Positions 1-64,000 of a DNA stretch of 64,000 bases are shown in pieces. The translations under genes were made by a program, and so were the position numbers. The stretch is from NCBI RefSeq assembly GCF_900155685.1, contig NZ_LT732547.1, positions 765,648 through 829,647 of the forward strand, read 5' to 3'. Positions within the stretch are counted from its first letter, which is position 1; every line of letters starts with the position of its first letter. Under the pieces are notes generated by a model. That model had not been told where the DNA came from. It was given only the letters and a program-made list of their open reading frames with translations, and did no database searches. This DNA comes from Paenibacillus bouchesdurhonensis (GTDB taxonomy: Bacteria; Bacillota; Bacilli; Paenibacillales; Paenibacillaceae).

Positions 1-69
1 GTGTTTCTGCTTGGCTCGGGGTTGTACGTCGTAATGCTGCATGTTCTTGCTGCTCGATTTACTATATAG
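1..69 (+). CDS. 3' end of an upstream gene (partial), possible membrane protein
   Basis: Frame 1 is open from the first base to a TAG at 67-69 and gives 22 residues that are mostly hydrophobic (Phe, Leu, Val, Ala) ending in Arg-Phe-Thr-Ile. This looks like the last transmembrane helix of a protein whose body lies outside the window. It ends 45 bp before the next gene on the same strand. The family cannot be named from so little sequence. Confidence 0.4.
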   Translation: MFLLGSGLYVVMLHVLAARFTI

Positions 70-114
70 ATATATTTTGCGGGTAATTGATGATTAAAAA
101 CAAAGGAGAAGCGG

Positions 115-915
115 ATGAAAATTGATTTGCATACCCATGTTAAGCTTGCTAAGAAAACAGCCTTTAGTCACGTTTATTTTAAGGAAATGATGACCGAAGC
201 CGGAAAAAGCGGCCTGGATGCTGTCGCGATGACCGAGCATTTCAATACTTTGCGGTATGAGGATATTTACCGGGTGCTGGATCGGCATTATCCCTATGAG
301 CAAGGCTACTATATGGCCGAGGGGATGAAGGTGTTTCCCGGCATCGAAGTGGACATTCAGGAGACCGGTCATATTCTGATCATTGGAGACCGGGAACGGA
401 TATTGGCACTGAGGCAGCGCCTGGAGCCCTATACGGAGAAAGGACGGTTCATCGATTTCCAGACGCTGCTGGACTGGAGCGAGGGTCAAGGATTTCTGCG
501 CATAGGGGCGCATCCGTTCCGGCTAGGGACGCCACTGCATCATTTGCCGGAAGAACTGCTGGGGAGGCTGGACGCTTTTGATCTGAACGGCAAGGATATT
601 TATGCGCAAGGTTTGGAGGCCTATCGCGCTCGAATCGATGAATTTGCGCTGCGCCTGGGACGCCCTGTTGTCGGGGGAAGCGATACGCATCAATATATGC
701 AGTATGGCAGCGTCGTTAATAGCTTGAACGGGGAAGCGGAGACTGCAGAGGAGCTGCGAGACCTGATCCTGCGGGGGGCGTATCAGATTGAAATTTCGCC
801 ATGTCTGCATGCGAAGGTGAAGTCCGCGAATGTAATCAAGGCGCTGTTGAAAAAGGAAATGGCTGCTTCCGAAGAGAACAGCGGGAATTTGCGGGAGCTC
901 GGGGAAATGGCATAG
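115..915 (+). CDS. PHP domain metal-dependent phosphoesterase
   Basis: A 266-residue protein with the metal ligands of the PHP superfamily: HxH at residues 6-8 at the extreme N-terminus, E41-H42, E78, H133 (in AHPFR) and D190/H192 (in GSDTH). This family makes a distorted TIM barrel with a di- or trinuclear metal site that hydrolyses phosphoesters. The length fits stand-alone PHP proteins (histidinol-phosphatase-like or nucleoside bisphosphate phosphatase-like); the substrate cannot be told. The ATG at 115 follows AAAGGAGAAGCGG. A strong hairpin follows the stop, so it is probably transcribed alone or as the last gene with the upstream fragment. Confidence 0.85.
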   Translation: MKIDLHTHVKLAKKTAFSHVYFKEMMTEAGKSGLDAVAMTEHFNTLRYEDIYRVLDRHYPYEQGYYMAEGMKVFPGIEVDIQETGHILIIGDRERILALRQRLEPYTEKGRFIDFQTLLDWSEGQGFLRIGAHPFRLGTPLHHLPEELLGRLDAFDLNGKDIYAQGLEAYRARIDEFALRLGRPVVGGSDTHQYMQYGSVVNSLNGEAETAEELRDLILRGAYQIEISPCLHAKVKSANVIKALLKKEMAASEENSGNLRELGEMA

Positions 916-935
916 CGGAGATCAGTGCAAAGGCA

Positions 936-975
936 AGGTTCAGGCCTCTTCCGGGCGCGGGAGAGGCCTGAACCT
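936..975. terminator. Perfect 14-bp hairpin downstream of the PHP gene
   Basis: AGGTTCAGGCCTCT (936-949) is the exact reverse complement of 962-975, with a 12-base GC-rich loop. There is no T-run after it, so it may be an RNA-stabilising hairpin or a weak terminator rather than a classical intrinsic terminator. Confidence 0.55.
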
Positions 976-1124
976 CATATCTCCATACAGATCACGCTAA
1001 GGCGCTGGGAGGTACAGCGGCGTGCCGCTTATTTGAAAAGAAGGAGCGGGAATTGTTACAATAAGAGGCAGTATGAATGTTATTTTAAAAGTATGGAACG
1101 TTATTATAAGAAGGGGGGAGCAGC

Positions 1125-1427
1125 ATGGCGATTGCAGAGGTAACGGTGATTCCCATCGGGACGTGCACAACAAGCTTAAGCCCATATGTAGCCGAGCTGC
1201 AGCGGGTATTGGAGAAGCAGGAAGGCATTCGTTATACACTGACCTCGATGAGCACGATTATTGAAGGGCCGTTGGACAGTGTGTTCGCCGCTATACGGGC
1301 GATTCATGAGTCGCCGTTCCAATCCGGTGCCCAGCGGGTGTCCACCTCGATCAAGATTGACGATCGGCGAGACAAAGAGAGCTCCTCGGAGCAGAAGCTG
1401 CGCTCGGTTCAGGCGAAGCTGCAATAA
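1125..1427 (+). CDS. MTH1187-family thiamine-binding protein
   Basis: A 100-residue protein of the MTH1187/YkoF-like thiamine-binding family (Pfam Thiamine_BP). Family members are small ferredoxin-fold oligomers that bind thiamine or pyrimidine precursors in the cytoplasm. Visible hallmarks are the N-terminal strand with VTVIPIGTCTTSLSPYV, the central YTLTSMSTIIEG strand and the C-terminal QRVSTSIKIDDRRD segment. The length is normal for the family. The ATG follows a strong AAGAAGGGGGGAG ribosome site. No TPP riboswitch is seen upstream and no thiamine transporter is adjacent, so its role in thiamine salvage is by family only. Confidence 0.85.
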   Translation: MAIAEVTVIPIGTCTTSLSPYVAELQRVLEKQEGIRYTLTSMSTIIEGPLDSVFAAIRAIHESPFQSGAQRVSTSIKIDDRRDKESSSEQKLRSVQAKLQ

Positions 1428-1507
1428 ATAAATTCCTGATTTTGAGGGCTTGCAAAATTTTCGGATCGAGTTATAATATTTTTTGTTTCAAGTTAAGCAG
1501 TGAATAT

Positions 1508-1579
1508 GCTGGTGTAGCTCAGGGGTAGAGCAACGCACTCGTAATGCGTAGGTCGGGGGTTCAATTCCCTTCACCAGCA
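1508..1579 (+). tRNA. tRNA-Thr (anticodon CGT)
   Basis: The acceptor stem GCTGGTG (1508-1514) pairs with CACCAGC (1572-1578), discriminator A1579. The D arm is GCTC/GAGC, the anticodon stem ACGCA/TGCGT encloses loop CTCGTAA with anticodon CGT (reads ACG, Thr), and the T arm has loop TTCAATT. CCA is not encoded. The segment from 1533 onward is repeated at 2876, so this gene is the left boundary of a small island. Confidence 0.95.
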
Positions 1580-1637
1580 TCTTGCTAAAATCAAGCGCAG
1601 AGCGGCTTCCGAGGTTTTCGGGAGCCGCGTTTTTTTG
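1533..1637 (+). repeat. Left 105-bp direct repeat (tRNA-Thr 3' part plus terminator), attL-like
   Basis: Starts in the anticodon stem (ACGCA) and runs through the tRNA 3' end and its terminator. The copy at 2876-2980 has a constant offset of 1,343 bp, no indels and three mismatches that I can see (C1538/T, A1601/C, and a G/C in the terminator loop near 1621). This is the arrangement left when an element integrates into a tRNA 3' end. Confidence 0.85.
1602..1636 (+). terminator. Intrinsic terminator of tRNA-Thr
   Basis: GCGGCTTCCG, loop AGGTTTT, CGGGAGCCGC, then a run of seven T. A slightly diverged copy with the same T-run lies at about 2945-2979 in the right repeat. Confidence 0.85.
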
Positions 1638-1812
1638 TGTTTTTATGCAAACTTCTAACATTCTTCTAACCTTTATTTGAGTAAAGTGGTATCTTAAATG
1701 AAATGGCCGCTTTTTGTCCCCTGCTTAATCTAATTTATCGGTATACCATGCATGCTAGCTGCTTTGGGACTCAGGTACAGGTATTAGAGCGTGTCGTTCA
1801 CAAAATCTGCAT

Positions 1813-2334
1813 TTATTCTCTGTCTGTTTTCCAATACCAGAATTTAGATCCCTGTGCAATTATAAATCGCTCTAACCAGGTTTCAAAGTTACAATAAAAA
1901 CTGCCTGCTAAGTCAACAGGATTCATGCTCTCACAGAGCAGTAAATAATGTTCTTCGCCGTTTCGCCATCGACTCAAATCAATTACAATCCGATCATCGA
2001 CTATATTTGCAACAACGATCTTATCGGGTTGGTAAGTAGTATCATTATAAAGAATGACGTCATCGATTGAATATATGATGTTTTCGCCACCATATTGAGG
2101 GTTCTCGAATAATGAAGCACCGTTACAGTATTTTAAAAATTGGATATAATCGTATGGAAATTCAGACGAAAAATGCATTGTTAGTTTCTGAATCTCTTCA
2201 TTGATAGCTGGAGGATTGAAATGACTACACGCATTCACAATATCACCTCCGCTTATGATGATTTCATCACAGCCCCCGTGCATTTCTTGCCGTTTTTTTA
2301 AATGAAGAATTAGTTTCTGTAACATCTGTATCAT
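1813..2334 (-). CDS. SMI1/KNR4 family immunity protein
   Basis: A 173-residue SMI1/KNR4-fold (SUKH) protein: the segment with FPYDYIQFLKYCNG, then YGGENIIYSIDDV and the later VDDRIVIDLSRW and YLLLCESMNPVD strands follow the family order. SUKH proteins are the most common immunity partners of nuclease-type polymorphic toxins. It lies just downstream, in transcription order, of the truncated HNH toxin fragment, separated by a strong terminator, which supports an immunity role. The start ATG is preceded by GAAAGGATG. It may survive as an orphan immunity gene protecting against kin that still carry the complete toxin. Confidence 0.8.
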   Translation of the reverse strand: MIQMLQKLILHLKKRQEMHGGCDEIIISGGDIVNACSHFNPPAINEEIQKLTMHFSSEFPYDYIQFLKYCNGASLFENPQYGGENIIYSIDDVILYNDTTYQPDKIVVANIVDDRIVIDLSRWRNGEEHYLLLCESMNPVDLAGSFYCNFETWLERFIIAQGSKFWYWKTDRE

Positions 2335-2340
2335 CCTTTC

Positions 2341-2381
2341 AAAAAAACTGACTCCATAGGCTATAGCCCTGAAGTCAGTTT
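2341..2381 (-). terminator. Terminator between toxin fragment and immunity gene
   Basis: On the minus strand AAACTGACT (2381-2373) pairs with AGTCAGTTT (2353-2345) and is followed by a run of seven T. It would stop transcripts from the toxin gene before the immunity gene, so the immunity gene needs read-through or its own promoter in the short gap. Confidence 0.75.
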
Positions 2382-2387
2382 ATCAGA

Positions 2388-2834
2388 TTAATATGCAGCA
2401 AACCAAGGAGTCACCACGGATTGATGGAGCACAGTTGAGATCGGGATTAGATTATCAAAAGCATTGGTTCCGCCTAAGTTACGAGGTCTTATATGGTGTA
2501 TATTTGTTACACTTCCCGACCAATTCCAGTTGTTGTTAGGATATAACTCACTATATTTTTTAATATAGTTCGCTCTATCTGTAGTTGTCCAATCAATGGA
2601 AGGCGTTCTCGCCCAATTTGCTTTTGCTGGTTCAGTCATTACTTTTCCCGAATAAGGATCCGCATGGAAAGGATAGATTGTTGCATTTTTATTCGTTAAA
2701 ATCTGTCTAGTCTGTACGCTGTCTGTTCCCATGGATATGCCCAGTATGTTTTTGATGTTAGAATCTACTTGTCCAAAATAGAATCCTGTATCAGTGATGC
2801 TTTTTGTACATGTTACTTCTTTTCCAACTTTCAC
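2388..2834 (-). CDS. HNH/endonuclease VII-type polymorphic toxin domain, 5'-truncated
   Basis: The 148 residues end in a typical HNH toxin: HH at 113-114 in IHHIRPRNLGG, N124 and D127-N128-L in GGTNAFDNL, H137 and a VTPWFAAY tail. This is the C-terminal nuclease of LXG/RHS-type contact or secreted toxins, which cut DNA or RNA. The GTG at 2834 has no ribosome site, and the frame stays open upstream through 2835-2875 into the right tRNA repeat, reaching a TGA inside the tRNA sequence. So the N-terminal delivery part was lost at the island junction and this is probably not expressed as a working toxin. SMI1 immunity gene follows. Confidence 0.7.
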   Translation of the reverse strand: MKVGKEVTCTKSITDTGFYFGQVDSNIKNILGISMGTDSVQTRQILTNKNATIYPFHADPYSGKVMTEPAKANWARTPSIDWTTTDRANYIKKYSELYPNNNWNWSGSVTNIHHIRPRNLGGTNAFDNLIPISTVLHQSVVTPWFAAY

Positions 2835-2875
2835 ATCTAACAGAACTTTATAAAGCCGTACAAAACTATCTGACG

Positions 2876-2980
2876 ACGCATTCGTAATGCGTAGGTCGGG
2901 GGTTCAATTCCCTTCACCAGCATCTTGCTAAAATCAAGCGCAGCGCGGCTTCCGAGGTTTTCCGGAGCCGCGTTTTTTTG
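2876..2980 (+). repeat. Right 105-bp direct repeat (tRNA-Thr 3' part plus terminator), attR-like
   Basis: Copy of 1533-1637. The anticodon arm (ACGCA TTCGTAA TGCGT), T arm, acceptor 3' strand and terminator are kept, but the tRNA 5' half is missing, so it cannot make a tRNA. Confidence 0.85.
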
Positions 2981-3050
2981 CGTGGATTTTTTTGACTTTC
3001 AGCGGACCTGGGGTCGGTGAAATCACGAAAACAACTTATAAGTAAGGTCA

Positions 3051-3079
3051 TTGACAGATATTTATAAGTGTTTAATAAT
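3051..3079 (+). promoter_or_regulatory. Sigma-A promoter of the GntR/ABC operon
   Basis: TTGACA at 3051-3056, a 17-bp spacer and AATAAT at 3074-3079: perfect -35, near-perfect -10. The -10 lies inside the palindrome at 3067-3111. Confidence 0.75.
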
Positions 3080-3111
3080 GTACTTATACAACAAGTACAC
3101 TATTAAACACT
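3067..3111. promoter_or_regulatory. Large palindromic operator, likely for the adjacent YtrA-type regulator
   Basis: The 19-bp arm 3067-3085 (AGTGTTTAATAATGTACTT) is repeated inverted at 3093-3111 with one mismatch and a 7-bp centre. It covers the -10 box and ends right at the ribosome site of the regulator gene. YtrA-subfamily GntR proteins bind AGTGTA-type inverted repeats, so autoregulation is likely. Confidence 0.7.
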
Positions 3112-3124
3112 AGGGAGGGCGTTT

Positions 3125-3502
3125 GTGGAAATTATCATTAGTAGTAATACAAGTAAACCCATCTACGAACAAATCACTTCCCAAATAAAGGCCAAAATCA
3201 TGAGCGGTGAATTGCAGACAGGGGATCTTATTCCTTCCATGCGTTCATTAGCTAAATCACTTCATGTAAGTGTGATTACGGTTCAAAAGGCTTATGAAGA
3301 TTTGCAGCGGGATGGGTTTATTGAAACGACCGTTGGACGCGGCAGCTTCGTATCTGCTCAAAACAGGGATTTTATTCAGGAAGAACAGCAACGTAGAGCC
3401 GAGGAGCATTTACGTGAGGCTGCTGAAATCGGAAGATCAAGCGGTATTTCGGTTGAGAAGCTTGTCGAATTATTAAAACTGTTCTATCAGGAGGAAGATT
3501 GA
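3125..3502 (+). CDS. GntR family regulator, YtrA subfamily
   Basis: A 125-residue protein: GntR winged helix at about 8-75 (PIYEQITSQIKAKIMSG, then the recognition helix SVITVQKAYEDLQRDG) and a short helical C-terminal tail in place of an effector domain. That size is the mark of the YtrA subfamily, which usually represses an ABC transporter in the same operon, as here. GTG start after AGGGAGG. Its stop overlaps or abuts the ATPase start. The promoter and operator lie immediately upstream. Confidence 0.9.
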   Translation: MEIIISSNTSKPIYEQITSQIKAKIMSGELQTGDLIPSMRSLAKSLHVSVITVQKAYEDLQRDGFIETTVGRGSFVSAQNRDFIQEEQQRRAEEHLREAAEIGRSSGISVEKLVELLKLFYQEED

Positions 3503-3504
3503 GC

Positions 3505-4371
3505 ATGCATACCCACGCTTTAGAATTAAGGGGTGTGACAAAAACATATCCCAACTTCACATTAGACAATGTATCCTTTTGCGTGCCAAAGGGGAGTATC
3601 GTAGGCTTAATCGGTGAGAATGGAGCTGGCAAAAGCACTACGATCAACGCCATTTTGGATTTGATCCAAAAGAATGCCGGAACAGTGACCTTCTGGGGAA
3701 AGGAGTTATCCGCAGATCCAAAGCAGCTTAAAGAAGATATAGGCATGGTTTTCGATGGCATTCATTTTTATGAGACACTCACACCAGCAAAAGTCGGCAA
3801 AATCTCAGCGCATGCTTACCAACAATGGGATTCTGCATTATTCGATAGCTACTTAAGTAAATTTCAATTGCCGCTGGATAAAAAAATAAAAACCTTTTCC
3901 AAAGGGATGAAAGTGAAGCTTGGTATCGCGGTTGCTCTATCCCATCATCCCAAAATCTTGATTTTGGATGAAGCCACTAGTGGGCTTGACCCGGTGATGC
4001 GAGACGATATATTAGATGTTTTTCTGGATTTTGTTCAAGATGAACATCATTCTATCCTTATGTCCTCGCATATTACAACTGATTTGGAAAAGGTAGCAGA
4101 CTACATCACATTTATTCACCAAGGCAAAATCGTCTTTAGTAAGCAAAAAGATGAGCTTATTTACAACTATGGTGTTATCCGTTGCGGAGCAGCCATGTTT
4201 GATACCATTAACAAGAACGATATTTTGGCCTTCCGGAAGCGCGATTTTCAATGGGATGTTCTAGTGGCAGACAAGGAAAAGGCTCGTCGGACATACAAAA
4301 ATGCAATCGTTGATGATGCTTCCATAGATGATATTCTGTTGCTCTATGTGAAGGGGGAACGAATGGGATGA
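3505..4371 (+). CDS. ABC transporter ATP-binding protein (YtrB/EcsA-like)
   Basis: Complete ABC ATPase of 288 residues: Walker A GENGAGKS at about 37-44, an ABC signature in the variant form FSKGM at 131-135, and Walker B ILILDE with E156 followed by the D-loop SGLDP. The C-terminal region after residue 215 is a small extra domain common in exporters regulated by YtrA-type repressors. The ATG at 3505 is preferred over the TTG at 3499 because the GGAGG lies at a proper distance. It pairs with the permease downstream (4-bp ATGA overlap). The substrate is unknown; related systems answer to cell-wall antibiotics. Confidence 0.88.
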   Translation: MHTHALELRGVTKTYPNFTLDNVSFCVPKGSIVGLIGENGAGKSTTINAILDLIQKNAGTVTFWGKELSADPKQLKEDIGMVFDGIHFYETLTPAKVGKISAHAYQQWDSALFDSYLSKFQLPLDKKIKTFSKGMKVKLGIAVALSHHPKILILDEATSGLDPVMRDDILDVFLDFVQDEHHSILMSSHITTDLEKVADYITFIHQGKIVFSKQKDELIYNYGVIRCGAAMFDTINKNDILAFRKRDFQWDVLVADKEKARRTYKNAIVDDASIDDILLLYVKGERMG

Positions 4372-5018
4372 AAAGCTTGATATGGAAAGATTTATATAAC
4401 ATCGGACATAACACATGGTCAATGCTGTTCATGCTTGTTGTGTTTGTTTTTATATTGGTTCCGCAAAACGGACCTATCAGTTATATTATTACTTCCGGCG
4501 TTTTATGTGGAATGATGGTGATTACGACATTTGCATTTGATGACCATGCAAAATGGACGAAATATGCGATGATCATGCCACTGACTAGGAAAGACATTGT
4601 ACGGAGCAAATTTATCGTATTATTTATTTTTTCAATTATCGGTGTTGTTTCAGGAACGATTTTGGGTGTAGCGGGCGGAGCGATATTTAAGAAAATTAAT
4701 CTTACGAGCATGAATGATTGGATGGGGTTGCTGGTTGCAGCTGGCATGGGATTAGTTATATCTTACTTCTTCGGATGTATGATCATTCCGCTGCTTTTTA
4801 AATATGGTGCGGAAAAGGCACGTGCTCTGTCTCTTGTTGCTTTTGTAGTCCCCGTATTAATCTTCCTTGGCATATACTATCTGCTATTGATGGCAGGGAT
4901 TGTTTTAGATGATACTATGGTTTTGATCGTCATAAGTATTTCCCCAGTAGTGGTTCTGTTATGGGCTCTGCTGATGTATAAAGTCAGTTATGGCATATTT
5001 AGACGTCAGGAATTTTAA
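4368..5018 (+). CDS. ABC-2 type permease (ABC2_membrane_5-like)
   Basis: A 216-residue membrane protein with about six hydrophobic segments, starting with KSLIWKDLYNI, the usual opening of this permease family, and a cytoplasmic DDHAKWTKYAMIMPLTRKDIVRSKF loop after the second helix that fits the family. It is the membrane half of the exporter with the ATPase just upstream, whose stop it overlaps. A homodimer is expected because no second permease gene is present. Confidence 0.85.
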   Translation: MKSLIWKDLYNIGHNTWSMLFMLVVFVFILVPQNGPISYIITSGVLCGMMVITTFAFDDHAKWTKYAMIMPLTRKDIVRSKFIVLFIFSIIGVVSGTILGVAGGAIFKKINLTSMNDWMGLLVAAGMGLVISYFFGCMIIPLLFKYGAEKARALSLVAFVVPVLIFLGIYYLLLMAGIVLDDTMVLIVISISPVVVLLWALLMYKVSYGIFRRQEF

Positions 5019-5078
5019 AGAATAAGGTGCAGTTTGGGAATAGGTGCTCAGTCAGCCAGAGAAGGGATGTGATAACAA

Positions 5079-5834
5079 TTGAATAAACAGGGACACTCTG
5101 CACTAGCCTTTCTTGCTGGATCAGTTACATCTGTTGCTGCCCTAACGGCTTCCCCAATGAGTACCTCATTGGAGGTTATTGGCTTCGCAGGAGTAGTATG
5201 CGCAGCTTCGATCGTTGGCGGACTTGCCCCAGATTTAGATCATAAAACGAGTACGGCGAGCCAGAAGATCCAACTGTCACCGAGGAAAAGAAAGCTCATG
5301 CGGGCATTGTCAGGGATATTCTTATTCATAGGATTCGTGTTGATTCTGCTAGGTTATTCCATACAAGCTGGAGCGATTTGGATTGGCGCGGGTATTATTG
5401 CTGGCAGTTTGGCCCGGCTTAGGACGATTATACTTCTCGCTAGCGGTGCTTTGATGCTGATAGGGTATGCCGTATATGACTGGCATTGGATGGCTCTATT
5501 CACTGGGGCTGCCCTGCTGATTATGCCGTTCGTAAAACACCGTTGGATCATTCATTCGCCCGAGTTTGCAATCGTCCTAAGTCTGGGACTCTTTGTCTTA
5601 GGAAGTCAGTATCCGGGGCTGGTTATGGCAAGTTGTCTAGGATTTATCGTGGGCTGGTGGTCTCATTTATTTGGAGATATTTTTGGGAATGACGGGATAC
5701 GTTCCTTGTTTGTTCCAAAGTTTAAAATAGCTCTACGTTTATTCGATAACGGAGGGGCTGCTGAACGAATGATTTCTAAGCTGTGTCAGTTATTCAGCAT
5801 CCTGATCTGGGTACTTTATGGACTTGTCCTCTAA
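5079..5834 (+). CDS. YdjM-like membrane-bound metal-dependent hydrolase
   Basis: A 251-residue inner-membrane protein of the YdjM/DUF457 family (COG1988). Motifs: an N-terminal GHSALAFLAG segment, GLAPDLDHKTS around residue 50, HRWIIHSP after the fourth helix, and WWSHLFGDIFGNDGIRSLFVP near residue 200; the H and D residues are the predicted metal ligands. About six helices. TTG start with GAAGGG 12 bp upstream, spacing a little long. The biochemical substrate of this family is not established. Confidence 0.8.
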   Translation: MNKQGHSALAFLAGSVTSVAALTASPMSTSLEVIGFAGVVCAASIVGGLAPDLDHKTSTASQKIQLSPRKRKLMRALSGIFLFIGFVLILLGYSIQAGAIWIGAGIIAGSLARLRTIILLASGALMLIGYAVYDWHWMALFTGAALLIMPFVKHRWIIHSPEFAIVLSLGLFVLGSQYPGLVMASCLGFIVGWWSHLFGDIFGNDGIRSLFVPKFKIALRLFDNGGAAERMISKLCQLFSILIWVLYGLVL

Positions 5835-5892
5835 GCTGAGTCCCTATAGTATTTTCCTGAACACACATCCTTAACTTCAGGATAGAAATAAA

Positions 5893-5925
5893 GCCCTGGT
5901 CATTCGGCCGGGGCATTGCTTGTTT
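5893..5925 (+). terminator. Probable weak terminator after the YdjM-like gene
   Basis: GCCCTGG (5893-5899) pairs with CCGGGGC (5908-5914), followed by a broken T-rich stretch. Confidence 0.45.
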
Positions 5926-6153
5926 CCACGCTTCCACACAGAAACTACATAAATAACAGGTACACTTAAAGCGTATAGGAGTCAATTAGGGGAGGAGTGA
6001 ATTCGAGGATGGGCGGTTGGACTTAGTTGGCGTTTCTACCCATTCTATTTTTTCGCATAGTTGAGTTTATTAGGATTTAGCAGTTATACTAAACATGAAA
6101 TTAACCAGAATAGAACAAAGAACAAGTTGAAGAGAAAAGGGGATGAGTATAAG

Positions 6154-6693
6154 TTGAGGAAAAAGATAATGATCATAGCCGGATTGTTAATCGTTGCAAT
6201 AGGGGGGTATATGATTTCTGAAATTTTCGGAAAAAAAGAGCCAGTCGTTCTTGAGTCGCAAGACATTAAGCAACTGGTTCATGAATATAGTATCGGCAAT
6301 CTAAAGGATCAATCCGCTTCAATCACATCAAACCAACTCATTGTAAATGACTCGATTTTTTATGACCTGCCTGAAAACGAATTTTTTGTTTCTGTGGCGC
6401 CGTTTATTGAGGAAACCCATCCCTGTGCAATCCACAGCTTGACTGGCTGCCAAGGAGAAATGACGGATAAAGAATTTAACGTATACATCGACGACATGAA
6501 TGGCAATGTGATACTGGATCAAGCATTAAAATCCCAATCTAATGGATTTATAGATCTATGGCTACCTCGTGACAAAACCTATCGCATTACAATCGAACAC
6601 GAAGGGAAAATTGCTGAATCAGAGATTTCTACGTACCAAAACGATAATACTTGCATCACAACTATGCAGCTAATGGAGAAAAAAGGAGTCTAG
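6154..6693 (+). CDS. CueP-like metal-binding protein, membrane-anchored
   Basis: About 179 residues: a basic start and one N-terminal transmembrane helix or uncleaved signal (MIIAGLLIVAIGGY), then an extracytoplasmic domain with CAIHSLTGCQGE, the conserved Cys/His motif of the CueP family, and a further Cys near the C-terminus (NDNTCIT). CueP binds copper in the periplasm of Salmonella. The frame stays open from a TTG at 6061, but the TTG at 6154, 11 bp after AAAAGGGG, gives a normal signal; an ATG at 6169 is also possible. A copper-type role fits the Met/His-tailed lipoprotein and two-component system that follow. Confidence 0.7.
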   Translation: MRKKIMIIAGLLIVAIGGYMISEIFGKKEPVVLESQDIKQLVHEYSIGNLKDQSASITSNQLIVNDSIFYDLPENEFFVSVAPFIEETHPCAIHSLTGCQGEMTDKEFNVYIDDMNGNVILDQALKSQSNGFIDLWLPRDKTYRITIEHEGKIAESEISTYQNDNTCITTMQLMEKKGV

Positions 6694-6734
6694 TTGGGAT
6701 CATTACAAAACGAATACAGGTTTGTTAAAAGCTG

Positions 6735-6762
6735 CCCAGTACTGAATTAGTACTGGGTATTT
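6735..6762 (+). terminator. Terminator after the CueP-like gene
   Basis: CCCAGTACT (6735-6743) and AGTACTGGG (6749-6757) form a perfect 9-bp stem followed by TATTTTAT. Confidence 0.6.
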
Positions 6763-6887
6763 TATGCTTTAATGGAAATTTAAATAAAATATGTTGGTTT
6801 CTCCACAAAAAACACACAATTTCTACAAATAATAAGTTTAAGGTATATCAGCAGTAACTCAAATAATGAAAATCAGAGGAGGCCAAC

Positions 6888-8117
6888 ATGAAGAATTCAG
6901 TTAAGCTTGGTGCAGCGTTATTAGTCACTTTATTCGTAATATCGGCTTGCAGCGATTCACGAAGCAACACTATATCCCAAGCGGGGGATTCTAACCGAAC
7001 ACTCAATGAGGTAAAAGCTGCGGAATTCAAAGCTGTGGCTCCATGGATTGCATCTAAGAATACTACCCGCATTAATACAGACGATCCGGGGGAAGCCGCA
7101 GTTACGGTTTCACGAACTCTTTGGATGGCGTCCAGTGAGAACAACCGCCCTGGAAGCATTATTCTTACAACTTTGGATAACTGGCAAAATGCTGTTGTGA
7201 GTGCAAATTTGATTCATCACCCTAGCAATGGGCCGATACTATTTGTTGAACAGGATGAGCTCCCTGAGGCAACAGAAGCTGAATTGAAGAGACTCAAGCC
7301 TATAGGAGTGGAAGAGAATGGTGGAGTTCAAGTGATTTTAGTGGGTAATCTGGATCAAAAGGTCGAGGATCAGGTGAAAAAGCTTGGATTCAAAACAGAT
7401 AAAGTTAGCGCTGGTAATCCAGCGGCGTTGGCTAAAGCCATAGATGCTTACTATGCTAAATTGGCTGGAGAAAATCCCTTTTCCGTCATTATTGGCTCCA
7501 TGGAGAGCAGGGAGTACACTATGCCTGCAATTAACTGGATTGCTCACATGCCTGAACCGTTGCTGTATGTTAACCAAAATGAAATACCACCAGAAACTAA
7601 AGAGGCTTTGGAAACGCGGGAAGGAAAAGCAAATATTTATATCTTGGGTCCCGAATCTGTGATTTCAGCTAAGGTAGAGAATGAATTAGAGCAGTATGGC
7701 AATCCGATAAGAATATCTGGTGAAGATCCTTATGCGAATGCGGTAGCATTTGCCAAATACAAAGATCCAAAAACCGGATTTGGATGGGGGATTACGACAC
7801 CTGGACATAACTTGTCATTTGTTACTGTTGATTCACCTGATTTAGCTATCGCGGGAGCCCCCTTTTCTCACTTAGGTAAACATACTCCGCTGATTTGGAT
7901 GAATAAAAGCGGCATCCCCGAATCGGTCATGTCCTATGTGATGAGTCTGCAGCCTAAATATGAGAGTTCTCCAACGGAGGGGCCGTATAATCACGCTTGG
8001 TTAATCGGCTCTGAAGCTATCATTAGCACAAAGGTTCAGGGCGAAATCGATTCGATGCTTGAAATTGAATCTAAATTAGGGGGAGGGCACGGAAGTATGC
8101 CCGGAATGAATCATTGA
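6888..8117 (+). CDS. Cell wall-binding repeat 2-like lipoprotein with Met/His-rich tail
   Basis: A 409-residue lipoprotein: the signal peptide ends in the lipobox ISAC with C21. The mature part has three units of the CW_binding_2 type (SIILTTLDNWQNAVVSANLI, then ILVGN; VIIGSMESREYTMPAINWI, then IYILGPES; FVTVDSPDLAIAGAPFSHL, then AWLIGSEAI). The C-terminus is GHGSMPGMNH, a short Met/His cluster typical of metal (copper) binding. ATG start after GAGGAGG. It is followed, after 141 bp, by a response regulator/kinase pair, and may be the surface sensor or target of that system. The metal role is inference. Confidence 0.7.
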   Translation: MKNSVKLGAALLVTLFVISACSDSRSNTISQAGDSNRTLNEVKAAEFKAVAPWIASKNTTRINTDDPGEAAVTVSRTLWMASSENNRPGSIILTTLDNWQNAVVSANLIHHPSNGPILFVEQDELPEATEAELKRLKPIGVEENGGVQVILVGNLDQKVEDQVKKLGFKTDKVSAGNPAALAKAIDAYYAKLAGENPFSVIIGSMESREYTMPAINWIAHMPEPLLYVNQNEIPPETKEALETREGKANIYILGPESVISAKVENELEQYGNPIRISGEDPYANAVAFAKYKDPKTGFGWGITTPGHNLSFVTVDSPDLAIAGAPFSHLGKHTPLIWMNKSGIPESVMSYVMSLQPKYESSPTEGPYNHAWLIGSEAIISTKVQGEIDSMLEIESKLGGGHGSMPGMNH

Positions 8118-8258
8118 ACTCCTGTAGGGGGACTATTTTTAAATTATAATATGATGTATGCGCTATTGGGATCTCACTGGAATTTCTGCGGGGCAATGTG
8201 CCTCTTTTTTCAATCAGCGCATAATAATTATTAAAGGTTGCAAGGGGTGGTGGTAGCG

Positions 8259-8972
8259 GTGACCAGGCTACAAATTCTCGTGGTGGATGATGAATGGAAT
8301 ATGCGGAACTTGCTTCGGATCTATTTGACAAAGGAAGGATTTGATGTGAAAGAGGCTTCGAATGGTAACGAAGCTTTATCGATCGTGAGGAAGCATATCT
8401 TCGACATTATCCTATTAGACATCATGCTGCCGGATATGGACGGATGGCAGGTATGTAAGGCGATCCGCAAGGAGGAGAATGTTCCCATTCTTATGTTAAC
8501 CGCGCGCTCTGAAACGAAAGACAAAGTGTATGGTCTGGGGATCGGTGCAGATGACTATCTAACCAAGCCGTTTGAACCTGAAGAGCTGCTAGCGCGGATT
8601 TACTCACTAATTCGCCGTTCTGCACTCACTCAATTCTCCGTGCCGCAAGAGCCTGTAATGGAATTCCCAGGCATAAGGATTTTTCCAGAGGGGCGTGAAG
8701 TTTATATCAATGATCTCCTGGTTGATTTTACGCAAAAGGAATTTGATTTAATTATGGTGCTTTCCAAAAGTGGACAGCGTGTTTTTACCCGAGAAGAACT
8801 CGTGAATATGATCTGGGGTAATGACTATGTTGGGGAATATCGAGTCGTTGACACCCATATCAAGAACATTCGGGAAAAGACGCAAAGTGCGGGGTTATCT
8901 TATAATTTGTTCCAAACAGTTTGGGGTGTCGGTTATAAATTCAATGGAGTAGGTAAATCCAATGAAAGATAG
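8259..8972 (+). CDS. OmpR/PhoB-family response regulator
   Basis: A 237-residue two-domain regulator. Receiver: acidic pair D10-D11, phosphoacceptor D54 in ILLDIMLPDMDG, the conserved Thr in MLTARSE and Lys in LTKPF. C-terminal winged helix (Trans_reg_C) with DFTQKEFDLIMVLSKSG and the recognition segment YRVVDTHIKNIREK. GTG at 8259 chosen because AAGGGGTGG lies 8 bp upstream; a longer TTG start lacks a site. It overlaps the kinase gene by 11 bp, so both are co-translated. Confidence 0.92.
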   Translation: MTRLQILVVDDEWNMRNLLRIYLTKEGFDVKEASNGNEALSIVRKHIFDIILLDIMLPDMDGWQVCKAIRKEENVPILMLTARSETKDKVYGLGIGADDYLTKPFEPEELLARIYSLIRRSALTQFSVPQEPVMEFPGIRIFPEGREVYINDLLVDFTQKEFDLIMVLSKSGQRVFTREELVNMIWGNDYVGEYRVVDTHIKNIREKTQSAGLSYNLFQTVWGVGYKFNGVGKSNER

Positions 8973-10362
8973 AATTGAATTTAAGTTAGGCATGATTATT
9001 CTTTCCGCTTTTGTTGTTGTAATTGTCTCGCTTGGGTTGACAATCGGCCGCATGTTTTCAAACTTTTATAATGCAGAAATGAGAACAGAGGTGGATGAGC
9101 TTACAACTCATTTCACAATGATGAGCGATTCATCTGATATCTCGACAGAACAAACGCTGCTTAAGTTTGCAGACTTTTCAAACGTAAGTATTTTATATAT
9201 AGATAAACAAGGAAATGTGCTTGCGCATTCCGGTGATTATGATTTATCGGATCAATCATTTATTCGTCCAGGCGACGTGCAGAATCTTTTCTCCGGCAAA
9301 TCTGTTGGTTTCGAACATACTAATAGAAAAGGTGAGCGCTATTTCGTAGGTGCAAAATCCATTCTAGAGGAAGATCGCGTTAAATCGGCCGTATACGTCT
9401 TGTCATCAACAAAACATATGGACGAATCTATAGCAGCCGTGCGTAATGTTCTGGTTCTATCAGGGATTGGCGCATTTTTGCTCGCACTTGGGATCGCTTG
9501 GATTATTGCACAAATCCTATCAAGACCACTGGTGCAAATGCAAGAGGCTACGCGAAAAATCGCCGCAGGTGAATTGGAAACGAGATTAAATATAGTGCGT
9601 AGGGATGAAATTGGACTGCTCGCCGGGGCGATTAATAATTTGGCGGAGGATCTTCAACGGTATCGGGATACAAGGCAAGAATTTTTCGCTAATATCTCCC
9701 ATGAGCTCCGGACGCCGATTACCTTTTTGGAAGGGTACACGAAGGTCATCCAGGATCGTCTGTATGATACGGAAGAGGAAAAGGATAAGTATTTAGATAT
9801 TATCCGCGGGGAGGCACTTCGTCTCCAGCATTTGGTGAACGACTTGTTTGAATTGGCCAAAATGGAAGAGGGAAGGATTTGTCTGTCTCTAGAGTGGGTC
9901 GATCTCTCGGAGATTACTGATAATGCAGTGCGAAAGATCCGGTTGAAAGCCAGTGATAAAGGGTTGCAGCTTAATACTCATATTAACTATAGCATTCCCC
10001 TAATTCTAGGGGACGGACTTCGTATGGAACAGGTTCTCATTAATCTGTTAGAAAATGCCATTCGATATACAGAGAAAGGGAGCATCCAGATCGAACTGAA
10101 TGAAAATTCCTCGTATATTTATTTAGCTGTGACTGATACAGGAATTGGAATCCCGGAGGCCGAGCTACCGTTTATTTTTGAACGGTTTCACAGGGTGGAG
10201 AAATCACGTTCACGAGAGTATGGCGGAACCGGCTTAGGTTTATCCATTGCTAAAAAACTGGTAGAGCTTCAAGGGGGAGAAATTCTTGTTTCTAGCAAGA
10301 TTGGGAATGGAACACGATTTGAGATCCGGTTTAAGCATGAAAGCCGAGGGGAACCGTCATGA
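8962..10362 (+). CDS. Membrane sensor histidine kinase (HAMP/HisKA/HATPase)
   Basis: A 466-residue kinase: transmembrane helices at about 9-31 and 163-187 enclose a ~130-residue extracytoplasmic sensor; HAMP 188-240; HisKA with phosphorylatable H247 in NISHELRTP; HATPase_c with N box NLLENAIRYT, DTGIGIPE and GGTGLGLSIAKKL. Cognate partner of the response regulator just upstream. The sensor domain is not rich in Cys, His or Met, so the metal may be sensed through another protein. The downstream 64-aa membrane gene overlaps its stop by 4 bp. Confidence 0.92.
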   Translation: MKDRIEFKLGMIILSAFVVVIVSLGLTIGRMFSNFYNAEMRTEVDELTTHFTMMSDSSDISTEQTLLKFADFSNVSILYIDKQGNVLAHSGDYDLSDQSFIRPGDVQNLFSGKSVGFEHTNRKGERYFVGAKSILEEDRVKSAVYVLSSTKHMDESIAAVRNVLVLSGIGAFLLALGIAWIIAQILSRPLVQMQEATRKIAAGELETRLNIVRRDEIGLLAGAINNLAEDLQRYRDTRQEFFANISHELRTPITFLEGYTKVIQDRLYDTEEEKDKYLDIIRGEALRLQHLVNDLFELAKMEEGRICLSLEWVDLSEITDNAVRKIRLKASDKGLQLNTHINYSIPLILGDGLRMEQVLINLLENAIRYTEKGSIQIELNENSSYIYLAVTDTGIGIPEAELPFIFERFHRVEKSRSREYGGTGLGLSIAKKLVELQGGEILVSSKIGNGTRFEIRFKHESRGEPS

Positions 10363-10553
10363 AAAAGATGGAGTGGCTAGTTGCAATTTTAATTATGGCT
10401 ATAGGAATGATTTGCTTAATTATTTCAGCAACGTCATTTCGTGAAATCTCATTTCTTCAAATGGGGGGTACTACAGGGAAGCTTTGTATATCTATGATTG
10501 CGGTCACCGGAACGGTTGGCCTTATTTATTATATAAAAAGTCGTAAGCAATAG
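10359..10553 (+). CDS. Small two-helix membrane protein in the two-component operon
   Basis: A 64-residue protein made almost wholly of two hydrophobic helices (about 5-27 and 38-58) with a basic C-terminus (KSRKQ). Its ATG overlaps the kinase stop as ATGA, so it is translationally coupled and likely real. No family recognised. Small membrane proteins in such positions often tune the kinase; that is inference. Confidence 0.6.
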   Translation: MKKMEWLVAILIMAIGMICLIISATSFREISFLQMGGTTGKLCISMIAVTGTVGLIYYIKSRKQ

Positions 10554-10593
10554 GATAGAAAACGAAAAAATATTGCTGGTTTCCATTCATAAA

Positions 10594-10666
10594 AAGGCGA
10601 GAATGTAACGCTCCGGATCTATATTCAGCATTTCATCCGGGCGTAACTTTTTTCGCCTTAATTTTT
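10594..10666 (+). terminator. Terminator of the two-component operon
   Basis: Outer stem AAGGCGA (10594-10600) with TCGCCTT (10653-10659), inner stem CCGGAT (10613-10618) with ATCCGG (10635-10640), then ATTTTTT. The remaining gap to the chitinase (10667-10972) holds only the cre-like site. Confidence 0.65.
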
Positions 10667-10876
10667 TGTCCTCATGGGCTGTTGATACACGATTTTGGTG
10701 TACTTACAGTTGTATGTATTCGCAAAAAATAATCCCTCTGATCTATTGATAAATATTTACAAATCATATAGATTATGTGTATATAACGTTATAATGTTTT
10801 GGAAAGCCAATGCTTGTTATTCTATGAATGCAAATTAGGTAGGGCTGAACTGAAATGAGAGAATTTATTTTAAGTT

Positions 10877-10891
10877 ATGTAAACGCTGTCA
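10877..10891 (+). promoter_or_regulatory. cre-like site upstream of chitinase
   Basis: ATGTAAACGCTGTCA fits the Bacillus catabolite-response consensus WTGNAANCGNWNNCW at every fixed position. It lies 82 bp before the chitinase start, which suggests CcpA repression on preferred sugars. Confidence 0.55.
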
Positions 10892-10972
10892 TAGACGTGA
10901 GAGGGGGTGATGCCCACGTTCAGGGTGGAGATACAGAAACCTTGCTGATTATTTTTTTGAGGAGGAGTTTAA

Positions 10973-12448
10973 TTGAGAAAGGGTTTATTTGGCATGATGG
11001 GAAAGCCAGGAGGAGTTGTACCGGTACTGATGGTCTTTGTTATGCTGGTCAGTCTGCTGCCTTTGACCGCTTCGGCCGCTGATCGTGGCGTTTGGGCGCC
11101 TAATGTGTCCTATGCGGTAAACGATACGGTGACGTATGGTGGGAATACCTACCGTAGCATTCAGCCCCATACCTCTTTAGTAGGGTGGGAACCGCCTAAT
11201 GTGCCTGCTTTATGGCAGTTGGATCAAGGCAGTGGTGGTGGCGGAGGCGACACAGAGGCACCGACGGCTCCCGCGAGCTTAACAGTGAGCGGCGTCACAT
11301 CCTCCAGCGTTACCTTGTCCTGGTCTGCGTCTACCGATAATGTAGGCGTAGCCGGATATGACGTGTATCAAGGCCCGTCGGTCGTTCTATCCGTGACAGG
11401 CACAACGGCTACAGTCACGGGACTTGCAGCCAGCACGGCTTATTCCTTTAAAGTCGTGGCCAAGGACACTGCCGGAAATCGTTCGCCGGCAAGTGCAATT
11501 GTCGACGCGACGACGTCGGCAGGAAATGGAGGAGGCGGAGGCGGGGGGCAGCTTCCAAAGCATACTTTAACGGGATACTGGCACAACTTTATTAATAACT
11601 CTAGCAATTTAAGAGTAAGAGATGTCCCTGATCAGTACGATATCATTGTATTGTCGTTTGCCAATATGGACCCTGCCAAGCCAGGCGGAGTTACCTTTAA
11701 TGTGGATTCCTCATTGTCCTCTGCTTTGGGAGGATATTCGGATGCAGATCTCATTGCCGATATCCAGGCTAAGCGTGCACAAGGGAAAAAGGTCATTATT
11801 TCCATTGGCGGGGAGCTGGGCAATATTAATTTAAATAACGCTTCCCCTAATGTAACGAATTTTGTGGACAGTATGCATGCGATCATCACTCAATTTGGTC
11901 TGGACGGCGTGGATATCGATCTGGAGCATGGCATGAATGTAGCTAATTTAACCAATGCTATCCGCCAGCTGCAGCAAAGAATCGGAAGCGAATTTATTCT
12001 AACGATGGCGCCGCAGACAATCGACATGCAGAATCCGAATACATCCTATATGCAGCTATATAACAACCTGAAAGACATTACTTCTGTCATTAATGTCCAA
12101 TACTATAATTCAGGCTGCATGCTGGGGCGCGATGGTAAATGTTACTCACAAGGAACGGTAGACTTCTTAACGGCTCTTTCCGATTTGACATTGCAGTGGG
12201 TAGAGCCGTCCCAATTAGGCATCGGTGTTCCGGCTACGCCATCAGCTGCTGGGGGAGGATATGTCTCCCCGACGGTCGTCAACAACGCGCTGAACTGCCT
12301 GGCGACCGGCAACGGCTGTGGAAGCTATAAACCAGTTGCCCAATACCCGGATATTCGGGGAGCCATGACATGGTCGATCAACTGGGATGCGACCACGAAT
12401 TATAGCTTGGCCAATACAATCAAACCTTTCTTGAATTTACTTCCTTAA
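10973..12448 (+). CDS. Secreted GH18 chitinase with CBM5/12 and FN3 domains (ChiD-like)
   Basis: 491 residues: signal peptide about 1-35 ending in TASA; chitin-binding CBM5/12 at 37-83 (WAPNVSYAVNDTVTYGG...W); Gly linker; fibronectin type III 95-182; Gly-rich linker; GH18 barrel from about 196, with SIGG at 277-280 and the catalytic DGVDIDLE at 311-318 complete (E318 proton donor). It hydrolyses chitin outside the cell. Domain order and size match chitinase D of Bacillus circulans. TTG start after GGAGGAG. A cre-like site upstream and a strong terminator downstream make it a single-gene unit. Confidence 0.93.
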   Translation: MRKGLFGMMGKPGGVVPVLMVFVMLVSLLPLTASAADRGVWAPNVSYAVNDTVTYGGNTYRSIQPHTSLVGWEPPNVPALWQLDQGSGGGGGDTEAPTAPASLTVSGVTSSSVTLSWSASTDNVGVAGYDVYQGPSVVLSVTGTTATVTGLAASTAYSFKVVAKDTAGNRSPASAIVDATTSAGNGGGGGGGQLPKHTLTGYWHNFINNSSNLRVRDVPDQYDIIVLSFANMDPAKPGGVTFNVDSSLSSALGGYSDADLIADIQAKRAQGKKVIISIGGELGNINLNNASPNVTNFVDSMHAIITQFGLDGVDIDLEHGMNVANLTNAIRQLQQRIGSEFILTMAPQTIDMQNPNTSYMQLYNNLKDITSVINVQYYNSGCMLGRDGKCYSQGTVDFLTALSDLTLQWVEPSQLGIGVPATPSAAGGGYVSPTVVNNALNCLATGNGCGSYKPVAQYPDIRGAMTWSINWDATTNYSLANTIKPFLNLLP

Positions 12449-12470
12449 ACCCGAAAGTTGAAATATAAAG

Positions 12471-12502
12471 ACAAAGCCCCGGTCAATCGACCGGGGCTTT
12501 GT
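12471..12502 (+). terminator. Strong terminator after chitinase
   Basis: ACAAAGCCCCGGTC (12471-12484) pairs perfectly with 12489-12502 around an AATC loop; stem ends in CTTTGTTGG. Confidence 0.8.
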
Positions 12503-12633
12503 TGGTCTCCAAGGGAATAAGCTTATTTATCCAGCTTTATTTAGAAGGAAGAGTCAGAATCGCTAATTTACACATGATTTATTCTCTAATTATGATGGTG
12601 CATGCCATATGGAAAATGTGGTAAATTAGTCCT

Positions 12634-12647
12634 CGAAACCGCTTTCA
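12634..12647 (+). promoter_or_regulatory. cre-like site upstream of cellulase
   Basis: CGAAACCGCTTTCA differs at one position from the palindromic catabolite-response consensus TGAAANCGNTTTCA. It lies 43 bp before the cellulase ATG. Confidence 0.45.
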
Positions 12648-12689
12648 TGACAACAAATGTTAATTCAAAAAAGGTAAAGGAGAATTCAG

Positions 12690-14387
12690 ATGAAAAAACG
12701 TAGAAGCAGTAAGGTTTTTCTCCCACTGGCCATCGTTGTTGCGTTATTGGCCGCTGTCGTTCCTGGTGCCGCTTATGCAGCGGCTCCTCAAAGTGCAATG
12801 CAGTCCTATGTTGAGGCGATGCAGCCTGGATGGAACCTTGGCAATTCTCTGGATGCTGTCGGTGCGGATGAAACGGCATGGGGCAATCCGCGTATCACCA
12901 AAGAGCTGATTCAAAATATCGCGGCTCAAGGCTATAAGAGCATACGAATTCCGGTCACCTGGGATTCACATATCGGCGGGGCTCCCAATTATCAAATCGA
13001 AGCGGCGTATTTGAATCGGGTACAGGAGGTTGTCCAATGGGCTTTAGACGCCAACCTCTATGTCATGATCAATGTCCATCATGACTCCTGGCTATGGATC
13101 AGCAAAATGGAGTCGCAGCATGATCAAGTGCTGGCCCGGTATAATGCCATTTGGAGGCAAATCGCCGATAAGTTCAAGAACAGCCCGAACAAGCTCATGT
13201 TCGAGAGCGTGAACGAGCCTCGCTTCACGGATGGCGGAACTACAGATGAAGCCAAGCAGCAAAAAATGCTGGATGAGCTCAACGTATCCTTTTTCAACAT
13301 TGTCAGAAATTCCGGGGGTCAGAATGCTACGCGCCCGCTCGTACTTTCAACACTTGAAGCATCTCCAACCCAAGAGAGAATGACGGCGCTTTATAATACG
13401 ATCTCCAAGCTGAATGACAAGAATATTATCGCTACCGTGCATTTTTATGGATTTTGGCCTTTCAGCGTAAATATTGCAGGACACACTAAATTTGATGCGG
13501 AAACACAAAATGATATTACAACAACCTTCGATAATGTGTATAACACATTTGTAGCGAAAGGAATTCCGGTGATTATCGGCGAATATGGCCTGCTTGGGTT
13601 CGATAAGCACACAGGCGTCATTGAGCAGGGGGAGAAGTTGAAGTTCTTTGAGTTTTTCGCCCAGTATGTGAAGCAAAAAAGCATGGCCACCATGTTATGG
13701 GATAACGGACAGCACTTCAATCGGACGAGCTTCAATTGGGCTGATCCGGATTTGTTTAATATGATCAAGGCCAGTTGGACGGGGCGTTCATCGACGGCTT
13801 CCAGCGATCTGCTTCATGTTAAGCAAGGAACTGCTGTCAAAGATACCTCGGTTCAGCTCAATCTGAACGGAAATACGTTAATCTCGCTTTCCGTGAACGG
13901 AACAACACTGAAGTCAGGCACGGACTATACTTTGAACGGAAGCACTTTGACTTTTAAAGCAAGTCAGCTGAGCAAGCTGACCACCTCGGGGAAACTGGGG
14001 GTAAATGCGACGATTGTGGCAAAATTCAATAAAGGCGCCGATTGGAAATTTAATGTAGTACTGTACAACACGCCCAAGCTGAGCAGTACGACAGGGACTA
14101 CTTCCTCCTTTGCGATTCCTACCGCTTTTAATGGTGATCAGCTTGCCACGATGGAAGCGGTTTATGTAAACGGAGGCAATGCCGGTCCGCATAATTGGAC
14201 CTCCTTTAAAGAATTCGAGACCACTTTCAGCCCGGCATATAGCGAGGGCAAAATCAAACTGCAGCAGGCATTTTTCAACGAAGTGAATGATGGAACAATA
14301 ACGCTTAAATTCCACTTCTGGAGCGGGGAGATCGTCAACTATACAATTAAGAAGAACGGCTCGACCGTGACGGGTACAGCTTCATAA
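12690..14387 (+). CDS. Secreted GH5 endoglucanase with CBM_X2 and CBM46-like modules
   Basis: 565 residues: signal peptide 1-30 (AAYA cleavage); GH5 barrel about 35-365 with opening motif GWNLGNSLDA, INVHHD, acid/base E176 in ESVNEPR and nucleophile E298 in IIGEYG; Ig-like CBM_X2 about 372-460; C-terminal beta-domain about 463-560 that fits CBM46. This arrangement is that of GH5 subfamily 4 cellulases such as BhCel5B, where the two modules help bind beta-glucan or xyloglucan. ATG after AAAGGAG. Single-gene unit with a cre-like site, next to the chitinase. Confidence 0.92.
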   Translation: MKKRRSSKVFLPLAIVVALLAAVVPGAAYAAAPQSAMQSYVEAMQPGWNLGNSLDAVGADETAWGNPRITKELIQNIAAQGYKSIRIPVTWDSHIGGAPNYQIEAAYLNRVQEVVQWALDANLYVMINVHHDSWLWISKMESQHDQVLARYNAIWRQIADKFKNSPNKLMFESVNEPRFTDGGTTDEAKQQKMLDELNVSFFNIVRNSGGQNATRPLVLSTLEASPTQERMTALYNTISKLNDKNIIATVHFYGFWPFSVNIAGHTKFDAETQNDITTTFDNVYNTFVAKGIPVIIGEYGLLGFDKHTGVIEQGEKLKFFEFFAQYVKQKSMATMLWDNGQHFNRTSFNWADPDLFNMIKASWTGRSSTASSDLLHVKQGTAVKDTSVQLNLNGNTLISLSVNGTTLKSGTDYTLNGSTLTFKASQLSKLTTSGKLGVNATIVAKFNKGADWKFNVVLYNTPKLSSTTGTTSSFAIPTAFNGDQLATMEAVYVNGGNAGPHNWTSFKEFETTFSPAYSEGKIKLQQAFFNEVNDGTITLKFHFWSGEIVNYTIKKNGSTVTGTAS

Positions 14388-14434
14388 GCGAGCTTGGAAA
14401 AGGATTGGTGCTCCTACGATTCAAAATGATAACA

Positions 14435-14457
14435 GCCTCGGTTGAAACGACCGAGGC
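14435..14457. terminator. Terminator between cellulase and convergent membrane gene
   Basis: GCCTCGGT and ACCGAGGC form an 8-bp stem with a short loop at 14435-14457. The T-run is weak on both strands; it may serve both converging genes. Confidence 0.6.
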
Positions 14458-14480
14458 TTGTCATATATGATTTTGTAAAG

Positions 14481-15464
14481 TTATGCCGTACTGTGCTGTC
14501 CCATCCAGACATATACCGCCATCATAGCAAACAACAGCACACAGAAATTGACAGTAACAAACAGATAGCGCAGAACAGGGCGACGGTGGAATTTGAACAG
14601 GGTTTTAAAACTATCATTGCCCTCAATAATGAACATTACTAAAATCGTATGCATTATTGTATGTCCTACAATTTCAGTAAATCCAAAGACAGTCGTGGTA
14701 GTCATGAAGATTCCTGTCAATAAAAATGAGATAAAGCGGTTCATTAGACCGACTATTAAAGCCCAGGCTAAGCCAAGTTCAATAAACCCGCTGATTAATA
14801 CAAAATCCTCCACGGTAAATCCAAACGATGGTATCCCATATTCGTGCATTAATGAACATGCTAGCTTGGCGATCGTTAATTTCTCCATGGCTAACCAGGC
14901 AAGAGATAGCCCGGTCCAAAAATATAGCATTGGAGCAACTGTTCTTTGCAGCTTAGCGCTATTTACAGCAAACAGGTAGTATATGATCCCAATATAAAAC
15001 ATGTAGTCGAGAAGGTGGAATATTCCATAGGATAGGATGGCAGTCATGTACAGGATGGTTAGGGAGGTTCCACTGACAATTAGGAGCTTGCGATTCAGCA
15101 GTCCGATCATGGCTATGAGAAGCAAAGCGTATATAGACCAATGATCGGCTGGAAAAGATGGAGCAAGGTAGGTTCCGGTAATAAGTTGAAGGATAAGGCC
15201 GATTCCGACTCCGACGCGCAGGATTAATAGTTGGAAGCGTTTTAAATTATTCAGAAACTGATGGGTTCCGCGAACAATTCTAATACGTTCAAGAGGCTCG
15301 CTGAGGATCGCGGCTAAAAATAGGATAATTAATGTGAAGCTTAACCAGAAAATAAAAGCAGGTGTAATCACTTTGGCAATAGGAAGTGGATACCAATGAG
15401 TATCTTCCGTGAACCATTTGACGTGCATGGATACGGAGAACCACTTCAAAAGCCAAGAATTCAT
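14481..15464 (-). CDS. Polytopic membrane protein, DoxX-like region possible
   Basis: 327 residues with about eight to nine hydrophobic helices. The ATG at 15464 is chosen because AAAGGAG lies 11 bp upstream, while a longer start at 15530 lacks one. The C-terminal half (LSLAWLAMEKLTIAKLA... then FIELGLAWALIVGLMNR) recalls the four-helix DoxX/SURF4 pattern of a Gly-helix followed by an EK motif, but I would not rest on this. No signal peptide, no catalytic motif. It is followed by a terminator shared with the cellulase side. Function unknown. Confidence 0.7.
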   Translation of the reverse strand: MNSWLLKWFSVSMHVKWFTEDTHWYPLPIAKVITPAFIFWLSFTLIILFLAAILSEPLERIRIVRGTHQFLNNLKRFQLLILRVGVGIGLILQLITGTYLAPSFPADHWSIYALLLIAMIGLLNRKLLIVSGTSLTILYMTAILSYGIFHLLDYMFYIGIIYYLFAVNSAKLQRTVAPMLYFWTGLSLAWLAMEKLTIAKLACSLMHEYGIPSFGFTVEDFVLISGFIELGLAWALIVGLMNRFISFLLTGIFMTTTTVFGFTEIVGHTIMHTILVMFIIEGNDSFKTLFKFHRRPVLRYLFVTVNFCVLLFAMMAVYVWMGQHSTA

Positions 15465-15617
15465 AAATAGCACAACTCCTTTACCTTGAAATGTAAATAT
15501 CCTCCAGAATAATCGTCTGTTTGTAAGCACCTCCTCTTAATATGACCGAACACATTATACCAATTTATAGGATTACATCCAATCAAAATTAAATTATTAA
15601 AATATTAGGGTTCACAC

Positions 15618-15665
15618 AAAAGGTAGACCCTCCCCTGTTAATTTCAGTGGGAGGGTCTACCTTTT
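15618..15665 (-). terminator. Terminator of the SulP gene
   Basis: A perfect 17-bp stem (AAAAGGTAGACCCTCCC at 15618-15634 with its complement at 15649-15665) with a 14-base loop; the minus-strand transcript ends the stem in CCTTTT. Confidence 0.8.
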
Positions 15666-15687
15666 GAATGCTTAATCAATAATAAAA

Positions 15688-17424
15688 TCAAGAAATATGC
15701 TGGCGCAGGCTGCCGGTGCTGCTGAGCCCGGTGCACTCGCGGAACGCGAATTGCTTGCAGCCGAGGCATTTGTTGAATTGCAGATTTTCAAGGGCATAGT
15801 TCAGCGCTTCGCCCGTATGCTCGAAGAAGCGGTCTTTGCCAATCATCGCATAGCTGCCAGTCTTGACGAGAAGCTCCTTAGGCTGCGATCTCAAGCCAGA
15901 AATAACGACGATAACCCCGCGCTGCATTAGGCGCTCGACTAGGCTGATAAAGTTGGATTCCCCCGTCGTATCCATAAAGGGCACCCTGCCCATGCGAAGC
16001 AGTACGACCCGGAGGTCTTGATCCGCGAGCAGCTTTTGCCCCAAGTTCTCCAGCACATGAGAGGCCCCGAAGAACAAGGTTCCTTCAACGGTATAAATGC
16101 CGAGCTGCGGACAATCTCTTTCTTCGGTTACTCTATGCGCTTGCACCTTCTCTTTGTCCGAGGAGTGATCAGGCAGTACCTTGTCTACGGCGAGCATGCC
16201 GCTCATCCGCTTGAGAAACAGAATGATCGCCAAGGCTAGTCCGGCTTGAACGGCAACCGTCAAGGTCGTGAATACCGTCAATAGGAAGGTGACGAGCAGG
16301 ATCAGCGAATCCCCGGTTCGCGTTTTGAGCATATGGGTGAAAGTCTTATACTCACTCATATTCCAGGCGACGACCATTAAAATAGGAGCCATGCTTGCCA
16401 GCGGTATGCTGGAGGCGTATGGCGCGAACAAAACAACAATCAACAGCACGACGATGCCGTGGATGACTCCAGACATAGGGGAGGCGGCGCCATTTTTAAT
16501 ATTTGTTGCCGTCCGGGCAATCGCTCCGGTAGCCGGGATGCCTCCGAACAGAGGCGCCGCGATATTGGCTACACCTTGACCAATCAATTCCCGATTGCTG
16601 TTATGGCGGGAGCCCGTCATTTCATCCGCTACCACGGCGGACAATAACGACTCGATGCTCCCAAGCATAGCGATAATGAGAGCGGGCTGCAGCATCGTGA
16701 TAATGCGCTCCCAGCTCAAATCAAGGGGAGTGAAGCTCGGCAGCCCTGCGGGAATGGCCCCATAAGCCGAGCCGATCGTCGTTACTTTGTCCGGGAACAG
16801 CCAGGTAGCAACCAATGTCGAGACGATAATGCCGACGAGAGAGCCGGGAACCTTCGGCAAATATTTAGGAGTCAGAATAAGTGCAGCTAGACATATGCCA
16901 GCAATCAATACGCTGTATAGATTCAATGTGGATATCTGCAGGAAAATCTCTTTCATGTTATAGAAAAAATATTCATGCCGCTCCACACCCTCAAGTCCCA
17001 GAAAGTTAGCGATTTGTCCGCTGAAAATAATGACGGCGATCCCGGAGGTAAAGCCGATGGTAACCGGCTTCGGTATGAACTTGATTAATGACCCTAGCCG
17101 GAGAAGCCCCATCAGTACTAGAAATACACCCGCCAAAAATCCGGCGATCAGCAGGTTTTCGTATCCATACTGCATGACGATCGCCAGTAGAATCGGAATA
17201 AACGCCCCTGTCGGGCCGCCGATCTGAAACTTCGACCCGCCAAGCAGGGAGATCAAAATCCCGGCAATGATCGTCGTATACAATCCATACTCGGGCTTCA
17301 CACCCGAAGCAATGGCAAAAGCCATCCCTAACGGAATGGCGACAATTCCGACGATACAGCCCGATACTAAATCCTTGCGAAACGAATCTGTAGAGTAACC
17401 ACTAAATCGTCCTATCCATTTCAT
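15688..17424 (-). CDS. SulP family anion transporter with STAS domain
   Basis: 578 residues: an amphipathic start, then the SulP core of about 10-12 helices with GCIVGIVAIPLGMAFAIASGV, the inward repeats GPTGAFIPIL and GGIPATGAIARTATNI; STAS domain about 430-540 (LGIYTVEGTLFFGASHVLENL... VVLLRMGRVPFMDTTG). The last 30 residues hold a Cys cluster (CLGCKQFAFREC) that is a family variant of interest. SulP proteins carry sulfate, bicarbonate or other anions; the substrate is open. ATG after AGAAGGG. An ArsR-type repressor gene lies upstream in the same direction, 87 bp away. Confidence 0.88.
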   Translation of the reverse strand: MKWIGRFSGYSTDSFRKDLVSGCIVGIVAIPLGMAFAIASGVKPEYGLYTTIIAGILISLLGGSKFQIGGPTGAFIPILLAIVMQYGYENLLIAGFLAGVFLVLMGLLRLGSLIKFIPKPVTIGFTSGIAVIIFSGQIANFLGLEGVERHEYFFYNMKEIFLQISTLNLYSVLIAGICLAALILTPKYLPKVPGSLVGIIVSTLVATWLFPDKVTTIGSAYGAIPAGLPSFTPLDLSWERIITMLQPALIIAMLGSIESLLSAVVADEMTGSRHNSNRELIGQGVANIAAPLFGGIPATGAIARTATNIKNGAASPMSGVIHGIVVLLIVVLFAPYASSIPLASMAPILMVVAWNMSEYKTFTHMLKTRTGDSLILLVTFLLTVFTTLTVAVQAGLALAIILFLKRMSGMLAVDKVLPDHSSDKEKVQAHRVTEERDCPQLGIYTVEGTLFFGASHVLENLGQKLLADQDLRVVLLRMGRVPFMDTTGESNFISLVERLMQRGVIVVISGLRSQPKELLVKTGSYAMIGKDRFFEHTGEALNYALENLQFNKCLGCKQFAFRECTGLSSTGSLRQHIS

Positions 17425-17472
17425 TTGTTTACCCTTCTTTTCTAATAGTTTGTTGCCTAAAATTTCAAATAA

Positions 17473-17489
17473 CCCCGCGGATAGCGGGG
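17473..17489 (-). other. Hairpin in the ArsR-SulP intergenic gap
   Basis: CCCCGC and GCGGGG form a 6-bp GC-only stem with loop GGATA, followed on the minus strand by an AT-rich stretch. It may attenuate or process the joint transcript. Confidence 0.4.
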
Positions 17490-17511
17490 AACTTGATCGT
17501 GCTTGCTCGTC

Positions 17512-17841
17512 TTAGGATTGCTTGTTGATATCCTCCAGCAGTGTGATAGATTCTACCAAATGATTGTTAAAAATTTGCCGGGCTACCCCTAGCAGGTCGC
17601 TGATCAACGGATCGCGAAGCGAATAAATAACGGTGGTTCCTTCCTTCACGGTATTAACCAGGTTCTTAGCGCGAAGTACGGCCAACTGCTGGGATACCGC
17701 AGAGCCTTCGGACTCCAGCAACGTTTGCAGCTCGTTCACGTTGCGTTCCCCCTGGCTTAATATTTCCAGAATGCGAATTCTCATCGGATGAGCGAGCGCT
17801 TTGAAAAAGTCGGCCTTAAACTGCTGTATGCTTCTGTCCAT
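17512..17841 (-). CDS. ArsR/SmtB family repressor
   Basis: About 109 residues with the ArsR winged helix: FKALAHPMRIRILEILSQGERNVNELQTLL, the recognition helix SAVSQQLAVLRAKNLVNTVKEGTTVIYSL and a C-terminal dimer helix. No CxC metal-binding pair is present (no Cys at all), so it is not a classical arsenic or zinc sensor; Cys-free ArsR proteins can sense other signals. ATG at 17841 preferred because AAGGAG lies just upstream; a start at 17865 would place that site inside the gene. First gene before SulP, with an inverted repeat in its promoter. Confidence 0.85.
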   Translation of the reverse strand: MDRSIQQFKADFFKALAHPMRIRILEILSQGERNVNELQTLLESEGSAVSQQLAVLRAKNLVNTVKEGTTVIYSLRDPLISDLLGVARQIFNNHLVESITLLEDINKQS

Positions 17842-17865
17842 TACAAATGGTTCTCCTTGTTTCAT

Positions 17866-17893
17866 ATATTCATATATCTGAAGTTTTGAATAT
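17866..17893. promoter_or_regulatory. Inverted repeat, candidate ArsR operator
   Basis: ATATTCA (17866-17872) and TGAATAT (17887-17893) are perfect inverted halves 14 bp apart in an AT-rich stretch directly upstream of the ArsR gene, the usual shape of ArsR/SmtB operators. Confidence 0.5.
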
Positions 17894-18042
17894 TTGAATC
17901 AAAGTCTATAATAGCATGATACACGTGGTTTGTAAATGATGATGTAATTGAGAAGGGAACGAGAAGGAGCGGCTGAGCCGCCAAGTCGATATAGACCACA
18001 GTGGATAGCTAGGCGCAAAACTGGATATTTTCTGAAAAGTGC

Positions 18043-18073
18043 AAAAGAAAGCTGCGGATGGCAGCTTTCTTTT
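18043..18073 (-). terminator. Terminator after the YuzF-like gene
   Basis: AAAAGAAAGCTGC (18043-18055) pairs perfectly with 18061-18073, loop GGATG. On the minus strand it ends in CTTTT; on the plus strand it has TTTCTTTTT as well, so it is bidirectional in shape. Confidence 0.75.
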
Positions 18074-18093
18074 TGTCCCCTTTATGCTTTTCG

Positions 18094-18357
18094 CTATTTT
18101 GGCATGATCCACACAATTTCGCATATGCGAACCAAGAACTTTTTGCCTCGCGCATCCAAGACGACATGATCCGGTTTAACATCGGCGATGCAGCCGTCAA
18201 TTCCTCCGCGGGTCGTCTCCAGCACCACATAGTTACCGACATTGGCTTTCAGCGCATCGACCACGCAGGGGTCGACAAGGGTTACTGGAAGAGGCTGCTG
18301 CATATGTCCTCCGTGATGCGGCATGTAATGGTGGTGCATTGGATAATAATGATTCAA
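18094..18357 (-). CDS. YuzF-like DUF2642 protein
   Basis: 87 residues. The N-terminus is rich in His, Tyr, Met and Pro (HYYPMHHHYMPHHGGHM), then a small SH3-like domain with VGNYVVLETTRGGIDGCIADVKPDHVVLD, as in YuzF/DUF2642 proteins; such proteins occur in spore-forming Bacillales and some resemble coat proteins. TTG at 18357 chosen because GGGAG lies about 8 bp upstream; an ATG at 18372 would lack a ribosome site. Function is not established. Confidence 0.75.
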   Translation of the reverse strand: MNHYYPMHHHYMPHHGGHMQQPLPVTLVDPCVVDALKANVGNYVVLETTRGGIDGCIADVKPDHVVLDARGKKFLVRICEIVWIMPK

Positions 18358-18445
18358 GAAATTCACTCCCATTTCGATTGATAAGACATTCTATGCGAAT
18401 GACTAGTTTGGGGTATGGGCATCAGCCCAAGGAGTGAATAATTAG

Positions 18446-18468
18446 CCCGGGAAGACAAGCCTCCCGGG
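18446..18468 (-). terminator. Hairpin after the 52-aa gene
   Basis: CCCGGGA (18446-18452) and TCCCGGG (18462-18468), 9-base loop. The minus-strand tail is AT-rich but without a clean T-run. Confidence 0.55.
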
Positions 18469-18487
18469 TGATCCTTCACAATTTCGG

Positions 18488-18646
18488 CTACCGATGCTCG
18501 ATGAGATCAATCGTGCCGAGCACGATATGGGCCAGGCCGAAGCCGAGAGCGCCGGTCGCAGCAAGCTTGTACTTGCTTCTAAGCAGTGAGGCGGCTGAAG
18601 CAGATACTACGGCTCCAAGAACAGTAGGAATCAAACCTTCGCGCAT
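18488..18646 (-). CDS. Small 52-residue hydrophobic protein
   Basis: A short open frame with ATG at 18646 and TAG at 18488-18490. It has an ideal ribosome site AAGGAGTG 6 bp upstream and a hairpin after the stop. The protein starts MREGLIPTVLGAVVSASAAS, then LLRSKYKLAATGALGFGLAH and a helix ending LIEHR: two hydrophobic Gly/Ala-rich segments around a basic turn. It resembles the small membrane or 'asparagine synthase-like leader' type proteins of Bacillales only in general character; no family named. Same strand as the YuzF-like gene 130 bp further on. Confidence 0.65.
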   Translation of the reverse strand: MREGLIPTVLGAVVSASAASLLRSKYKLAATGALGFGLAHIVLGTIDLIEHR

Positions 18647-18722
18647 AGATAACACTCCTTAGGATTTCAATTGGAAAGACATCGTTATTCTGGTTCAGAC
18701 TGATTCATAATATGCAATACGG

Positions 18723-18772
18723 TTGACAAAAATTAATTGCCATATCTATAATTGTTATACATATGAATTATA
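18723..18772 (+). promoter_or_regulatory. Consensus promoter with overlapping palindrome for the MarR gene
   Basis: TTGACA (18723-18728), 18-bp spacer, TATAAT (18747-18752). TATAATT (18747-18753) and AATTATA (18766-18772) are inverted halves, so a MarR dimer bound here would block the -10 box. Confidence 0.7.
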
Positions 18773-18791
18773 TTGTGAGGAGGCGCTATCG

Positions 18792-19208
18792 TTGCGAATC
18801 AAAGATTCCCTTGGTTATATCATTACAAATACTGGCCGGAAAATCACTCAGCATTTAACTCAAAAGTTCCATGAATATGGCATCACTTCCGAACAGTGGG
18901 GCGTGCTGCAGACGCTGACGGAAGAGGACGGCATTACGCAAGCGGAGCTGTCCCGGCGCACCGAGAAAGATCCGACGAACGTAACCCGCATTCTTGATCA
19001 ACTGGAGAGAAAAGAGTTCATAAGAAGAGCGGCCAATAAGGAGGATCGGCGATCCTATTTAATCCATGTCACCGAGAGCGGACGAAGCTTGAGCCAGAAA
19101 CTGTTGCCGGTTGAGATCGAATTTACGCAATCGTATTTAAAAGACTTCACCGAGGAAGAACTGGCAGCGATCCGCCGGGCATTTCACAAAATAAACGAAC
19201 GATTGTAA
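18792..19208 (+). CDS. MarR family transcriptional regulator
   Basis: 138 residues with the MarR winged helix: long N-terminal helix, ITSEQWGVLQTLTEEDGITQAELSRRTEKDPTNVTRILDQLERKEFIRR and the wing NKEDRRSYLIHVTESG, then the C-terminal dimer helices. TTG at 18792 is preferred, 7 bp after GTGAGGAGG; a start at 18723 would fall on the promoter -35 box. It precedes an MFS transporter gene by 51 bp and probably represses both. Confidence 0.88.
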   Translation: MRIKDSLGYIITNTGRKITQHLTQKFHEYGITSEQWGVLQTLTEEDGITQAELSRRTEKDPTNVTRILDQLERKEFIRRAANKEDRRSYLIHVTESGRSLSQKLLPVEIEFTQSYLKDFTEEELAAIRRAFHKINERL

Positions 19209-19259
19209 CGCCTGCAGCAGACTCACTTCCAAATCCAACAAAGAAAGCAGGAAAAAGGT

Positions 19260-19320
19260 TTGAAAGAATCATCATTATGGAACAAGAATTTCTTGCTGAT
19301 TTTGTTTCAGCAGTTTTTTT
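19260..19320 (+). other. Displaced N-terminal codons of the MFS gene, ending in a T7 frameshift
   Basis: From TTG 19260 the frame reads MKESSLWNKNFLLILFQQFF, the usual start of an MFS transporter, and then hits seven T at 19314-19320. With six T the frame would join exactly to the VFMTFYILAVTLP frame that starts at 19321. As written the leader frame runs on to an unrelated 70-residue product. This is a one-base insertion, a sequencing error or a slippage switch. Confidence 0.75.
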
Positions 19321-20472
19321 GTGTTTATGACGTTTTATATTTTGGCAGTAACGCTGCCTGCCTTTGTGCTGGAATCGCTGCGAGGCAGCCAGAAGGGGAT
19401 CGGTTTAGTTACAACGGTATTTGTCATCGCTGCTGTCATCTTCCGTCCACTGGCCGGAAAATGGTTGAATGAACTGGACAACCGCAAAATCATGAATGCT
19501 TCGCTCATTTTGTTTGCGGTTTGCAGCGCTCTATACTTGGCTATTCAAGGCTTCGCACCGCTGCTCGCATTACGCGTCATTCACGGGGCTGCCTTCGGCG
19601 TAGCGGCGACCACCACCTCGGCGATCGCCATCAAGCTGATCCCGGAGAAACGCAAAGGCGAAGGGATCGGTTACTTTACGCTTTTCATGAGCCTTGCGAT
19701 GGTCTTCGGGCCGTTCCTTGGTCTAGTGGTTATCTCCCATTTCAACTTCCCTCTGCTATTCGTAATATGTCTCGTGTTCTCAGCACTTTCTTTGGTTTGC
19801 GGCCTGCTGCTGCAAATCCCGATAGAGCAGGTGAAGAAGAAGGGGACGGCCTCATCATGGCACTGGAAAACCTTCATTGAACCGAGGGCCATTCCAATTT
19901 CTATATCCGGCTTTATACTGGCATTTTCTTACGGAGCCATTTCCACATTTATTTCCGTCTACGCAAAAAGCCTTGGCATGGAGCCGATGGCCAGCTACTT
20001 CTTCATTGTTTTCGCCGCTCTCATATTGATTTCCAGGCCATTCACGGGAAGGCTGTTCGACCAAAAAGGCGAGCATATCCTCGTGTATCCCGGTCTATTC
20101 TTCTTCGTCATTGGCATGATCTGGCTCAGTCAGGCGAGTAGCCCCTTTGCCTTTCTTGCGGCTGGCGGGGTGATCGGCCTAGGCTATGGAGCATTGCTGC
20201 CAAGCTTCCAGGCCATTGCCATTAAATCCTCTCCGATTGAGCGCAGCGGACTGGCCACCAGCACCTATTTTGTGTTCTTTGATGCAGGCTATGGAGTCGG
20301 CTCTTACGTGCTGGGGGTTATAGCGGCCATGACCAGCTATGGAACGATGTACTTTATCGGGGCGATTGTGGTTGCTTTTACAACGATCCTGTACTATGCG
20401 CTTCATCACCGCAGACAGCGTAGAGAGCAAATGAAAGAATCTGCTGCCTCCCTTCCAACTCCGACGGAATAG
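19321..20472 (+). CDS. MFS drug-type transporter (N-terminus cut off by frameshift)
   Basis: 383 residues readable in this frame: first helix partly missing, then 11 further helices, with the MFS loop motif as RPLAGKWLNELDNRK between helices 2 and 3 and a repeated RPFTGRLFDQKG between helices 8 and 9. Drug/proton exporters of the YfmO/YwoG-like kind have this shape and are often placed behind a MarR repressor. The true start is most likely TTG 19260 in the other frame (see the T7 site). Without the leader the first half of helix 1 and any ribosome site are lost, so the gene as written may be inactive. Confidence 0.85.
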   Translation: MFMTFYILAVTLPAFVLESLRGSQKGIGLVTTVFVIAAVIFRPLAGKWLNELDNRKIMNASLILFAVCSALYLAIQGFAPLLALRVIHGAAFGVAATTTSAIAIKLIPEKRKGEGIGYFTLFMSLAMVFGPFLGLVVISHFNFPLLFVICLVFSALSLVCGLLLQIPIEQVKKKGTASSWHWKTFIEPRAIPISISGFILAFSYGAISTFISVYAKSLGMEPMASYFFIVFAALILISRPFTGRLFDQKGEHILVYPGLFFFVIGMIWLSQASSPFAFLAAGGVIGLGYGALLPSFQAIAIKSSPIERSGLATSTYFVFFDAGYGVGSYVLGVIAAMTSYGTMYFIGAIVVAFTTILYYALHHRRQRREQMKESAASLPTPTE

Positions 20473-20593
20473 TCTCTCCCCGGATTCAAAAACTTTGGCT
20501 TGAAAGAGGTGATTTCTTTCAATCTACTTTGATCTTTTTCTAAAATGCATTAGGATGAATGTGGAGAATGATCAGCTATCGAGGGAGCTATGT

Positions 20594-22405
20594 ATGGACA
20601 GAATACTACGATTTTTACGCCGTTTCGTGCTGCAAAAGACGATTTATCGGACGTTCCTCATTTACTATTTGCTTGGTAACCTGCTGCTGCTTGTACTGCT
20701 CGGGATGTTGTCGATTCGCGATTCGACCCGAATGATTACGGAAGAGGTGATCCGGTCAAGCAACAAGGTGATGGAGCAGGCTGCCCAAGGCTTGAGCTTC
20801 AACCTGGAGGAGACGAAGCGGTCGCTGCTGGTGCTGGCGAGCAACCAATCCGTCGGAGCGATTATGCGGCATGCTGAGGTGCCCGATATGGCCTATTTGC
20901 TGCAGCATGAACGGAATATTTCTGAAATTACACAGAGCATCAATACGTACCAGTCATTAATCAGCGATGTTCTCATCCTAGGGAAGAACGGGTATGTCAA
21001 CAATTTGAACGGGCGGAGCTCGCTTTGGTGGGAGTATTCTTTCGGGGCGCAGCCTTGGGTACAGGAATCCTTTCAGCCTCGTCAGGGAGATTACTTTTTT
21101 AGCCTAGGCATACATCGTCAGGATTATTATTTAAGCTCGGACATATCTCGTTATGGACGTCCCACCTTGTCCGTAGCTATGCAGGTCAAAGGCTTTCGCC
21201 GCGAGGTTATCGGCTCGGTCATTGCCAACCTGGATTTGCAGAAAGTAAACAGCATGTTCGAGCGCAACAATTATCAGAACAATGGAAGCATCTTTCTGAT
21301 TGACGAGAACAGGAGAATTATCGTTCACCAGAACGACGATGAAATTGGCCAAATCATGGACATTGATGGGATCGATGAGATATATGAGCAGAAGTCGGGC
21401 AATTTTCGCACGCCATTTTACGGGGAGGAGCATTTGATTATTTACCAGCCGACGGCCGTTGAAGGCTGGATGATGATCTCCGCTGTGCCGATGCGTGAAA
21501 TCACAAGCCAATCGGCTCCACTGAAGTCGAATTTGGCACGAATCCTTTACTTGTGTCTGATTCTAAATGTGCTGATCAGCCTGGCGGTCACCTTTCGCAT
21601 TTCCCGGCCGATGCAAGGCCTGCTGAAGACACTGGACAAAATCGGAACCGACGACATGCTGTACATTCGCGATAAGAACTACCAGTATCACGAAATCAAT
21701 CAGATCGGGATGAAATTTAAAGAGCTTATCGATCGAATTGACCTGCTCATTCAGCAAAACTATTTGACTCAGATCGCGCTAAAAGAAGAAGAACTGAAGG
21801 CGCTGCAAGCCCAGATCAATCCTCATTTTCTCTTCAATACGCTGCAGCTGCTGCAGACGGAAATTGTATGCGGTAACATTGAGTCCTCCAATCATATCGT
21901 GCTTTCCCTAAGCCACATGTTCCGTTATTCGATGAGACAGTCGGGTGAGCTGGTGGAGCTTAGAACGGAGCTGGAGCACATAAGAAATTATCTTTATATC
22001 ATGAATAAAAAATACGATGACCGCTTGCAGGTCGACGAGAATATTCCGGATATGCGCGTATTGGCGTGCAAAATACCCAAGCTATTGCTTCAGCCTGTCG
22101 TGGAGAACTGTATCCGGCATGGATTTGGCGAGGATCGACGAGAGGGTGCCATTCGCATCAGCGTAACCACAGTGAAGAGAGGTCTGCTCATCGCTATTGG
22201 GGATAGCGGCAGAGGGATGAATGCGAATGAGCTGAGACGGCTTAGGCGGCAGCTGGACAAGCCGGAGGAGAAGAACGGGAATATCGGCCTTTATAATATC
22301 AATCATCGGATTAAGCTGAACTTCGGACAGGACTTTGGAATCCGTGTTCGCAGCACAAGAAATGCCGGCACTTGTGTATATTTAGTTGTGCCGAGGATCG
22401 AATAA
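20594..22405 (+). CDS. YesM-type sensor histidine kinase
   Basis: About 603 residues: helix 1 near residues 24-44, extracellular Cache-type domain to about 300, helix 2, HAMP, then His_kinase with QINPHFLFNTLQ (phosphorylated H411) and HATPase_c with LLQPVVENCIRHG and GDSGRGM. This is the LytS/YesM class that senses extracellular sugars. ATG 20594 has GAGGGAG 7 bp upstream; an ATG at 20555 has none. It forms an operon with the AraC-type regulator (25-bp gap) and controls the ABC genes that follow, as is usual in Paenibacillus. Confidence 0.92.
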   Translation: MDRILRFLRRFVLQKTIYRTFLIYYLLGNLLLLVLLGMLSIRDSTRMITEEVIRSSNKVMEQAAQGLSFNLEETKRSLLVLASNQSVGAIMRHAEVPDMAYLLQHERNISEITQSINTYQSLISDVLILGKNGYVNNLNGRSSLWWEYSFGAQPWVQESFQPRQGDYFFSLGIHRQDYYLSSDISRYGRPTLSVAMQVKGFRREVIGSVIANLDLQKVNSMFERNNYQNNGSIFLIDENRRIIVHQNDDEIGQIMDIDGIDEIYEQKSGNFRTPFYGEEHLIIYQPTAVEGWMMISAVPMREITSQSAPLKSNLARILYLCLILNVLISLAVTFRISRPMQGLLKTLDKIGTDDMLYIRDKNYQYHEINQIGMKFKELIDRIDLLIQQNYLTQIALKEEELKALQAQINPHFLFNTLQLLQTEIVCGNIESSNHIVLSLSHMFRYSMRQSGELVELRTELEHIRNYLYIMNKKYDDRLQVDENIPDMRVLACKIPKLLLQPVVENCIRHGFGEDRREGAIRISVTTVKRGLLIAIGDSGRGMNANELRRLRRQLDKPEEKNGNIGLYNINHRIKLNFGQDFGIRVRSTRNAGTCVYLVVPRIE

Positions 22406-22430
22406 GCTCGTTTTACGAGGGGGACATACC

Positions 22431-23942
22431 ATGAAATTACTAATAGCGGATGACCAAACTTCCCTGCACACTTTTTTGGATAAGACGATGGATTGGACCA
22501 CCTTAGGGATTACGGAAATCAAACATGCTTACGACGGCCGGGAAACCTTGCAGCAGCTTGGGGAATTTCTGCCGGATATCGTCATACTGGACATTCAGAT
22601 GCCTTTTATGAGCGGGATCGAAACCTTGCAGCAGTTGGATCATTCCGTGAAGAAGCCGAAAACGATCATTGTCAGCGCCCACGATGAATTTGCCTATGCC
22701 CAGGAAGCGCTGCGTCTGGATGTCTATCAATATTTGCTGAAGCCTGTGGATGTCGTATTGCTGAAGAAAACCATTCATGAGCTCTCATCCGCCATACAAG
22801 CAGAGCAGCAATCCATTTTGGCCCATGAATTCGGAAAGCTGGTGCATTCCAAGTCTATGCATGCAAATAGCCTCGCCGCCGTCGGGAGAGCGAGCTGCTT
22901 GCTGAAGCTTAAGCAATGCGCCGTTCTCCATGTTGAGGGGGAAAGCCTGAGCGAGCCGATGCTTTCGGAATGGCTGCTGCAGGCGGAGCCGACGCTGATC
23001 CCGGTAGTTTACCGAAAGAGCCGGGATAAATACAGCTGCCTGCTGGGAATAACTACTCCTCTATCAGAATCCCGGTTGCTGGAGCTGTGCCAGGAGACGT
23101 TATCCCGTATACAAGAGAGTGCATCTGACCTCGCGGTAAGCATCGGGGTAAGCCGAAGGATGAACGGATGCCATGCCGACAAGCTTCCTAAGCTGCTGGA
23201 GGAGAGCGAGGAAGCAGGCATGCTGAGCTTCTACACCTGTAAACCCGTGAATGCATATCAGGGGGAGGCGTTCAACAAGGCATGGGGCGTGCAGCACTTT
23301 CAGACCTACGAGCAGGCCTATCGGGAAATGGTTGTCCACGAATTCGCCCCGGAGGCCGCCAGGGAGCTGACGGCAGAAATGTTCGATTATTTCCGCAGCT
23401 CATGGATTCCGCCGGAGGATGTCTATTCCCTAGTTCTTCATTTTCTATACGTCATTGCCCAGTCGATTCCGCCTATGGGCAGGTCAAGTGCGAAGCTCGA
23501 TAATATTACCATGGATGACCTAAAGAGCTATCGCAATGTCCAAGAGCTGGAGCTTTTATTTATGAGCTTAATCGATCATATCGCCAGCATCATGAAAGGC
23601 CCGAACCTAACGGAAGATATGGTCATGAGAGTGAAGCAATATGTCGACCTCAACTATGGGGAAGATTTGTCTCTGCAGATGGTGGCGGATCGATTTGGCG
23701 TAGACCGCTTCCAGTTAAGCAGGCTGTTCAAACAGGAGATGAATGTGAACTATTGGAACTACGTGATTCAGATCAGGATGGAGAAGGCCGCCGAATTGTT
23801 GCTCCGTACGGAGGAGAAGAACAGCATGATCGCTTCCGTGACTGGATTTGTGGATGAGAGTCATTTCAGCAGGACGTTTAAAAAATACTATGATGTGTCC
23901 CCTAAGCAATATCGTCAGCTCCATCGAGGCGAGAAACTTTAA
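22431..23942 (+). CDS. YesN-type response regulator (REC + AraC HTH)
   Basis: 503 residues. Receiver 1-120: acidic pair in IADDQ, phosphoacceptor D in VILDIQMPFMSG, conserved Ser in IIVSAHDE and Lys in YLLKPVD. A ~280-residue middle region of the type seen in YesN proteins. C-terminal AraC helix-turn-helix pair at about 405-500 (LSLQMVADRFGVDRFQLSRLFKQEM, then FVDESHFSRTFKKYYDVSPKQYR). ATG at 22431 follows ACGAGGGGGAC. Partner of the kinase upstream; likely activates the solute-binding protein operon 117 bp downstream. Confidence 0.92.
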   Translation: MKLLIADDQTSLHTFLDKTMDWTTLGITEIKHAYDGRETLQQLGEFLPDIVILDIQMPFMSGIETLQQLDHSVKKPKTIIVSAHDEFAYAQEALRLDVYQYLLKPVDVVLLKKTIHELSSAIQAEQQSILAHEFGKLVHSKSMHANSLAAVGRASCLLKLKQCAVLHVEGESLSEPMLSEWLLQAEPTLIPVVYRKSRDKYSCLLGITTPLSESRLLELCQETLSRIQESASDLAVSIGVSRRMNGCHADKLPKLLEESEEAGMLSFYTCKPVNAYQGEAFNKAWGVQHFQTYEQAYREMVVHEFAPEAARELTAEMFDYFRSSWIPPEDVYSLVLHFLYVIAQSIPPMGRSSAKLDNITMDDLKSYRNVQELELLFMSLIDHIASIMKGPNLTEDMVMRVKQYVDLNYGEDLSLQMVADRFGVDRFQLSRLFKQEMNVNYWNYVIQIRMEKAAELLLRTEEKNSMIASVTGFVDESHFSRTFKKYYDVSPKQYRQLHRGEKL

Positions 23943-24020
23943 GCTGTGCAACGAAATACAAGAAGTTGCGCAACAATATGAATTCCGCCGCGAAGGGAAT
24001 CGGAGTAAGCTTTGAATGAG

Positions 24021-24034
24021 TGTAAGTGCTTACA
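24021..24034 (+). promoter_or_regulatory. Palindromic cre/LacI-type site before the sugar ABC operon
   Basis: TGTAAGTGCTTACA is a near-perfect palindrome (arms TGTAAG and CTTACA) and close to the catabolite-response consensus, with TG instead of CG in the centre. It lies 26 bp upstream of the binding-protein start, downstream of the likely promoter. Confidence 0.5.
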
Positions 24035-24059
24035 ACGTTGAAAAGAGGGGGAACTACAC

Positions 24060-25337
24060 GTGAAAAGAAAGTCACTGCTGTTGGTCATGGTTATGATCGT
24101 CACGATGGTGCTCAGTGCCTGCGGAGGGAAAGACAGCTCTGAAAGCGCAGTCGGCAGCGCCGAGGGCGGGCAAAGCAAGGAAAAAGTGAAGCTGAGTATT
24201 CTAGCCTGGAACAATGAGTCCGAAATGAAGCCGGTGCTGGAAGGGTTCAAGAAGAAATACCCGCATATTTCTTTTGATTTCCAATTTGCTCCGCCGGTGA
24301 AAGACTATATTTCGAAATTGCAGACGATGCTATTGTCGGATTCCGCGACGGATATTTTTATGATCGCTGCCGAGAACCGCAATGAAATTATCGACGGCGG
24401 ACACGCGATCGATCTGACCGACTATCCGTTCATGGATGTGATGCTCGACAGCAATAAACCAATGCTGAGCAAGGACGGAAGAACCTACGCCTTTACGCAA
24501 AACGGCTGGGTAGGCGGCTGGTTCTACAATAAGGCGCTATTTGAGCAAGCGGGTATTACGGAGCTCCCTGAAACCTGGGATGAATTCATCGCCGTGTGCT
24601 TAAAGCTGAAAGAGGCAGGAATTGTCCCGATTTATGATACCATGCAGGATTTAACGCAAATCCATTCAGCTCTATACGGTAACATGGTGCTGTCCCAAGA
24701 CCCTGAGTTTGACGATAAAATCTTTGCTGGCGAAAAAACATTTGCCGATGGATGGACAGAAGTGTTTAAAGTGTGGAAAAGAGACTTGATTGATACGAAA
24801 ATTTTGACCTCCGACATGATTGGCCTGACTGGAGATCAAGTCGAAAGCGAGTTTGCACTCGGCAATGTCGCGATGTTCTTCAGCGGCCCGTGGGTGATGG
24901 ATAAATTGACGCAGGTGCCGGATCTGGATTTCGGAGTCATGGGTCTGCCTGGATTCGAGAAAGGCCAGAGCTACTATGTCGGGGCACCAGGCGTGGGATT
25001 TGCGGTGAATAGCAAGACGACGAACAAAGAGGAAGCGCTGCTGTTCCTAGAGTACCTAAGCAGTGAAGAAGGCCTGCAGCTGTTCTATGAGGGCACGAAT
25101 TTAATCATGACGGCCAAGGGCTTCGAGGCGGAAGTGCATCCTGCCCTGCAAAACGCATATGAGGAAGGCTTGATGCAAGGCAGAATCTATTTGCCCATGG
25201 TCACTTGGCCAAGATACCAGGAAGCGCTAAGAAACCAATTTGTTGTTTCGACCCAGGATATGGCTGTAGGTAAGATTACGCCGGAGGAAGCTGTTCAAGC
25301 CATTGATAAGAAATTCATTGAGATGGAGAGTTACTAA
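24060..25337 (+). CDS. Extracellular sugar-binding lipoprotein (ABC transporter)
   Basis: 425 residues of the family 1 solute-binding fold. Signal peptide with lipobox LSAC, C21 the lipid anchor; Gly/Ser linker; then LSILAWNNESEMKPVLEGFKKKYP and the typical hinge segments GWVGGWFYNKALFEQAGI, TWDEF and VGFAVNSKT. It captures a sugar outside the membrane and passes it to the two permeases next in the operon. GTG start after AGAGGGGG. No ATPase gene is in the operon; a shared MsmX-type ATPase is expected elsewhere. Confidence 0.92.
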   Translation: MKRKSLLLVMVMIVTMVLSACGGKDSSESAVGSAEGGQSKEKVKLSILAWNNESEMKPVLEGFKKKYPHISFDFQFAPPVKDYISKLQTMLLSDSATDIFMIAAENRNEIIDGGHAIDLTDYPFMDVMLDSNKPMLSKDGRTYAFTQNGWVGGWFYNKALFEQAGITELPETWDEFIAVCLKLKEAGIVPIYDTMQDLTQIHSALYGNMVLSQDPEFDDKIFAGEKTFADGWTEVFKVWKRDLIDTKILTSDMIGLTGDQVESEFALGNVAMFFSGPWVMDKLTQVPDLDFGVMGLPGFEKGQSYYVGAPGVGFAVNSKTTNKEEALLFLEYLSSEEGLQLFYEGTNLIMTAKGFEAEVHPALQNAYEEGLMQGRIYLPMVTWPRYQEALRNQFVVSTQDMAVGKITPEEAVQAIDKKFIEMESY

Positions 25338-25366
25338 GGTCTAGCTCACTGAAAGGAAGATCAATC

Positions 25367-26251
25367 TTGGGTAAATTTATGCGACAGCTGCAATACCAGG
25401 TGTTTCTGATTCCGATTCTGATCATCTATACCTTGTTTACGATTTACCCGTTAATTCGCTCATTTATGCTTAGCCTGACTAATTTTAACGGGTACTCAAC
25501 GAACTATGACTTTATCGGCTTGAAAAATTATGCGCGCTTGTTTGCTGACAATGCGATTGTATCGGGGATTTCATTTACGATATTGTTTGCGGTCGCAACA
25601 ACGGTGCTGGTCACTTTACTTGCGATTCCGCTAGCGCTTATTCTGGATCAGAATTTTTTCAGCAAAAATGTACTGCGGGCGGTCTTTTTCTTCCCGTCCA
25701 TTCCGAGCGGCCTGCTGTTGGCCTTTATCTGGGGCTTTATCTTCGCGCCGATCCCGTCGGGGATTCTAAACACATTCCTGCGCGAACTGTTCGGGATGTC
25801 GGCACAGCCATGGTTATCCGATCCTGTGCTGGCAAAGATTTCGACGATCGTCGTCGCTGTTTGGGCCACGACCGGCTGGCACGCGGTCATTTATCTGGCC
25901 TTCCTTCAGTCGATTTCCAAGGACTTCTTCGAGGCAGCGGCGATCGATGGCGCCAGCAAGTGGCAGCAGATTCGCTACATTACTATTCCGCTGCTGGCTC
26001 CGGCGATGACGGTGAGCGTGCTGCTCTTAATCACTAACGGCTTGAAGGTTTATGAGATTCCGTTTGCTTTGACGAACGGCGGACCTGGATTTGAGACGCA
26101 TACGATTACGCAGGTGATCGTGCTCCGAGGGATTTCGGAAGCTCAGTTCGGCCTCGCGTCTGCGATTTCGGTCATCTTCTTCCTTATCGTACTAGTGATT
26201 GGCTTCGTCCAATTCAACCTGATGCAGAAAAGGGAGGAGCGTATGCAATGA
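25367..26251 (+). CDS. Sugar ABC transporter permease (MalF/UgpA type)
   Basis: 294 residues, six helices, with the BPD_transp_1 EAA loop at about 190-210 (FEAAAIDGASKWQQIRYITIPLL). TTG start with GAAAGGAAG upstream. Stop overlaps the next permease by 4 bp. Pairs with the second permease to make the channel. Confidence 0.92.
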   Translation: MGKFMRQLQYQVFLIPILIIYTLFTIYPLIRSFMLSLTNFNGYSTNYDFIGLKNYARLFADNAIVSGISFTILFAVATTVLVTLLAIPLALILDQNFFSKNVLRAVFFFPSIPSGLLLAFIWGFIFAPIPSGILNTFLRELFGMSAQPWLSDPVLAKISTIVVAVWATTGWHAVIYLAFLQSISKDFFEAAAIDGASKWQQIRYITIPLLAPAMTVSVLLLITNGLKVYEIPFALTNGGPGFETHTITQVIVLRGISEAQFGLASAISVIFFLIVLVIGFVQFNLMQKREERMQ

Positions 26252-27072
26252 TAGGATCCAAACGGAAATTATGGATACTGGATGTTCTTATGCTTCCTTT
26301 CGGACTGCTCACCTTTTTCCCTTTTTACATTATTATCGTCAACACGTTTAAAAGTGAATTCGAGACGGCGACAAAGCCGGTCAGCTTGCCTTCAAGCTGG
26401 AACTTCTCGAATTATGCCAGAGTATTTGAGGAGACACCGATACTGCGCAGCTTCGGCAACAGCTTGTTTCTAACCGTAACGGCCGTTATCCTGATGGTGC
26501 TGATCGGAGCCATGGCAGCGTATCCGATCGTGTATAACCGGACTCGCGTAAATCGGGTCGTTATGGGATATTTGTTGCTCGGGTTCATGGTTCCTTTTCA
26601 GACGCTGCTGGTGCCGCTGTTCCAGTTGATGACCAACTTGAAGCTGGTAGATAAGCTGTATGGATTAACGACGATGTATTTAGGGGGCTCGGTGTTTGTC
26701 TTCTTCCTGATCCTGGGGTATATGAAGACCATTCCGAAGGATCTATCGGAGGCGGCCATTATCGATGGCTGCTCGGTCTGGGGCATATTCTGGAAGATCA
26801 TCCTGCCCCTGCTGCAGCCGATTACGGTCACCTGTGCCGTACTGCAAACGATGTGGATCTGGAACGACTTCCTGTCCCCGATGCTGTTCCTAAGCTCTCG
26901 GGAGAATACAACGCTTGTTCTGGAAATTTATAAAGCCAAGGGAGAATTCGCGGTCAATTGGCCAATGTTCATGACGATGACGGTCATTACGCTTGCTCCT
27001 GTGTTTGTATTCTTTATCGCCATGCAGAAGCAAATCGTAGAGGGGATCGTTGGCGGGGCAGTGAAAGGATAA
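26248..27072 (+). CDS. Sugar ABC transporter permease (MalG/UgpE type)
   Basis: 274 residues, six helices, EAA loop LSEAAIIDGCSVWGIFWKIILPLL, and the typical C-terminus KQIVEGIVGGAVKG. ATG overlaps the stop of the first permease (ATGA). Last gene of the kinase-regulator-binding protein-permease cluster. Confidence 0.92.
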   Translation: MIGSKRKLWILDVLMLPFGLLTFFPFYIIIVNTFKSEFETATKPVSLPSSWNFSNYARVFEETPILRSFGNSLFLTVTAVILMVLIGAMAAYPIVYNRTRVNRVVMGYLLLGFMVPFQTLLVPLFQLMTNLKLVDKLYGLTTMYLGGSVFVFFLILGYMKTIPKDLSEAAIIDGCSVWGIFWKIILPLLQPITVTCAVLQTMWIWNDFLSPMLFLSSRENTTLVLEIYKAKGEFAVNWPMFMTMTVITLAPVFVFFIAMQKQIVEGIVGGAVKG

Positions 27073-27190
27073 GAGGAAGCCAGGCAGTAAGAGACAAAAT
27101 CACGAAGCCCGAGCTGTGAAAAAAATCCAGCAGAACTGGGGCAATTTGGGCGTGGAAATAGGCTGGAAATTGAATGGGAACTACAAGCTG

Positions 27191-27230
27191 GAAGCTGCCT
27201 TCAACGGGATGTTGGGGGCAGCTTCTTTTT
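27191..27230 (+). terminator. Terminator of the sugar ABC operon
   Basis: GAAGCTGCC (27191-27199) pairs with GGCAGCTTC (27217-27225), with an inner CAAC/GTTG pairing, followed by TTTTT. Confidence 0.85.
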
Positions 27231-27337
27231 GTTGTTATTAGAACCAAATAAGGTGCTTTATTCCTATAAAAGAAAAGTTAGGAATTAGACGATAACAAAT
27301 ATATATATTATTAAATATGGGAAAAGGAGGAAGAGGA

Positions 27338-30300
27338 TTGAGCCTTAGAAAATTAATTCTTTTTTGTTTAACTGTTCTGCTGTTTTTAGGAAGCTTGGGG
27401 CCAGTCTCAACATTTGCCGAAGGAGGAGCACTGCCTATAGAAGTTATTGACCAAGAACAAGAGGATAATAAATCCGTCTCTCTGGATGAAAGAGTTACAG
27501 ATTACAAGACGATAGAGATTGAAGATGGAACGTTGATACCAGAGGATTTAACGGTGACGGACAGCACCTATATGTTTATGCTCGCTACAAAAGTTAGCTT
27601 GGTTATTTATCCGGGAGAGAGCGTCCAGTTTACGAATGATACTTCCACTACCACGAGTTTGAGTACGGATGCCAAGTCAACTAATAATATTCGTTTTGAC
27701 TATGTCTCTTATAATTCGGATGGGAAAGTATTGTCCGATGACCTGGCATATACGGGAAATCCACTCGTTTACTCTAAGGGGGGGTATACCGTTATTTCTG
27801 CAGACTACGGTTACCCAGTGACGGTAAGTTTTAACGACGTATTAACTTACTCTTACTTGCCAACCCCGGCTCTTTTGAAAAAGACATTGTATCGCGGCGA
27901 GAGCTATTTATTTTCTAATGAAGCACTCGCTTCTAGAAGCATCATAAGCGATGCAGCATCCTCTAACGGGATGCGCTATGATTATGCCGTTTATAAAAGC
28001 GACGGCGCTTTGGAGAAATCAAGTTTAGATTCATCTTCCAAGCCTTCTTTTAGCGTAGGGGATACGATTGTCCTTACAGGAGCATCCGATATACCGGTTA
28101 CCGTTGCTGTTCCATACGAAGGTTTCTATGGTTATGAAACGGATGAGCCGGCATACGATAGTCTCGTATTATATCCCGGAGAAAGTCATGAATTTACCAA
28201 TGTTGGGACGAAGTCAGACCGTCCGGAGCATGCAGGAACCTCCAAAGATAAATTTGATTACGTCGTTTACTCGCCGGACGGCTCAGAGGTTTCCAGGGGA
28301 ACGAATACGACCTCATTGCCGTTAGTGGCGGTAGGAAGACGTGTAGCTCTTACTTTGGTTACCGAGAACCCGGTTCGTGTTGGAGCCCCATACCGCTCCT
28401 TTATGGGAGGAAATCGTACTGATGATGCACTCAGCAGGGTCACTGCGGAACCGGGGACATCTTATATTTTTACGAATCACGGTACGCTTCGGAATAGCGT
28501 TAAGAATGATGCTAGAGCAGTAAAAGGCCGGTACGATTACGCCGTTTATGACGCAAATGGAAAGTATGTTTCGCAAGGGTTTAATTCTCTTGCTACACCG
28601 ATCTTATCCCCTGGCTCAATCGTCATATTTACGGTTCGGGACAGCGCTCCAATTACCTTTGAGTATGCGGATGATTTCTCGGCAGAGCTTAGCGATGAAC
28701 CATCACATTTCAGGGCGACTTTATCCAAGGGAGAGAGCTTCGAGTTTATAAACATCAGCTCAGCTGCTAGATATTTGTATACTACTGCTTCTTCCAAAAG
28801 CCGCTTCGACTGGGCGGAATACTATCCGGATGGCACGCAGCAAGGAAAAAGAGAAAATACGTATACCAATCCGCAAGTATCTAGAGGAAATCACATTGTT
28901 GTGACTGCGGTGTCAGATATACCGGTTACCTTTGGAGCTATATATCGTTTGTTCGATTGGAAGGACAAGCAAGGCGAGGCAATCTCCAGGCAAATCGTGC
29001 ATGAAGGGGAATCATACCTGTTTACGAATATCGGCTCCAAGCTCAGAGCGATCACCAGCGATACGGCTCAGAGCGGAGGGAAATTTGACGTTGCTATATA
29101 CAACAATGATGGAAGCGTGGATCGGGGAGGCTTTGATGAAAAAGGGAGTGTATCCATACCTGCCGGAGGTTATGCGATCGTAACGGGACAATCTGTAAGC
29201 CCGGTAACATTCTCCTACACCGATTCTTTCCTTATCGAACGATCAACATATCCGGCGATGTTAAGGGCTGCGGTCATGCCAGGTAATTCCTATACGTATG
29301 TAAATATTAGCGGTAAATCGGAATATTTGTACAGCGACGCAACCCCGGCAAGGGAATTCGCTTATGTACTACGGCGTCCTGATGGAACGATTCGAGGAGA
29401 GAATCCGAGCCGTATTACTCCCGTTTCAGTACCAGCGGTACATTCTATTACAGTTACACCATTAACTGAGATTATAAACTTTGGCGGGGTCTACACTTCC
29501 TTTACGGGAACGCCTGGTGAAAACCCTACGATTAACCAAGTTACACTATCTAAAGATGAAAGCTATTTATTCGTAAATTTACAATCATCATCTCAAACCT
29601 TAACGAGTAACGCTTCTAAAGATTCATTATCTATGTTTGATTATGCTATTTATGCTGCAAATGGAGAGCCGCTAGAAGCTGAATTTGATCATCAAGGTAA
29701 TCTGTCCGTTCCTGGCGGGGCGGAGGTGGTTATAACGGTGTCAACAGATCGGCCAGTCACAATTACCTACGGGCAAGCTTTTCAGGCTATGCCTAGTCTA
29801 GAGCAGGCGTTACTGAAAAGTACATTGCCCACAAATCAGAGTGTGGGGTATAAGAATAAAGGCAGCTTTCCCACGAAATTGACTACAAATGCAAGTACAT
29901 CAGGCAATCGTTATTTTGATTATACCATTCTGGATTCAAACGGCTCGGTGATCAAGCAAGGAGAGAAGGCGACCGTTTCTTACCCAATCCCTGCTAGCGG
30001 AACTACTCAAGTGAAAACGACATCAGGCAATCCGGTCACTTTTGCGGCTCCTTACCGGACATTTGAAATCGTCGACGTACAGGAGTATATCTTTGAAGAT
30101 CTCTTGCATCGTCAGGTTGTCTACGTGTATAAAGCAGCCGGACAAAATGGCTACTACCGCTTTGTAGCACCAGAAACGGGGCGTTACCGCTTTGCTACAA
30201 AGGAGCTGCTGGAATTCTCTCAACAGCCTGAACTGACTTTATATGATCAACCGGAGCTGGTAACTCCTGAATTACCTATTGAGAACAGCGAGCAGGAATT

Positions 30301-30559
30301 CGGGATTGATTACACCGTATGGGAGTTCGACCTAGAGGGCAGAAAGTCCTACTACGTGAAACTAGCCGAGAAAAATTCGCACCCACTCGAATTGCAAATT
30401 ATGGTGGCCTTAATGGAGATAAGACCGGAGGCGTCTTTTCAATATAGGCCGGATGGACGGCTGACTCAAATCATTTATCCTTCAGGAGATATCCTTATTT
30501 ACGAATATGACTCTAAGGGAAATTTAAAGCGAAGAACGAAGAAAGTATATCCGTTTTGA
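27338..30559 (+). CDS. Secreted nine-repeat protein ending in a YD-repeat unit
   Basis: About 1,073 residues, no family recognised. Signal peptide (RKLILFCLTVLLFLGSLG... cleaved near TFAEG). From about residue 85 to 920 there are nine tandem units of ~90 residues, each built as 'GESYLFTN' - Ser/Thr-rich turn - 'SDA' - 'FDYAVYxxDG' - 'PVTFxxxY'. After this comes a ~100-residue beta-rich domain (YYRFVAPETGRYRF... SYYVKLAEK) of pre-peptidase type, and at the end one RHS/YD unit (YRPDGRLTQIIYPSGD, YEYDSKGNLKRR). TTG 27338 chosen since AAAGGAGG lies 8 bp upstream; the ATG at 27317 lies before that site. The RHS toxin gene follows after 40 bp, so it is probably a surface or delivery partner. Confidence 0.75.
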   Translation: MSLRKLILFCLTVLLFLGSLGPVSTFAEGGALPIEVIDQEQEDNKSVSLDERVTDYKTIEIEDGTLIPEDLTVTDSTYMFMLATKVSLVIYPGESVQFTNDTSTTTSLSTDAKSTNNIRFDYVSYNSDGKVLSDDLAYTGNPLVYSKGGYTVISADYGYPVTVSFNDVLTYSYLPTPALLKKTLYRGESYLFSNEALASRSIISDAASSNGMRYDYAVYKSDGALEKSSLDSSSKPSFSVGDTIVLTGASDIPVTVAVPYEGFYGYETDEPAYDSLVLYPGESHEFTNVGTKSDRPEHAGTSKDKFDYVVYSPDGSEVSRGTNTTSLPLVAVGRRVALTLVTENPVRVGAPYRSFMGGNRTDDALSRVTAEPGTSYIFTNHGTLRNSVKNDARAVKGRYDYAVYDANGKYVSQGFNSLATPILSPGSIVIFTVRDSAPITFEYADDFSAELSDEPSHFRATLSKGESFEFINISSAARYLYTTASSKSRFDWAEYYPDGTQQGKRENTYTNPQVSRGNHIVVTAVSDIPVTFGAIYRLFDWKDKQGEAISRQIVHEGESYLFTNIGSKLRAITSDTAQSGGKFDVAIYNNDGSVDRGGFDEKGSVSIPAGGYAIVTGQSVSPVTFSYTDSFLIERSTYPAMLRAAVMPGNSYTYVNISGKSEYLYSDATPAREFAYVLRRPDGTIRGENPSRITPVSVPAVHSITVTPLTEIINFGGVYTSFTGTPGENPTINQVTLSKDESYLFVNLQSSSQTLTSNASKDSLSMFDYAIYAANGEPLEAEFDHQGNLSVPGGAEVVITVSTDRPVTITYGQAFQAMPSLEQALLKSTLPTNQSVGYKNKGSFPTKLTTNASTSGNRYFDYTILDSNGSVIKQGEKATVSYPIPASGTTQVKTTSGNPVTFAAPYRTFEIVDVQEYIFEDLLHRQVVYVYKAAGQNGYYRFVAPETGRYRFATKELLEFSQQPELTLYDQPELVTPELPIENSEQEFGIDYTVWEFDLEGRKSYYVKLAEKNSHPLELQIMVALMEIRPEASFQYRPDGRLTQIIYPSGDILIYEYDSKGNLKRRTKKVYPF

Positions 30560-30599
30560 GGTTCGGAGGCTTTTTTAACAGAATAATTGAGGTGAAATC

Positions 30600-33500
30600 A
30601 TGAAGAGAATTCTATGTTTCGTTCTATGTTTGACCTTGGTCAGCGCCAGCCTGCTGGAAAATGTCGTATATGGAGCATCGGAACAAAATAATAAAGGCAC
30701 GCCTGCCGTTGCATCAGCTGAAGGAAATGTACTTACGGTACCCGGAATTCTTCGGCAATTTGAAGTCAGTGAGGATTGGCTGGATGAGCAGTTGTCTAAA
30801 GGTTATACGTTGTACCAAATCTACACGGCGTTGCAAGGGGGGAAAGAGGGGTATGAGACGGCTGTTTCCCGTTTCAATGTATCGCGAGCTATAGAAGAAG
30901 CAGATCTCCTTGTGCTAGAAGCAGAGAGTAGCCCTAGCGAATCTTACTCTGCACTAGCAGATGACTTCTCTGCGACTGTCCAGTCCCTTGAGTATGATCA
31001 AGCGGCAGTGGAGCACTATTCCTTGCAGGATGATTCCTCTTTATATGAAATAGGCTATGGAACGAATTCAATTGCTACGGCTACCGGGGAGATGAAGCTC
31101 CGTTATATGGATTTCTCACTGCCGGGGGCCCTCTCGTTTCCGCTGATCCGTGTGTATGACAGCGCTAGGGCTAATGACGAAATCGGCGTTAAGCTCGAGA
31201 ATGATTCCTATATCAATGAGTCCCGCATCCGTAGGGAGGAGCTCGACACGGCTATTGGCAGAGGGTGGAGATGGGAGATCCCGTATATTGATACCTACGG
31301 CGGCTCGCGGATTTTGGATTTCCCTGGTACAGGTCGTTACAAACTGTCTGAAGATTTGCAGTTGGAAGGCTATTTATGGAACGATCTAAAATTTACAACT
31401 GACCGCACGCAAACAGTCGGAAATTCGACAAGCGAAATAAAGTTATCCGTTCGCAATGGAAATCAATTTTATTTTAATTCATCAGGACATCTTATCTTGA
31501 CTGCTGATAATTATGGGAACAAAGTATATTTTCATTATGCAGCCCAGGGCGAAGGTACGATTTTGTCACGTATCGTCAATAGCGACGGCAATGAATTGAT
31601 CTTCACCTATTCAGAAGACCGGGTAACGGTAACTCAATCCGGTACGAATCGAAAAATGGAGTATTTCCAGGAGGAAGAATACGGCCAGAAGGTTCTTAGC
31701 GAGGTAAAAGACGCCGCTGGACGCAGCACGAAATACTTTTATTTTTACCCAGAATCCCGGTTTAACTTCTTATCTTCATTGACCAATCAAGAGGCACTCC
31801 AACCGGTTAAATCATCTGCGCTGCTGCTCCGTATCGTTCGTCCCGGTTCAGGGGTGACTGATTTTGATTACCTGCCAGCGCGGAAGCAGATCGGGGATTA
31901 CGCCACTGACTTTGTATTTAAAGTTAGTTCTCGTCAGGACTCATACTCTACTACGGCTGGCGACGAAGTTCTGCACCCGGTAACATTCAGTTATTCGGGT
32001 GAGGACTTGAATAGTTATGGGGATTCAGCAACCTGGACAACGACGATGGAAGCTTCACGCTCCAAGGATACGCGAGTCTTTAGTAAGGTCTTTCAATCGA
32101 GCAGCAAGCCGGATATCCATTTCTTAGACGAGCAGCGCAGCGAGGATGGAAGCACGCAGCACAAGCAGCAATTCACTTACGACGAATCGAAGGGCTGGAA
32201 CGCTCCTATTCAGATCGCAGCAAGTTATGCGCAGGGAGGGAGTACATCAGAGCCTTTTTCCGTTAACTATCAATACAATGATGAGGGACTGGTGACGGCG
32301 GAAAATTGGAGTACGGGACAGGAGATCAGCTATGAATATGCCGCATCTGCTGCTCCGTTCTACTGGGCGCTGCCAAGCAAAATCAGCACCAAGCTCAGCA
32401 GTAATCAGTCAAGGGTGGAGCAATATCAGTACAATAACCAGGGGAGCGTGCTGCAATCCAGCGTTAGAGAGAACAGTGCCAGCGGTAAACTGTTAGCCCA
32501 AACGGAATTGGTTTATGATCCTTACGGAAACATAACCTCATCGAATGTAAAAGATGATAAAAGAACAAACACGGTGAACTACACATACCAATCCCCTTAC
32601 GGTAAGCATTTGCCTACAAAGCGGTCGATGGTCGTTCATTCCGTAGATGGATTTCCTACCGAGGTTAACCAACAATATGAATATACTTCAGCAGGTGAAT
32701 TAAAATCGGCAGAAGATGAGTCGGGTGCGTTGACCACATTTACTTATGATGTACTTGGCCGTCCGATCCAAACGCTTTATAGTGATCAGACCACGAAGAC
32801 GGTGAGGTATGACGATGAGCTGAACACGGTCACGACTACGGGCACCGAAGGCATCGTCATCGTTGAAAAGTTTAGCCCGCTAGGATTGCTAGTTCAGGAG
32901 AAGGTGGATGACGCTCTTTTCCAATACGCATATGACCAAGAAGGGAATATGAAAGAGTCTGTAGACGCCGAACGGAATAAAACCAGTTATGTCTATGATG
33001 GCTTCAATCGCCTTACGGGCACTATATTTGCAGACGGTTCTCAGGATAGAATCGAGTACGATATGGTTGGCCGCACGACGACTTACACCGACCCTGCTGG
33101 CGTGAAGCATCAGGAGAAGAAGGATCTGCTCGGAAATGTATTGTCGTTCGAGGAATCGAGAAACGGGGTTTATGTTCCTTTGGAGCAGACGGCCTACGAT
33201 TTGGAAGGTAATCCGGTGATCGTCACGGACGGAAATGGCGGACAGAGCCGATTTGAATATGATGCACTTGGTCGAATGGTTTCCGTTACCGATCCTGGGC
33301 AGCGCTCAACACGTTATACGTACAGCTTGGCAGGCTATCTGACCAAAATTCAATATCCGGATAATACGTATGTGGAGAAGGAATATAACCAGGCAGGCAA
33401 CCTGATCCGGCAAATTAATGAGGAACGGCTGGTTAAGGCTTTCTTTTACGATTCAAGAGGAAATCTGATCAAATCGCTGGATCACGCGAGTCAATTTACG

Positions 33501-35495
33501 GAATACGAGTATAATAGCGATAATTTGCTTACCCTGATCAAAGCGCCTGGCCAGCAGATAAAATATAGTTACGATGCGATGGGGCGCCGTACCGGAATGA
33601 CCGATGCTACAGGGAATACGACGTATAACTATGATCCACAAACCGGGTTGCTAACGAAAATAGCCTATCCTGACGGCACACAAATCGAATATTCCTATAA
33701 TAAACAGATGCGGGCGGGATACACACTGAAGGATGCTTCCGGTAATACGACAGGCGCTCAATATACATTGGATGCCATGAACCGGGTTAGCGCTCTGGAT
33801 GTAGCCCATGATGCATCAAGCAATGGAAGAATGGCGGCTTTTGCTGCCGGGTCCGGGTCACCCGTTGATCGGATGACCTTCGACTACCAAGCGAACGGAC
33901 TGCTGCAGATCCAGTCTTCCAGTAATGGACTAAGCACCTCATACACGTATGAAGGTTATGACTTGACGGCGATGACACTCGCGCCTGGTGCGGCGGGAAG
34001 AACGCTGAGAAGCAGTTCTGCAGCTCTTATGAGTGAGATGAGTGAAAATGCAGAAGTACGGCGTGCTGCGGGCCAGCAGTTCACTTATCAATACGACGAC
34101 AATAAGAACATTATTTCACGAAGCCAGGACGGAGCCGCCGATACCTTCGCTTACGATTCGTTGAATCGAATTCAAGAGGAGAATGGACAAGACATCAGCA
34201 AGAAGTACGTCTACGATGAGCGCGGCAATCGCCTCGAGGTAGAGGGCCAGCAGGTTCGAGGCATGACGAATGCCGAATTCACCTTCGATAGCCTTAACCG
34301 TTTAACGAAGGTAACAGGTGAAGACGGCACAGAAGTCAGCTACAGCTATAACGGCGACGGCTTGCTATACGAGCGGGCTGAAGGAACCGAGCGTACCCGC
34401 TATTACTATGATGAACAAGCGAAACTGATTGCAGAAGCGAACGTAAGCAATGGCACCCCAAACTTAACCTACACCTATATTTACGATTTAGCCGGCCGGC
34501 TATGGTCTCGGGTGGCTCAGGCAACCGGAGAGGTCCAGTATTATCAATTTAACGGACATGGCGATGTGGTAGGTCTGGTCGATAGAGCGGGGAACCAGCT
34601 GAACAGCTACACTTACGACATTTGGGGCAACCCGGAGCATGAGGAAGAGACCGTTCCGAATATCTTCCGCTACTCTGGAGAGTACTGGGATGAAGCGACG
34701 GATTTGCAGTATCTCCGAGCCCGCTGGTATGACCCGAATGCGGGAAGATTCGTGTCGAAGGATAGCTATGAGGGGGACATTACTAATCCGCTGAGCCAGA
34801 ACTTGTATACGTATGTGCATAATAATCCTTTGATTTATACGGATCCTAGTGGGATGTGCGTAGCTGGAAAAGACGCTGGATGTTACGTTGATTCATTTAG
34901 TGGTCTTGATGGATTGATTGATAATCCGTTACTAGCTAATAACAAAATGATGTGGGATGATATACAAAAGTATATTGTAAAATATTGCAAAAATACATCT
35001 TGTGTTACAAAGCAGAAAAATAATCAAAGGATATTAGAAAAAGCAAATGATGAAATTCGTAATAATGTTTGTAGTTATATTGATTGTTCGATAGGTGAAG
35101 CAAGTTTTATTTTAAAAGATAATGAAGCCATAGGTATTCGAATAAAAGTAGAGATTATTGAGCCTAAACCTAGTTTTTGGGATAATGTTGATGATTTCTT
35201 GTTTCCAACTGCTTATGCAACTGAGCTACCACCAAAGGAAGTTGGAAGAAATAATTTTGGTTATATTGAACATTATTATAGAAGTGGTGATCATGCTCCC
35301 CCCCATGTTCATGTTGTTGATAACAAAAAAAATGTAGTAAGAGTGGGACAGAACGGAAAACCATTGGATGGAGAACCGGAATTAAATCGTGCACAACAAA
35401 TGCTCGTTACTCAGTATAAAAAAGAAATCAGAAGTTCAGTATCTCAGATAATGAAATGGCATAAGTATAGTAATTCAAAAAAATATGGAAGATAA
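30600..35495 (+). CDS. Secreted RHS/YD-repeat polymorphic toxin with HxPPHxH C-terminal module
   Basis: 1,631 residues. Signal peptide 1-26; an N-terminal TcdB/wall-type RHS start (MKLRYMDFSLPGALSFPLIRVYDSAR); many YD repeats about 330-1330 (YEYDALGRMVSVTDPG-like units) that form the shell; RHS core motif about 1335-1420 (NGHGDVVGLVD, YDIWGNP, RARWYDPNAGRFVSKD, NPLIYTDPSGM), where the toxin is cut off. The last ~210 residues are the toxin module: AT-rich, Lys/Asn-rich, with GDHAPPHVHV near 1563-1572 and RVGQNGKPLDGEPELN. The HxPPHxH motif resembles DUF4160-type and some RHS toxins; its activity is unknown. Followed by a likely immunity gene. Confidence 0.88.
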   Translation: MKRILCFVLCLTLVSASLLENVVYGASEQNNKGTPAVASAEGNVLTVPGILRQFEVSEDWLDEQLSKGYTLYQIYTALQGGKEGYETAVSRFNVSRAIEEADLLVLEAESSPSESYSALADDFSATVQSLEYDQAAVEHYSLQDDSSLYEIGYGTNSIATATGEMKLRYMDFSLPGALSFPLIRVYDSARANDEIGVKLENDSYINESRIRREELDTAIGRGWRWEIPYIDTYGGSRILDFPGTGRYKLSEDLQLEGYLWNDLKFTTDRTQTVGNSTSEIKLSVRNGNQFYFNSSGHLILTADNYGNKVYFHYAAQGEGTILSRIVNSDGNELIFTYSEDRVTVTQSGTNRKMEYFQEEEYGQKVLSEVKDAAGRSTKYFYFYPESRFNFLSSLTNQEALQPVKSSALLLRIVRPGSGVTDFDYLPARKQIGDYATDFVFKVSSRQDSYSTTAGDEVLHPVTFSYSGEDLNSYGDSATWTTTMEASRSKDTRVFSKVFQSSSKPDIHFLDEQRSEDGSTQHKQQFTYDESKGWNAPIQIAASYAQGGSTSEPFSVNYQYNDEGLVTAENWSTGQEISYEYAASAAPFYWALPSKISTKLSSNQSRVEQYQYNNQGSVLQSSVRENSASGKLLAQTELVYDPYGNITSSNVKDDKRTNTVNYTYQSPYGKHLPTKRSMVVHSVDGFPTEVNQQYEYTSAGELKSAEDESGALTTFTYDVLGRPIQTLYSDQTTKTVRYDDELNTVTTTGTEGIVIVEKFSPLGLLVQEKVDDALFQYAYDQEGNMKESVDAERNKTSYVYDGFNRLTGTIFADGSQDRIEYDMVGRTTTYTDPAGVKHQEKKDLLGNVLSFEESRNGVYVPLEQTAYDLEGNPVIVTDGNGGQSRFEYDALGRMVSVTDPGQRSTRYTYSLAGYLTKIQYPDNTYVEKEYNQAGNLIRQINEERLVKAFFYDSRGNLIKSLDHASQFTEYEYNSDNLLTLIKAPGQQIKYSYDAMGRRTGMTDATGNTTYNYDPQTGLLTKIAYPDGTQIEYSYNKQMRAGYTLKDASGNTTGAQYTLDAMNRVSALDVAHDASSNGRMAAFAAGSGSPVDRMTFDYQANGLLQIQSSSNGLSTSYTYEGYDLTAMTLAPGAAGRTLRSSSAALMSEMSENAEVRRAAGQQFTYQYDDNKNIISRSQDGAADTFAYDSLNRIQEENGQDISKKYVYDERGNRLEVEGQQVRGMTNAEFTFDSLNRLTKVTGEDGTEVSYSYNGDGLLYERAEGTERTRYYYDEQAKLIAEANVSNGTPNLTYTYIYDLAGRLWSRVAQATGEVQYYQFNGHGDVVGLVDRAGNQLNSYTYDIWGNPEHEEETVPNIFRYSGEYWDEATDLQYLRARWYDPNAGRFVSKDSYEGDITNPLSQNLYTYVHNNPLIYTDPSGMCVAGKDAGCYVDSFSGLDGLIDNPLLANNKMMWDDIQKYIVKYCKNTSCVTKQKNNQRILEKANDEIRNNVCSYIDCSIGEASFILKDNEAIGIRIKVEIIEPKPSFWDNVDDFLFPTAYATELPPKEVGRNNFGYIEHYYRSGDHAPPHVHVVDNKKNVVRVGQNGKPLDGEPELNRAQQMLVTQYKKEIRSSVSQIMKWHKYSNSKKYGR

Positions 35496-35514
35496 TTAAA
35501 AAGGAATGAGAAGT

Positions 35515-36186
35515 ATGAACAATAATCTTCTTTTAAAAATTAGTGAATCGTTGGATAGTGATCGGTTAGATTTAAGTGAGTTGGCTGCCGAAATTAATCA
35601 TATCATTTCGAAGCATGAGCTTAGTGAACAACTAGAGCTAAATGGAAAAATTAATAAGCAACAATTAAATCGGCTCTTTAGTGTTCTTAACTTGGTTGAT
35701 ATGGATCCATCAGTTAAAGAGCATATAACATGGAATTATTTCAAAAACAAGTGTGATGAAACTGATACAACGTATATCAATGAAGAATTGCTTGAAGAAA
35801 TTATTGCGAATTACATGGAGAATCAGTATTTAGGGCTGGAGAGTGTAATTATTGATGCATTGAAAACAGACAGAATACAATTAAATCAAATCTTAAATTT
35901 AGAAAAAATCTTTTTTAGTAAGGCATTTATAAAAGAATCGGTTGCTTATAAGTATAGAGAAATTGTCCGAAATGGAGGAATCCTTGACAAGGAACAGGTT
36001 GCAACACTATTAAAATACCGTGCGTATACATCGCTCGAATTTGCAATAGAGCAGCATGCAGTTTCTAAGGATGGTTTAAATGAGATTCATAAACCTAATA
36101 ATCATGAAAATGATAGAAGGCTGAGAGAGAAATTGTTTTATAAGGCTCAAAAACTCTACAGCCTTTCTGATAACAGGGGCGATTAA
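35515..36186 (+). CDS. Putative immunity protein for the RHS toxin
   Basis: 223 residues, all-helical in appearance, acidic, without signal peptide or membrane helix; no named family. It starts 19 bp after the toxin stop, on the same strand, has the same AT-rich base use as the toxin module and is therefore the expected cognate immunity protein. ATG at 35515 lies 9 bp after AAAGGA; the ATG at 35506 is too close to that site. A decayed copy of its last ~40 codons lies at 38312-38436, which shows that this module was once duplicated. Confidence 0.6.
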   Translation: MNNNLLLKISESLDSDRLDLSELAAEINHIISKHELSEQLELNGKINKQQLNRLFSVLNLVDMDPSVKEHITWNYFKNKCDETDTTYINEELLEEIIANYMENQYLGLESVIIDALKTDRIQLNQILNLEKIFFSKAFIKESVAYKYREIVRNGGILDKEQVATLLKYRAYTSLEFAIEQHAVSKDGLNEIHKPNNHENDRRLREKLFYKAQKLYSLSDNRGD

Positions 36187-36340
36187 GATTCATCGACCTC
36201 AACCCTAGAGGGGAGGATAGATATGTTTTAATTTTTGAATAGACCAGACGCATGGGTGAATATCAATGCGAATAATGAAAAAAATTATAGTTCTCATTAA
36301 TTTAAAAAATTTTATATCAAAAAGACCACTACTACTTTGA

Positions 36341-36534
36341 AGTGACCCCGAAAAGTTAGACAGTTATTTATTAAGCGAAACTCTGGGAATGAGTTCGGTA
36401 CTGGACCGGGCTCATTCCCTTTAGTTTTGCCTTGATACGCTTGTGAGTGTAGTACTCGATATAAATGAAGAGCTCTTGTTTAAAATGCTCAATACTATTG
36501 AATTCTTTTAAATATAGGAATTCAGATTTCATTG
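36341..36534 (-). mobile_element. IS3-family (IS150 group) remnant: terminal repeat and transposase C-terminus
   Basis: The minus strand reads [19 protein letters not shown], then [23 protein letters not shown] to a TAA at 36371-36373, the classical end of IS3-family OrfB (DDE integrase). TGACCCCGAAAAGTTAGACA beside it is the typical IS end. The rest of the element is missing; it breaks off where the IS256 remnant begins. The gap 36187-36340 before it shows nothing I can name. Confidence 0.8.
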
Positions 36535-36745
36535 GGTCTGTCAAGAATTATGTGTAAACAAATGTAGAGGGTGATGCTTAGAGTGGGATTCCGCCCCCTA
36601 CCTCAAGTGCTGACCCACACGATCAGGGAAGAAAACTGAAAACTGTAGCAGCATTTGTCCCCAGTTCTGAACGCGCCCCGTCCATTTCCGTACAACGTCC
36701 ATTGTGGATAAATACAGCATTTTAAGGAGTGCCTCGTCGCTCGGA
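36535..36745 (-). mobile_element. IS256-family remnant: terminal end and transposase C-terminus
   Basis: On the minus strand PSDEALLKMLYLSTMDVVRKW, then TGRVQNWGQMLLQFSVFFPDRVGQHL and a TAG at 36598-36600, is the C-terminus of an IS256/Mutator transposase. The outer end at about 36535-36560 reads TTTACACATAATTCTTGACAGA on the minus strand, the type of end these elements have. It interrupts the IS3 remnant on one side and is itself cut by RHS-derived sequence at 36746. Confidence 0.75.
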
Positions 36746-37000
36746 ATTTGGGGCAACCCGAAGCTTCAGGAAGATATCTACACGAAAATTGAGTTTCCAG
36801 AAAGAGGATACGCATTATATTCTTTTTATAAAAAGAAAGGAAATAAAGAGGTTTCTATAAGTTCATCCAGAGTGTATCAAATAGTTAAGGATAACCTTGG
36901 TGAATTTGAAGACGGAATTATTCAGCCTCTGGAGAATATGATGCCGATCCCTGTGCCGGGATCTAAATGGGTACCTTCTCCCGTTCCTGCGTTTCGTTAA
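36746..37000 (+). pseudogene. Orphan RHS C-terminal fragment
   Basis: The frame starts exactly at IWGNP, coded by ATTTGGGGCAACCCG, which matches the RHS core of the upstream toxin gene (34621 region) in DNA. It goes on with 80 residues unlike the RHS core and ends MPIPVPGSKWVPSPVPAFR. No start or ribosome site of its own; upstream DNA is antisense to the IS256 remnant. It looks like a displaced toxin tail left after recombination in the RHS core. The 24-bp gap to the PQQ-type gene suggests that gene was its partner. Confidence 0.5.
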
Positions 37001-37024
37001 TAAATAATCAAAGTAGGTGAATAT

Positions 37025-38191
37025 ATGAAAATTCTCTTTGATCAGAATCAAGAAACCGGCGGTTTTATGGAAGGAGGATATGATCCATATGCTTACCAGC
37101 CTTCCCAAACCAATTGGATCAGGCATTCGCTAATTGATGCTCCATCTGAACTAAAAATCCAGTGGAAGTTAAAGATTCCATCTAGTCTTCAGCAGTGCTC
37201 CGCTGTCATTGGAAGAAACGGCGAGATTTATTTTGGATCACGGTCGGGGGATTTGTATTGCTATACACCTGAAGGGAATACCAAATGGAAAATACAACTG
37301 GGATCAGAACTTAGCACTCCAGCAATTGGTGCAGACCAAAGAATCTATGCCGCTGCTATGTTGAATGATGATTCAGGCAGAAGCTATCTTTATGCCATTT
37401 CTTCAAATGGAGAAATAGAATGGAAAAGTGAACTGAACCAAATGATTTCTTATCCTCCTATCTTGGATAGTGAGAGGAACATTTATGTAGCAACCTATGG
37501 GGCTCAGGTATACCGCATAAATTATAATGGAAATATCGAATGGACGTTTAATACAGATTTCTTATCATCGTGTTCACCAGTATTAACCTCGGAAGGAAAT
37601 ATTCTAATTGTTGAGGGAGATACTTTACACTGTATTAATTTGAGTGGGCAAGAGATTTGGAGGAAGGAAACGCAAGTTGGTATGCTAGGAGTGATTCCGG
37701 TTATTTTGTCCGACCACTCGCTTCTGACCACGGGGCCTATTGATGAAAATATGAAACTTTTGAAGTTAAATGGTCTAGGGGAAAATGTGTGGGTATACCC
37801 AGAACATGACGACTACTCTTTATGGGAATCTCCTGCTGTAAGTAGAAACGGATTAGTGTACATCGCAGGAAGTGAATTTAGGCTACAAGCAATTGATTTA
37901 ATGAGCCAATCTCTGTTGTGGGAGAGTAAAATTGAAGGAAGCATAGGCCCCCCTCCGCTGATATCAAATGACAATAAATTGATTATTGCATCCTCGGGGG
38001 GAAATATTCCAAAAGACGCCAAACGAGGTTTGGTTTCAAAAATGACTTTATTAAATGAATCTGGCAAGGATATTAGCAAAATATACCTTCCTGGGGAGAT
38101 AACAAGCCCGTGTCTTGGAAAAGGTAATAAAATTTATGTCACGGTAAACATCCCTAGGAAAAATCATGGGTACCTGTATTGTATCGGGTAA
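37025..38191 (+). CDS. PQQ-like beta-propeller protein, possible immunity protein
   Basis: 388 residues made of PQQ/pyrrolo-quinoline-type propeller blades: repeated units such as IGRNGEIYFGSRSGDLYCYTPEG, then W, and ISSNGEIEWKSELN, INYNGNIEWTF, INLSGQEIW, each with the Trp docking residue. There is no signal peptide, so it is cytoplasmic, unlike PQQ enzymes. Cytoplasmic propeller proteins next to toxin tails are often immunity proteins. It follows the orphan RHS tail by 24 bp with AGTAGGTG as ribosome site. Function is inferred from place only. Confidence 0.7.
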   Translation: MKILFDQNQETGGFMEGGYDPYAYQPSQTNWIRHSLIDAPSELKIQWKLKIPSSLQQCSAVIGRNGEIYFGSRSGDLYCYTPEGNTKWKIQLGSELSTPAIGADQRIYAAAMLNDDSGRSYLYAISSNGEIEWKSELNQMISYPPILDSERNIYVATYGAQVYRINYNGNIEWTFNTDFLSSCSPVLTSEGNILIVEGDTLHCINLSGQEIWRKETQVGMLGVIPVILSDHSLLTTGPIDENMKLLKLNGLGENVWVYPEHDDYSLWESPAVSRNGLVYIAGSEFRLQAIDLMSQSLLWESKIEGSIGPPPLISNDNKLIIASSGGNIPKDAKRGLVSKMTLLNESGKDISKIYLPGEITSPCLGKGNKIYVTVNIPRKNHGYLYCIG

Positions 38192-38311
38192 TTTAATTAG
38201 GTTGCATTTTTAGCTGCAAAAAAGCAGACTATTTTTTCATGGTTTTGATATGTATGATGCTTTCGTAGAGTTCATCAATACCTTCACTTATGATTTGTTG
38301 AATAGAATGAC

Positions 38312-38436
38312 AAAAATGGTTTTATTTGAGATTCGCAAATTTCGCAAATATAGTAATCTAATAACTTGAAAATGATAGAAAATGATAGGAAGTGAAAGAG
38401 AAATTATTTAATAAGGCTCAAAAATTCTACAGCCCT
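38312..38436 (+). pseudogene. Decayed copy of the 3' end of the RHS immunity gene
   Basis: The DNA aligns with the last part of the immunity gene (about 36088-36166): ATGGTTT, GAGATTC, GAAAATGATAG and then GAGAAATT.TTTAATAAGGCTCAAAAA.TCTACAGCC, with small indels. Read in the right frame the end gives EKLFNKAQKFYSP against EKLFYKAQKLYSL in the intact gene. The match is broken at 38436 and resumes at about 38665 (GATAACCAGAGGTGATTAAGATTCA against 36164-36188). Confidence 0.65.
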
Positions 38437-38664
38437 TAACAAATTGATGTGTAAAAAGGGGCTGTCCCATAAGTCCCTAAAATAAAAAAGGTTGGAGGGA
38501 AAACTTAATGTTTCCGCTCCAACTTTTTTTGTGACACTACTTTTGAGGAAAGTAGCGGGACGAATCCCTGCTACTTTCAGGAGGTTATCCACAAGTTTAA
38601 TTTATAAACCTGTGGTTCCTTTTTGAGTATATGCCTAGAGTCATAATGTCTAAAATTGTTTGTC
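38437..38664. other. 228-bp hairpin-rich insertion inside the decayed immunity copy
   Basis: Holds no gene. It contains GGGGCTGTCCCATAAGTCCC (an IS-end-like sequence), a terminator-like hairpin GTTGGAG...CTCCAAC followed by seven T near 38495-38530, a second hairpin GAAAGTAGC...GCTACTTTC near 38550-38580, and an inverted CCACAAGTTT/AAACCTGTGG at about 38589-38615. A small non-autonomous element or an IS scrap is likely; no matching terminal repeats were found. Confidence 0.5.
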
Positions 38665-38686
38665 CGTAAAACTATGATAACCAGAG

Positions 38687-39178
38687 GTGATTAAGATTCA
38701 ATATTTTACAGACGAATTGTGGTCTAAGATAAACAATGAAGATGAAGAAGAGCGAAACGAAGCGAACCGCAAATGGGATGAAAACGAAGCTCTATACCAC
38801 CAGCGATTTCAAAAGTTAAAAGATAAATTGCCTAGGCAAGTATTTGATTTATATAACTCTAGGAGCTTTCATGATTCAAATCTGATTGAAGTTAAAATTA
38901 ATCAACTAGATACAAACACTACAAGACCGATTAATGTAGAAATAACATTAACGGACGGAGAGAGTTGTTGGCGTATTATTTATAAGAAGATTATCAAACT
39001 TCAAGTTGATTATTCTGAGAATGATACTTTATTTAGATTTCAAGGCTTTGGAGATTGGGGGTATGAGGAAATACTAGATGTAAACGAGGATGTCCTATCT
39101 CACGAAATTCTTTTTTCATCAGGCTCTAAAATACTCATACATTTTAGTAATAAAATGATTGAGATATCTAAACAATGA
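38687..39178 (+). CDS. DUF4085 family protein
   Basis: 163 residues. The start (YFTDELWSKINNEDEEERNEANRKW, spaced as YFT-ELW-IN-DEEER-A--W) and the following FHDSNLIEV segment fit the DUF4085 family, which often lies in toxin-immunity clusters; activity unknown. No signal peptide. The GTG at 38687 has no spaced ribosome site because AGAGGTGA overlaps it; that site would fit an ATT codon at 38696. Low G+C like its neighbours. Followed 18 bp later by a frameshifted small gene. Confidence 0.7.
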   Translation: MIKIQYFTDELWSKINNEDEEERNEANRKWDENEALYHQRFQKLKDKLPRQVFDLYNSRSFHDSNLIEVKINQLDTNTTRPINVEITLTDGESCWRIIYKKIIKLQVDYSENDTLFRFQGFGDWGYEEILDVNEDVLSHEILFSSGSKILIHFSNKMIEISKQ

Positions 39179-39195
39179 ACTTCTGGAGGTACTTT

Positions 39196-39406
39196 ATGGG
39201 GAGTCTGATTCCCGAATTATGATCCAACGTTTCTAGAAGTCGAAGTTCAATCAGTATCATTTACATTTGATAATTTTCCCGAATTTAATTACAATCATGT
39301 TCATGTTGTCATCCCCATAAGATACAAGGGTAAGAACATTGGTATGTATAAGGTCTTGTTTACTTTTGATGGTCATATAGAAGATGATTTTTTTATAATT
39401 GATTAG
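39196..39406 (+). pseudogene. Frameshifted small gene in the immunity-like cluster
   Basis: GGAGG stands 6 bp before an ATG at 39196. The first eight codons (MGSLIPEL) run into TGA, but one base further the frame reads DPTFLEVEVQSVSFTFDNF, then FNYNHVHVVIPIRYKG, NIGMYKVLFTFDGHIEDDFF to a TAG at 39404-39406. One extra T near 39220 explains the break. About 69 residues if repaired; no family recognised. Confidence 0.55.
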
Positions 39407-39436
39407 TAATAAATTTTAAAAAAGATTACATAACCA

Positions 39437-39475
39437 AAACGCCCGTTACCACGGCTAAAGTGGAAACGGGCGTTT
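39437..39475 (+). terminator. Terminator closing the toxin-immunity region
   Basis: AAACGCCCGTT (39437-39447) pairs with AACGGGCGTTT (39465-39475), with CCAC/GTGG as inner stem. The gap that follows, 39476-39866, has no convincing gene; it contains a perfect 11-bp hairpin CCGCCTCAGTA/TACTGAGGCGG at 39792-39815. Confidence 0.75.
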
Positions 39476-39832
39476 ATGCAGTTATATAGTTAATGTTCTC
39501 CTGTACACGGGAAGAACAACTTTGGTTCCTGCTCAGACTACAACCACAATCATTTTCTAAAACAACAAAAGCCCTACCTCTCTTTTGTCCTTGCGGCTCC
39601 GATGACCGCGCCAGTGTGAATCAGAAATACATTAAATCCTTACTTTGGGTCATTCAAAGGAATTTTCATTTACCTGGTCAGGTATAGGAGGGCTATAATC
39701 TTGTGAGGAACTGTTTGAAACTATTTTGCAACTCAAATTTATATTATACGATATTGCCAGAGAAAAGGCAAGGGTGTCATCTCAATAGAATCCGCCTCAG
39801 TATTTACTGAGGCGGTGAGTAGAATGAGGACT

Positions 39833-39859
39833 GCCGCTGCCCCTGACAGGAGCAGCGGC
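39833..39859 (-). terminator. Hairpin after apbE
   Basis: GCCGCTGC (39833-39840) and GCAGCGGC (39852-39859), with inner CCTG/CAGG pairing, 8 bp past the apbE stop on the minus strand. No strong T-run. Confidence 0.55.
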
Positions 39860-39866
39860 CACTTGC

Positions 39867-40961
39867 TTAGTCGGCAAAGGTATAGTTGTTGTTTGTCTTG
39901 TTCAGCAGTGCTTTGAAGCCCGATGTCGCGTAGAGTTTCTGCTCTTTGGAAATGAACAGTGCCTCCGTATCAGGAGTATCCTCGATAAACTTGAGTCCGT
40001 CCTCAATGCCGAGAACGAACAACGTCGTGGAGAGGGCATCCGCATCCGTGGAGTGCTTCGTCACAACGGTAACGCTGCTGATGCCGTTGTCTACCGGATA
40101 ACCCGTTCCGGGATCAAGTATATGCTGATACAACTTGCCGTCTTCAATGAAGAAGCGTTCATATATACCGGAGGTAACGATCGTCTTATCTTCTACCTGA
40201 ATCGTGCCGATCGGATTGCCACGTTCTTTGTCGGGATCCTGAATGCCGATGTTCCATGCTTTTCCGCCCGGCTTTTGGCCCATCGCATAAATATTGCCGC
40301 CAAGATCGATGATCGCGCTGCTGAAGCCCTGCTCCTCCAAATAGTCGTAAATCGCATCTGCTGCATAGCCTTTACCGATTGAACCGAGGTCGATAGCCAT
40401 GCCTTCCTTCTGCAAATAGATTTCCTGCGTGTCCTCATTCAGCTCGATTAGACGATAGTCGCTAAGCGCCTTGGCGGCTTCGATCAGATGGATATCTGGC
40501 ACTTTGGCGCCCTCATGGCCGATATTCCACAGCGTAACTAGATTGCCGATAGCCGGATTGAAATTCCCGTCCGTACGCTTGGCGTAATCTAGAGCTTTAT
40601 CGACCAATTCGAAGGTTTCAGGAGATACCTTTACGGCCGATTTGCCGGAGTTTGCGTTAACCTGATAGATTTCACTGGTCTCCAGCGTACGGCTGATTTT
40701 GCTGTCGATGTCATTAAGCAGGGCTTCGATCTCGTTAAAATGCTGTCTGGTCGCGCGGTTATCATATATTTTCACGCTAACGACGGTATCGAATATAAAG
40801 AATGTTTCCGCCATTGGCTTAACGGTTTCATGCTCATTTGCCGCCTTTTGGTTCGTAGAGACGGAACCGGACAGCGGGCCCGAATTCGTACCGCATCCAG
40901 CCAATACGGCCATGGATAGCAGCAGGATTAACCCGAAAGTGATCAGTTTGTTATGCTTCAT
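39867..40961 (-). CDS. apbE: ApbE lipoprotein, FAD:protein FMN transferase (FmnB)
   Basis: 364 residues with lipobox LAGC (C23), so it sits on the outer face of the membrane. ApbE fold: TFFIFDTVVSVKIYD, the substrate-binding LVTLWNIG, LDLGSIGKGYAAD, IDLGGNIYAMG and the metal-binding AD-ALSTTLFVLG with TSG near the end. It splits FAD and attaches FMN to Thr or Ser of target proteins. The likely target is the FMN-binding lipoprotein PplA at 57528-58427. It is divergent from eetA, with 252 bp between, as part of an extracellular electron transfer locus. Confidence 0.92.
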   Translation of the reverse strand: MKHNKLITFGLILLLSMAVLAGCGTNSGPLSGSVSTNQKAANEHETVKPMAETFFIFDTVVSVKIYDNRATRQHFNEIEALLNDIDSKISRTLETSEIYQVNANSGKSAVKVSPETFELVDKALDYAKRTDGNFNPAIGNLVTLWNIGHEGAKVPDIHLIEAAKALSDYRLIELNEDTQEIYLQKEGMAIDLGSIGKGYAADAIYDYLEEQGFSSAIIDLGGNIYAMGQKPGGKAWNIGIQDPDKERGNPIGTIQVEDKTIVTSGIYERFFIEDGKLYQHILDPGTGYPVDNGISSVTVVTKHSTDADALSTTLFVLGIEDGLKFIEDTPDTEALFISKEQKLYATSGFKALLNKTNNNYTFAD

Positions 40962-41137
40962 TTGTGCCGCCTCATTTCATTTGTTTCTAAATTTATTCAT
41001 TCAAATTTATTGTATCAAGAATAGTAAAATGTTAAAAGTAATATTTTTCACAAAGTAATGATTATCCCATTAAATTCCTTATAAAGTGAGGGTTTTGTGA
41101 CAACCGGAAAAATGAGAGAAATCGCACATGTTAGTCA

Positions 41138-41166
41138 TTGAAGGATTAGAAAACAGGGGTTATAAT
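41138..41166 (+). promoter_or_regulatory. Promoter of the eetA operon
   Basis: TTGAAG (41138-41143), a 17-bp spacer and a perfect TATAAT (41161-41166), 48 bp before the eetA start. Confidence 0.65.
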
Positions 41167-41213
41167 GAGTTCGTCTAGAATTTATACAATTAAAAAATAA
41201 GGGAGTTTTCTCT

Positions 41214-41609
41214 ATGAAACGTGGAGATGTCCTGCTGATCGGCTTGATCGTCGTTATTGCTCTGGCATTTCTTATTCCAAGATGGTTTTTCGAAGATTTA
41301 AGTGAAAAAAATCACAATAATAATCCGCTTGTAGCAAATATCAAAGTAGATGGAAAACTGGTTCGATCCGTGGAGCTTACGGAGGAGGAGCAAATTATTG
41401 AAATTGAAACCGAGGATGGCCTCAACATTTTGAAGGTACATGATTATGGTATAGAGATGATTGAGGCGGACTGTCCTGATCAGTTATGCCTGACCTTTGG
41501 ATTTGTTAAGCGCAATGGCGGGACGATTGTTTGCCTCCCGCACAAAATGATTGTAGAAATTGAAGGAGACTCGGGGGAAGGAGATGATGTTGATGCCATC
41601 GTTAAATAA
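41214..41609 (+). CDS. eetA: NusG domain II-containing membrane-anchored protein, EetA-like
   Basis: 131 residues: one N-terminal helix (GDVLLIGLIVVIALAFLIP), then an extracytoplasmic NusG_II domain (KVDGKLVRSVELTEEEQIIEIE, and the CPDQLCLTFGFVKRNGGTIVCLPHKMIVEI end with its Cys-X4-Cys pattern). In Listeria the EetA/EetB pair is needed for flavin-based extracellular electron transfer; exact chemistry is unknown. ATG after AAGGGAG. Overlaps eetB by 17 bp and leads an operon with the ECF genes. Confidence 0.85.
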   Translation: MKRGDVLLIGLIVVIALAFLIPRWFFEDLSEKNHNNNPLVANIKVDGKLVRSVELTEEEQIIEIETEDGLNILKVHDYGIEMIEADCPDQLCLTFGFVKRNGGTIVCLPHKMIVEIEGDSGEGDDVDAIVK

Positions 41610-42171
41610 GCAGACTACAGCGAAGCCGCTGGGCAGCGAATCGTCCAGCCTGATGTTGAAAAGAACGGTCATCGTCGCTATTTTCGCTGCGGTTGCAGTC
41701 GTGTTAAGCCTGATCGAGTCGCTCATTCCTATTAATATGGGGGTTCCTGGCGCCAAGCTGGGATTGGCAAATATTATGGTGCTGACCTGCCTTTATTTTC
41801 TGCAGGCGAGGGACGCCTTGATGATGGTATTGCTGAAGACGCTGCTTACCGCCTTTATTTTCGGTACGTTCTCAAGCTTTTTGTTCAGTATTATGGGCGC
41901 GCTGTTCAGTTTTGCGGCGATGTGGTTCCTGCTCCTGGTAGGTCGTAAGAGGCTCAGCATGATCGGCATAAGCATCGTAGGGGGGATTGCCCATAATATC
42001 GGGCAGCTTACCGCGGCAGCGCTGTATTTCCTGACAACAAAAATATTTTATTACTTACCGATGCTCCTCATTACAGGGGTATTGACAGGGATTGCGGTGG
42101 GCATTGCGGTTCGATATCTGATACCAGCCCTTTCCCGGCTATCTTTGTTTGAATCGTTTTTGAAGGACTAA
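41593..42171 (+). CDS. eetB: Gx transporter family membrane protein, EetB-like
   Basis: 192 residues with about five to six helices of the Gx/'heptaprenyl diphosphate synthase component I' family, which is really an ECF S-component-like fold: SLIESLIPINMGVPGAKLGLANIMVLTCLYF and GIVGGIAHNIGQLTAAALYF are typical. ATG at 41593 chosen with AAGGAG 9 bp upstream, inside the eetA end. The next genes are two ECF ATPases and EcfT, so it may be the substrate-binding subunit of that transporter. Confidence 0.85.
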   Translation: MPSLNKQTTAKPLGSESSSLMLKRTVIVAIFAAVAVVLSLIESLIPINMGVPGAKLGLANIMVLTCLYFLQARDALMMVLLKTLLTAFIFGTFSSFLFSIMGALFSFAAMWFLLLVGRKRLSMIGISIVGGIAHNIGQLTAAALYFLTTKIFYYLPMLLITGVLTGIAVGIAVRYLIPALSRLSLFESFLKD

Positions 42172-42186
42172 AAAGGAGGTGAGGAG

Positions 42187-43002
42187 ATGGCTGCGGCAGA
42201 ATTCGCCTATGAATTGAAGCAGGTATCCTTTGCTTATGTGCCGGATAATCCGGTTCTGGATGAAGTGACGCTCCGTATTGCTTCAGGAAGCTGGGTCTCA
42301 ATCGTCGGCCCCAACGGCTGCGGCAAATCCACGCTTGCCAAGCTGCTCGGCGGACTGCTTGCTGTGAATAGCGGTACGATTACTGTGGAGGGCCGTGAAT
42401 TGACGCGAGAGTCGGTTTGGGATATTCGCCCTCGGATCGGCATGGTGTTCCAAAACCCGGATAACCAATTTATCGGGGCTACGGTGGAAGAGGACATCGC
42501 TTTTGGGCTGGAGGGACGCTGCCTTGCCCGCGGAGAAATGAGGGAACGGGTGCAGCGCTATGCCGAGAAGCTGGAAATCAGCGACCTGTTATCCAAGCAT
42601 CCATCGGAGCTGTCCGGAGGACAGAAGCAGCGCGTAGCCCTCGCCTCCATCCTGGCAATGGAGCCGGGTATCGTTATTTTCGATGAAGCATCCTCCATGT
42701 TGGATGAGAAAGCACGTGGAGAACTGCTCCAAATATGGCAGGATATGCGGAAGAGCGGGGATTACACGCTCATTTCGATCACGCATGATGCGGAAGAGAT
42801 TATGGCCTCGGACCGGGCAATTATGCTTCGGGGCGGGGCCATTGCAGCCGATAGAGCTCCTTCGGAGCTGTTCGAAGATGAGGAGCTGCTGCAGGCGTGT
42901 CGCTTGATTGCGCCTTATCGGGTGAGGCTTCAGCAGGAACTAAGAAAGCGGGGGATGGATGGAGAAGCTATTCTCCATGGCCGGCATCTAAGGAGGCGGT
43001 GA
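42187..43002 (+). CDS. ecfA1: ECF transporter ATPase EcfA1
   Basis: 271 residues: Walker A GPNGCGKS at 41-48, Q loop MVFQNPDNQF, signature LSGGQKQRV, Walker B IVIFDEASSMLD, H in SITHD. Strong AAGGAGGTGA upstream. Forms with EcfA2 and EcfT the energising module of an ECF vitamin-type importer; in the EET locus this module is linked to flavin export or use. Confidence 0.92.
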   Translation: MAAAEFAYELKQVSFAYVPDNPVLDEVTLRIASGSWVSIVGPNGCGKSTLAKLLGGLLAVNSGTITVEGRELTRESVWDIRPRIGMVFQNPDNQFIGATVEEDIAFGLEGRCLARGEMRERVQRYAEKLEISDLLSKHPSELSGGQKQRVALASILAMEPGIVIFDEASSMLDEKARGELLQIWQDMRKSGDYTLISITHDAEEIMASDRAIMLRGGAIAADRAPSELFEDEELLQACRLIAPYRVRLQQELRKRGMDGEAILHGRHLRRR

Positions 43003-43006
43003 CATT

Positions 43007-43915
43007 ATGGCTATTACATTCGAAGAAGTAAGCTATGCTTACGATGACCGCACCTTATGGAGGAGCGGAGCGCTGGAGGGCGTCAATATGGATATTCGGC
43101 CCGGTACATTTACAGGCATTGCGGGTACGACAGGCTCTGGCAAATCGACGCTTCTTCAGCATTTCAATGGCATCCTGAGGCCGACGGCAGGTCGCGTGCG
43201 GATTTTGGACGTGGTCGTGAATTCCCAGGAAAAAGCACCAAAAATGAGCGAGCTGCGCAGGCGTGTAGGTCTGGTCTTTCAATTTCCCGAACAGCAGTTG
43301 TTCGAAGACACGGTGGAGAAGGATATTTGCTTTGGCCCGCTTAACTTCGGGATGTCCCTAGCGGAAGCGCGGGAGCGGGCAAAGTGGGCGCTATCCCTGT
43401 TGGGGCTGGAAGAGTCGCTTCTTCAAAGGAACCCTTTTCATTTAAGTGGAGGTCAAATGCGCAAGGTGGCCATAGCTTCGGTGTTGGCTATGGATCCAGA
43501 GGTGATTGCCTTGGATGAGCCGACGGCAACCCTCGATCCACAGAGCCGGGCGGAGCTTGCCGCACTGTTATCGAAGCTGCACCGCGAGCAGGGTAAAACG
43601 GTCATCGTCGTGACGCACCGGCTGGAAGAACTGCTGCCCTATGTCGATGGGTGGATTGTCATGAAGAGAGGCCGGAAGCTATTCCAGGGTACGACCGATG
43701 CGCTTGTCCGCGAAGCTGCCTTCCTGGAGCAGGAGGGGCTGGCCCTTCCGGAATGCATCACACTCTGGAATCAGCTTGCCGCCGAGTATGGACTGGAGGC
43801 GGAGAAGCCGTGTTTGACGCCGAATTCTTTAGCTGAGCGGCTAGCGCAGATATACGCAGCTGCAGATACATTAAGAGACGGAGAGGAGAGATCGCCATGC
43901 GGGGAAAGCTTGTGA
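43007..43915 (+). CDS. ecfA2: ECF transporter ATPase EcfA2
   Basis: 302 residues: Walker A GTTGSGKS near 40, Q loop LVFQFPEQQLFEDTV (the FPE variant usual for EcfA2), signature LSGGQMRKV, Walker B VIALDEPTATLD. It starts 4 bp after EcfA1 and overlaps EcfT by 19 bp. The last ~25 residues are an Ala/Glu-rich tail. Confidence 0.92.
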   Translation: MAITFEEVSYAYDDRTLWRSGALEGVNMDIRPGTFTGIAGTTGSGKSTLLQHFNGILRPTAGRVRILDVVVNSQEKAPKMSELRRRVGLVFQFPEQQLFEDTVEKDICFGPLNFGMSLAEARERAKWALSLLGLEESLLQRNPFHLSGGQMRKVAIASVLAMDPEVIALDEPTATLDPQSRAELAALLSKLHREQGKTVIVVTHRLEELLPYVDGWIVMKRGRKLFQGTTDALVREAAFLEQEGLALPECITLWNQLAAEYGLEAEKPCLTPNSLAERLAQIYAAADTLRDGEERSPCGESL

Positions 43916-44700
43916 TCGGTCGGAGCATCGATACCGGATCCTGGATTCATGGCCTCGATCCGCGGGCAAAGCTGACGGCTATGGTGCTGTATCTCATCGC
44001 GATCGTTGCGGTGGGCTCATGGCCTGCGCTTGGTGCCGCCGCGCTCTTTTCGCTCGCTTATATGACGGCAACGAAGATTCCGCTCAAGTATTACGTCAAG
44101 GCGGCGAAGCCTCTCTGGGTATTGATGGTGTTTATCTTTGCCATACAGTGTTTCACTGTGACCGAGGGAAGTGTGCTTTGGCAAATCGGCTCGTGGACGT
44201 TGTATTCCGGAGGCGTGAGTCTTGGACTCATCTCAGCTTCGCGGATGGCATTGCTCGTTTCGTTTACCGCGATTCTTACGTTTACAACGACGCCTGGGCT
44301 GTTGAACCAAGGGATGGCCGGCGTGCTGAAGCCGTTGGAGGCAATTGGAATATCGGCGCAGCGCCTGACATTGATGATGAGCATTGCGCTGCGGTTCATT
44401 CCGACGATTCTCGACGAGTCACAGAAGATTGTGAAGGCCCAGGCTGCCCGGGGCGCTGATTTGCGGGAGCTGCCGTGGAAAGAGAAGGGGAAGATGCTGG
44501 TATCCTTGCTCGTTCCCGTTACGGTAGGAGCTTTTCGCCGGGCCGAAGAATTGGTTCTGTCGATGGAATCGAGAGGTTACCGGATCGGGGCGCCTCGCTC
44601 GGAGTATCATTTGCTCGTATGGAAGAGTCGCGATACCTGGTTCATTTTATCATTTGCTCTTCTGGCGGTTGCCGTGCTGATGTACAGATTTTTCATATAG
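43897..44700 (+). CDS. ecfT: ECF transporter transmembrane protein EcfT
   Basis: 267 residues, about five to six helices. The cytoplasmic coupling helices carry the two XRG motifs: AQAARGAD and SMESRGYR, which dock to the ATPases. HGLDPRAKL at the N-terminus is typical. Last gene of eetA-eetB-ecfA1-ecfA2-ecfT. In Listeria the EcfT-like protein of this locus (FmnA) serves FAD secretion. Confidence 0.92.
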   Translation: MRGKLVIGRSIDTGSWIHGLDPRAKLTAMVLYLIAIVAVGSWPALGAAALFSLAYMTATKIPLKYYVKAAKPLWVLMVFIFAIQCFTVTEGSVLWQIGSWTLYSGGVSLGLISASRMALLVSFTAILTFTTTPGLLNQGMAGVLKPLEAIGISAQRLTLMMSIALRFIPTILDESQKIVKAQAARGADLRELPWKEKGKMLVSLLVPVTVGAFRRAEELVLSMESRGYRIGAPRSEYHLLVWKSRDTWFILSFALLAVAVLMYRFFI

Positions 44701-44853
44701 GGATATTGATGCGGCACCGTTTAGGAATCCTATATAAGGAAGCGAAGCCGGGTGAGACTACTGAGCATCATGTGAAAACACCGAATAGAGACAATTCAAA
44801 GAGATAGCTCATAGAAACACCAGATGGAGAAACGAAAGAAATGTAAGAAAAAT

Positions 44854-44869
44854 CGTGAAATTATTCACA
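44854..44869. promoter_or_regulatory. Crp/Fnr-type palindrome upstream of the U32 gene
   Basis: CGTGA-AATTAT-TCACA differs at one base from the Crp/Fnr consensus TGTGA-N6-TCACA; 41 bp before the U32 start. Confidence 0.4.
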
Positions 44870-44909
44870 TTAGACAACTTAGTTGCGGGTAGGGAAGGGG
44901 AGTAATACT

Positions 44910-46997
44910 GTGGCACGTTATTTTAATGGGAAAGAAGTCGAACTGCTTGCGCCGACAGGAACGTTTGAAATATTCAAGGAAGTTATCCACGCTAATTGTG
45001 ATGCTGTTTATTTTGGAGGGCCTAGCCTCAATATGCGCATGATGCGTAAAGGTTATAATTTCAGCCGGCTAGAGATCATCGAGGCAATCAAGCAGGCGCA
45101 TAAGCTTCATAAAAAAGTGTACGTAACGGTAAACAACTTGCTTAATGAAGGGGAAATCGAAGAGGCGCGCGATTATTTGCGCTTTCTTGAGCAGGCGGGG
45201 CCGGATGCTATTATTGTTCAGGACTTCGCTGTTCTGGCTCTGATTCAAGAGATGAATCTAAAGCTTCCCGTGCATTCCTCAGTCATGATGAATGTGCATA
45301 ATCGCGAGATGATTACGGCGCTAGGTGAGATGGGAGTCACCCGGGTCGTAACGTCTAGGGAAATGGATTTGATGACGACGCGGTACTTGCGTGAAACGAC
45401 GGGCATGGAGCTGGAATATTTTATTCATGGTGATATGTGTTCCGTGCATGGCGCAAATTGCTATTTCAGCTCGCTCGTATTCGGGATGAGCAGCAACCGG
45501 GGCAAATGTCTCAAGCCGTGCCGTTGGGATTACCGGGTGAAGAAGGACGGTTACATGTATCCTTCCGAATTCCCGCTTGCCGTTAAGGATATGTTTATGT
45601 ATGAGCATATTCCTGAGCTGATCCATGGCGGAGTGACTTCTTTTAAAATCGAAGGGCGCATGCGTGACACAGAATTTGTCCTTATGCTTGTTAATGCCTA
45701 TGGAGATGCGATCGATCGCTATATTGACGACCCGATCGGCTTCGAACGGAGCCGGGATACCAGGCTGTTGTATGACAACCGGAAGCGTGATTTCTCTACA
45801 GGCTATGCCTTTGGCCGCCCAGGATTGTCTTACATTAATAAACGCTATGAGGGAACAGGGAAATTTTACAGCACGGGCAAGGTATTCAGCACTCCGACGG
45901 AAGAACGGAAATTAGGGGAGAAACGTCTGGGCGAGATTGAGAGCTATTTGCTCAAAGCTGCGGAACGGATCGGAACAGGGCAGCAAGAGGGCGAAGGAAA
46001 TCATCGAAACTATCGAGACGGTCTAAACGTCCAAAAACGGATGGGGCTGTCCGTGCATGTGAACAATGCGGCCCAGGCGCGAGCAGCGCTTGAGGGCGGG
46101 GCGGATCATATTTATTTGTCAGGCGATGTGTTCGAGCCGGATCGGCCGTTCACGAAGCAGGAGATTGAACAGCTGGCAGAGATCAAAGGAGAGGCCAAGC
46201 TGTATTTGGGCTTGCCGAGGATGATGACGGAGCTGCACTTCGAGATGTATGACGGACTATTGTCCGGAGAACGTTTGCCGATCGATGGGCTTCTCGTAAC
46301 CAATCTTGGCGCGGTTCATAAATTTGCCTCTAAGGGATATCCGCTCGTGGGCGACATCAATTTGAACATCTTCAATCATTTGTCTGCAGAAATGTACTCG
46401 AAGCTTGGTGTTGAACGATTTACAGCTTCCCTAGAGCTGCCGCTGCACGACTTTAGCAAGCTGTTGGAGAACGCGGCTGTTCCACTGGAGGCGGTCGTAC
46501 ATGGCTCACCGGCTCTTATGTATATGGAGCATGATTTGTACGAGAACACTGAGGTGTTCGAACCGATCGCCGAGGAAAATAATCATTACGTGGATAACCG
46601 TATTTTGGTGCTGATGACCGATAAAGGGGAGAACCCGGTCTACCGTGATGTCCATGGCCGCTGCCATTTGATGCTGGCAAAAGAACTGTGCCTGCTGCCC
46701 GTCATCAAGGAGCTTCAGGACGCCGGACTGTCCGTTTGTCGGATTGAAGGGGCGACCTATCAGCCGGAGCAATTAAAATCCATTGTAAGCGTCTATAGAG
46801 CCGCTATAGAGCAGCCTGAAACTGCAGGGGATCTATTTGCCGGAATGACCCCAGTCTATGCAGGGTATACGCTTGGGGCGCTGCAATTCGATGGCGGATC
46901 AGTAGGGCGTCCTGCCGCTGCCGAAGAAGAGGATTGTGAAGCCAAGCCAGGACAAGAGCAGGTGCTGCAAAGAGCAGGACAATTAACGAGCCAATGA
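44910..46997 (+). CDS. U32 family peptidase (YrrO/RlhA-type)
   Basis: 695 residues. N-terminal U32 TIM-barrel: ELLAPTGTFEIFKEVIHANCDAVYFGG, HKKVYVTVNNLLNEGE and the Cys motif GDMCSVHGANCYFSS-SSNRGKCLKPCRW about residues 180-205, which in related enzymes binds an Fe-S cluster. C-terminal DUF3656-like half. Family members include collagenase-like peptidases and tRNA/rRNA hydroxylases; the Cys set points to the second. GTG at 44910 chosen with AAGGGGAG 7 bp upstream. It stands between the ECF genes and the aminotransferase. Its stop codon lies at the border of a GAAT repeat. Confidence 0.88.
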   Translation: MARYFNGKEVELLAPTGTFEIFKEVIHANCDAVYFGGPSLNMRMMRKGYNFSRLEIIEAIKQAHKLHKKVYVTVNNLLNEGEIEEARDYLRFLEQAGPDAIIVQDFAVLALIQEMNLKLPVHSSVMMNVHNREMITALGEMGVTRVVTSREMDLMTTRYLRETTGMELEYFIHGDMCSVHGANCYFSSLVFGMSSNRGKCLKPCRWDYRVKKDGYMYPSEFPLAVKDMFMYEHIPELIHGGVTSFKIEGRMRDTEFVLMLVNAYGDAIDRYIDDPIGFERSRDTRLLYDNRKRDFSTGYAFGRPGLSYINKRYEGTGKFYSTGKVFSTPTEERKLGEKRLGEIESYLLKAAERIGTGQQEGEGNHRNYRDGLNVQKRMGLSVHVNNAAQARAALEGGADHIYLSGDVFEPDRPFTKQEIEQLAEIKGEAKLYLGLPRMMTELHFEMYDGLLSGERLPIDGLLVTNLGAVHKFASKGYPLVGDINLNIFNHLSAEMYSKLGVERFTASLELPLHDFSKLLENAAVPLEAVVHGSPALMYMEHDLYENTEVFEPIAEENNHYVDNRILVLMTDKGENPVYRDVHGRCHLMLAKELCLLPVIKELQDAGLSVCRIEGATYQPEQLKSIVSVYRAAIEQPETAGDLFAGMTPVYAGYTLGALQFDGGSVGRPAAAEEEDCEAKPGQEQVLQRAGQLTSQ

Positions 46998-47081
46998 ATG
47001 AGCAAGAAAATGAACGAATGAAAGAGTGAAAGAATGAAAGAACGAATGAATGAATGAACGAATGAATGAATGAATGAATGA
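46994..47081 (+). repeat. GAAT/GAAC tetranucleotide repeat tract
   Basis: About 88 bp of (GAAT)n with GAAC and GAAA variants, pure as (GAAT)5 near the end, starting right at the TGA of the U32 gene. A slippage-prone microsatellite. Confidence 0.85.
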
Positions 47082-47163
47082 GGTGATAAACGGACGGATG
47101 GCAACATAAACGATTGGGCGGAAGACACGTGAATAAAGGAATCTTGCCCCGAAGGTGCTGGAA

Positions 47164-47297
47164 TAACTGGATTTCATGCCGTTACTCATGAGAATTTTAA
47201 GCTCTTGAGGGAATTAGCTGGATTCCATGTATATAAATCTGGATATATCTGTTCGCTGTTGCGAGGGGCATAGTTTTAGTTACAAGAAATCCAGTTA
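47164..47297. repeat. Inverted 12-bp pair TAACTGGATTTC / GAAATCCAGTTA
   Basis: The two perfect halves lie at 47164-47175 and 47286-47297, with another CTGGATTCCATG between. It has the look of a dispersed intergenic repeat. No gene in this stretch. Confidence 0.45.
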
Positions 47298-47396
47298 AAA
47301 GGCTGAGTAGCTGCAAACGTATATTTTTAAATACCTAAAATACAGTTAGACAATCTAAAAATCGCATGAATGTCAAAAAAGAGGCGCCAAAGTCAA

Positions 47397-47577
47397 ACTA
47401 AGCACTGAATACTAAACGCTGAACCCAACTACCAACTACCAACTACCAACTACCAAGTGCCAAGTGCCAAGTGCTAAGTGCTAAGTGCTAAGTGTTAAGT
47501 GTTAAGTGCTAAACACTAAATAGCAAACACACGAAACACGAAATACGAAACACCAAACAGCAAACGCTAAACGACAA
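47397..47577 (+). repeat. Heptamer-periodic tract of about 180 bp
   Basis: A 7-bp period is kept over about 25 units while the unit changes by single bases: AACTACC four times from 47427, AAGTGCC twice, AAGTGCT, AAGTGTT, AAACACT, then CGAAACA-type units; weaker units (CTAAACG, CTGAACC) precede it. No spacers or repeats of CRISPR type. The rest of 47298-47396 and 47578-47740 holds no gene. Confidence 0.8.
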
Positions 47578-47740
47578 AAATAAAGACTTTAAATCGGGCT
47601 TTGTGCCACTGTGGAGTCTAGGTGCTGATTCTAAGTAATATCGACAAGGCCTATGTGCCACATACAGTACAAAGCGCAAGTCTATCGTATTAAGAGCTAT
47701 TAAGAGCTAATGTGTATCGCCTAGAAAAGGAGCGGGAACG

Positions 47741-49024
47741 ATGGAGCAATACAGCGGATCAGATCACATACTTCAGAAGCGGCAGCGGTATTTTTACCCG
47801 TGCACGAGTCATTTCTACCGAACTCCGCCGCAAATCGTCAAAGGAGAGATGCAGTACCTGTATGACCACGATAACAGACGCTACACGGACTTTTTCGCAG
47901 GAGTATCCGTCGTTGCTTGTGGTCACTGCAACCCGGAAATCGTCAGACGCACGGAGGAACAGCTGAGAACGCTGCAGCATACCTGTACTGTTTATTTAAC
48001 TCAGCCGAACGTAGATTTGGCGCAGCGGATGGCAGAGGTGCTTCCAGGTGAGCTGAAGCGCACCTTCTTCGTCAATAGCGGTTCCGAGGCCAACGAAGGA
48101 GCTTTGCTGCTGGCTCGTCTGCATACGGGAAAAAAAGGCTTTATCGCGCTGGAGCAAGGACTGCATGGCCGCACGTATTTGACGATGAGCGTGACGGGGC
48201 TGCGCATGTGGCGGACGGATCCGCAGTTGGAGGCGGATCGCGACGTGACGTTCATTCCCCGGCCTTATGAACGGGGGATGAACGCGGAAGAGGCGGCACA
48301 GCGCTCCCTCGCTGCCCTGAAGAAGGTGCTTGAGGAGAAGAGCGGCGACATTGCCGCCATGATTGCTGAGCCGATTCAGGGCAACGCCGGCATTATCGTG
48401 CCAGCTGCGGGGTACTTTGCCGAAGTGAAGGCGCTGCTGGAGCGGCACGGTGTACTCTTTATCGCGGATGAAATCCAGACCGGCTTCGGCCGGACGGGGG
48501 AAATGTTCGCGATAGATCATTACGGCGTGCAGCCGGACATCGTCACGATGGCCAAGGCGCTGGGCAATGGCGTGCCGGTTGCCGCGTTTGCCACGACGGA
48601 CGAGATTGCCGCCAGCTTCAACCGGCCTTCAGCATCCACGTTCGGCGGCAATCCGGTGTCCGCTGTCACCGCTATGGCGGTGCTTGACTACATCGAATCG
48701 CATCAATTGGTGCAGCGCTCTAAGCAGCTTGGAGATGTTCTGCAACAAGGCTTGCGCGTTCTTGCCGCCCGCTTTCCGGAAGCTATTACCGAGGTACGCG
48801 GGGCCGGCCTGATGATCGGTGTCGAGTTGTTCGGGGAGGATACACCGCGGGGTGCGGCATTAGTGGATGATGTGCTTGAACTTATGAAGGACAAAGGATA
48901 CATTATCGGCAAGAACGGCGTGGATCGCAACGTGCTGGCCTTCCAGCCGCCGCTCGTCATCACGGAGGAAGATATCGTCGGCATGCTGGCGGCGCTGGAG
49001 AAAACGCTGAGCTCCCTAACGTGA
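47741..49024 (+). CDS. Class III PLP-dependent aminotransferase
   Basis: 427 residues: FVNSGSEANEGAL (phosphate grip), the LHGRTYLTMS segment, D243 in LFIADEIQTGFGRTG (contacts the PLP ring N) and the Schiff-base K272 in TMAKALGNGVPVAAF. It converts an omega-amine or alanine with glyoxylate or 2-oxoglutarate; AGXT2/4-aminobutyrate type is the nearest group, but the amine donor cannot be read. ATG after AAAGGAGCGGG. It stands alone, after the heptamer tract, within the electron transfer region. Confidence 0.9.
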   Translation: MEQYSGSDHILQKRQRYFYPCTSHFYRTPPQIVKGEMQYLYDHDNRRYTDFFAGVSVVACGHCNPEIVRRTEEQLRTLQHTCTVYLTQPNVDLAQRMAEVLPGELKRTFFVNSGSEANEGALLLARLHTGKKGFIALEQGLHGRTYLTMSVTGLRMWRTDPQLEADRDVTFIPRPYERGMNAEEAAQRSLAALKKVLEEKSGDIAAMIAEPIQGNAGIIVPAAGYFAEVKALLERHGVLFIADEIQTGFGRTGEMFAIDHYGVQPDIVTMAKALGNGVPVAAFATTDEIAASFNRPSASTFGGNPVSAVTAMAVLDYIESHQLVQRSKQLGDVLQQGLRVLAARFPEAITEVRGAGLMIGVELFGEDTPRGAALVDDVLELMKDKGYIIGKNGVDRNVLAFQPPLVITEEDIVGMLAALEKTLSSLT

Positions 49025-49218
49025 AGTATCGCCGCAGCCAGTCATCTCGAACGTTTTAACCGGCATGAAGCTGTTCTCAATATACCTTCAAACTAAAATT
49101 TGAACTAACCTTAATCTTGTAAATCTCACGGAAATGCTTCCTAAACAAGCTACCAAAATAAGCTTCTCAAATTAGTTTTACAAATAAGCTCCACAAGAAA
49201 TTCATCAGCAGCTCAGTA

Positions 49219-49242
49219 GTGCTCATTAGTACTAATGAGCAC
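49219..49242. promoter_or_regulatory. Perfect 24-bp palindrome before the prenyltransferase gene
   Basis: GTGCTCATTAGT and ACTAATGAGCAC are exact inverted halves with no centre, 51 bp before the ubiA start. No T-run follows, so an operator is more likely than a terminator. Confidence 0.5.
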
Positions 49243-49292
49243 TCAACTAGTAAGCTTTGCTAGCGTGCACTGCATCAAGGAGTGTGGATTCT

Positions 49293-50165
49293 ATGGAATA
49301 CGCCCGAAAAGTCGGGGCTAAAATCAAGCTGTACAGTGAATTAGTCATGTTCTCCCATACTTTGTTTTCGCTGCCCTTTGCCATTATTTCGATGGTCTGG
49401 GCAGCGAATGGCTTGCCTTCCGCCTATGTGATGATCTGGGGACTGATCGCCCTTGTAGGCGCTCGCAACGGGGCAAACGCCTTTAATCGTATCGTGGATC
49501 GGGTATACGATGCCCAGAATCCGCGTACCGCGCATCGCCATTTGCCGCAAAGGCTGCTGGAGTCGAAGGAAGTGCTGGTGTTCGTGGTCGTCAATTATGG
49601 CATCTTTATCGCTGCCTCAGCGATGCTGAACCCGCTGTGCTTTTTGCTGTCGCCCGTGGCGATCTTCTTGATCTCATCGTACTCTTATACGAAGCGATTT
49701 ACATACTTAAGTCATTTGTATCTAGGGTTTACGATTGCATCCGCGCCGATCGGCGCATGGTTTGCCGTTACGGGGAAATTCGCGTTCACGCCCTTTGTGC
49801 TGGGGACGATCGTAATGCTGTGGATCGCTGGCTTTGACATCATCTATGGCTCACAGGACATCGAATTCGATCGCAGCCACGGGCTATGGTCGATTCCAAG
49901 CTATTTTGGCTTGAAAAACGGCCTGCGCATTGCCGCTGCCCTTCATTTATCGATGGTTATTCTACTGCTTGCGCTCATTCCCATCCGAGATCTCGGCTGG
50001 ATCTATGGCATCGGAATCGGGATAGCTGTTCTTCTTCTGCTCGCTGAGCACCGCATTATTAAGCCGGGCAACCGGCAGGTCATGAAGGTCGCATCTTACA
50101 ATCTGAATCAGGTCATCAGTATGGTTATTTTATTTACTACTTTAATTGATTTCTATATGAAGTAA
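49293..50165 (+). CDS. ubiA: UbiA-family prenyltransferase (DmkA/MqnP-like)
   Basis: 290 residues, eight to nine helices. Both Asp-rich motifs of the UbiA family: NAFNRIVDRVYD (N-x4-D-x3-D) about 62-75 and GSQDIEFDR about 190, which bind Mg-prenyl diphosphate. It joins a polyprenyl chain to an aromatic acid in the membrane. In the EET locus the partner is DmkA, which makes a special demethylmenaquinone; by sequence type it is closer to 4-hydroxybenzoate/futalosine-pathway enzymes, so the product is open. ATG at 49293 after AAGGAGTG. Confidence 0.85.
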   Translation: MEYARKVGAKIKLYSELVMFSHTLFSLPFAIISMVWAANGLPSAYVMIWGLIALVGARNGANAFNRIVDRVYDAQNPRTAHRHLPQRLLESKEVLVFVVVNYGIFIAASAMLNPLCFLLSPVAIFLISSYSYTKRFTYLSHLYLGFTIASAPIGAWFAVTGKFAFTPFVLGTIVMLWIAGFDIIYGSQDIEFDRSHGLWSIPSYFGLKNGLRIAAALHLSMVILLLALIPIRDLGWIYGIGIGIAVLLLLAEHRIIKPGNRQVMKVASYNLNQVISMVILFTTLIDFYMK

Positions 50166-50197
50166 TAATCAGAGCCGTGTGTCCTTATTCAACAATA

Positions 50198-50237
50198 AAA
50201 TAGCTCCCGTCCACCGAATGGAATGGGAGCTATTTTT
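50198..50237. terminator. Terminator between convergent ubiA and sugar-binding genes
   Basis: AAATAGCTCCC (50198-50208) pairs with GGGAGCTATTT (50225-50235), T-run on the plus strand and A-run on the other side, so it can work in both directions. Confidence 0.8.
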
Positions 50238-50321
50238 GGATTCAGTTACCGTTAGAATGTGGCGCTATTTCACATGGGTATATACTCCACATACAGAATT
50301 AAACCTGTCTACCGATCTCAG

Positions 50322-51731
50322 TTACTTCTGCACCGTTCTATTATAATTGCCGATTTTATCCGTGATCGCTTTGGCGGCATCGTCCAGCGCCTGCTTGGCA
50401 GGCTTGCTGCCGCCGAGCGCTTCTTCGATCGCGCTCTCCACGATTTGGCGAGCTTCTGGGAATACGCCCATTACGGCACCTTGCGTTGCCAGGCTAGGTT
50501 TGCTGGCATGAAGCTGATCGACCGCCGTTTGAAACTGCGGGTATTTAGCTAAATTATCCTTCACGATTTGCTCGTCGTAAGCCTTCTTCGTAATAGGGAA
50601 ATAGCCGGTGGAAATATGCCATTTTGCTTGTGTTTGCGGCTCGGCGAGGAATTTAATGAACTCCCAGGCCGCCTTTTGCTCCGCTTCTGGCTTGTTATTG
50701 AGAATCCAGAGGCTTGCTCCGCCGATAATGACACCGCCGTCAGGAGTGCCTTCCGGTTTAGGGAGAAACGCGGTGCCGACCTCAAACTTATCGCCAACAC
50801 TGTCTACAATACCCCGCAGTCCCGCCGTGGAGTCCAGCGTCATACTGACCTGTCCCGCTACAAAGGCTTTCTTGGTGTCATCGGTTTTACGGCCAAGATT
50901 GATGGCAGCTTGGCCCTCGACCAGACTCTTCCACCATTCCAGTGTATTAACGCCAGCCTCGGTGTTCACCAGGGACTGGGTTGCCGGTGCGGTGCGGCCG
51001 TTTCCGTTGTCGACATATTCAGCTCCTTGGTTTGCAAAAAACTGCTCCATAAACCAGCCGTAAATGGCGAATGAGGCGGGTGCTCCATTTTTGCTCAGCG
51101 TTTCGGCTGCTCTCTTCAGCTCTTCATATGTTGCTGGAGCCTTGTCGGGATCAAGCCCGGCGGCTTTGAACAAGTCCTTGTTGTAATAGAGAATCGGGTT
51201 CGACGTATTGAAGGGCATGGAGTACTGCTTGCCCTCGAACGTATAGTAATTCATAATATTCTCTTCCAATTGGCTTAAATCATAGCTCTCTTCATCGATG
51301 AACTGCTGTACCGGCGTAATTGCCCCTGAGTCGATCATGAAGCGGGAACCGATTTCGTAGACCTGAATGAGAGACGGGCCGGACTTGGAATCCATGGAAG
51401 CTTTCATTTTATTCAAGCTTTCGTCGTAAGTTCCTTGGAAAATCGCTTCTACCTCCACCTTGTCCTGAGAAGCGTTGAAATCGGCTACGAGTTGATCCGC
51501 GGCTGTACCCAGCTCTCCGCCCATGGAATGCCACCATACGACTTTTGTTTTGTCTGCTGGTGTGGAATTCTCATTCTTCGCATTGCCTGAGGCCGATGAG
51601 CTGCTTGCCGAGGCTTCCCCGTCTGCCGTTGCTCCCGAGCCGCCGCCCGCTGCTCCGCAGGCAGATATGAGCATGGATAGAAGCAAAATCGTAGCGAGCA
51701 AAAATGAATGTTTGAGCTTGAACGGTTTCAT
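50322..51731 (-). CDS. Extracellular solute-binding lipoprotein (UgpB-like)
   Basis: 469 residues: lipobox ISAC with C25, a Gly/Ala/Ser-rich linker of about 35 residues, then the family 1 binding-protein fold with VVWWHSMGGELGTAADQLVADFN, SMPFNTSNPILYYNKDLFKAAGLDPDK (split here by family-typical residues) and VIIGGASLWILNNKPEAEQKAAWEFIKFL. The start and middle match glycerol-3-phosphate/glycerophosphodiester-binding UgpB. Third gene of the minus-strand operon after two permeases; no ATPase is present. Confidence 0.88.
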   Translation of the reverse strand: MKPFKLKHSFLLATILLLSMLISACGAAGGGSGATADGEASASSSSASGNAKNENSTPADKTKVVWWHSMGGELGTAADQLVADFNASQDKVEVEAIFQGTYDESLNKMKASMDSKSGPSLIQVYEIGSRFMIDSGAITPVQQFIDEESYDLSQLEENIMNYYTFEGKQYSMPFNTSNPILYYNKDLFKAAGLDPDKAPATYEELKRAAETLSKNGAPASFAIYGWFMEQFFANQGAEYVDNGNGRTAPATQSLVNTEAGVNTLEWWKSLVEGQAAINLGRKTDDTKKAFVAGQVSMTLDSTAGLRGIVDSVGDKFEVGTAFLPKPEGTPDGGVIIGGASLWILNNKPEAEQKAAWEFIKFLAEPQTQAKWHISTGYFPITKKAYDEQIVKDNLAKYPQFQTAVDQLHASKPSLATQGAVMGVFPEARQIVESAIEEALGGSKPAKQALDDAAKAITDKIGNYNRTVQK

Positions 51732-51874
51732 TTGGTTTCTTCTCTCCCTTTTGATCTAATCATTTATATCATCCGTCGGTGGACGGGAGTTGCTGTTTGC
51801 TGCTGTTTCGGTCATTCTGGGGCCAACGGCTGGGGCCTGCAGGGAGATAGCCCATAAAGCTGTTTCGTAGAGGG

Positions 51875-52702
51875 CTACCCCTTGATTGCTCCCGCAGTTA
51901 ATCCACGCACAAGCTGTTTAAGACCAAGGACGATGAGCACGAGCGAAGGAAGCAGCACGAGTGCGACCCCGGCAAGAACGATGTTCCAGGCGGTCATTTC
52001 CTCGAATTGCAGCATGCTGATTCCAATCTGCACAGTACGCATATTTGCGGTATTTGTAATGAGCAGCGGCCATAAATACATATTCCAGGTGTTAAGGAAC
52101 ACATACACAGCGAGCGTTGCGAGGCCGGGTCTGGCCAGCGGCAGAACGATGCCCGCGAAGTAGCGCATATGCCCGCAGCCGTCCATTCGCGCTGCTTCGA
52201 ACAGCTCCCGGGGCAATTGCAGAAAGAATTGCCGCAGCAGGAATACGCCAAAGGCGGAGGCGAGGAAGGGGAGGACGAGTCCCGGATAGGAGTCGAGCCA
52301 GTTCCATGATTTGATGAGGAGGAAGTTGGGAATCATCGTCACTTCCCATGGAATCATCATCGTTGACAAAAAGACCGCAAACCAGAATGCCTTGCCGCGG
52401 AAAGCAATAAAAGCAAAGGCATACGCCGCCAGGCTCGCCGTCACAAGCTGTCCAATCATAACGAGCGTGGAGACGATGAAGCTGTTAGCGATGAAGCGAA
52501 ACACAGGGATGAGCCGGATAACTGCCTCAAGGCTACCCAAATATAAGCTGGACGGGAGGAGAGCAGGGGGGAACTGGCTCGTCTCTTCCGGCGTCATAAA
52601 TACGGAAAGGAAGGTATAGAGAAGCGGGTAAAGGATGAATAGGGACAATAAGCACAGGACGAAGTATACAGCGCCGTGGCGAATGGGACGGGATAGCGTC
52701 AT
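51875..52702 (-). CDS. ABC transporter permease (UgpE-like)
   Basis: 275 residues, six helices, EAA loop FEAARMDGCGHMRYFAGIVLPLARP and a C-terminus LKQLVRGLTAGAIKG. ATG overlaps the stop of the other permease by 4 bp. Ends 144 bp before the binding-protein gene. Confidence 0.9.
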   Translation of the reverse strand: MTLSRPIRHGAVYFVLCLLSLFILYPLLYTFLSVFMTPEETSQFPPALLPSSLYLGSLEAVIRLIPVFRFIANSFIVSTLVMIGQLVTASLAAYAFAFIAFRGKAFWFAVFLSTMMIPWEVTMIPNFLLIKSWNWLDSYPGLVLPFLASAFGVFLLRQFFLQLPRELFEAARMDGCGHMRYFAGIVLPLARPGLATLAVYVFLNTWNMYLWPLLITNTANMRTVQIGISMLQFEEMTAWNIVLAGVALVLLPSLVLIVLGLKQLVRGLTAGAIKG

Positions 52703-53655
52703 TGATAGTGCACCTTCTTTTCCAAAATGGTGAATTGAATAAGTGTCAAAGTCAGAATGAGCAGAAATAGGACGATGGCCATGGCGCTGCCCGTGCCAAA
52801 TTGGTAATTCACGAAGGCTTCCTTATAAATGGAATAGACGAATACTTCAGTTGAGCCCGCAGGACCGCCTTTGGTTAAAATATGCATTTGCCCAAACGCC
52901 TGAAATGAGCCGATAACAGATACGATAAGCAGGAAGAACAGCGTAGGCGATAGCAGCGGCAGAATGATACGAATAAACGTACGGAAGGGCCCCGCACCGT
53001 CCACTTTGGCACTGTCATACATATCCTCGGGAATTCCTTGCAGGCCGCTCAGCAGCACGATGAAGTTAAATCCGGAGTTCATCCATAGGGTCATGATTGA
53101 TATCGATATGAGCGCCCAGCGCGAATCGGTCAGCCATTGTACGGCGGGAAGCCCCGCCAAGTCCAGAAAATAATTGAACATGCCCAGCGTTGGATGGAAC
53201 AGCATCATCCAGATTACCGCTGACGTACTAACAGAAAGAGCGAGGGGAAGGGAGAAAATAAACTGGAACAGGCGTACCCCTTTTAAACGGGAATGAGCGA
53301 ATGCAGCCATGATCAAGCCGAGAAGGAGCCCGCCAGGAACGGTTAGCAGCACGAATTTTCCAGTCACGGCGAGACTGTTCCAGAACTGGGAGGAGCCTAG
53401 AAGCAGCCTGAAATTGTCCAGCCCGACATAAGCCGCGATATTGCCGCGCGGATCGGTCAGAAAGAAGCTGAGATATACCGATTTGACCAGAGGGTAGAGG
53501 AGGAATAGGCTGAATAGCGTGATAGATGGGGCGAGGAAAAGATAGGCCAGCATATGCTCCTTGAAGCTTGCGCTCAGCCCTTTTCTGGATAAGGGTTTAT
53601 ATGAGGAAGTCGTCATGGCGGCCGGGGACGGCGCGTTTCTGACCGTAGTGTTCAT
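52699..53655 (-). CDS. ABC transporter permease (UgpA-like)
   Basis: 318 residues: a ~30-residue hydrophilic Ser/Thr-rich start, then six helices with the EAA loop YDSAKVDGAGPFRTFIRIILPLLSP. First gene of the UgpA-UgpE-UgpB-like minus-strand operon. ATG after AAGGAGGG. The operon splits the electron transfer genes ubiA and hepT. Confidence 0.9.
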   Translation of the reverse strand: MNTTVRNAPSPAAMTTSSYKPLSRKGLSASFKEHMLAYLFLAPSITLFSLFLLYPLVKSVYLSFFLTDPRGNIAAYVGLDNFRLLLGSSQFWNSLAVTGKFVLLTVPGGLLLGLIMAAFAHSRLKGVRLFQFIFSLPLALSVSTSAVIWMMLFHPTLGMFNYFLDLAGLPAVQWLTDSRWALISISIMTLWMNSGFNFIVLLSGLQGIPEDMYDSAKVDGAGPFRTFIRIILPLLSPTLFFLLIVSVIGSFQAFGQMHILTKGGPAGSTEVFVYSIYKEAFVNYQFGTGSAMAIVLFLLILTLTLIQFTILEKKVHYQ

Positions 53656-53799
53656 GGATAAATCCCTCCTTGGCAGATGAACCTGCTGTATCTAGCAGTC
53701 CTAGCGGAGCTAGTGAACAAATATCAATCTAAGTTTAGATGGAGGGGATTAACAGGATATCAACGCGGGGTTAATTGACCGTTAAATTTTGCATAATCG

Positions 53800-53871
53800 A
53801 AAAAAACACCTCGTTTGTTGGATGCAGCGAGAGACTGAGGTTCTCGAAGCAATCATGAACAAGAGGTGTTT
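53800..53871 (-). terminator. Terminator of the hepT operon
   Basis: On the minus strand AAACACCTC pairs with GAGGTGTTT and runs into seven T (the A-run at 53800-53806). Long loop with possible inner pairing TTTGTT/GAACAA. Confidence 0.75.
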
Positions 53872-53899
53872 ATTGGAATGGGATGAATTCTCCAATCGA

Positions 53900-54880
53900 C
53901 TATTTTTCCCGGCCGCTGAAAAACTTAAGAAGTACCTGCAAGTCGCGATGGGCCGGATAATGGCTTAAGCGATCGATAATTTGCTGAGCCTCGTTTAAAT
54001 ATTGCCGGCTTAATGCTTCGGTTCTTTCCAGCGCATCGCTGCTTTGGATCGCTGCGATAACTTCATTGGTATATTCGGCTGGCGTTTGCTCGTTCACCGC
54101 TCTGATCTTAGGAGCGAGCGTGTCATCTTGAAGCGCGAACAAGACGGGAAGCGTTACCTGACCGCTGCGCAAATCGCTGCCGGCAGGCTTGCCCAGCTTC
54201 TCCGAGGATTGGGTAAAGTCTAGGATGTCATCGCGAATTTGAAAGGCCATGCCCAATTTCTCCCCGAAGTCGTATAGCTGACTAGCTGTCTCTTCGTCGG
54301 CTCCCGCCGACAACGCTCCGATACGCAAGCAGGCCGCTATAAGCTGTGCGGTTTTATTTTTGGATTTCTCCAAATATTGCTCGATCGTCACATCATAATC
54401 GAATAGATGGGACAATTGCTGGTATTCGCCCAAACATAATTGCGTTGTCACTAGGGAGGATAGATCGTACACATATCGCTCACGGTCAGCCGAGTAGACA
54501 GAGATTAACTCAATAACCCTGGCTGACATGTAATTGCCGACATGGATGGCGCGATTCACGCCCAGCTTAATGTGCATAGCTTTGTCTCCCCGGCGAACCG
54601 GAGAATCGTCGATGACGTCATCATGGATTAGGGAAGCGGCGTGAATGAATTCAGCGGCCGCAGCCAAGCGCCATACTTTGCGTTCATCGGGAGAAGGGCC
54701 GAAGCGGCTGCCCACGATCACCATTAACGGACGAACCCGTTTCCCTCCTGAGCGGATGAGATCAATGATGCTTCGAGCAAGCTCCGAGGAGCGGGGAACA
54801 TCCTTGTCGAATTTAACCATGTTCTCAATTTCTTTATCTACTGCTCTTAGTGAGATGCCAAGCTGTTCATTCATCTTCAT
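53900..54880 (-). CDS. hepT: Trans-polyprenyl diphosphate synthase (HepT/DmkB-like)
   Basis: 326 residues with both Asp-rich motifs: DDVID at 87-91 (LIHDDVIDDSPVRRG) and DDILD at 217-221, plus GGKRVRP at 45-51. It elongates farnesyl diphosphate with isopentenyl units to give the quinone side chain. ATG after GAGGAGGGG. Directly follows the HepS-like gene (86-bp gap) on the same strand. In Listeria the EET locus has the same enzyme as DmkB. Confidence 0.9.
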   Translation of the reverse strand: MKMNEQLGISLRAVDKEIENMVKFDKDVPRSSELARSIIDLIRSGGKRVRPLMVIVGSRFGPSPDERKVWRLAAAAEFIHAASLIHDDVIDDSPVRRGDKAMHIKLGVNRAIHVGNYMSARVIELISVYSADRERYVYDLSSLVTTQLCLGEYQQLSHLFDYDVTIEQYLEKSKNKTAQLIAACLRIGALSAGADEETASQLYDFGEKLGMAFQIRDDILDFTQSSEKLGKPAGSDLRSGQVTLPVLFALQDDTLAPKIRAVNEQTPAEYTNEVIAAIQSSDALERTEALSRQYLNEAQQIIDRLSHYPAHRDLQVLLKFFSGREK

Positions 54881-54966
54881 GATGTTCCCCTCCTCGAAAT
54901 GATGTACAAGTGTTCATCCAAATTGTCCATCTATTTGATGTACAAGCGATTGCCTAATGTGTTCCG

Positions 54967-55419
54967 CTAAATCGCCCGGCGGGCGTGATTTCGGCTGTGC
55001 TCCAAGCGAAGAAACACTTCAAAGCCTATTGTGAGGCGTTCATCGTCAGGCAGCCCCTCAATTCGCTTGATTTGAATTTGCTTAACCAGCGGAGCCAAAT
55101 GGGTAAGGAGATCAATTTCTTCAAAGCGCAGGCAGAGCTGCACATAGAAGCTGTATAAGTAATCGCCGTCCAGTATTTTGCGAGTGAGTGCGTCACCCGG
55201 CTCCAGAAGGTGACAATCCTGGTGACGCTGGAGGGCGAGCTTGATTGCAATGTAAATGGAGAGCAGACGAATTCGGCGTTCTGCTGTCATATCATATTCT
55301 GAGAAAAGGAGGGCTGCAGGCAGTGCATCCTCTTTCCTTAGATCCAAGGTAATGCCGGTTTCGGGCGATATTTCGCCCTGCAAGAAAAGACAAGCATCTT
55401 GAATGAGAGCAGTAATCAT
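54967..55419 (-). CDS. HepS-like prenyl synthase subunit 1 (short)
   Basis: About 151 residues, helical, no Asp-rich motif. The segment GDYLYSFYVQLCLRFEEIDLLTHLAPLVKQIQIKRIE resembles the LGDYL-SSLFYKLLAE region of HepS, the non-catalytic partner of HepT, but the protein is shorter than the usual ~250 residues. ATG at 55419 with AAGGAG 8 bp upstream; GTG 55428 would be too close. The place next to hepT supports the assignment; without a search it stays tentative. Confidence 0.6.
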   Translation of the reverse strand: MITALIQDACLFLQGEISPETGITLDLRKEDALPAALLFSEYDMTAERRIRLLSIYIAIKLALQRHQDCHLLEPGDALTRKILDGDYLYSFYVQLCLRFEEIDLLTHLAPLVKQIQIKRIEGLPDDERLTIGFEVFLRLEHSRNHARRAI

Positions 55420-55513
55420 AAGGAACACTCCTTAACAAGCAAGTAGGTTTGCAGGGGATTTCGCACCGATATCGGCGGTTTAATATCCACTAACGACAGT
55501 CTTTGTTAAAAAT

Positions 55514-55546
55514 CAGAGTAATGTGCAGCAGCTGCACATTACTCTG
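55514..55546 (-). terminator. Terminator after ndh2
   Basis: A perfect 15-bp stem CAGAGTAATGTGCAG / CTGCACATTACTCTG with loop CAG; the minus strand continues ATTTTTAAC. Confidence 0.85.
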
Positions 55547-55585
55547 GGTTAAAGGGGGTCAAAAACAATTGTGCAGTTGTTATGC

Positions 55586-57466
55586 TTAATCCGTATAGAG
55601 GTACCATCTGCGAACAAGCGGTATTCTCTTCCATTGCTTCTTAAGCCAAGGCAGTACGTAGTAATCGAGACCAAACATGCTGCCCGATCCGCCGATCAGT
55701 GCTACGCCAGCCGTCATATACCAGAGCATTTCGCTCGATGCCATGCTGGAGGACCAGATCATAATGCCAAGTGCAACGGTGACGATCGAGGATACTGCTG
55801 TGAACAGGCCGGCAATAAGCAGGATACCGATAATGATTTCTGCAAATACCATCCCGGTCTGGAACACGGAAGCAAGCCCGGTATATCCGCCATCGGAAGT
55901 GTAGAAGAAGATATCCATGAACCAGTTCACTGTATTCGTAATGAAGCCAGGCACCGGCAGCGCCGTAACAGCGGTTGATGCACTCTGTACTGCGGATGCA
56001 GCCGCTTGAGCGTCGACAGTCGTCGTAACAGCCTCCGCAGCCTCGCTTGCTGCTGATATCGCATCACCAGCATGAGGCGATGCAGGGATCAGGAAGATGT
56101 CTGAAGGATTCTTAAGCACCTTAGGCAGCTTATCAATACCTTCCTGCAACCATTTGTAGCCTACGAATACCCGTAACGGTACAAGCCAGAAGTTAGGCGA
56201 GCGTTTAGCGAAATGACCGCCAACAAAGCTTCTGTTATTGTTCACGTGGAAGAACTCATGCATCATGTAAGTCCACACTTTGTTGAAGCCTGCCACCGTG
56301 AACAGATAATACATATTGATCAAATGCTTACTGAACATCGCGAGAAATCCGCTGATCATGAACATTTTATTCGGCAGTCCCACATTAGCTACGCCATATC
56401 GGCTGCCTATGCAAACCATAGTACCGTGGAAGCCTGGTTTATAAGACTTCTTCGGTTTGCCTTTGACATCCGCATGGATGTTATGGGCAATGAGCGGGCC
56501 AGCTTGCTCGGCGTTCTCAACCATTTGCGGAACAGGACGGGTCTCACCTTCCGGGATGTAGTAAATATTGTCGCCAACGATGTATACATCCTCGTGATCC
56601 ACGCTTTGCAGCTTATCGTTGGTAACGATCCGCTTGCGGCCTTCTTGCTGAACGTCCAGCTTGCCTACGAGATCGGAGCCCTCAACACCGGCTGTCCAGA
56701 CGATCGTAGCAGCTTCGAGCTCTTTCTCCCCAAGCAGAACGCTTGACTTCGTTACCCCGGTAATTTTGGCGTTTGTCACGATTTCGACGTTCATTTTGTT
56801 CAGGCGTTTGACCGCCTTATCAATCAGTTTATCAGGCAGGATCGGCAAAATTTTCGGTGCCATATCCGCTACGACGAGGCGAACCTCACTTGGATCGATG
56901 TAGAATTCCTTGCACAGCTCGTCGCGGTATTCCGCCAGCTCGCCAATGAGCTCCACGCCGGTAAAGCCTGCTCCGACAACAACGAAGGATAATTTCTGCT
57001 TGCGAATGGCTGGATCCGTTTCTTTGGCAGCCTCGCTGAACATACGGCGAACCTGTATCTTCAATTTGACGGCATCTTCGTATGACCATAAGGTCATTGC
57101 ATGCTCCTCGGCACCTGGAATGCCGAAGAAAGTTGGTTTACAGCCGGTACCGATGACTAGGTAATCGTACTTGTAAGTGTTTTTCTTGGAGCGAAGCTCC
57201 TTGGATTTAAAATCAATGTTGTCGATGTAGTCCAGTACAACATCCACTTTTTGTCCTGCAAAAATCTTCTTTAATTCGATTTGAATTGATTCCTCGGGTG
57301 CCCGGTTTGCCGCGACTTCATGCAGCTCAGTCAGCAGCGTATGATACGGGTTCTTGTCAATCAGCTGGATTTGAACGTCATTGTCTTTTTTGAACAATTT
57401 GGCCAGGTGCTTCGACGTGACGACACCACCGTAACCGCCGCCAAGAACGACTATTTTCTTCAACAT
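55586..57466 (-). CDS. ndh2: Type II NADH dehydrogenase fused to a DoxX-like membrane domain (Ndh2)
   Basis: 626 residues. Residues 1-400: two Rossmann folds with VVLGGGYGGVVTSKHL (FAD) and the second FVVVGAGFTGVELIGELAEY (NADH), and the late YIVGDNIYYIPEG. Residues about 430-626: a membrane domain with WLVPLRVFVGYKWLQEGIDKLPK and later helices like DoxX, with an Ala/Val-rich extracytoplasmic loop. The same fused form is known for Ndh2 of the Listeria electron transfer locus. It passes electrons from NADH to a quinone. ATG at 57466 after AGAAGG. PplA lies just upstream in the same direction. Confidence 0.9.
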   Translation of the reverse strand: MLKKIVVLGGGYGGVVTSKHLAKLFKKDNDVQIQLIDKNPYHTLLTELHEVAANRAPEESIQIELKKIFAGQKVDVVLDYIDNIDFKSKELRSKKNTYKYDYLVIGTGCKPTFFGIPGAEEHAMTLWSYEDAVKLKIQVRRMFSEAAKETDPAIRKQKLSFVVVGAGFTGVELIGELAEYRDELCKEFYIDPSEVRLVVADMAPKILPILPDKLIDKAVKRLNKMNVEIVTNAKITGVTKSSVLLGEKELEAATIVWTAGVEGSDLVGKLDVQQEGRKRIVTNDKLQSVDHEDVYIVGDNIYYIPEGETRPVPQMVENAEQAGPLIAHNIHADVKGKPKKSYKPGFHGTMVCIGSRYGVANVGLPNKMFMISGFLAMFSKHLINMYYLFTVAGFNKVWTYMMHEFFHVNNNRSFVGGHFAKRSPNFWLVPLRVFVGYKWLQEGIDKLPKVLKNPSDIFLIPASPHAGDAISAASEAAEAVTTTVDAQAAASAVQSASTAVTALPVPGFITNTVNWFMDIFFYTSDGGYTGLASVFQTGMVFAEIIIGILLIAGLFTAVSSIVTVALGIMIWSSSMASSEMLWYMTAGVALIGGSGSMFGLDYYVLPWLKKQWKRIPLVRRWYLYTD

Positions 57467-57527
57467 ATTCACCTTCTTACTTTAGGCTGGTATTCATGGA
57501 GATGAGTTACTAGATTAATAATGACTA

Positions 57528-58427
57528 TTATTTAGCTTGTTCCAGTGCTTTTGCAGCGAGATCGTAGTACGATTTCAGACTGATGGATACGCCGGAGATC
57601 GCGTCTGTTTTACCTTCATCGTTGAAGCTTACTGCAGCCGGATCCTGCTTCTCGAGCAAATATTGCTCAGCTATAGCAGCTTGCTCATGCCATTCTGCTT
57701 GTGCTCCGCCTTTTTCAACCATGCCGTATTTGCCGTCAATGGAGTTGAGTTTCTTGTCTTCGCCAGCTTCGTTTACGCCGCTAAAGTTCACTCTTACGAT
57801 GTTGCCTGCGGATATAATGACATCAGCTGTTTCTTTCCAGCCGGATCCCTCTGCGAACTTGTCGCCTTCGGCATGGTAGCTGCCGTCTTTGTAAGGACCT
57901 GGCTCGATTGGGCCAGCAGCGAGTGCTTGGTCGACAAGGTCGAACAAATCGTTAACATGTATGGATACGCCGGAGATTGCGTCAGTATTGCCTTCTGCAT
58001 CAAGGGTTACAGCTTTCGTATCTTGTTTCTCAATGAGGAAAGCGATCGCTTTAGCAGCTTGCTCATGCCATTCTGCTTGCGCGTTGCCTTTTTCTTTCAT
58101 GCCGTATTTGCCTTGCTCGGAATAAGTGACTTTGTCTACCGGTACGGTTGCGTTAGTACCGTTCCATTCCACATCGGCAATTTTGCCGCCTTCAACCTGC
58201 AGCTTTACGAAATATTGCCAGCCGCTTTTCGGATCTTCCTTACCTAGGGCAAAGTATAGACCGTCCTGGAAATTGCCTTCTGCAGCAGGAGCATTATTAG
58301 CGGAGTTGTTGGCGCTATTCTCGGTAGCTGGAGCGTTATTAGCTGGTTCCGCCGTATTTTTTGCTCCGCACCCTGCGAGAAGTCCTAGCAGCAGTGCGCT
58401 GCATAGAATAATGGATGCTTTTTTCAT
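57528..58427 (-). CDS. pplA: FMN-binding lipoprotein PplA with two flavinylation sites
   Basis: 299 residues: lipobox LAGC (C20), an Asn/Ala-rich linker to about 50, then two homologous FMN_bind domains of ~115 residues (55-170 and 178-297). Each has YGM, AEWHEQAA and the acceptor motif DAISGVS at 149-155 and 275-281; ApbE would attach FMN to S155 and S281. PplA carries electrons from the membrane quinone to outside acceptors. It is first in the minus-strand pplA-ndh2 unit. ATG with GGAGG upstream. Confidence 0.92.
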   Translation of the reverse strand: MKKASIILCSALLLGLLAGCGAKNTAEPANNAPATENSANNSANNAPAAEGNFQDGLYFALGKEDPKSGWQYFVKLQVEGGKIADVEWNGTNATVPVDKVTYSEQGKYGMKEKGNAQAEWHEQAAKAIAFLIEKQDTKAVTLDAEGNTDAISGVSIHVNDLFDLVDQALAAGPIEPGPYKDGSYHAEGDKFAEGSGWKETADVIISAGNIVRVNFSGVNEAGEDKKLNSIDGKYGMVEKGGAQAEWHEQAAIAEQYLLEKQDPAAVSFNDEGKTDAISGVSISLKSYYDLAAKALEQAK

Positions 58428-58460
58428 GTTAAATGACCTCCAAATAATAAAATTGTATAT

Positions 58461-58483
58461 ATTAAAATGTGAACCATTTTAAT
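58461..58483. promoter_or_regulatory. Inverted repeat in the pplA promoter region
   Basis: ATTAAAATG (58461-58469) and CATTTTAAT (58475-58483), loop TGAAC, 34 bp upstream of the pplA start; a candidate operator or leader hairpin. Confidence 0.4.
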
Positions 58484-58588
58484 AACGTAGGGGATATATA
58501 TATAGGAAAACTTAGGTGCCCAAAGCCCTTGAAAAAGGAGGGAAATCCTTTGTTTGAGGAAAGTTTAGCATATAAATAAAAGCATATA

Positions 58589-58604
58589 TGTGAAATAAAT
58601 CACT
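58589..58604. promoter_or_regulatory. Fnr/Crp-type box between pplA and the HD-GYP gene
   Basis: TGTGA-AATAAA-TCACT equals the Bacillus Fnr consensus TGTGA-N6-TCACT. It lies 162 bp before pplA and 238 bp before the HD-GYP gene. The rest of 58428-58841 has no convincing gene. Confidence 0.5.
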
Positions 58605-58841
58605 TGATATGTGACAAAAAACATCTTCCGTAAATACAGGAATAAGGGGAAGCTTGATATAGAGCCAATGGAAGCGATTACTCATATTTTAAAATATTTT
58701 TTTTTAAATATATTTTTAAGCTCTTTGTTCAATATATCGCTCACAGACCCAGGATTAAACGGAAAAAGGTGTCAAATCTTCATACTTTTGTGCCGATAAA
58801 GATTTAAGGGCAACATCCACTATTTGTGCTACAAGGAAGGG

Positions 58842-60347
58842 ATGAGCATCTCATTGTCAGTGTACAAGACATTTTACTCTCGTCTATTGCTTAATTATTT
58901 AGCTGGCTCGCTCGTAGCTGCACTTTCGGTCGCTAGTCTCATCACTTTCACGCTTCAGAATACTGCGAATGATGAGTATGTTTCTATGCTTGCCGTCATG
59001 CTCCTGTCCATTGCGATGATGCTCGGGCTCGAATGGGCGGTGTTCAAGAGACAGATCAGACCGATCCGGCTAGCCTTTTATGAAAGCATCGATAGTTTCA
59101 CTTCCATGCAGACCATTTATTTAAGAACACACCGCTTGCCTACCTTAATTGTAAAAAGAATCCTCGGCCCTCATTTGCTCGGCCTCGCGCTACCCGCAGC
59201 GAGCCTGACATTATGGCTTATTTACACGGGCCAATTATCGATTTCTCCGTATTACGTGCTGCTCGCATTACTAGGAGGTGTTCTCCTCGCCGGGATGCAT
59301 GCACTGATCGAATTCTACCTCACCTCTCATTACATTCGGCCGGTTCTGGAAGAGCTGCGGCTTCGTTCTTTGTATTTATTCGGCAGAGAGCTGACGCTTG
59401 GCGGCCGAGTGCTCTTCCCGATTAAACGTAAGCTGCGATGGAGTTTTTTTCTGATAGGGGCTTCACCTCTATTATTATACAGTCTGGCCGTACAGCTTCG
59501 GCTTGGGGATTGGAACATCGATCATTATGCCTATTGGAAATGGGCGGGGATCGTCCTGCTCCTTGGGCTTGGCTATTCATTTTTTGCTTCGCGGCTGCTA
59601 ACCCGGGAGCTTGAGACACCGATTCAGCATCTCTACAGAAGGATGGCAGGGGTGAGAAGAGGATCCCTGCAAACAGAGGCCAGCGATTTGTTCTCGGATG
59701 AATTTTCCAAGCTTGTCTCCGGCTTTAATCATATGCTGCTAGGCGTGCGAATCCAGGCAGACAGAAATGATCAACTGGTGGAGAGCTACTTTGCGACGCT
59801 GGCTGCCGCGCTTGATGCTCGTGATCCATACACTGCGGGGCATTCATTAAGGGTAGCGGAATATGCCGTCCAAATCGGCACGTTGGCCAAGCTGCCCAAG
59901 CCTGTCGTCGACCAGCTCCGCAAAGCGGCACTACTCCATGACATCGGGAAAATCGGCATACGCGATGCCGTGTTGTTGAAGGAAGGTCAGCTTGGTGAGC
60001 AGGAATGGGAGCAAATCAAGGCTCATCCTGTATTGGGAGAGGCGATTCTAAGACAAATTGAGCCGGCGGATGAGATGGCCGCATTCCTGCCAGGCGTTCG
60101 CTCTCACCATGAGCGCTATGACGGCGGGGGCTATCCGGATGGACTTAAAGGGGAGGAGATCCCGCTGTTCGGCAGAATCATTGCCGTTGCGGATGCCTTT
60201 GACGCGATGACCTCGGATCGTCCCTATCGCAAAGGCATGGCTGCCAATACAGCGATTGCTATCCTGGAGAAAGGCAGGGGCACGCAGTGGGATCCTTATT
60301 TTGTCGCGCTATTTGTCGAAGCTTACTATGAAAAGCAAACGTCTTGA
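58842..60347 (+). CDS. HD-GYP domain protein, predicted c-di-GMP phosphodiesterase
   Basis: 501 residues: about six transmembrane helices in residues 15-255, HAMP about 255-305, then HD-GYP with TAGHSLRVAEYA, the HD pair in LLHDIGKIGI, HHERYDGGGYP (the GYP motif with its variation) and DAFDAMTSDRPYR. These enzymes cleave cyclic di-GMP and so favour motility over biofilm. ATG at 58842 preferred with AAGGAAGGG upstream; a TTG at 58824 has none. Confidence 0.88.
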   Translation: MSISLSVYKTFYSRLLLNYLAGSLVAALSVASLITFTLQNTANDEYVSMLAVMLLSIAMMLGLEWAVFKRQIRPIRLAFYESIDSFTSMQTIYLRTHRLPTLIVKRILGPHLLGLALPAASLTLWLIYTGQLSISPYYVLLALLGGVLLAGMHALIEFYLTSHYIRPVLEELRLRSLYLFGRELTLGGRVLFPIKRKLRWSFFLIGASPLLLYSLAVQLRLGDWNIDHYAYWKWAGIVLLLGLGYSFFASRLLTRELETPIQHLYRRMAGVRRGSLQTEASDLFSDEFSKLVSGFNHMLLGVRIQADRNDQLVESYFATLAAALDARDPYTAGHSLRVAEYAVQIGTLAKLPKPVVDQLRKAALLHDIGKIGIRDAVLLKEGQLGEQEWEQIKAHPVLGEAILRQIEPADEMAAFLPGVRSHHERYDGGGYPDGLKGEEIPLFGRIIAVADAFDAMTSDRPYRKGMAANTAIAILEKGRGTQWDPYFVALFVEAYYEKQTS

Positions 60348-60441
60348 TGATTCCTGGTGTCGCTTCATGTTAAAATGGTATGGAAAGAGAAATGCAAAAA
60401 GTTCCAATACCTTTTAACTTTGAATAAAGCAGGTGGGATAG

Positions 60442-61914
60442 ATGGGTCTTGGAAATTCTTTCTTGTTAAATTTAGCAATGCTTGTTACTGTAGCTTATTT
60501 GGCAAATGTTCTATATAAGTACTGGTTTACGAAAACTTCACGGAAGATCAATTACATATTGTCGGTGCTGCTCATGATTTTCTCAGGCTGGATTTGTATG
60601 ATGTTCGGCTTCAAATTGAGCGACAATGTCATCTTTGACCTGAGATTCGTTCCTCTTCTTATCGCGACAGCTGTTTATTCGCAACCGCTTACTATTATGG
60701 GAATCGGCTTCGGTATCGGTCTAGCCCGCTTCACTTTTGGCATAACGGAGGCAGCGGCGGTCGGGTTTTTAAATCTAACAATACTCGGTATCGTATGTGC
60801 GGCAATTAATATATGGATGAGGCGGAGCGATTATCGTTTTGTTATAAAAGGTTTGATCACGATTTTGATCGTGAATGCGGTAAATACGTTCAACATCGCC
60901 GTGTTCGGCGTAATTCCCTTTAAGCAATACATGCAGGAAATTATGCCGGTCGTGCTGCCGCTTAGTGTTGGATTAAGCATTGTGTTCGCAATGATTTTGC
61001 GTGATTTCCAATTGGATCGCCGGAGGTCGCTGGAGCTGAAGTATGCTAACGAGCAGCTGCAGAGTCAGACGAAGGAGCTGCAAAAGGCGAAGACTGCATT
61101 GGAGGAAAGAGCCAAACAACTGGCGCTGGCCTCTCATCACAAATCAGAATTTCTGGCGAATATGTCCCACGAGTTAAGAACGCCGCTCAACAGCATTATT
61201 AACCTGGCGCAAATGATATCCGAGAACTATCCGGAAGAGGAATCGGCATCTGCAGACTATGGGCGGATCATTTACAGGTCGGGGCAGGAGCTGCTGCAGA
61301 TCATTAATGATATTCTTGATTTATCCAAGGTTGAAGCAGGTCGCCTGGAAATCGTCCAAGAAGAAGTGAATGTGCTGGAGCTTCCGCAAGTGCTCTATTT
61401 GCAATTCGAGCAGACAGCGCGGCAGAAGGGCTTGACGTTTGAGATAAGTCCGGCTGCTGATTTGCCGGCAACGATCAGCTCCGATCCGCAGCGCATTGGG
61501 CAAATTTTGCGCAATTTGCTCTCCAATGCCTTTAAGTTTACGGATGAAGGTTGCGTCAAACTGGAGATATACAGAGTGAAGCCGGATGGTGAACAGGCCG
61601 GGAAAGGGGAATTCATTGTGTTTGCCGTTAAGGATACGGGGATCGGGATCTCCCGAGACAAGCATATGGTAATCTTTGAGGCGTTCCATCAGGCAGATGG
61701 CTCGATTAGCCGTAAGTATGGAGGAACCGGGCTGGGTTTGCCGATCAGCAAACATTTGGCTTGCCTCCTTGGCGGTAGAATTGAAGTGGAGAGCGAAGAG
61801 GGCCTGGGAAGCAGCTTTATGCTCTACCTGCCGTTATCTACACAAACACCGTCACAGGGCTCTTTTTCCGCAGAGGATCAAACGATGTTTGCCGGATGGG
61901 ATGTATCCGGTTAA
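60442..61914 (+). CDS. Sensor histidine kinase with 5TM-type membrane sensor
   Basis: 490 residues: about six helices in 5-185 of the 5TMR-LYT type (ATAVYSQPLTIMGIGFGIGLARF), a coiled coil 195-235, HisKA with H243 in NMSHELRTPLNS, HATPase_c with NLLSNAFKFT, DTGIGISRDK, GGTGLGLPISK. No receiver domain and no regulator gene nearby, so it is an orphan. ATG after AGCAGGTGGG. Confidence 0.88.
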   Translation: MGLGNSFLLNLAMLVTVAYLANVLYKYWFTKTSRKINYILSVLLMIFSGWICMMFGFKLSDNVIFDLRFVPLLIATAVYSQPLTIMGIGFGIGLARFTFGITEAAAVGFLNLTILGIVCAAINIWMRRSDYRFVIKGLITILIVNAVNTFNIAVFGVIPFKQYMQEIMPVVLPLSVGLSIVFAMILRDFQLDRRRSLELKYANEQLQSQTKELQKAKTALEERAKQLALASHHKSEFLANMSHELRTPLNSIINLAQMISENYPEEESASADYGRIIYRSGQELLQIINDILDLSKVEAGRLEIVQEEVNVLELPQVLYLQFEQTARQKGLTFEISPAADLPATISSDPQRIGQILRNLLSNAFKFTDEGCVKLEIYRVKPDGEQAGKGEFIVFAVKDTGIGISRDKHMVIFEAFHQADGSISRKYGGTGLGLPISKHLACLLGGRIEVESEEGLGSSFMLYLPLSTQTPSQGSFSAEDQTMFAGWDVSG

Positions 61915-61952
61915 AATTTAAACTATGAAAAATGAGAAGGCAGGGATAGGTT

Positions 61953-62330
61953 ATGGAAAAACAGGTATTATCAACAACAGCAGCACCGGGTGCTATCGGG
62001 CCATATTCCCAGGGAGTGGTTATCGGCAATGTGATATATACGTCCGGCCAGCTCGGCCTCGTACCGGAGACGGGCCAATTCGCAGAAGGCGTGGAAGCTC
62101 AGACCGCCCAGGCATTGAATAATGTGAAGGCGATTCTCGAAGCAGGCGGAAGCGGTCTGGACAAGGTAGTGAAGACGACAGTATTCCTTAAGGATATGAA
62201 TGATTTTGCCAAAGTGAATGAAGTATACGGCTCCTTCTTTGCCGAGCCTTACCCGGCACGCAGTGCGGTAGAGGTTGCGCGTCTGCCCAAGGATGGCTTG
62301 GTGGAGATTGAAGTCATCGCGCTTAAATAA
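61953..62330 (+). CDS. ridA: RidA family enamine/imine deaminase
   Basis: 125 residues, full-length RidA: start AAPGAIGPYSQGVVIGNVIYTSGQLGL, the active-site Arg in PARSAVEVARLPKDGLVEIEVIA. It hydrolyses reactive 2-aminoacrylate-type intermediates made by PLP enzymes. ATG after GGCAGGGA; hairpin terminator downstream. Confidence 0.93.
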   Translation: MEKQVLSTTAAPGAIGPYSQGVVIGNVIYTSGQLGLVPETGQFAEGVEAQTAQALNNVKAILEAGGSGLDKVVKTTVFLKDMNDFAKVNEVYGSFFAEPYPARSAVEVARLPKDGLVEIEVIALK

Positions 62331-62375
62331 GCAGATGAGCTGGTTAGCCGAGCCTTATAATTAAGACGAACAAGG

Positions 62376-62424
62376 GCCACATACATTACCTGGGTTATCG
62401 CGAGGGGATGTAGGTGGCTTTTTT
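62376..62424 (+). terminator. Terminator after ridA
   Basis: GCCACATACAT pairs with ATGTAGGTGGC (one mismatch), then six T. Confidence 0.75.
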
Positions 62425-62438
62425 AAGAGAAAAAGAGT

Positions 62439-63194
62439 TCAGTCCCGTTCTCTTGCGCGCATGAGTACAATCCAAAATGCATATAGCAATAAGATGAAGG
62501 CCAGAATGCTTGCCGTAAAGCTTAAGGCGGAAACATCCCGTTGTTCAACGGCAATGGCGATATATGCCCACACGAATACCAGTGGCAATACTCCATCTCG
62601 GGCACGGAAGGTGATCATGATAGCGGCAACAGCTCCTAAGCATAATAGGATGATGCCTGTTGTCTTCGGATCTAGGTTCATGCCATTATTCGTATGGAAT
62701 AGGATGACAGCTAGATTGACTAATGCAGCGACGCAAATCCACCCTAAATAAATGCTGAAGGGCAAGCGGATCAGCCAAGTCTCTCCCGTAGTTGGAGCGT
62801 GAATATATCGCGTTTTCGTATAAATGACGGTTAACGTAACGAACAGGGCGATCATGACGGCAAAGGATATTCCGATAAATTGATATTGCCATAGGAAAAT
62901 CCAAGCTATATTGAAAACGCAGGTGATGATGAACCAGAAGGAAATGGCCAGAACAGAGTCTTGCCTGCTTGTAACTTTACGGAATTGATAGACGATATAG
63001 CCTGCGAGCAGAAGATAAATGCCTATCCATATCATGAATGCATATCCGGCTGGCGTAATCGGCGTATGATACTTGTCAGACAATTGCCCTGTAGTCATTC
63101 CGCCAAGCGGTATCGACATGGCCAAATAATTGACGGCCAGGACAGCGACGTAAAACAGCAGGTTCCACCAGCGATAAATATGGTTACGAAACAT
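62439..63194 (-). CDS. TspO/MBR-related tryptophan-rich membrane protein
   Basis: 251 residues, about seven helices, Trp/Tyr-rich. TPAGYAFMIWIGIYLLLAGYIVYQF and the following FNIAWIFLWQYQ segment match the TspO-like family found in Bacillales, with a longer C-terminus. TspO proteins bind porphyrins and sterol-like ligands; role here unknown. ATG after AGGAGG. The 270-bp gap upstream has no convincing gene. Confidence 0.78.
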   Translation of the reverse strand: MFRNHIYRWWNLLFYVAVLAVNYLAMSIPLGGMTTGQLSDKYHTPITPAGYAFMIWIGIYLLLAGYIVYQFRKVTSRQDSVLAISFWFIITCVFNIAWIFLWQYQFIGISFAVMIALFVTLTVIYTKTRYIHAPTTGETWLIRLPFSIYLGWICVAALVNLAVILFHTNNGMNLDPKTTGIILLCLGAVAAIMITFRARDGVLPLVFVWAYIAIAVEQRDVSALSFTASILAFILLLYAFWIVLMRARERD

Positions 63195-63464
63195 GTATTG
63201 GCCTCCTACAAAACTTATTTTAGGTGAGGGATGTCAAGTTAGCTGTGTTTACTATATGAATATACCCAATTAAAGCGAATGATATCAGGCAGGCTTGGGC
63301 TATGTTATCATATTCATGTGATGCCAGTGGAGCATCAAGGGGATGACAATTGAAATGCCAATCGTTTAACAAGGCGTTTGAGAATGATGGGAAGATGGGC
63401 AGAATGATCAGAGATATTATAAATATTTAAACTATGATGCGATTAGAAATGACGGGAGATCACC

Positions 63465-64000
63465 ATGAATCAACGTCTTTATGCTATATGGCTCGGAGAG
63501 GTATTGTTCTGCTTCTCAGGGGAAACATCGGAACCAAAGGTTGACGCATGGGCCGCAGCTATGCGGAGACTAGAGTCGGCAGGAGGGCATCGCCCATTCC
63601 AGCAAGCTGCGCTACGGCTCGCGGAAGTGCGCTACCCGGCGTCTTCCGGGCGAAGCGCTTTCAAATCCGGTGAGCGCAAAGCGCTTATGGGGCGAACGCT
63701 GGAAGGTCTTGCACTGCCGATTCAAGAGGCTTGGCCTCTGCTGCTCTTCTGGAATGAATCTCAGTTGAGGCAGCAGGGGATCATACCCGGGCAAGAGCTC
63801 GGTTATTGGAGCACAGCTGCCCGGTTGGCGCTGGAGCTCATGTTAAGAGGCCGGATCGCTCCAGGCATGATGGAGGTTCCCCTGATCGGGAACCGTCGTC
63901 CGAAAGGGATTGCATCCGGCCGTTCGCACTGGGCGCCAGAGCTTAGCGATCCGGAGGATGAGGAGAGGTTTCGGCAATTAGCTGGCAGCATGCCTCCGCT
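63465..64000 (+). CDS. SNF2-type helicase, N-terminal part (runs off window)
   Basis: The frame from ATG 63465 is open to the end (178 codons). It has the N-terminal accessory region of large bacterial SNF2/DEAD helicases: RLYAIWLGEVLFCFSGE at the start and SHWAPELSDPEDEERFRQL-GSMPP at the end, which in full proteins stands before the helicase-associated domain. ATG follows GGGAGATCACC. The motor domains should lie beyond 64000. Identification rests on this N-terminal pattern only. Confidence 0.6.
   Translation, partial: MNQRLYAIWLGEVLFCFSGETSEPKVDAWAAAMRRLESAGGHRPFQQAALRLAEVRYPASSGRSAFKSGERKALMGRTLEGLALPIQEAWPLLLFWNESQLRQQGIIPGQELGYWSTAARLALELMLRGRIAPGMMEVPLIGNRRPKGIASGRSHWAPELSDPEDEERFRQLAGSMPP

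Follow-up and report, generated by a model that had tools for sequence, protein, structure and literature searches.

Does an extracellular electron transfer (EET) locus with foreign-looking genes between its parts represent an operon opened by insertions, or do the additional genes take part in the pathway? The question is raised by a 64,000-nt stretch of the Paenibacillus bouchesdurhonensis genome (the window), in which flavin-based EET genes share a locus with genes for a U32 protein, a class III PLP aminotransferase (AT3) and an ABC transporter (Table 1). The preliminary description left both options standing, and each proved true of a different gene: the transporter is inserted, while the U32 and aminotransferase genes belong to the locus. 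We consider it moderately likely that U32, AT3 and the linked UbiA prenyltransferase (the trio) form a conserved quinone branch, on the futalosine side, of a Listeria-type EET locus.

Table 1. Genes of the EET locus and of the inserted importer, by position in the window
Feature	Position	Strand	Support
ApbE/FmnB-like FAD:protein FMN transferase, lipoprotein	39867..40961	-	Pfam ApbE, 305.8 bits
EetA, NusG_II domain	41214..41609	+	PF07009, 102.6 bits
EetB, ECF S-component-like FAD exporter subunit	41560..42171	+	PF07456, 149.1 bits
EcfA1 ATPase	42187..43002	+	ABC_tran, 119.7 bits
EcfA2 ATPase	43007..43915	+	ABC_tran, 103 bits
EcfT/FmnA transmembrane subunit, CbiQ/EcfT	43897..44700	+	PF02361, 123.3 bits
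U32 protein, [4Fe-4S]-type motif, conserved EET companion	44883..46997	+	PF01136, 300.1 bits
AT3, class III PLP aminotransferase, conserved EET companion	47741..49024	+	PF00202 (Aminotran_3), 359.6 bits
UbiA prenyltransferase, MqnP-like	49257..50165	+	Pfam UbiA, 179.8 bits; TIGR01475, 276.4 bits
Sugar-type ABC importer, clade-limited insertion outside the EET set	50322..53655	-	Pfam
Importer SBP	50322-51731	-	Pfam
Importer BPD_transp_1 permeases	51875-52702, 52699-53655	-	Pfam
HepT-like polyprenyl diphosphate synthase large subunit	53900..54880	-	PF00348, 226.7 bits
Small protein in HepS position	54967..55428	-	assigned by place only
EET-type Ndh2, NADH:quinone oxidoreductase with fused membrane domain	55586..57472	-	Pyr_redox_2, 133.7 bits; DoxD, 23.5 bits
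PplA-like lipoprotein, two FMN_bind-like repeats	57528..58427	-	FMN_bind, 25.1 bits

All named genes are intact ORFs, with Pfam or NCBIfam support for every one except 'HepS', as expected from the earlier listing of a full EET set. The Listeria-type, flavin-based assignment was also right: the membrane-fused Ndh2, with a DoxD-like part at its C-terminus, shares one locus with the electron-export genes for the PplA-like protein, ApbE/FmnB, EetA, EetB and ECF-T/FmnA. Since the arrangement is repeated in dozens of relatives, this gene set is far beyond chance. The ApbE gene of the locus was the single match in a search of its own genome. The PplA-like lipoprotein matches 2kzx (E 3.6e-32) and has two DAISGVS flavinylation-type sites, one per FMN_bind-like repeat, in agreement with its description as a double-FMN protein; among 82 relatives, the motif is matched twice in 69 PplA proteins and once in 13. 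We call it PplA-like, not a member of NCBIfam PplA model NF041941, because its score is 53.7 bits against a cut-off of 325.

The synteny check across Paenibacillus proposed in the preliminary description separates the extra genes. U32, AT3 and UbiA are kept together after ecfT in all 32 genus loci with enough sequence (short contigs L017 and L026 were left out), whereas the importer is present in six. U32 and AT3 were found in an identical set of 57 of the 157 Paenibacillaceae genomes, all inside the 63 Ndh2-positive ones, and at the search thresholds neither was found in the 94 Ndh2-negative genomes; in the class sample of 299 genomes U32 is present in 13, every one among the 20 with Ndh2, and the genomes so counted are not phylogenetically independent. 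Absence here means no match at E 1e-140 (Ndh2, family), 1e-110 (Ndh2, class), 1e-90 (U32), 1e-120 (AT3) or 1e-60 (MenA, MenD, MqnC); since only the top first-look candidates were scored in many genomes, it is to be read as 'not found at the threshold'.

AT3 is located downstream of U32, on the same strand and within 1.1 kb, in 79 of 80 named loci, the remaining one being at a contig end. The two reading frames overlap by 4 bp in L034-L037, which belong to an ORF comparison where the ends of a few relatives' ORFs follow the alignment and overrun their own stop. Alignment A1 was made without L010, L013, L020, L063 and L074, and the end of L055 was trimmed by 6 bases. The pair also occurs in the EET loci of Brevibacillus, with UbiD between AT3 and UbiA in Brevibacillus laterosporus, and of two Clostridia, Clostridium ganghwense and Oceanirhabdus seepicola. 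Both of these loci are rearranged, yet they retain U32-AT3 with Ndh2, ApbE and UbiX-UbiA-UbiD-HepT; EetA and EetB are in one of them only (L209) and PplA in the other only (L210). In genome G115 the trio lies on a separate contig, apart from the EET locus, which indicates that it moves as a unit; no EET genes lie within 10 kb of the trio at four of the 80 named loci. Genome G175 keeps ubiA and Ndh2, and U32 and AT3 were not found in it, nor pplA in its stretch, so that U32 and AT3 are not always required alongside UbiA. We rejected the option that U32 and AT3 are insertions: they are in place across genera and families and into Clostridia, and among the family genomes they were found only alongside EET-type Ndh2.

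The linked prenyltransferase had been described 'as in Listeria', which does not hold. By BLAST and tree, UbiA is MqnP-like and not MenA/DmkA-like; no DmkA-like (MenA-type) prenyltransferase is present in the EET locus, and the MenA-like gene of this genome is located elsewhere (C7:407729-408679). In the UbiA/MenA tree the MenA-like row of L095 is an over-long ORF (717 aa). The locus UbiA passes TIGR01475, the UbiA-like polyprenyltransferase subfamily (cut-off 180.8), and shares 44% identity with the UbiA encoded in the genome's own menaquinone cluster, which also holds MenG, UbiX, an MqnA/D-family protein and HepT. Both UbiA proteins score under the NCBIfam MqnP cut-off of 430 (266.5 for the locus copy and 328.5 for the menaquinone-cluster copy). 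The UbiD proteins of both clostridial loci and of the Brevibacillus laterosporus locus pass the menaquinone decarboxylase model TIGR03701. As to the pair described as HepS/HepT-like, the HepT part stood, with 34% identity to the genome's main HepT; the 153-aa 'HepS' has nothing beyond its position, as it matches no Pfam or NCBIfam model and shares just 22% of 58 aligned residues with the main HepS-position protein of the genome.

MenD was found in one of the 157 family genomes and MqnC in the remaining 156. Menaquinone in Paenibacillaceae is thus of the futalosine type, and with MenD lacking, DHNA is not made by the known route in these bacteria and the EET quinone would not come from their own DHNA via DmkA. 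Unlinked MenA occurs in 50 of the 157 genomes, all inside the 63 with Ndh2. Across 95 stretches, of which 10 carry MenA and 69 the trio, a MenA-like gene and the trio do not occur together in any, and in L091 and L094 MenA occupies the slot of the trio, between ecfT and hepT. MenA-like genes lie within three loci of other Paenibacillaceae, and MenD was not found in two of those genomes. We tried and rejected a simple replacement of DmkA by the trio; since 49 of the 57 genomes with the trio also have an unlinked MenA, such a replacement is not general. Because unlinked MenA is found only in EET genomes, the EET quinone may be demethylmenaquinone (DMK) made from scavenged DHNA, and the trio may have another function.

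The U32 protein is a single 704-aa chain, with two barrel domains in the predicted structure, and carries a [4Fe-4S]-type motif (C186-x6-C193-x15-C209-x3-C213) that conforms to the CX6CX15CX3/4C motif of U32 proteins (PMC6747719). The form CX6CX15CX3C is present in all 59 U32 orthologues with >80% coverage. In a tree of 24 rows, where the genome's third U32 was taken only up to a run of N in L097, the locus protein forms its own clade (support 100/100). It is below the cut-offs of NCBIfam UbiU (139.5 against 440 bits) and UbiV (62.4 against 275 bits). In AT3 the Lys of the AKALG motif is present in all 68 orthologues.

Homology suggests the following route for electrons and flavin. NADH would be oxidised by the membrane-fused Ndh2, and its electrons would travel by way of a prenylated quinone specific to the locus to the FMN groups of PplA, and from there to acceptors outside the cell. 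ApbE would put FMN on PplA, using FAD exported by EetB with EcfT/A1/A2; a FAD-export role for the EetB-type subunit is given in PMC9973259. The MqnP-like UbiA would build the EET quinone from a futalosine-side naphthoate, the prenyl chain coming from HepT and 'HepS' and decarboxylation being left to general UbiD/UbiX. The U32 Fe-S protein, which we propose to be a putative O2-independent hydroxylase type, may act together with AT3 to tailor or supply the quinone head group without O2.

A more specific version, which we regard as doubtful, makes the trio an enzymatic route to a new EET quinone. U32 would hydroxylate the naphthoquinol ring without O2, AT3 would transaminate the keto tautomer of the hydroxyquinone to give an amino-naphthoquinone, UbiA would prenylate and UbiD/UbiX decarboxylate. 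The product, an analogue of demethylmenaquinone, would resemble rhodoquinone and have a low potential tuned to the reduction of the PplA flavins. If so, we know of no earlier case in which a PLP aminotransferase aminates a quinone; RquA uses SAM.

It is also possible, though in our judgement unlikely, that U32 and AT3 support anaerobic growth, or growth by EET, in some other way, such as RNA hydroxylation by U32 and amino-acid or redox balancing by AT3, and are merely co-regulated with the EET operon. TrhP and RlhA, which hydroxylate tRNA and rRNA respectively, belong to the U32 family, and the locus protein is 28% identical to each of the E. coli proteins. Its best NCBIfam model is TrhP, though at 164.8 bits it is far under the cut-off of 534, which the genome's own TrhP-like pair does not reach either (157.7 and 338.4 bits); AT3, for its part, reaches the cut-off of none of the 25 NCBIfam models for class III aminotransferases that were listed. 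RNA hydroxylation is made less probable by the two TrhP-like genes and another U32 that the genome holds besides the locus copy, and any route away from quinone by the prenyltransferase with which U32 and AT3 travel, UbiD and UbiX adjoining in the two Clostridia.

A role on the flavin side, in which U32 and AT3 would process or modify flavin, ApbE or PplA, appears improbable. The two genes do come after those of the FAD exporter in the operon, and in both clostridial loci they are one gene from apbE. On the other hand, the lone trio of G115 includes a prenyltransferase and not flavin genes, L035 and L037 retain U32 and AT3 with pplA not found in their stretches, and no member of the U32 family or of the class III aminotransferases is known to us to act on flavin.

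Very improbable, too, is that U32 and AT3 are passengers trapped in the operon and kept by chance in one lineage. Common descent does account for much of the synteny, since 78 of the 80 named loci are from Bacilli, nearly all from Paenibacillus and close genera. The pair is nevertheless retained in two families of Bacilli, in the rearranged clostridial locus and in the separate trio. Its divergence keeps the pace of the core genes: over 33 loci (overrun rows included, with stop signs removed) the correlation with Ndh2 is r 0.93 for U32, 0.88 for AT3 and 0.94 for UbiA, compared with 0.92 for eetB and 0.93 for ecfT, while the adjoining ubiA-hepT junction varies in length from 66 to 8142 bp.

That junction is where the importer sits, and among the extra genes only the importer is an insertion, limited to a clade; it was found at >60% identity in two of the 80 named loci. 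The locus, said to be broken into blocks, does have two facing halves, but this is the usual layout, with ubiA and hepT convergent in all 69 loci holding both. A coupling of EET to uptake or redox-linked metabolism of glycerol-type substrates, suggested by an SBP and two sugar-importer-type permeases inside the locus, is hardly credible and was rejected, since nothing was found in its support, the importer is missing from 26 of the 32 genus loci and the same junction carries unrelated cargo elsewhere, as with SNF2-type helicase genes at L014 and, at L023, a PTS plus a family 1 glycosidase.

To return to the quinone branch, the trio accompanies EET as a fixed element in lineages from Paenibacillus to Clostridia and probably makes or modifies the EET quinone in bacteria lacking MenD. 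It also supplies marker genes for this variant of EET.

Among the closest known systems is the FLEET locus of Listeria monocytogenes and lactic acid bacteria. Of the genes listed for Listeria (PMC10373932), ndh2, pplA, eetA, eetB, fmnB/apbE, fmnA/ecfT and a dmkB/hepT-like gene are present here. The Listeria EET quinone has been termed an 'unidentified demethylmenaquinone' (PMC9094743). In contrast to Listeria, the prenyltransferase in the locus is MqnP-like, with the MenA-like gene lying outside it; the locus further contains U32 and AT3, ecfA1/A2 are inside and its two halves face each other. Paenibacillus sp. Cedars, which reduces ferrihydrite and magnetite, has an EET operon with seven of the eight Listeria genes, ecfA1-A2-T inside and dmkA elsewhere (PMC10373932), an arrangement of Paenibacillus EET genes shared by our locus. 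The main text of that paper has no mention of U32 or UbiA, and aminotransferase appears there only among figure-legend abbreviations not tied to the Cedars operon.

UbiU-UbiV are U32 proteins involved in O2-independent ubiquinone hydroxylation (PMC6747719). The locus U32 resembles them in its domain and four-Cys Fe-S motif, in the quinone prenyltransferase nearby and, in Clostridia, in nearby UbiD/UbiX. It differs from that heterodimer in having both barrels in one chain, with the four-Cys motif in the N-terminal half only and 21-29% identity. The UbiA identity to the menaquinone-cluster copy and the TIGR03701 matches of UbiD (Brevibacillus laterosporus and clostridial loci) recall the late futalosine steps (MqnP, MqnL, MqnM); the difference is an extra, EET-linked UbiA copy accompanied by U32 and AT3. 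To our knowledge, the known futalosine route includes no U32 protein and no aminotransferase. Finally, under the amination reading only, there is a likeness to ACNQ, an aminonaphthoquinone shuttle that supports EET in Shewanella and arises from DHNA non-enzymatically (PMC6687433); here the EET locus has an aminotransferase gene as a fixed member, in a host without MenD.

The EET genes named in the preliminary description were all found by ORF reading and Pfam and NCBIfam matching, in a 5.82-Mb genome of seven contigs. Genes for a U32 protein and a class III PLP aminotransferase (AT3), which had been set apart from this list, proved to be constant members of the locus within the genus. With EET-type Ndh2 (NADH:quinone oxidoreductase with a fused membrane domain) as the synteny anchor, full-length matches were present in 35 of the 40 genomes of the genus sample, the remaining five having only short Ndh paralogues. 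Loci of all 34 Ndh2-positive relatives were taken; two contigs were too short, leaving 32 to be scored. U32, AT3 and ubiA lie downstream of ecfT in all 32 loci, while the sugar transporter occurs in six, those of the closest relatives. The first of the two earlier options, that insertions had opened the locus, thus holds for the transporter and fails for the U32 and aminotransferase genes.

The genes ubiA and hepT are convergent in all 69 loci where both were found, with a spacing of 66 to 8142 bp (median 1406) and other contents at the junction, such as genes for SNF2-type helicases (locus L014) or for a PTS together with a family 1 glycosidase (L023). Since orientation is constant while spacing and contents vary, the two-block layout is the normal one, and the transporter is cargo at a permissive junction. 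A 4-bp overlap of U32 and AT3 in four relatives suggests translational coupling of the two genes. In the window they are separated by an A+T-rich gap (39% GC) with many short tandem repeats (AATG x18, CCAACTA, AAGTGCT), and in the near relative L009 a repeat expansion lies within the U32 reading frame.

Features of the EET locus and related genes (window, C6:765648-829647)
Feature	Position	Strand	Remark
apbE	first in locus	-	followed by eetA
eetA, eetB, ecfA1, ecfA2, ecfT, U32, AT3, ubiA	in this order	+ (all)	
U32	window 44883..46997	+	
U32-AT3 gap	window 46998-47740		
AT3	window 47741..49024	+	
ubiA	window 49257..50165	+	
Sugar-type SBP, two permeases	between ubiA and hepT	-	
hepT, small 'hepS', ndh2, pplA	in this order, after transporter	- (all)	
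BsrC small RNA match	window 39552-39639	+	past apbE 3' end
HD-GYP protein, histidine kinase, RidA, TspO-like genes	window 58824-63194		after pplA
Unlinked MenA/DmkA-like prenyltransferase	C7:407729-408679 (L098:7730-8683)		passes cut-offs of two DHNA polyprenyltransferase models
SsuA/NMT1-like lipoprotein (clostridial)	L209:8803-9768; L210:8732-9691		between apbE and U32
Taurine-type ABC ATPase (clostridial)	L210:199-951		after ubiX

A search of the genome gave a single ApbE match. PplA of the window has two DAISGVS sites; across the 82 loci that have a PplA, two sites of this type were found in 69 and one in 13, 11 of the latter being short forms (164-200 aa). The Rfam match to BsrC scored 76.2 bits against a cut-off of 38. 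In genera g14 and g8, most loci likewise have homologues of the kinase, RidA and TspO genes past pplA.

Among 157 Paenibacillaceae genomes, EET-type Ndh2 was present in 63 and U32 and AT3 in 57 each; the U32-positive and AT3-positive sets are the same and fall entirely inside the 63. Neither gene was found in the 94 Ndh2-negative genomes at the search thresholds (E 1e-90 for U32, 1e-120 for AT3). The association with Ndh2 has a Fisher p of 2e-36 with shared ancestry ignored; genera g1, g6, g8 and g10 each mix positive and negative genomes. Six Ndh2-positive genomes are without the pair (G049, G055, G056, G088, G106 and G175); in G049 and G088 the contigs stop near the anchor, yet no U32 match was found anywhere in either genome. 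The G175 locus (L049) keeps Ndh2, ubiA and flavin genes and is without U32, AT3 and pplA; loci L035 and L037 have no pplA within their stretches. These three are possible natural reduced forms. In a class sample of 299 genomes, 20 had Ndh2, and the 13 with U32 all belong to these 20; U32 was not found at threshold in the seven distant genomes (Ndh2 38-40% identical), whose loci all have a MenA-like gene near apbE. Over 33 loci, the sequence divergence of U32, AT3 and UbiA tracks Ndh2 divergence to much the same degree as does that of eetB and ecfT.

When named genomes were scanned with an alignment of U32, 196 relatives were found, the best 80 of which were kept. Among the named species of this collection, which may lack nearer records, the closest U32 proteins come from Paenibacillus ihumii (86%) and P. 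woosongensis (79%); that of an unclassified Paenibacillaceae MAG is at 80%. Hosts of the best 80 are Paenibacillus, Fontibacillus, Saccharibacillus, Brevibacillus, one record labelled Bacillus sp., one Paenibacillaceae MAG and two Clostridia (Clostridium ganghwense and Oceanirhabdus seepicola). Among these 80, AT3 lies past U32 in the same orientation, at most 1012 bp on, in 79 (the exception, L133, is a contig end). The stretch includes ubiA in 78 (all but L133 and the 3.5-kb contig L174), at most 4 kb downstream in 76, the two exceptions being the Clostridia. One or more of ecfT, eetB, ndh2 and hepT were found within 10 kb in 76. In L187, L199, L201 and L206 no EET gene lies within 10 kb of the trio of U32, AT3 and ubiA; L206 is the only one of them with EET known elsewhere in the genome (G115, separate contig).

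The clostridial loci (L209 and L210) are rearranged, with ubiX, ubiA, ubiD, hepT and ndh2 on one strand and apbE, an SsuA/NMT1-like lipoprotein gene, U32 and AT3 on the other; EetA and EetB were found in L209 only and PplA in L210 only. The lipoprotein, together with the ABC ATPase, could possibly import a quinone precursor. UbiD proteins of both Clostridia and of locus L102 exceed the cut-off (495.9) of TIGR03701, the menaquinone biosynthesis decarboxylase model, with 665.4, 658.6 and 657.6; that of L102 is 100% identical to UbiD in the Brevibacillus laterosporus locus L205.

The AKALG-motif lysine, which we take to be the PLP lysine of the family, is conserved in 68/68 AT3 orthologues; the nearest solved relatives are phospho-lyase, GABA aminotransferase, acetylornithine aminotransferase and a racemase. 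In the tree, EET U32 proteins make a single clade (17/17 rows, support 100/100), separate from E. coli UbiU, UbiV, TrhP and RlhA and from the genome's own two TrhP-like proteins and one other U32. The four-cysteine motif, C186-x6-C193-x15-C209-x3-C213 in the U32 protein of the window, is present in all 59 orthologues with >80% coverage; the same pattern is reported in Fe-S U32 proteins (PMC6747719). The predicted model, moderate in quality and weakest around the cysteines (residues 183-238 below pLDDT 50), has two barrel domains (approximately residues 10-286 and 386-650) with the four cysteines in the first, and so modelled the protein resembles a two-subunit U32 enzyme joined into one chain.

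MenD was found in one of the 157 family genomes (G056) and MqnC in the remaining 156. The genome's own menaquinone cluster encodes, in order, a HepS-position protein with no family match, MenG, UbiA, UbiX, an MqnA/D-family protein (PF02621, 214.9 bits) and HepT (430.8 bits, slightly below the HepT cut-off). With MenD absent, MqnC present and this cluster in place, gene content indicates that DHNA, from which Listeria and lactic acid bacteria make demethylmenaquinone (PMC10746273, PMC8837199), is not made here by the known route. The EET-linked UbiA is 44% identical to UbiA of the menaquinone cluster and has no significant BLAST similarity to MenA types.

The data show the gene content, its constant linkage and a route that does without MenD; that the EET quinone is the target of U32 and AT3 is our inference. 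In the boldest version, U32 would hydroxylate first and AT3 would then transaminate the keto tautomer, giving an aminonaphthoquinone. A methoxy-to-amino swap in ubiquinone is reported to lower the potential by ~160 mV (PMC13386864), and the Shewanella aminonaphthoquinone shuttle ACNQ gave the highest ferrihydrite reduction among quinones tried with L. plantarum (PMC10746273); formation of ACNQ is described as needing no enzyme (PMC6687433).

The core EET locus is known in kind and already published for Paenibacillus. A literature search of open-licence papers gave nothing on a link of U32 or AT3 to EET, and a text search of the main texts of PMC8238504 and PMC10373932 gave no mention of U32.

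The unlinked MenA shares 39-43% identity with the apbE-neighbouring gene of the distant Bacilli loci and is present in 50 of the 157 family genomes, all within the 63 Ndh2-positive ones; no MenD was found in these 50, and the protein is possibly a DHNA scavenger. A separate MenA-like subfamily lies beside ecfT in three Paenibacillaceae EET loci (L091, L094 and L095), with 57-67% mutual identity and ~22% to the unlinked MenA; MenD is in only one of the three genomes. In our reading these bacteria have a pair of prenyltransferases for EET: MenA would act on scavenged DHNA, as in Lactiplantibacillus, and the linked UbiA on naphthoate from the futalosine side. For Paenibacillus strain Cedars, which reduced ferrihydrite and magnetite, dmkA is reported 'elsewhere in the genome' (PMC10373932), and the unlinked position of MenA described here matches that arrangement.
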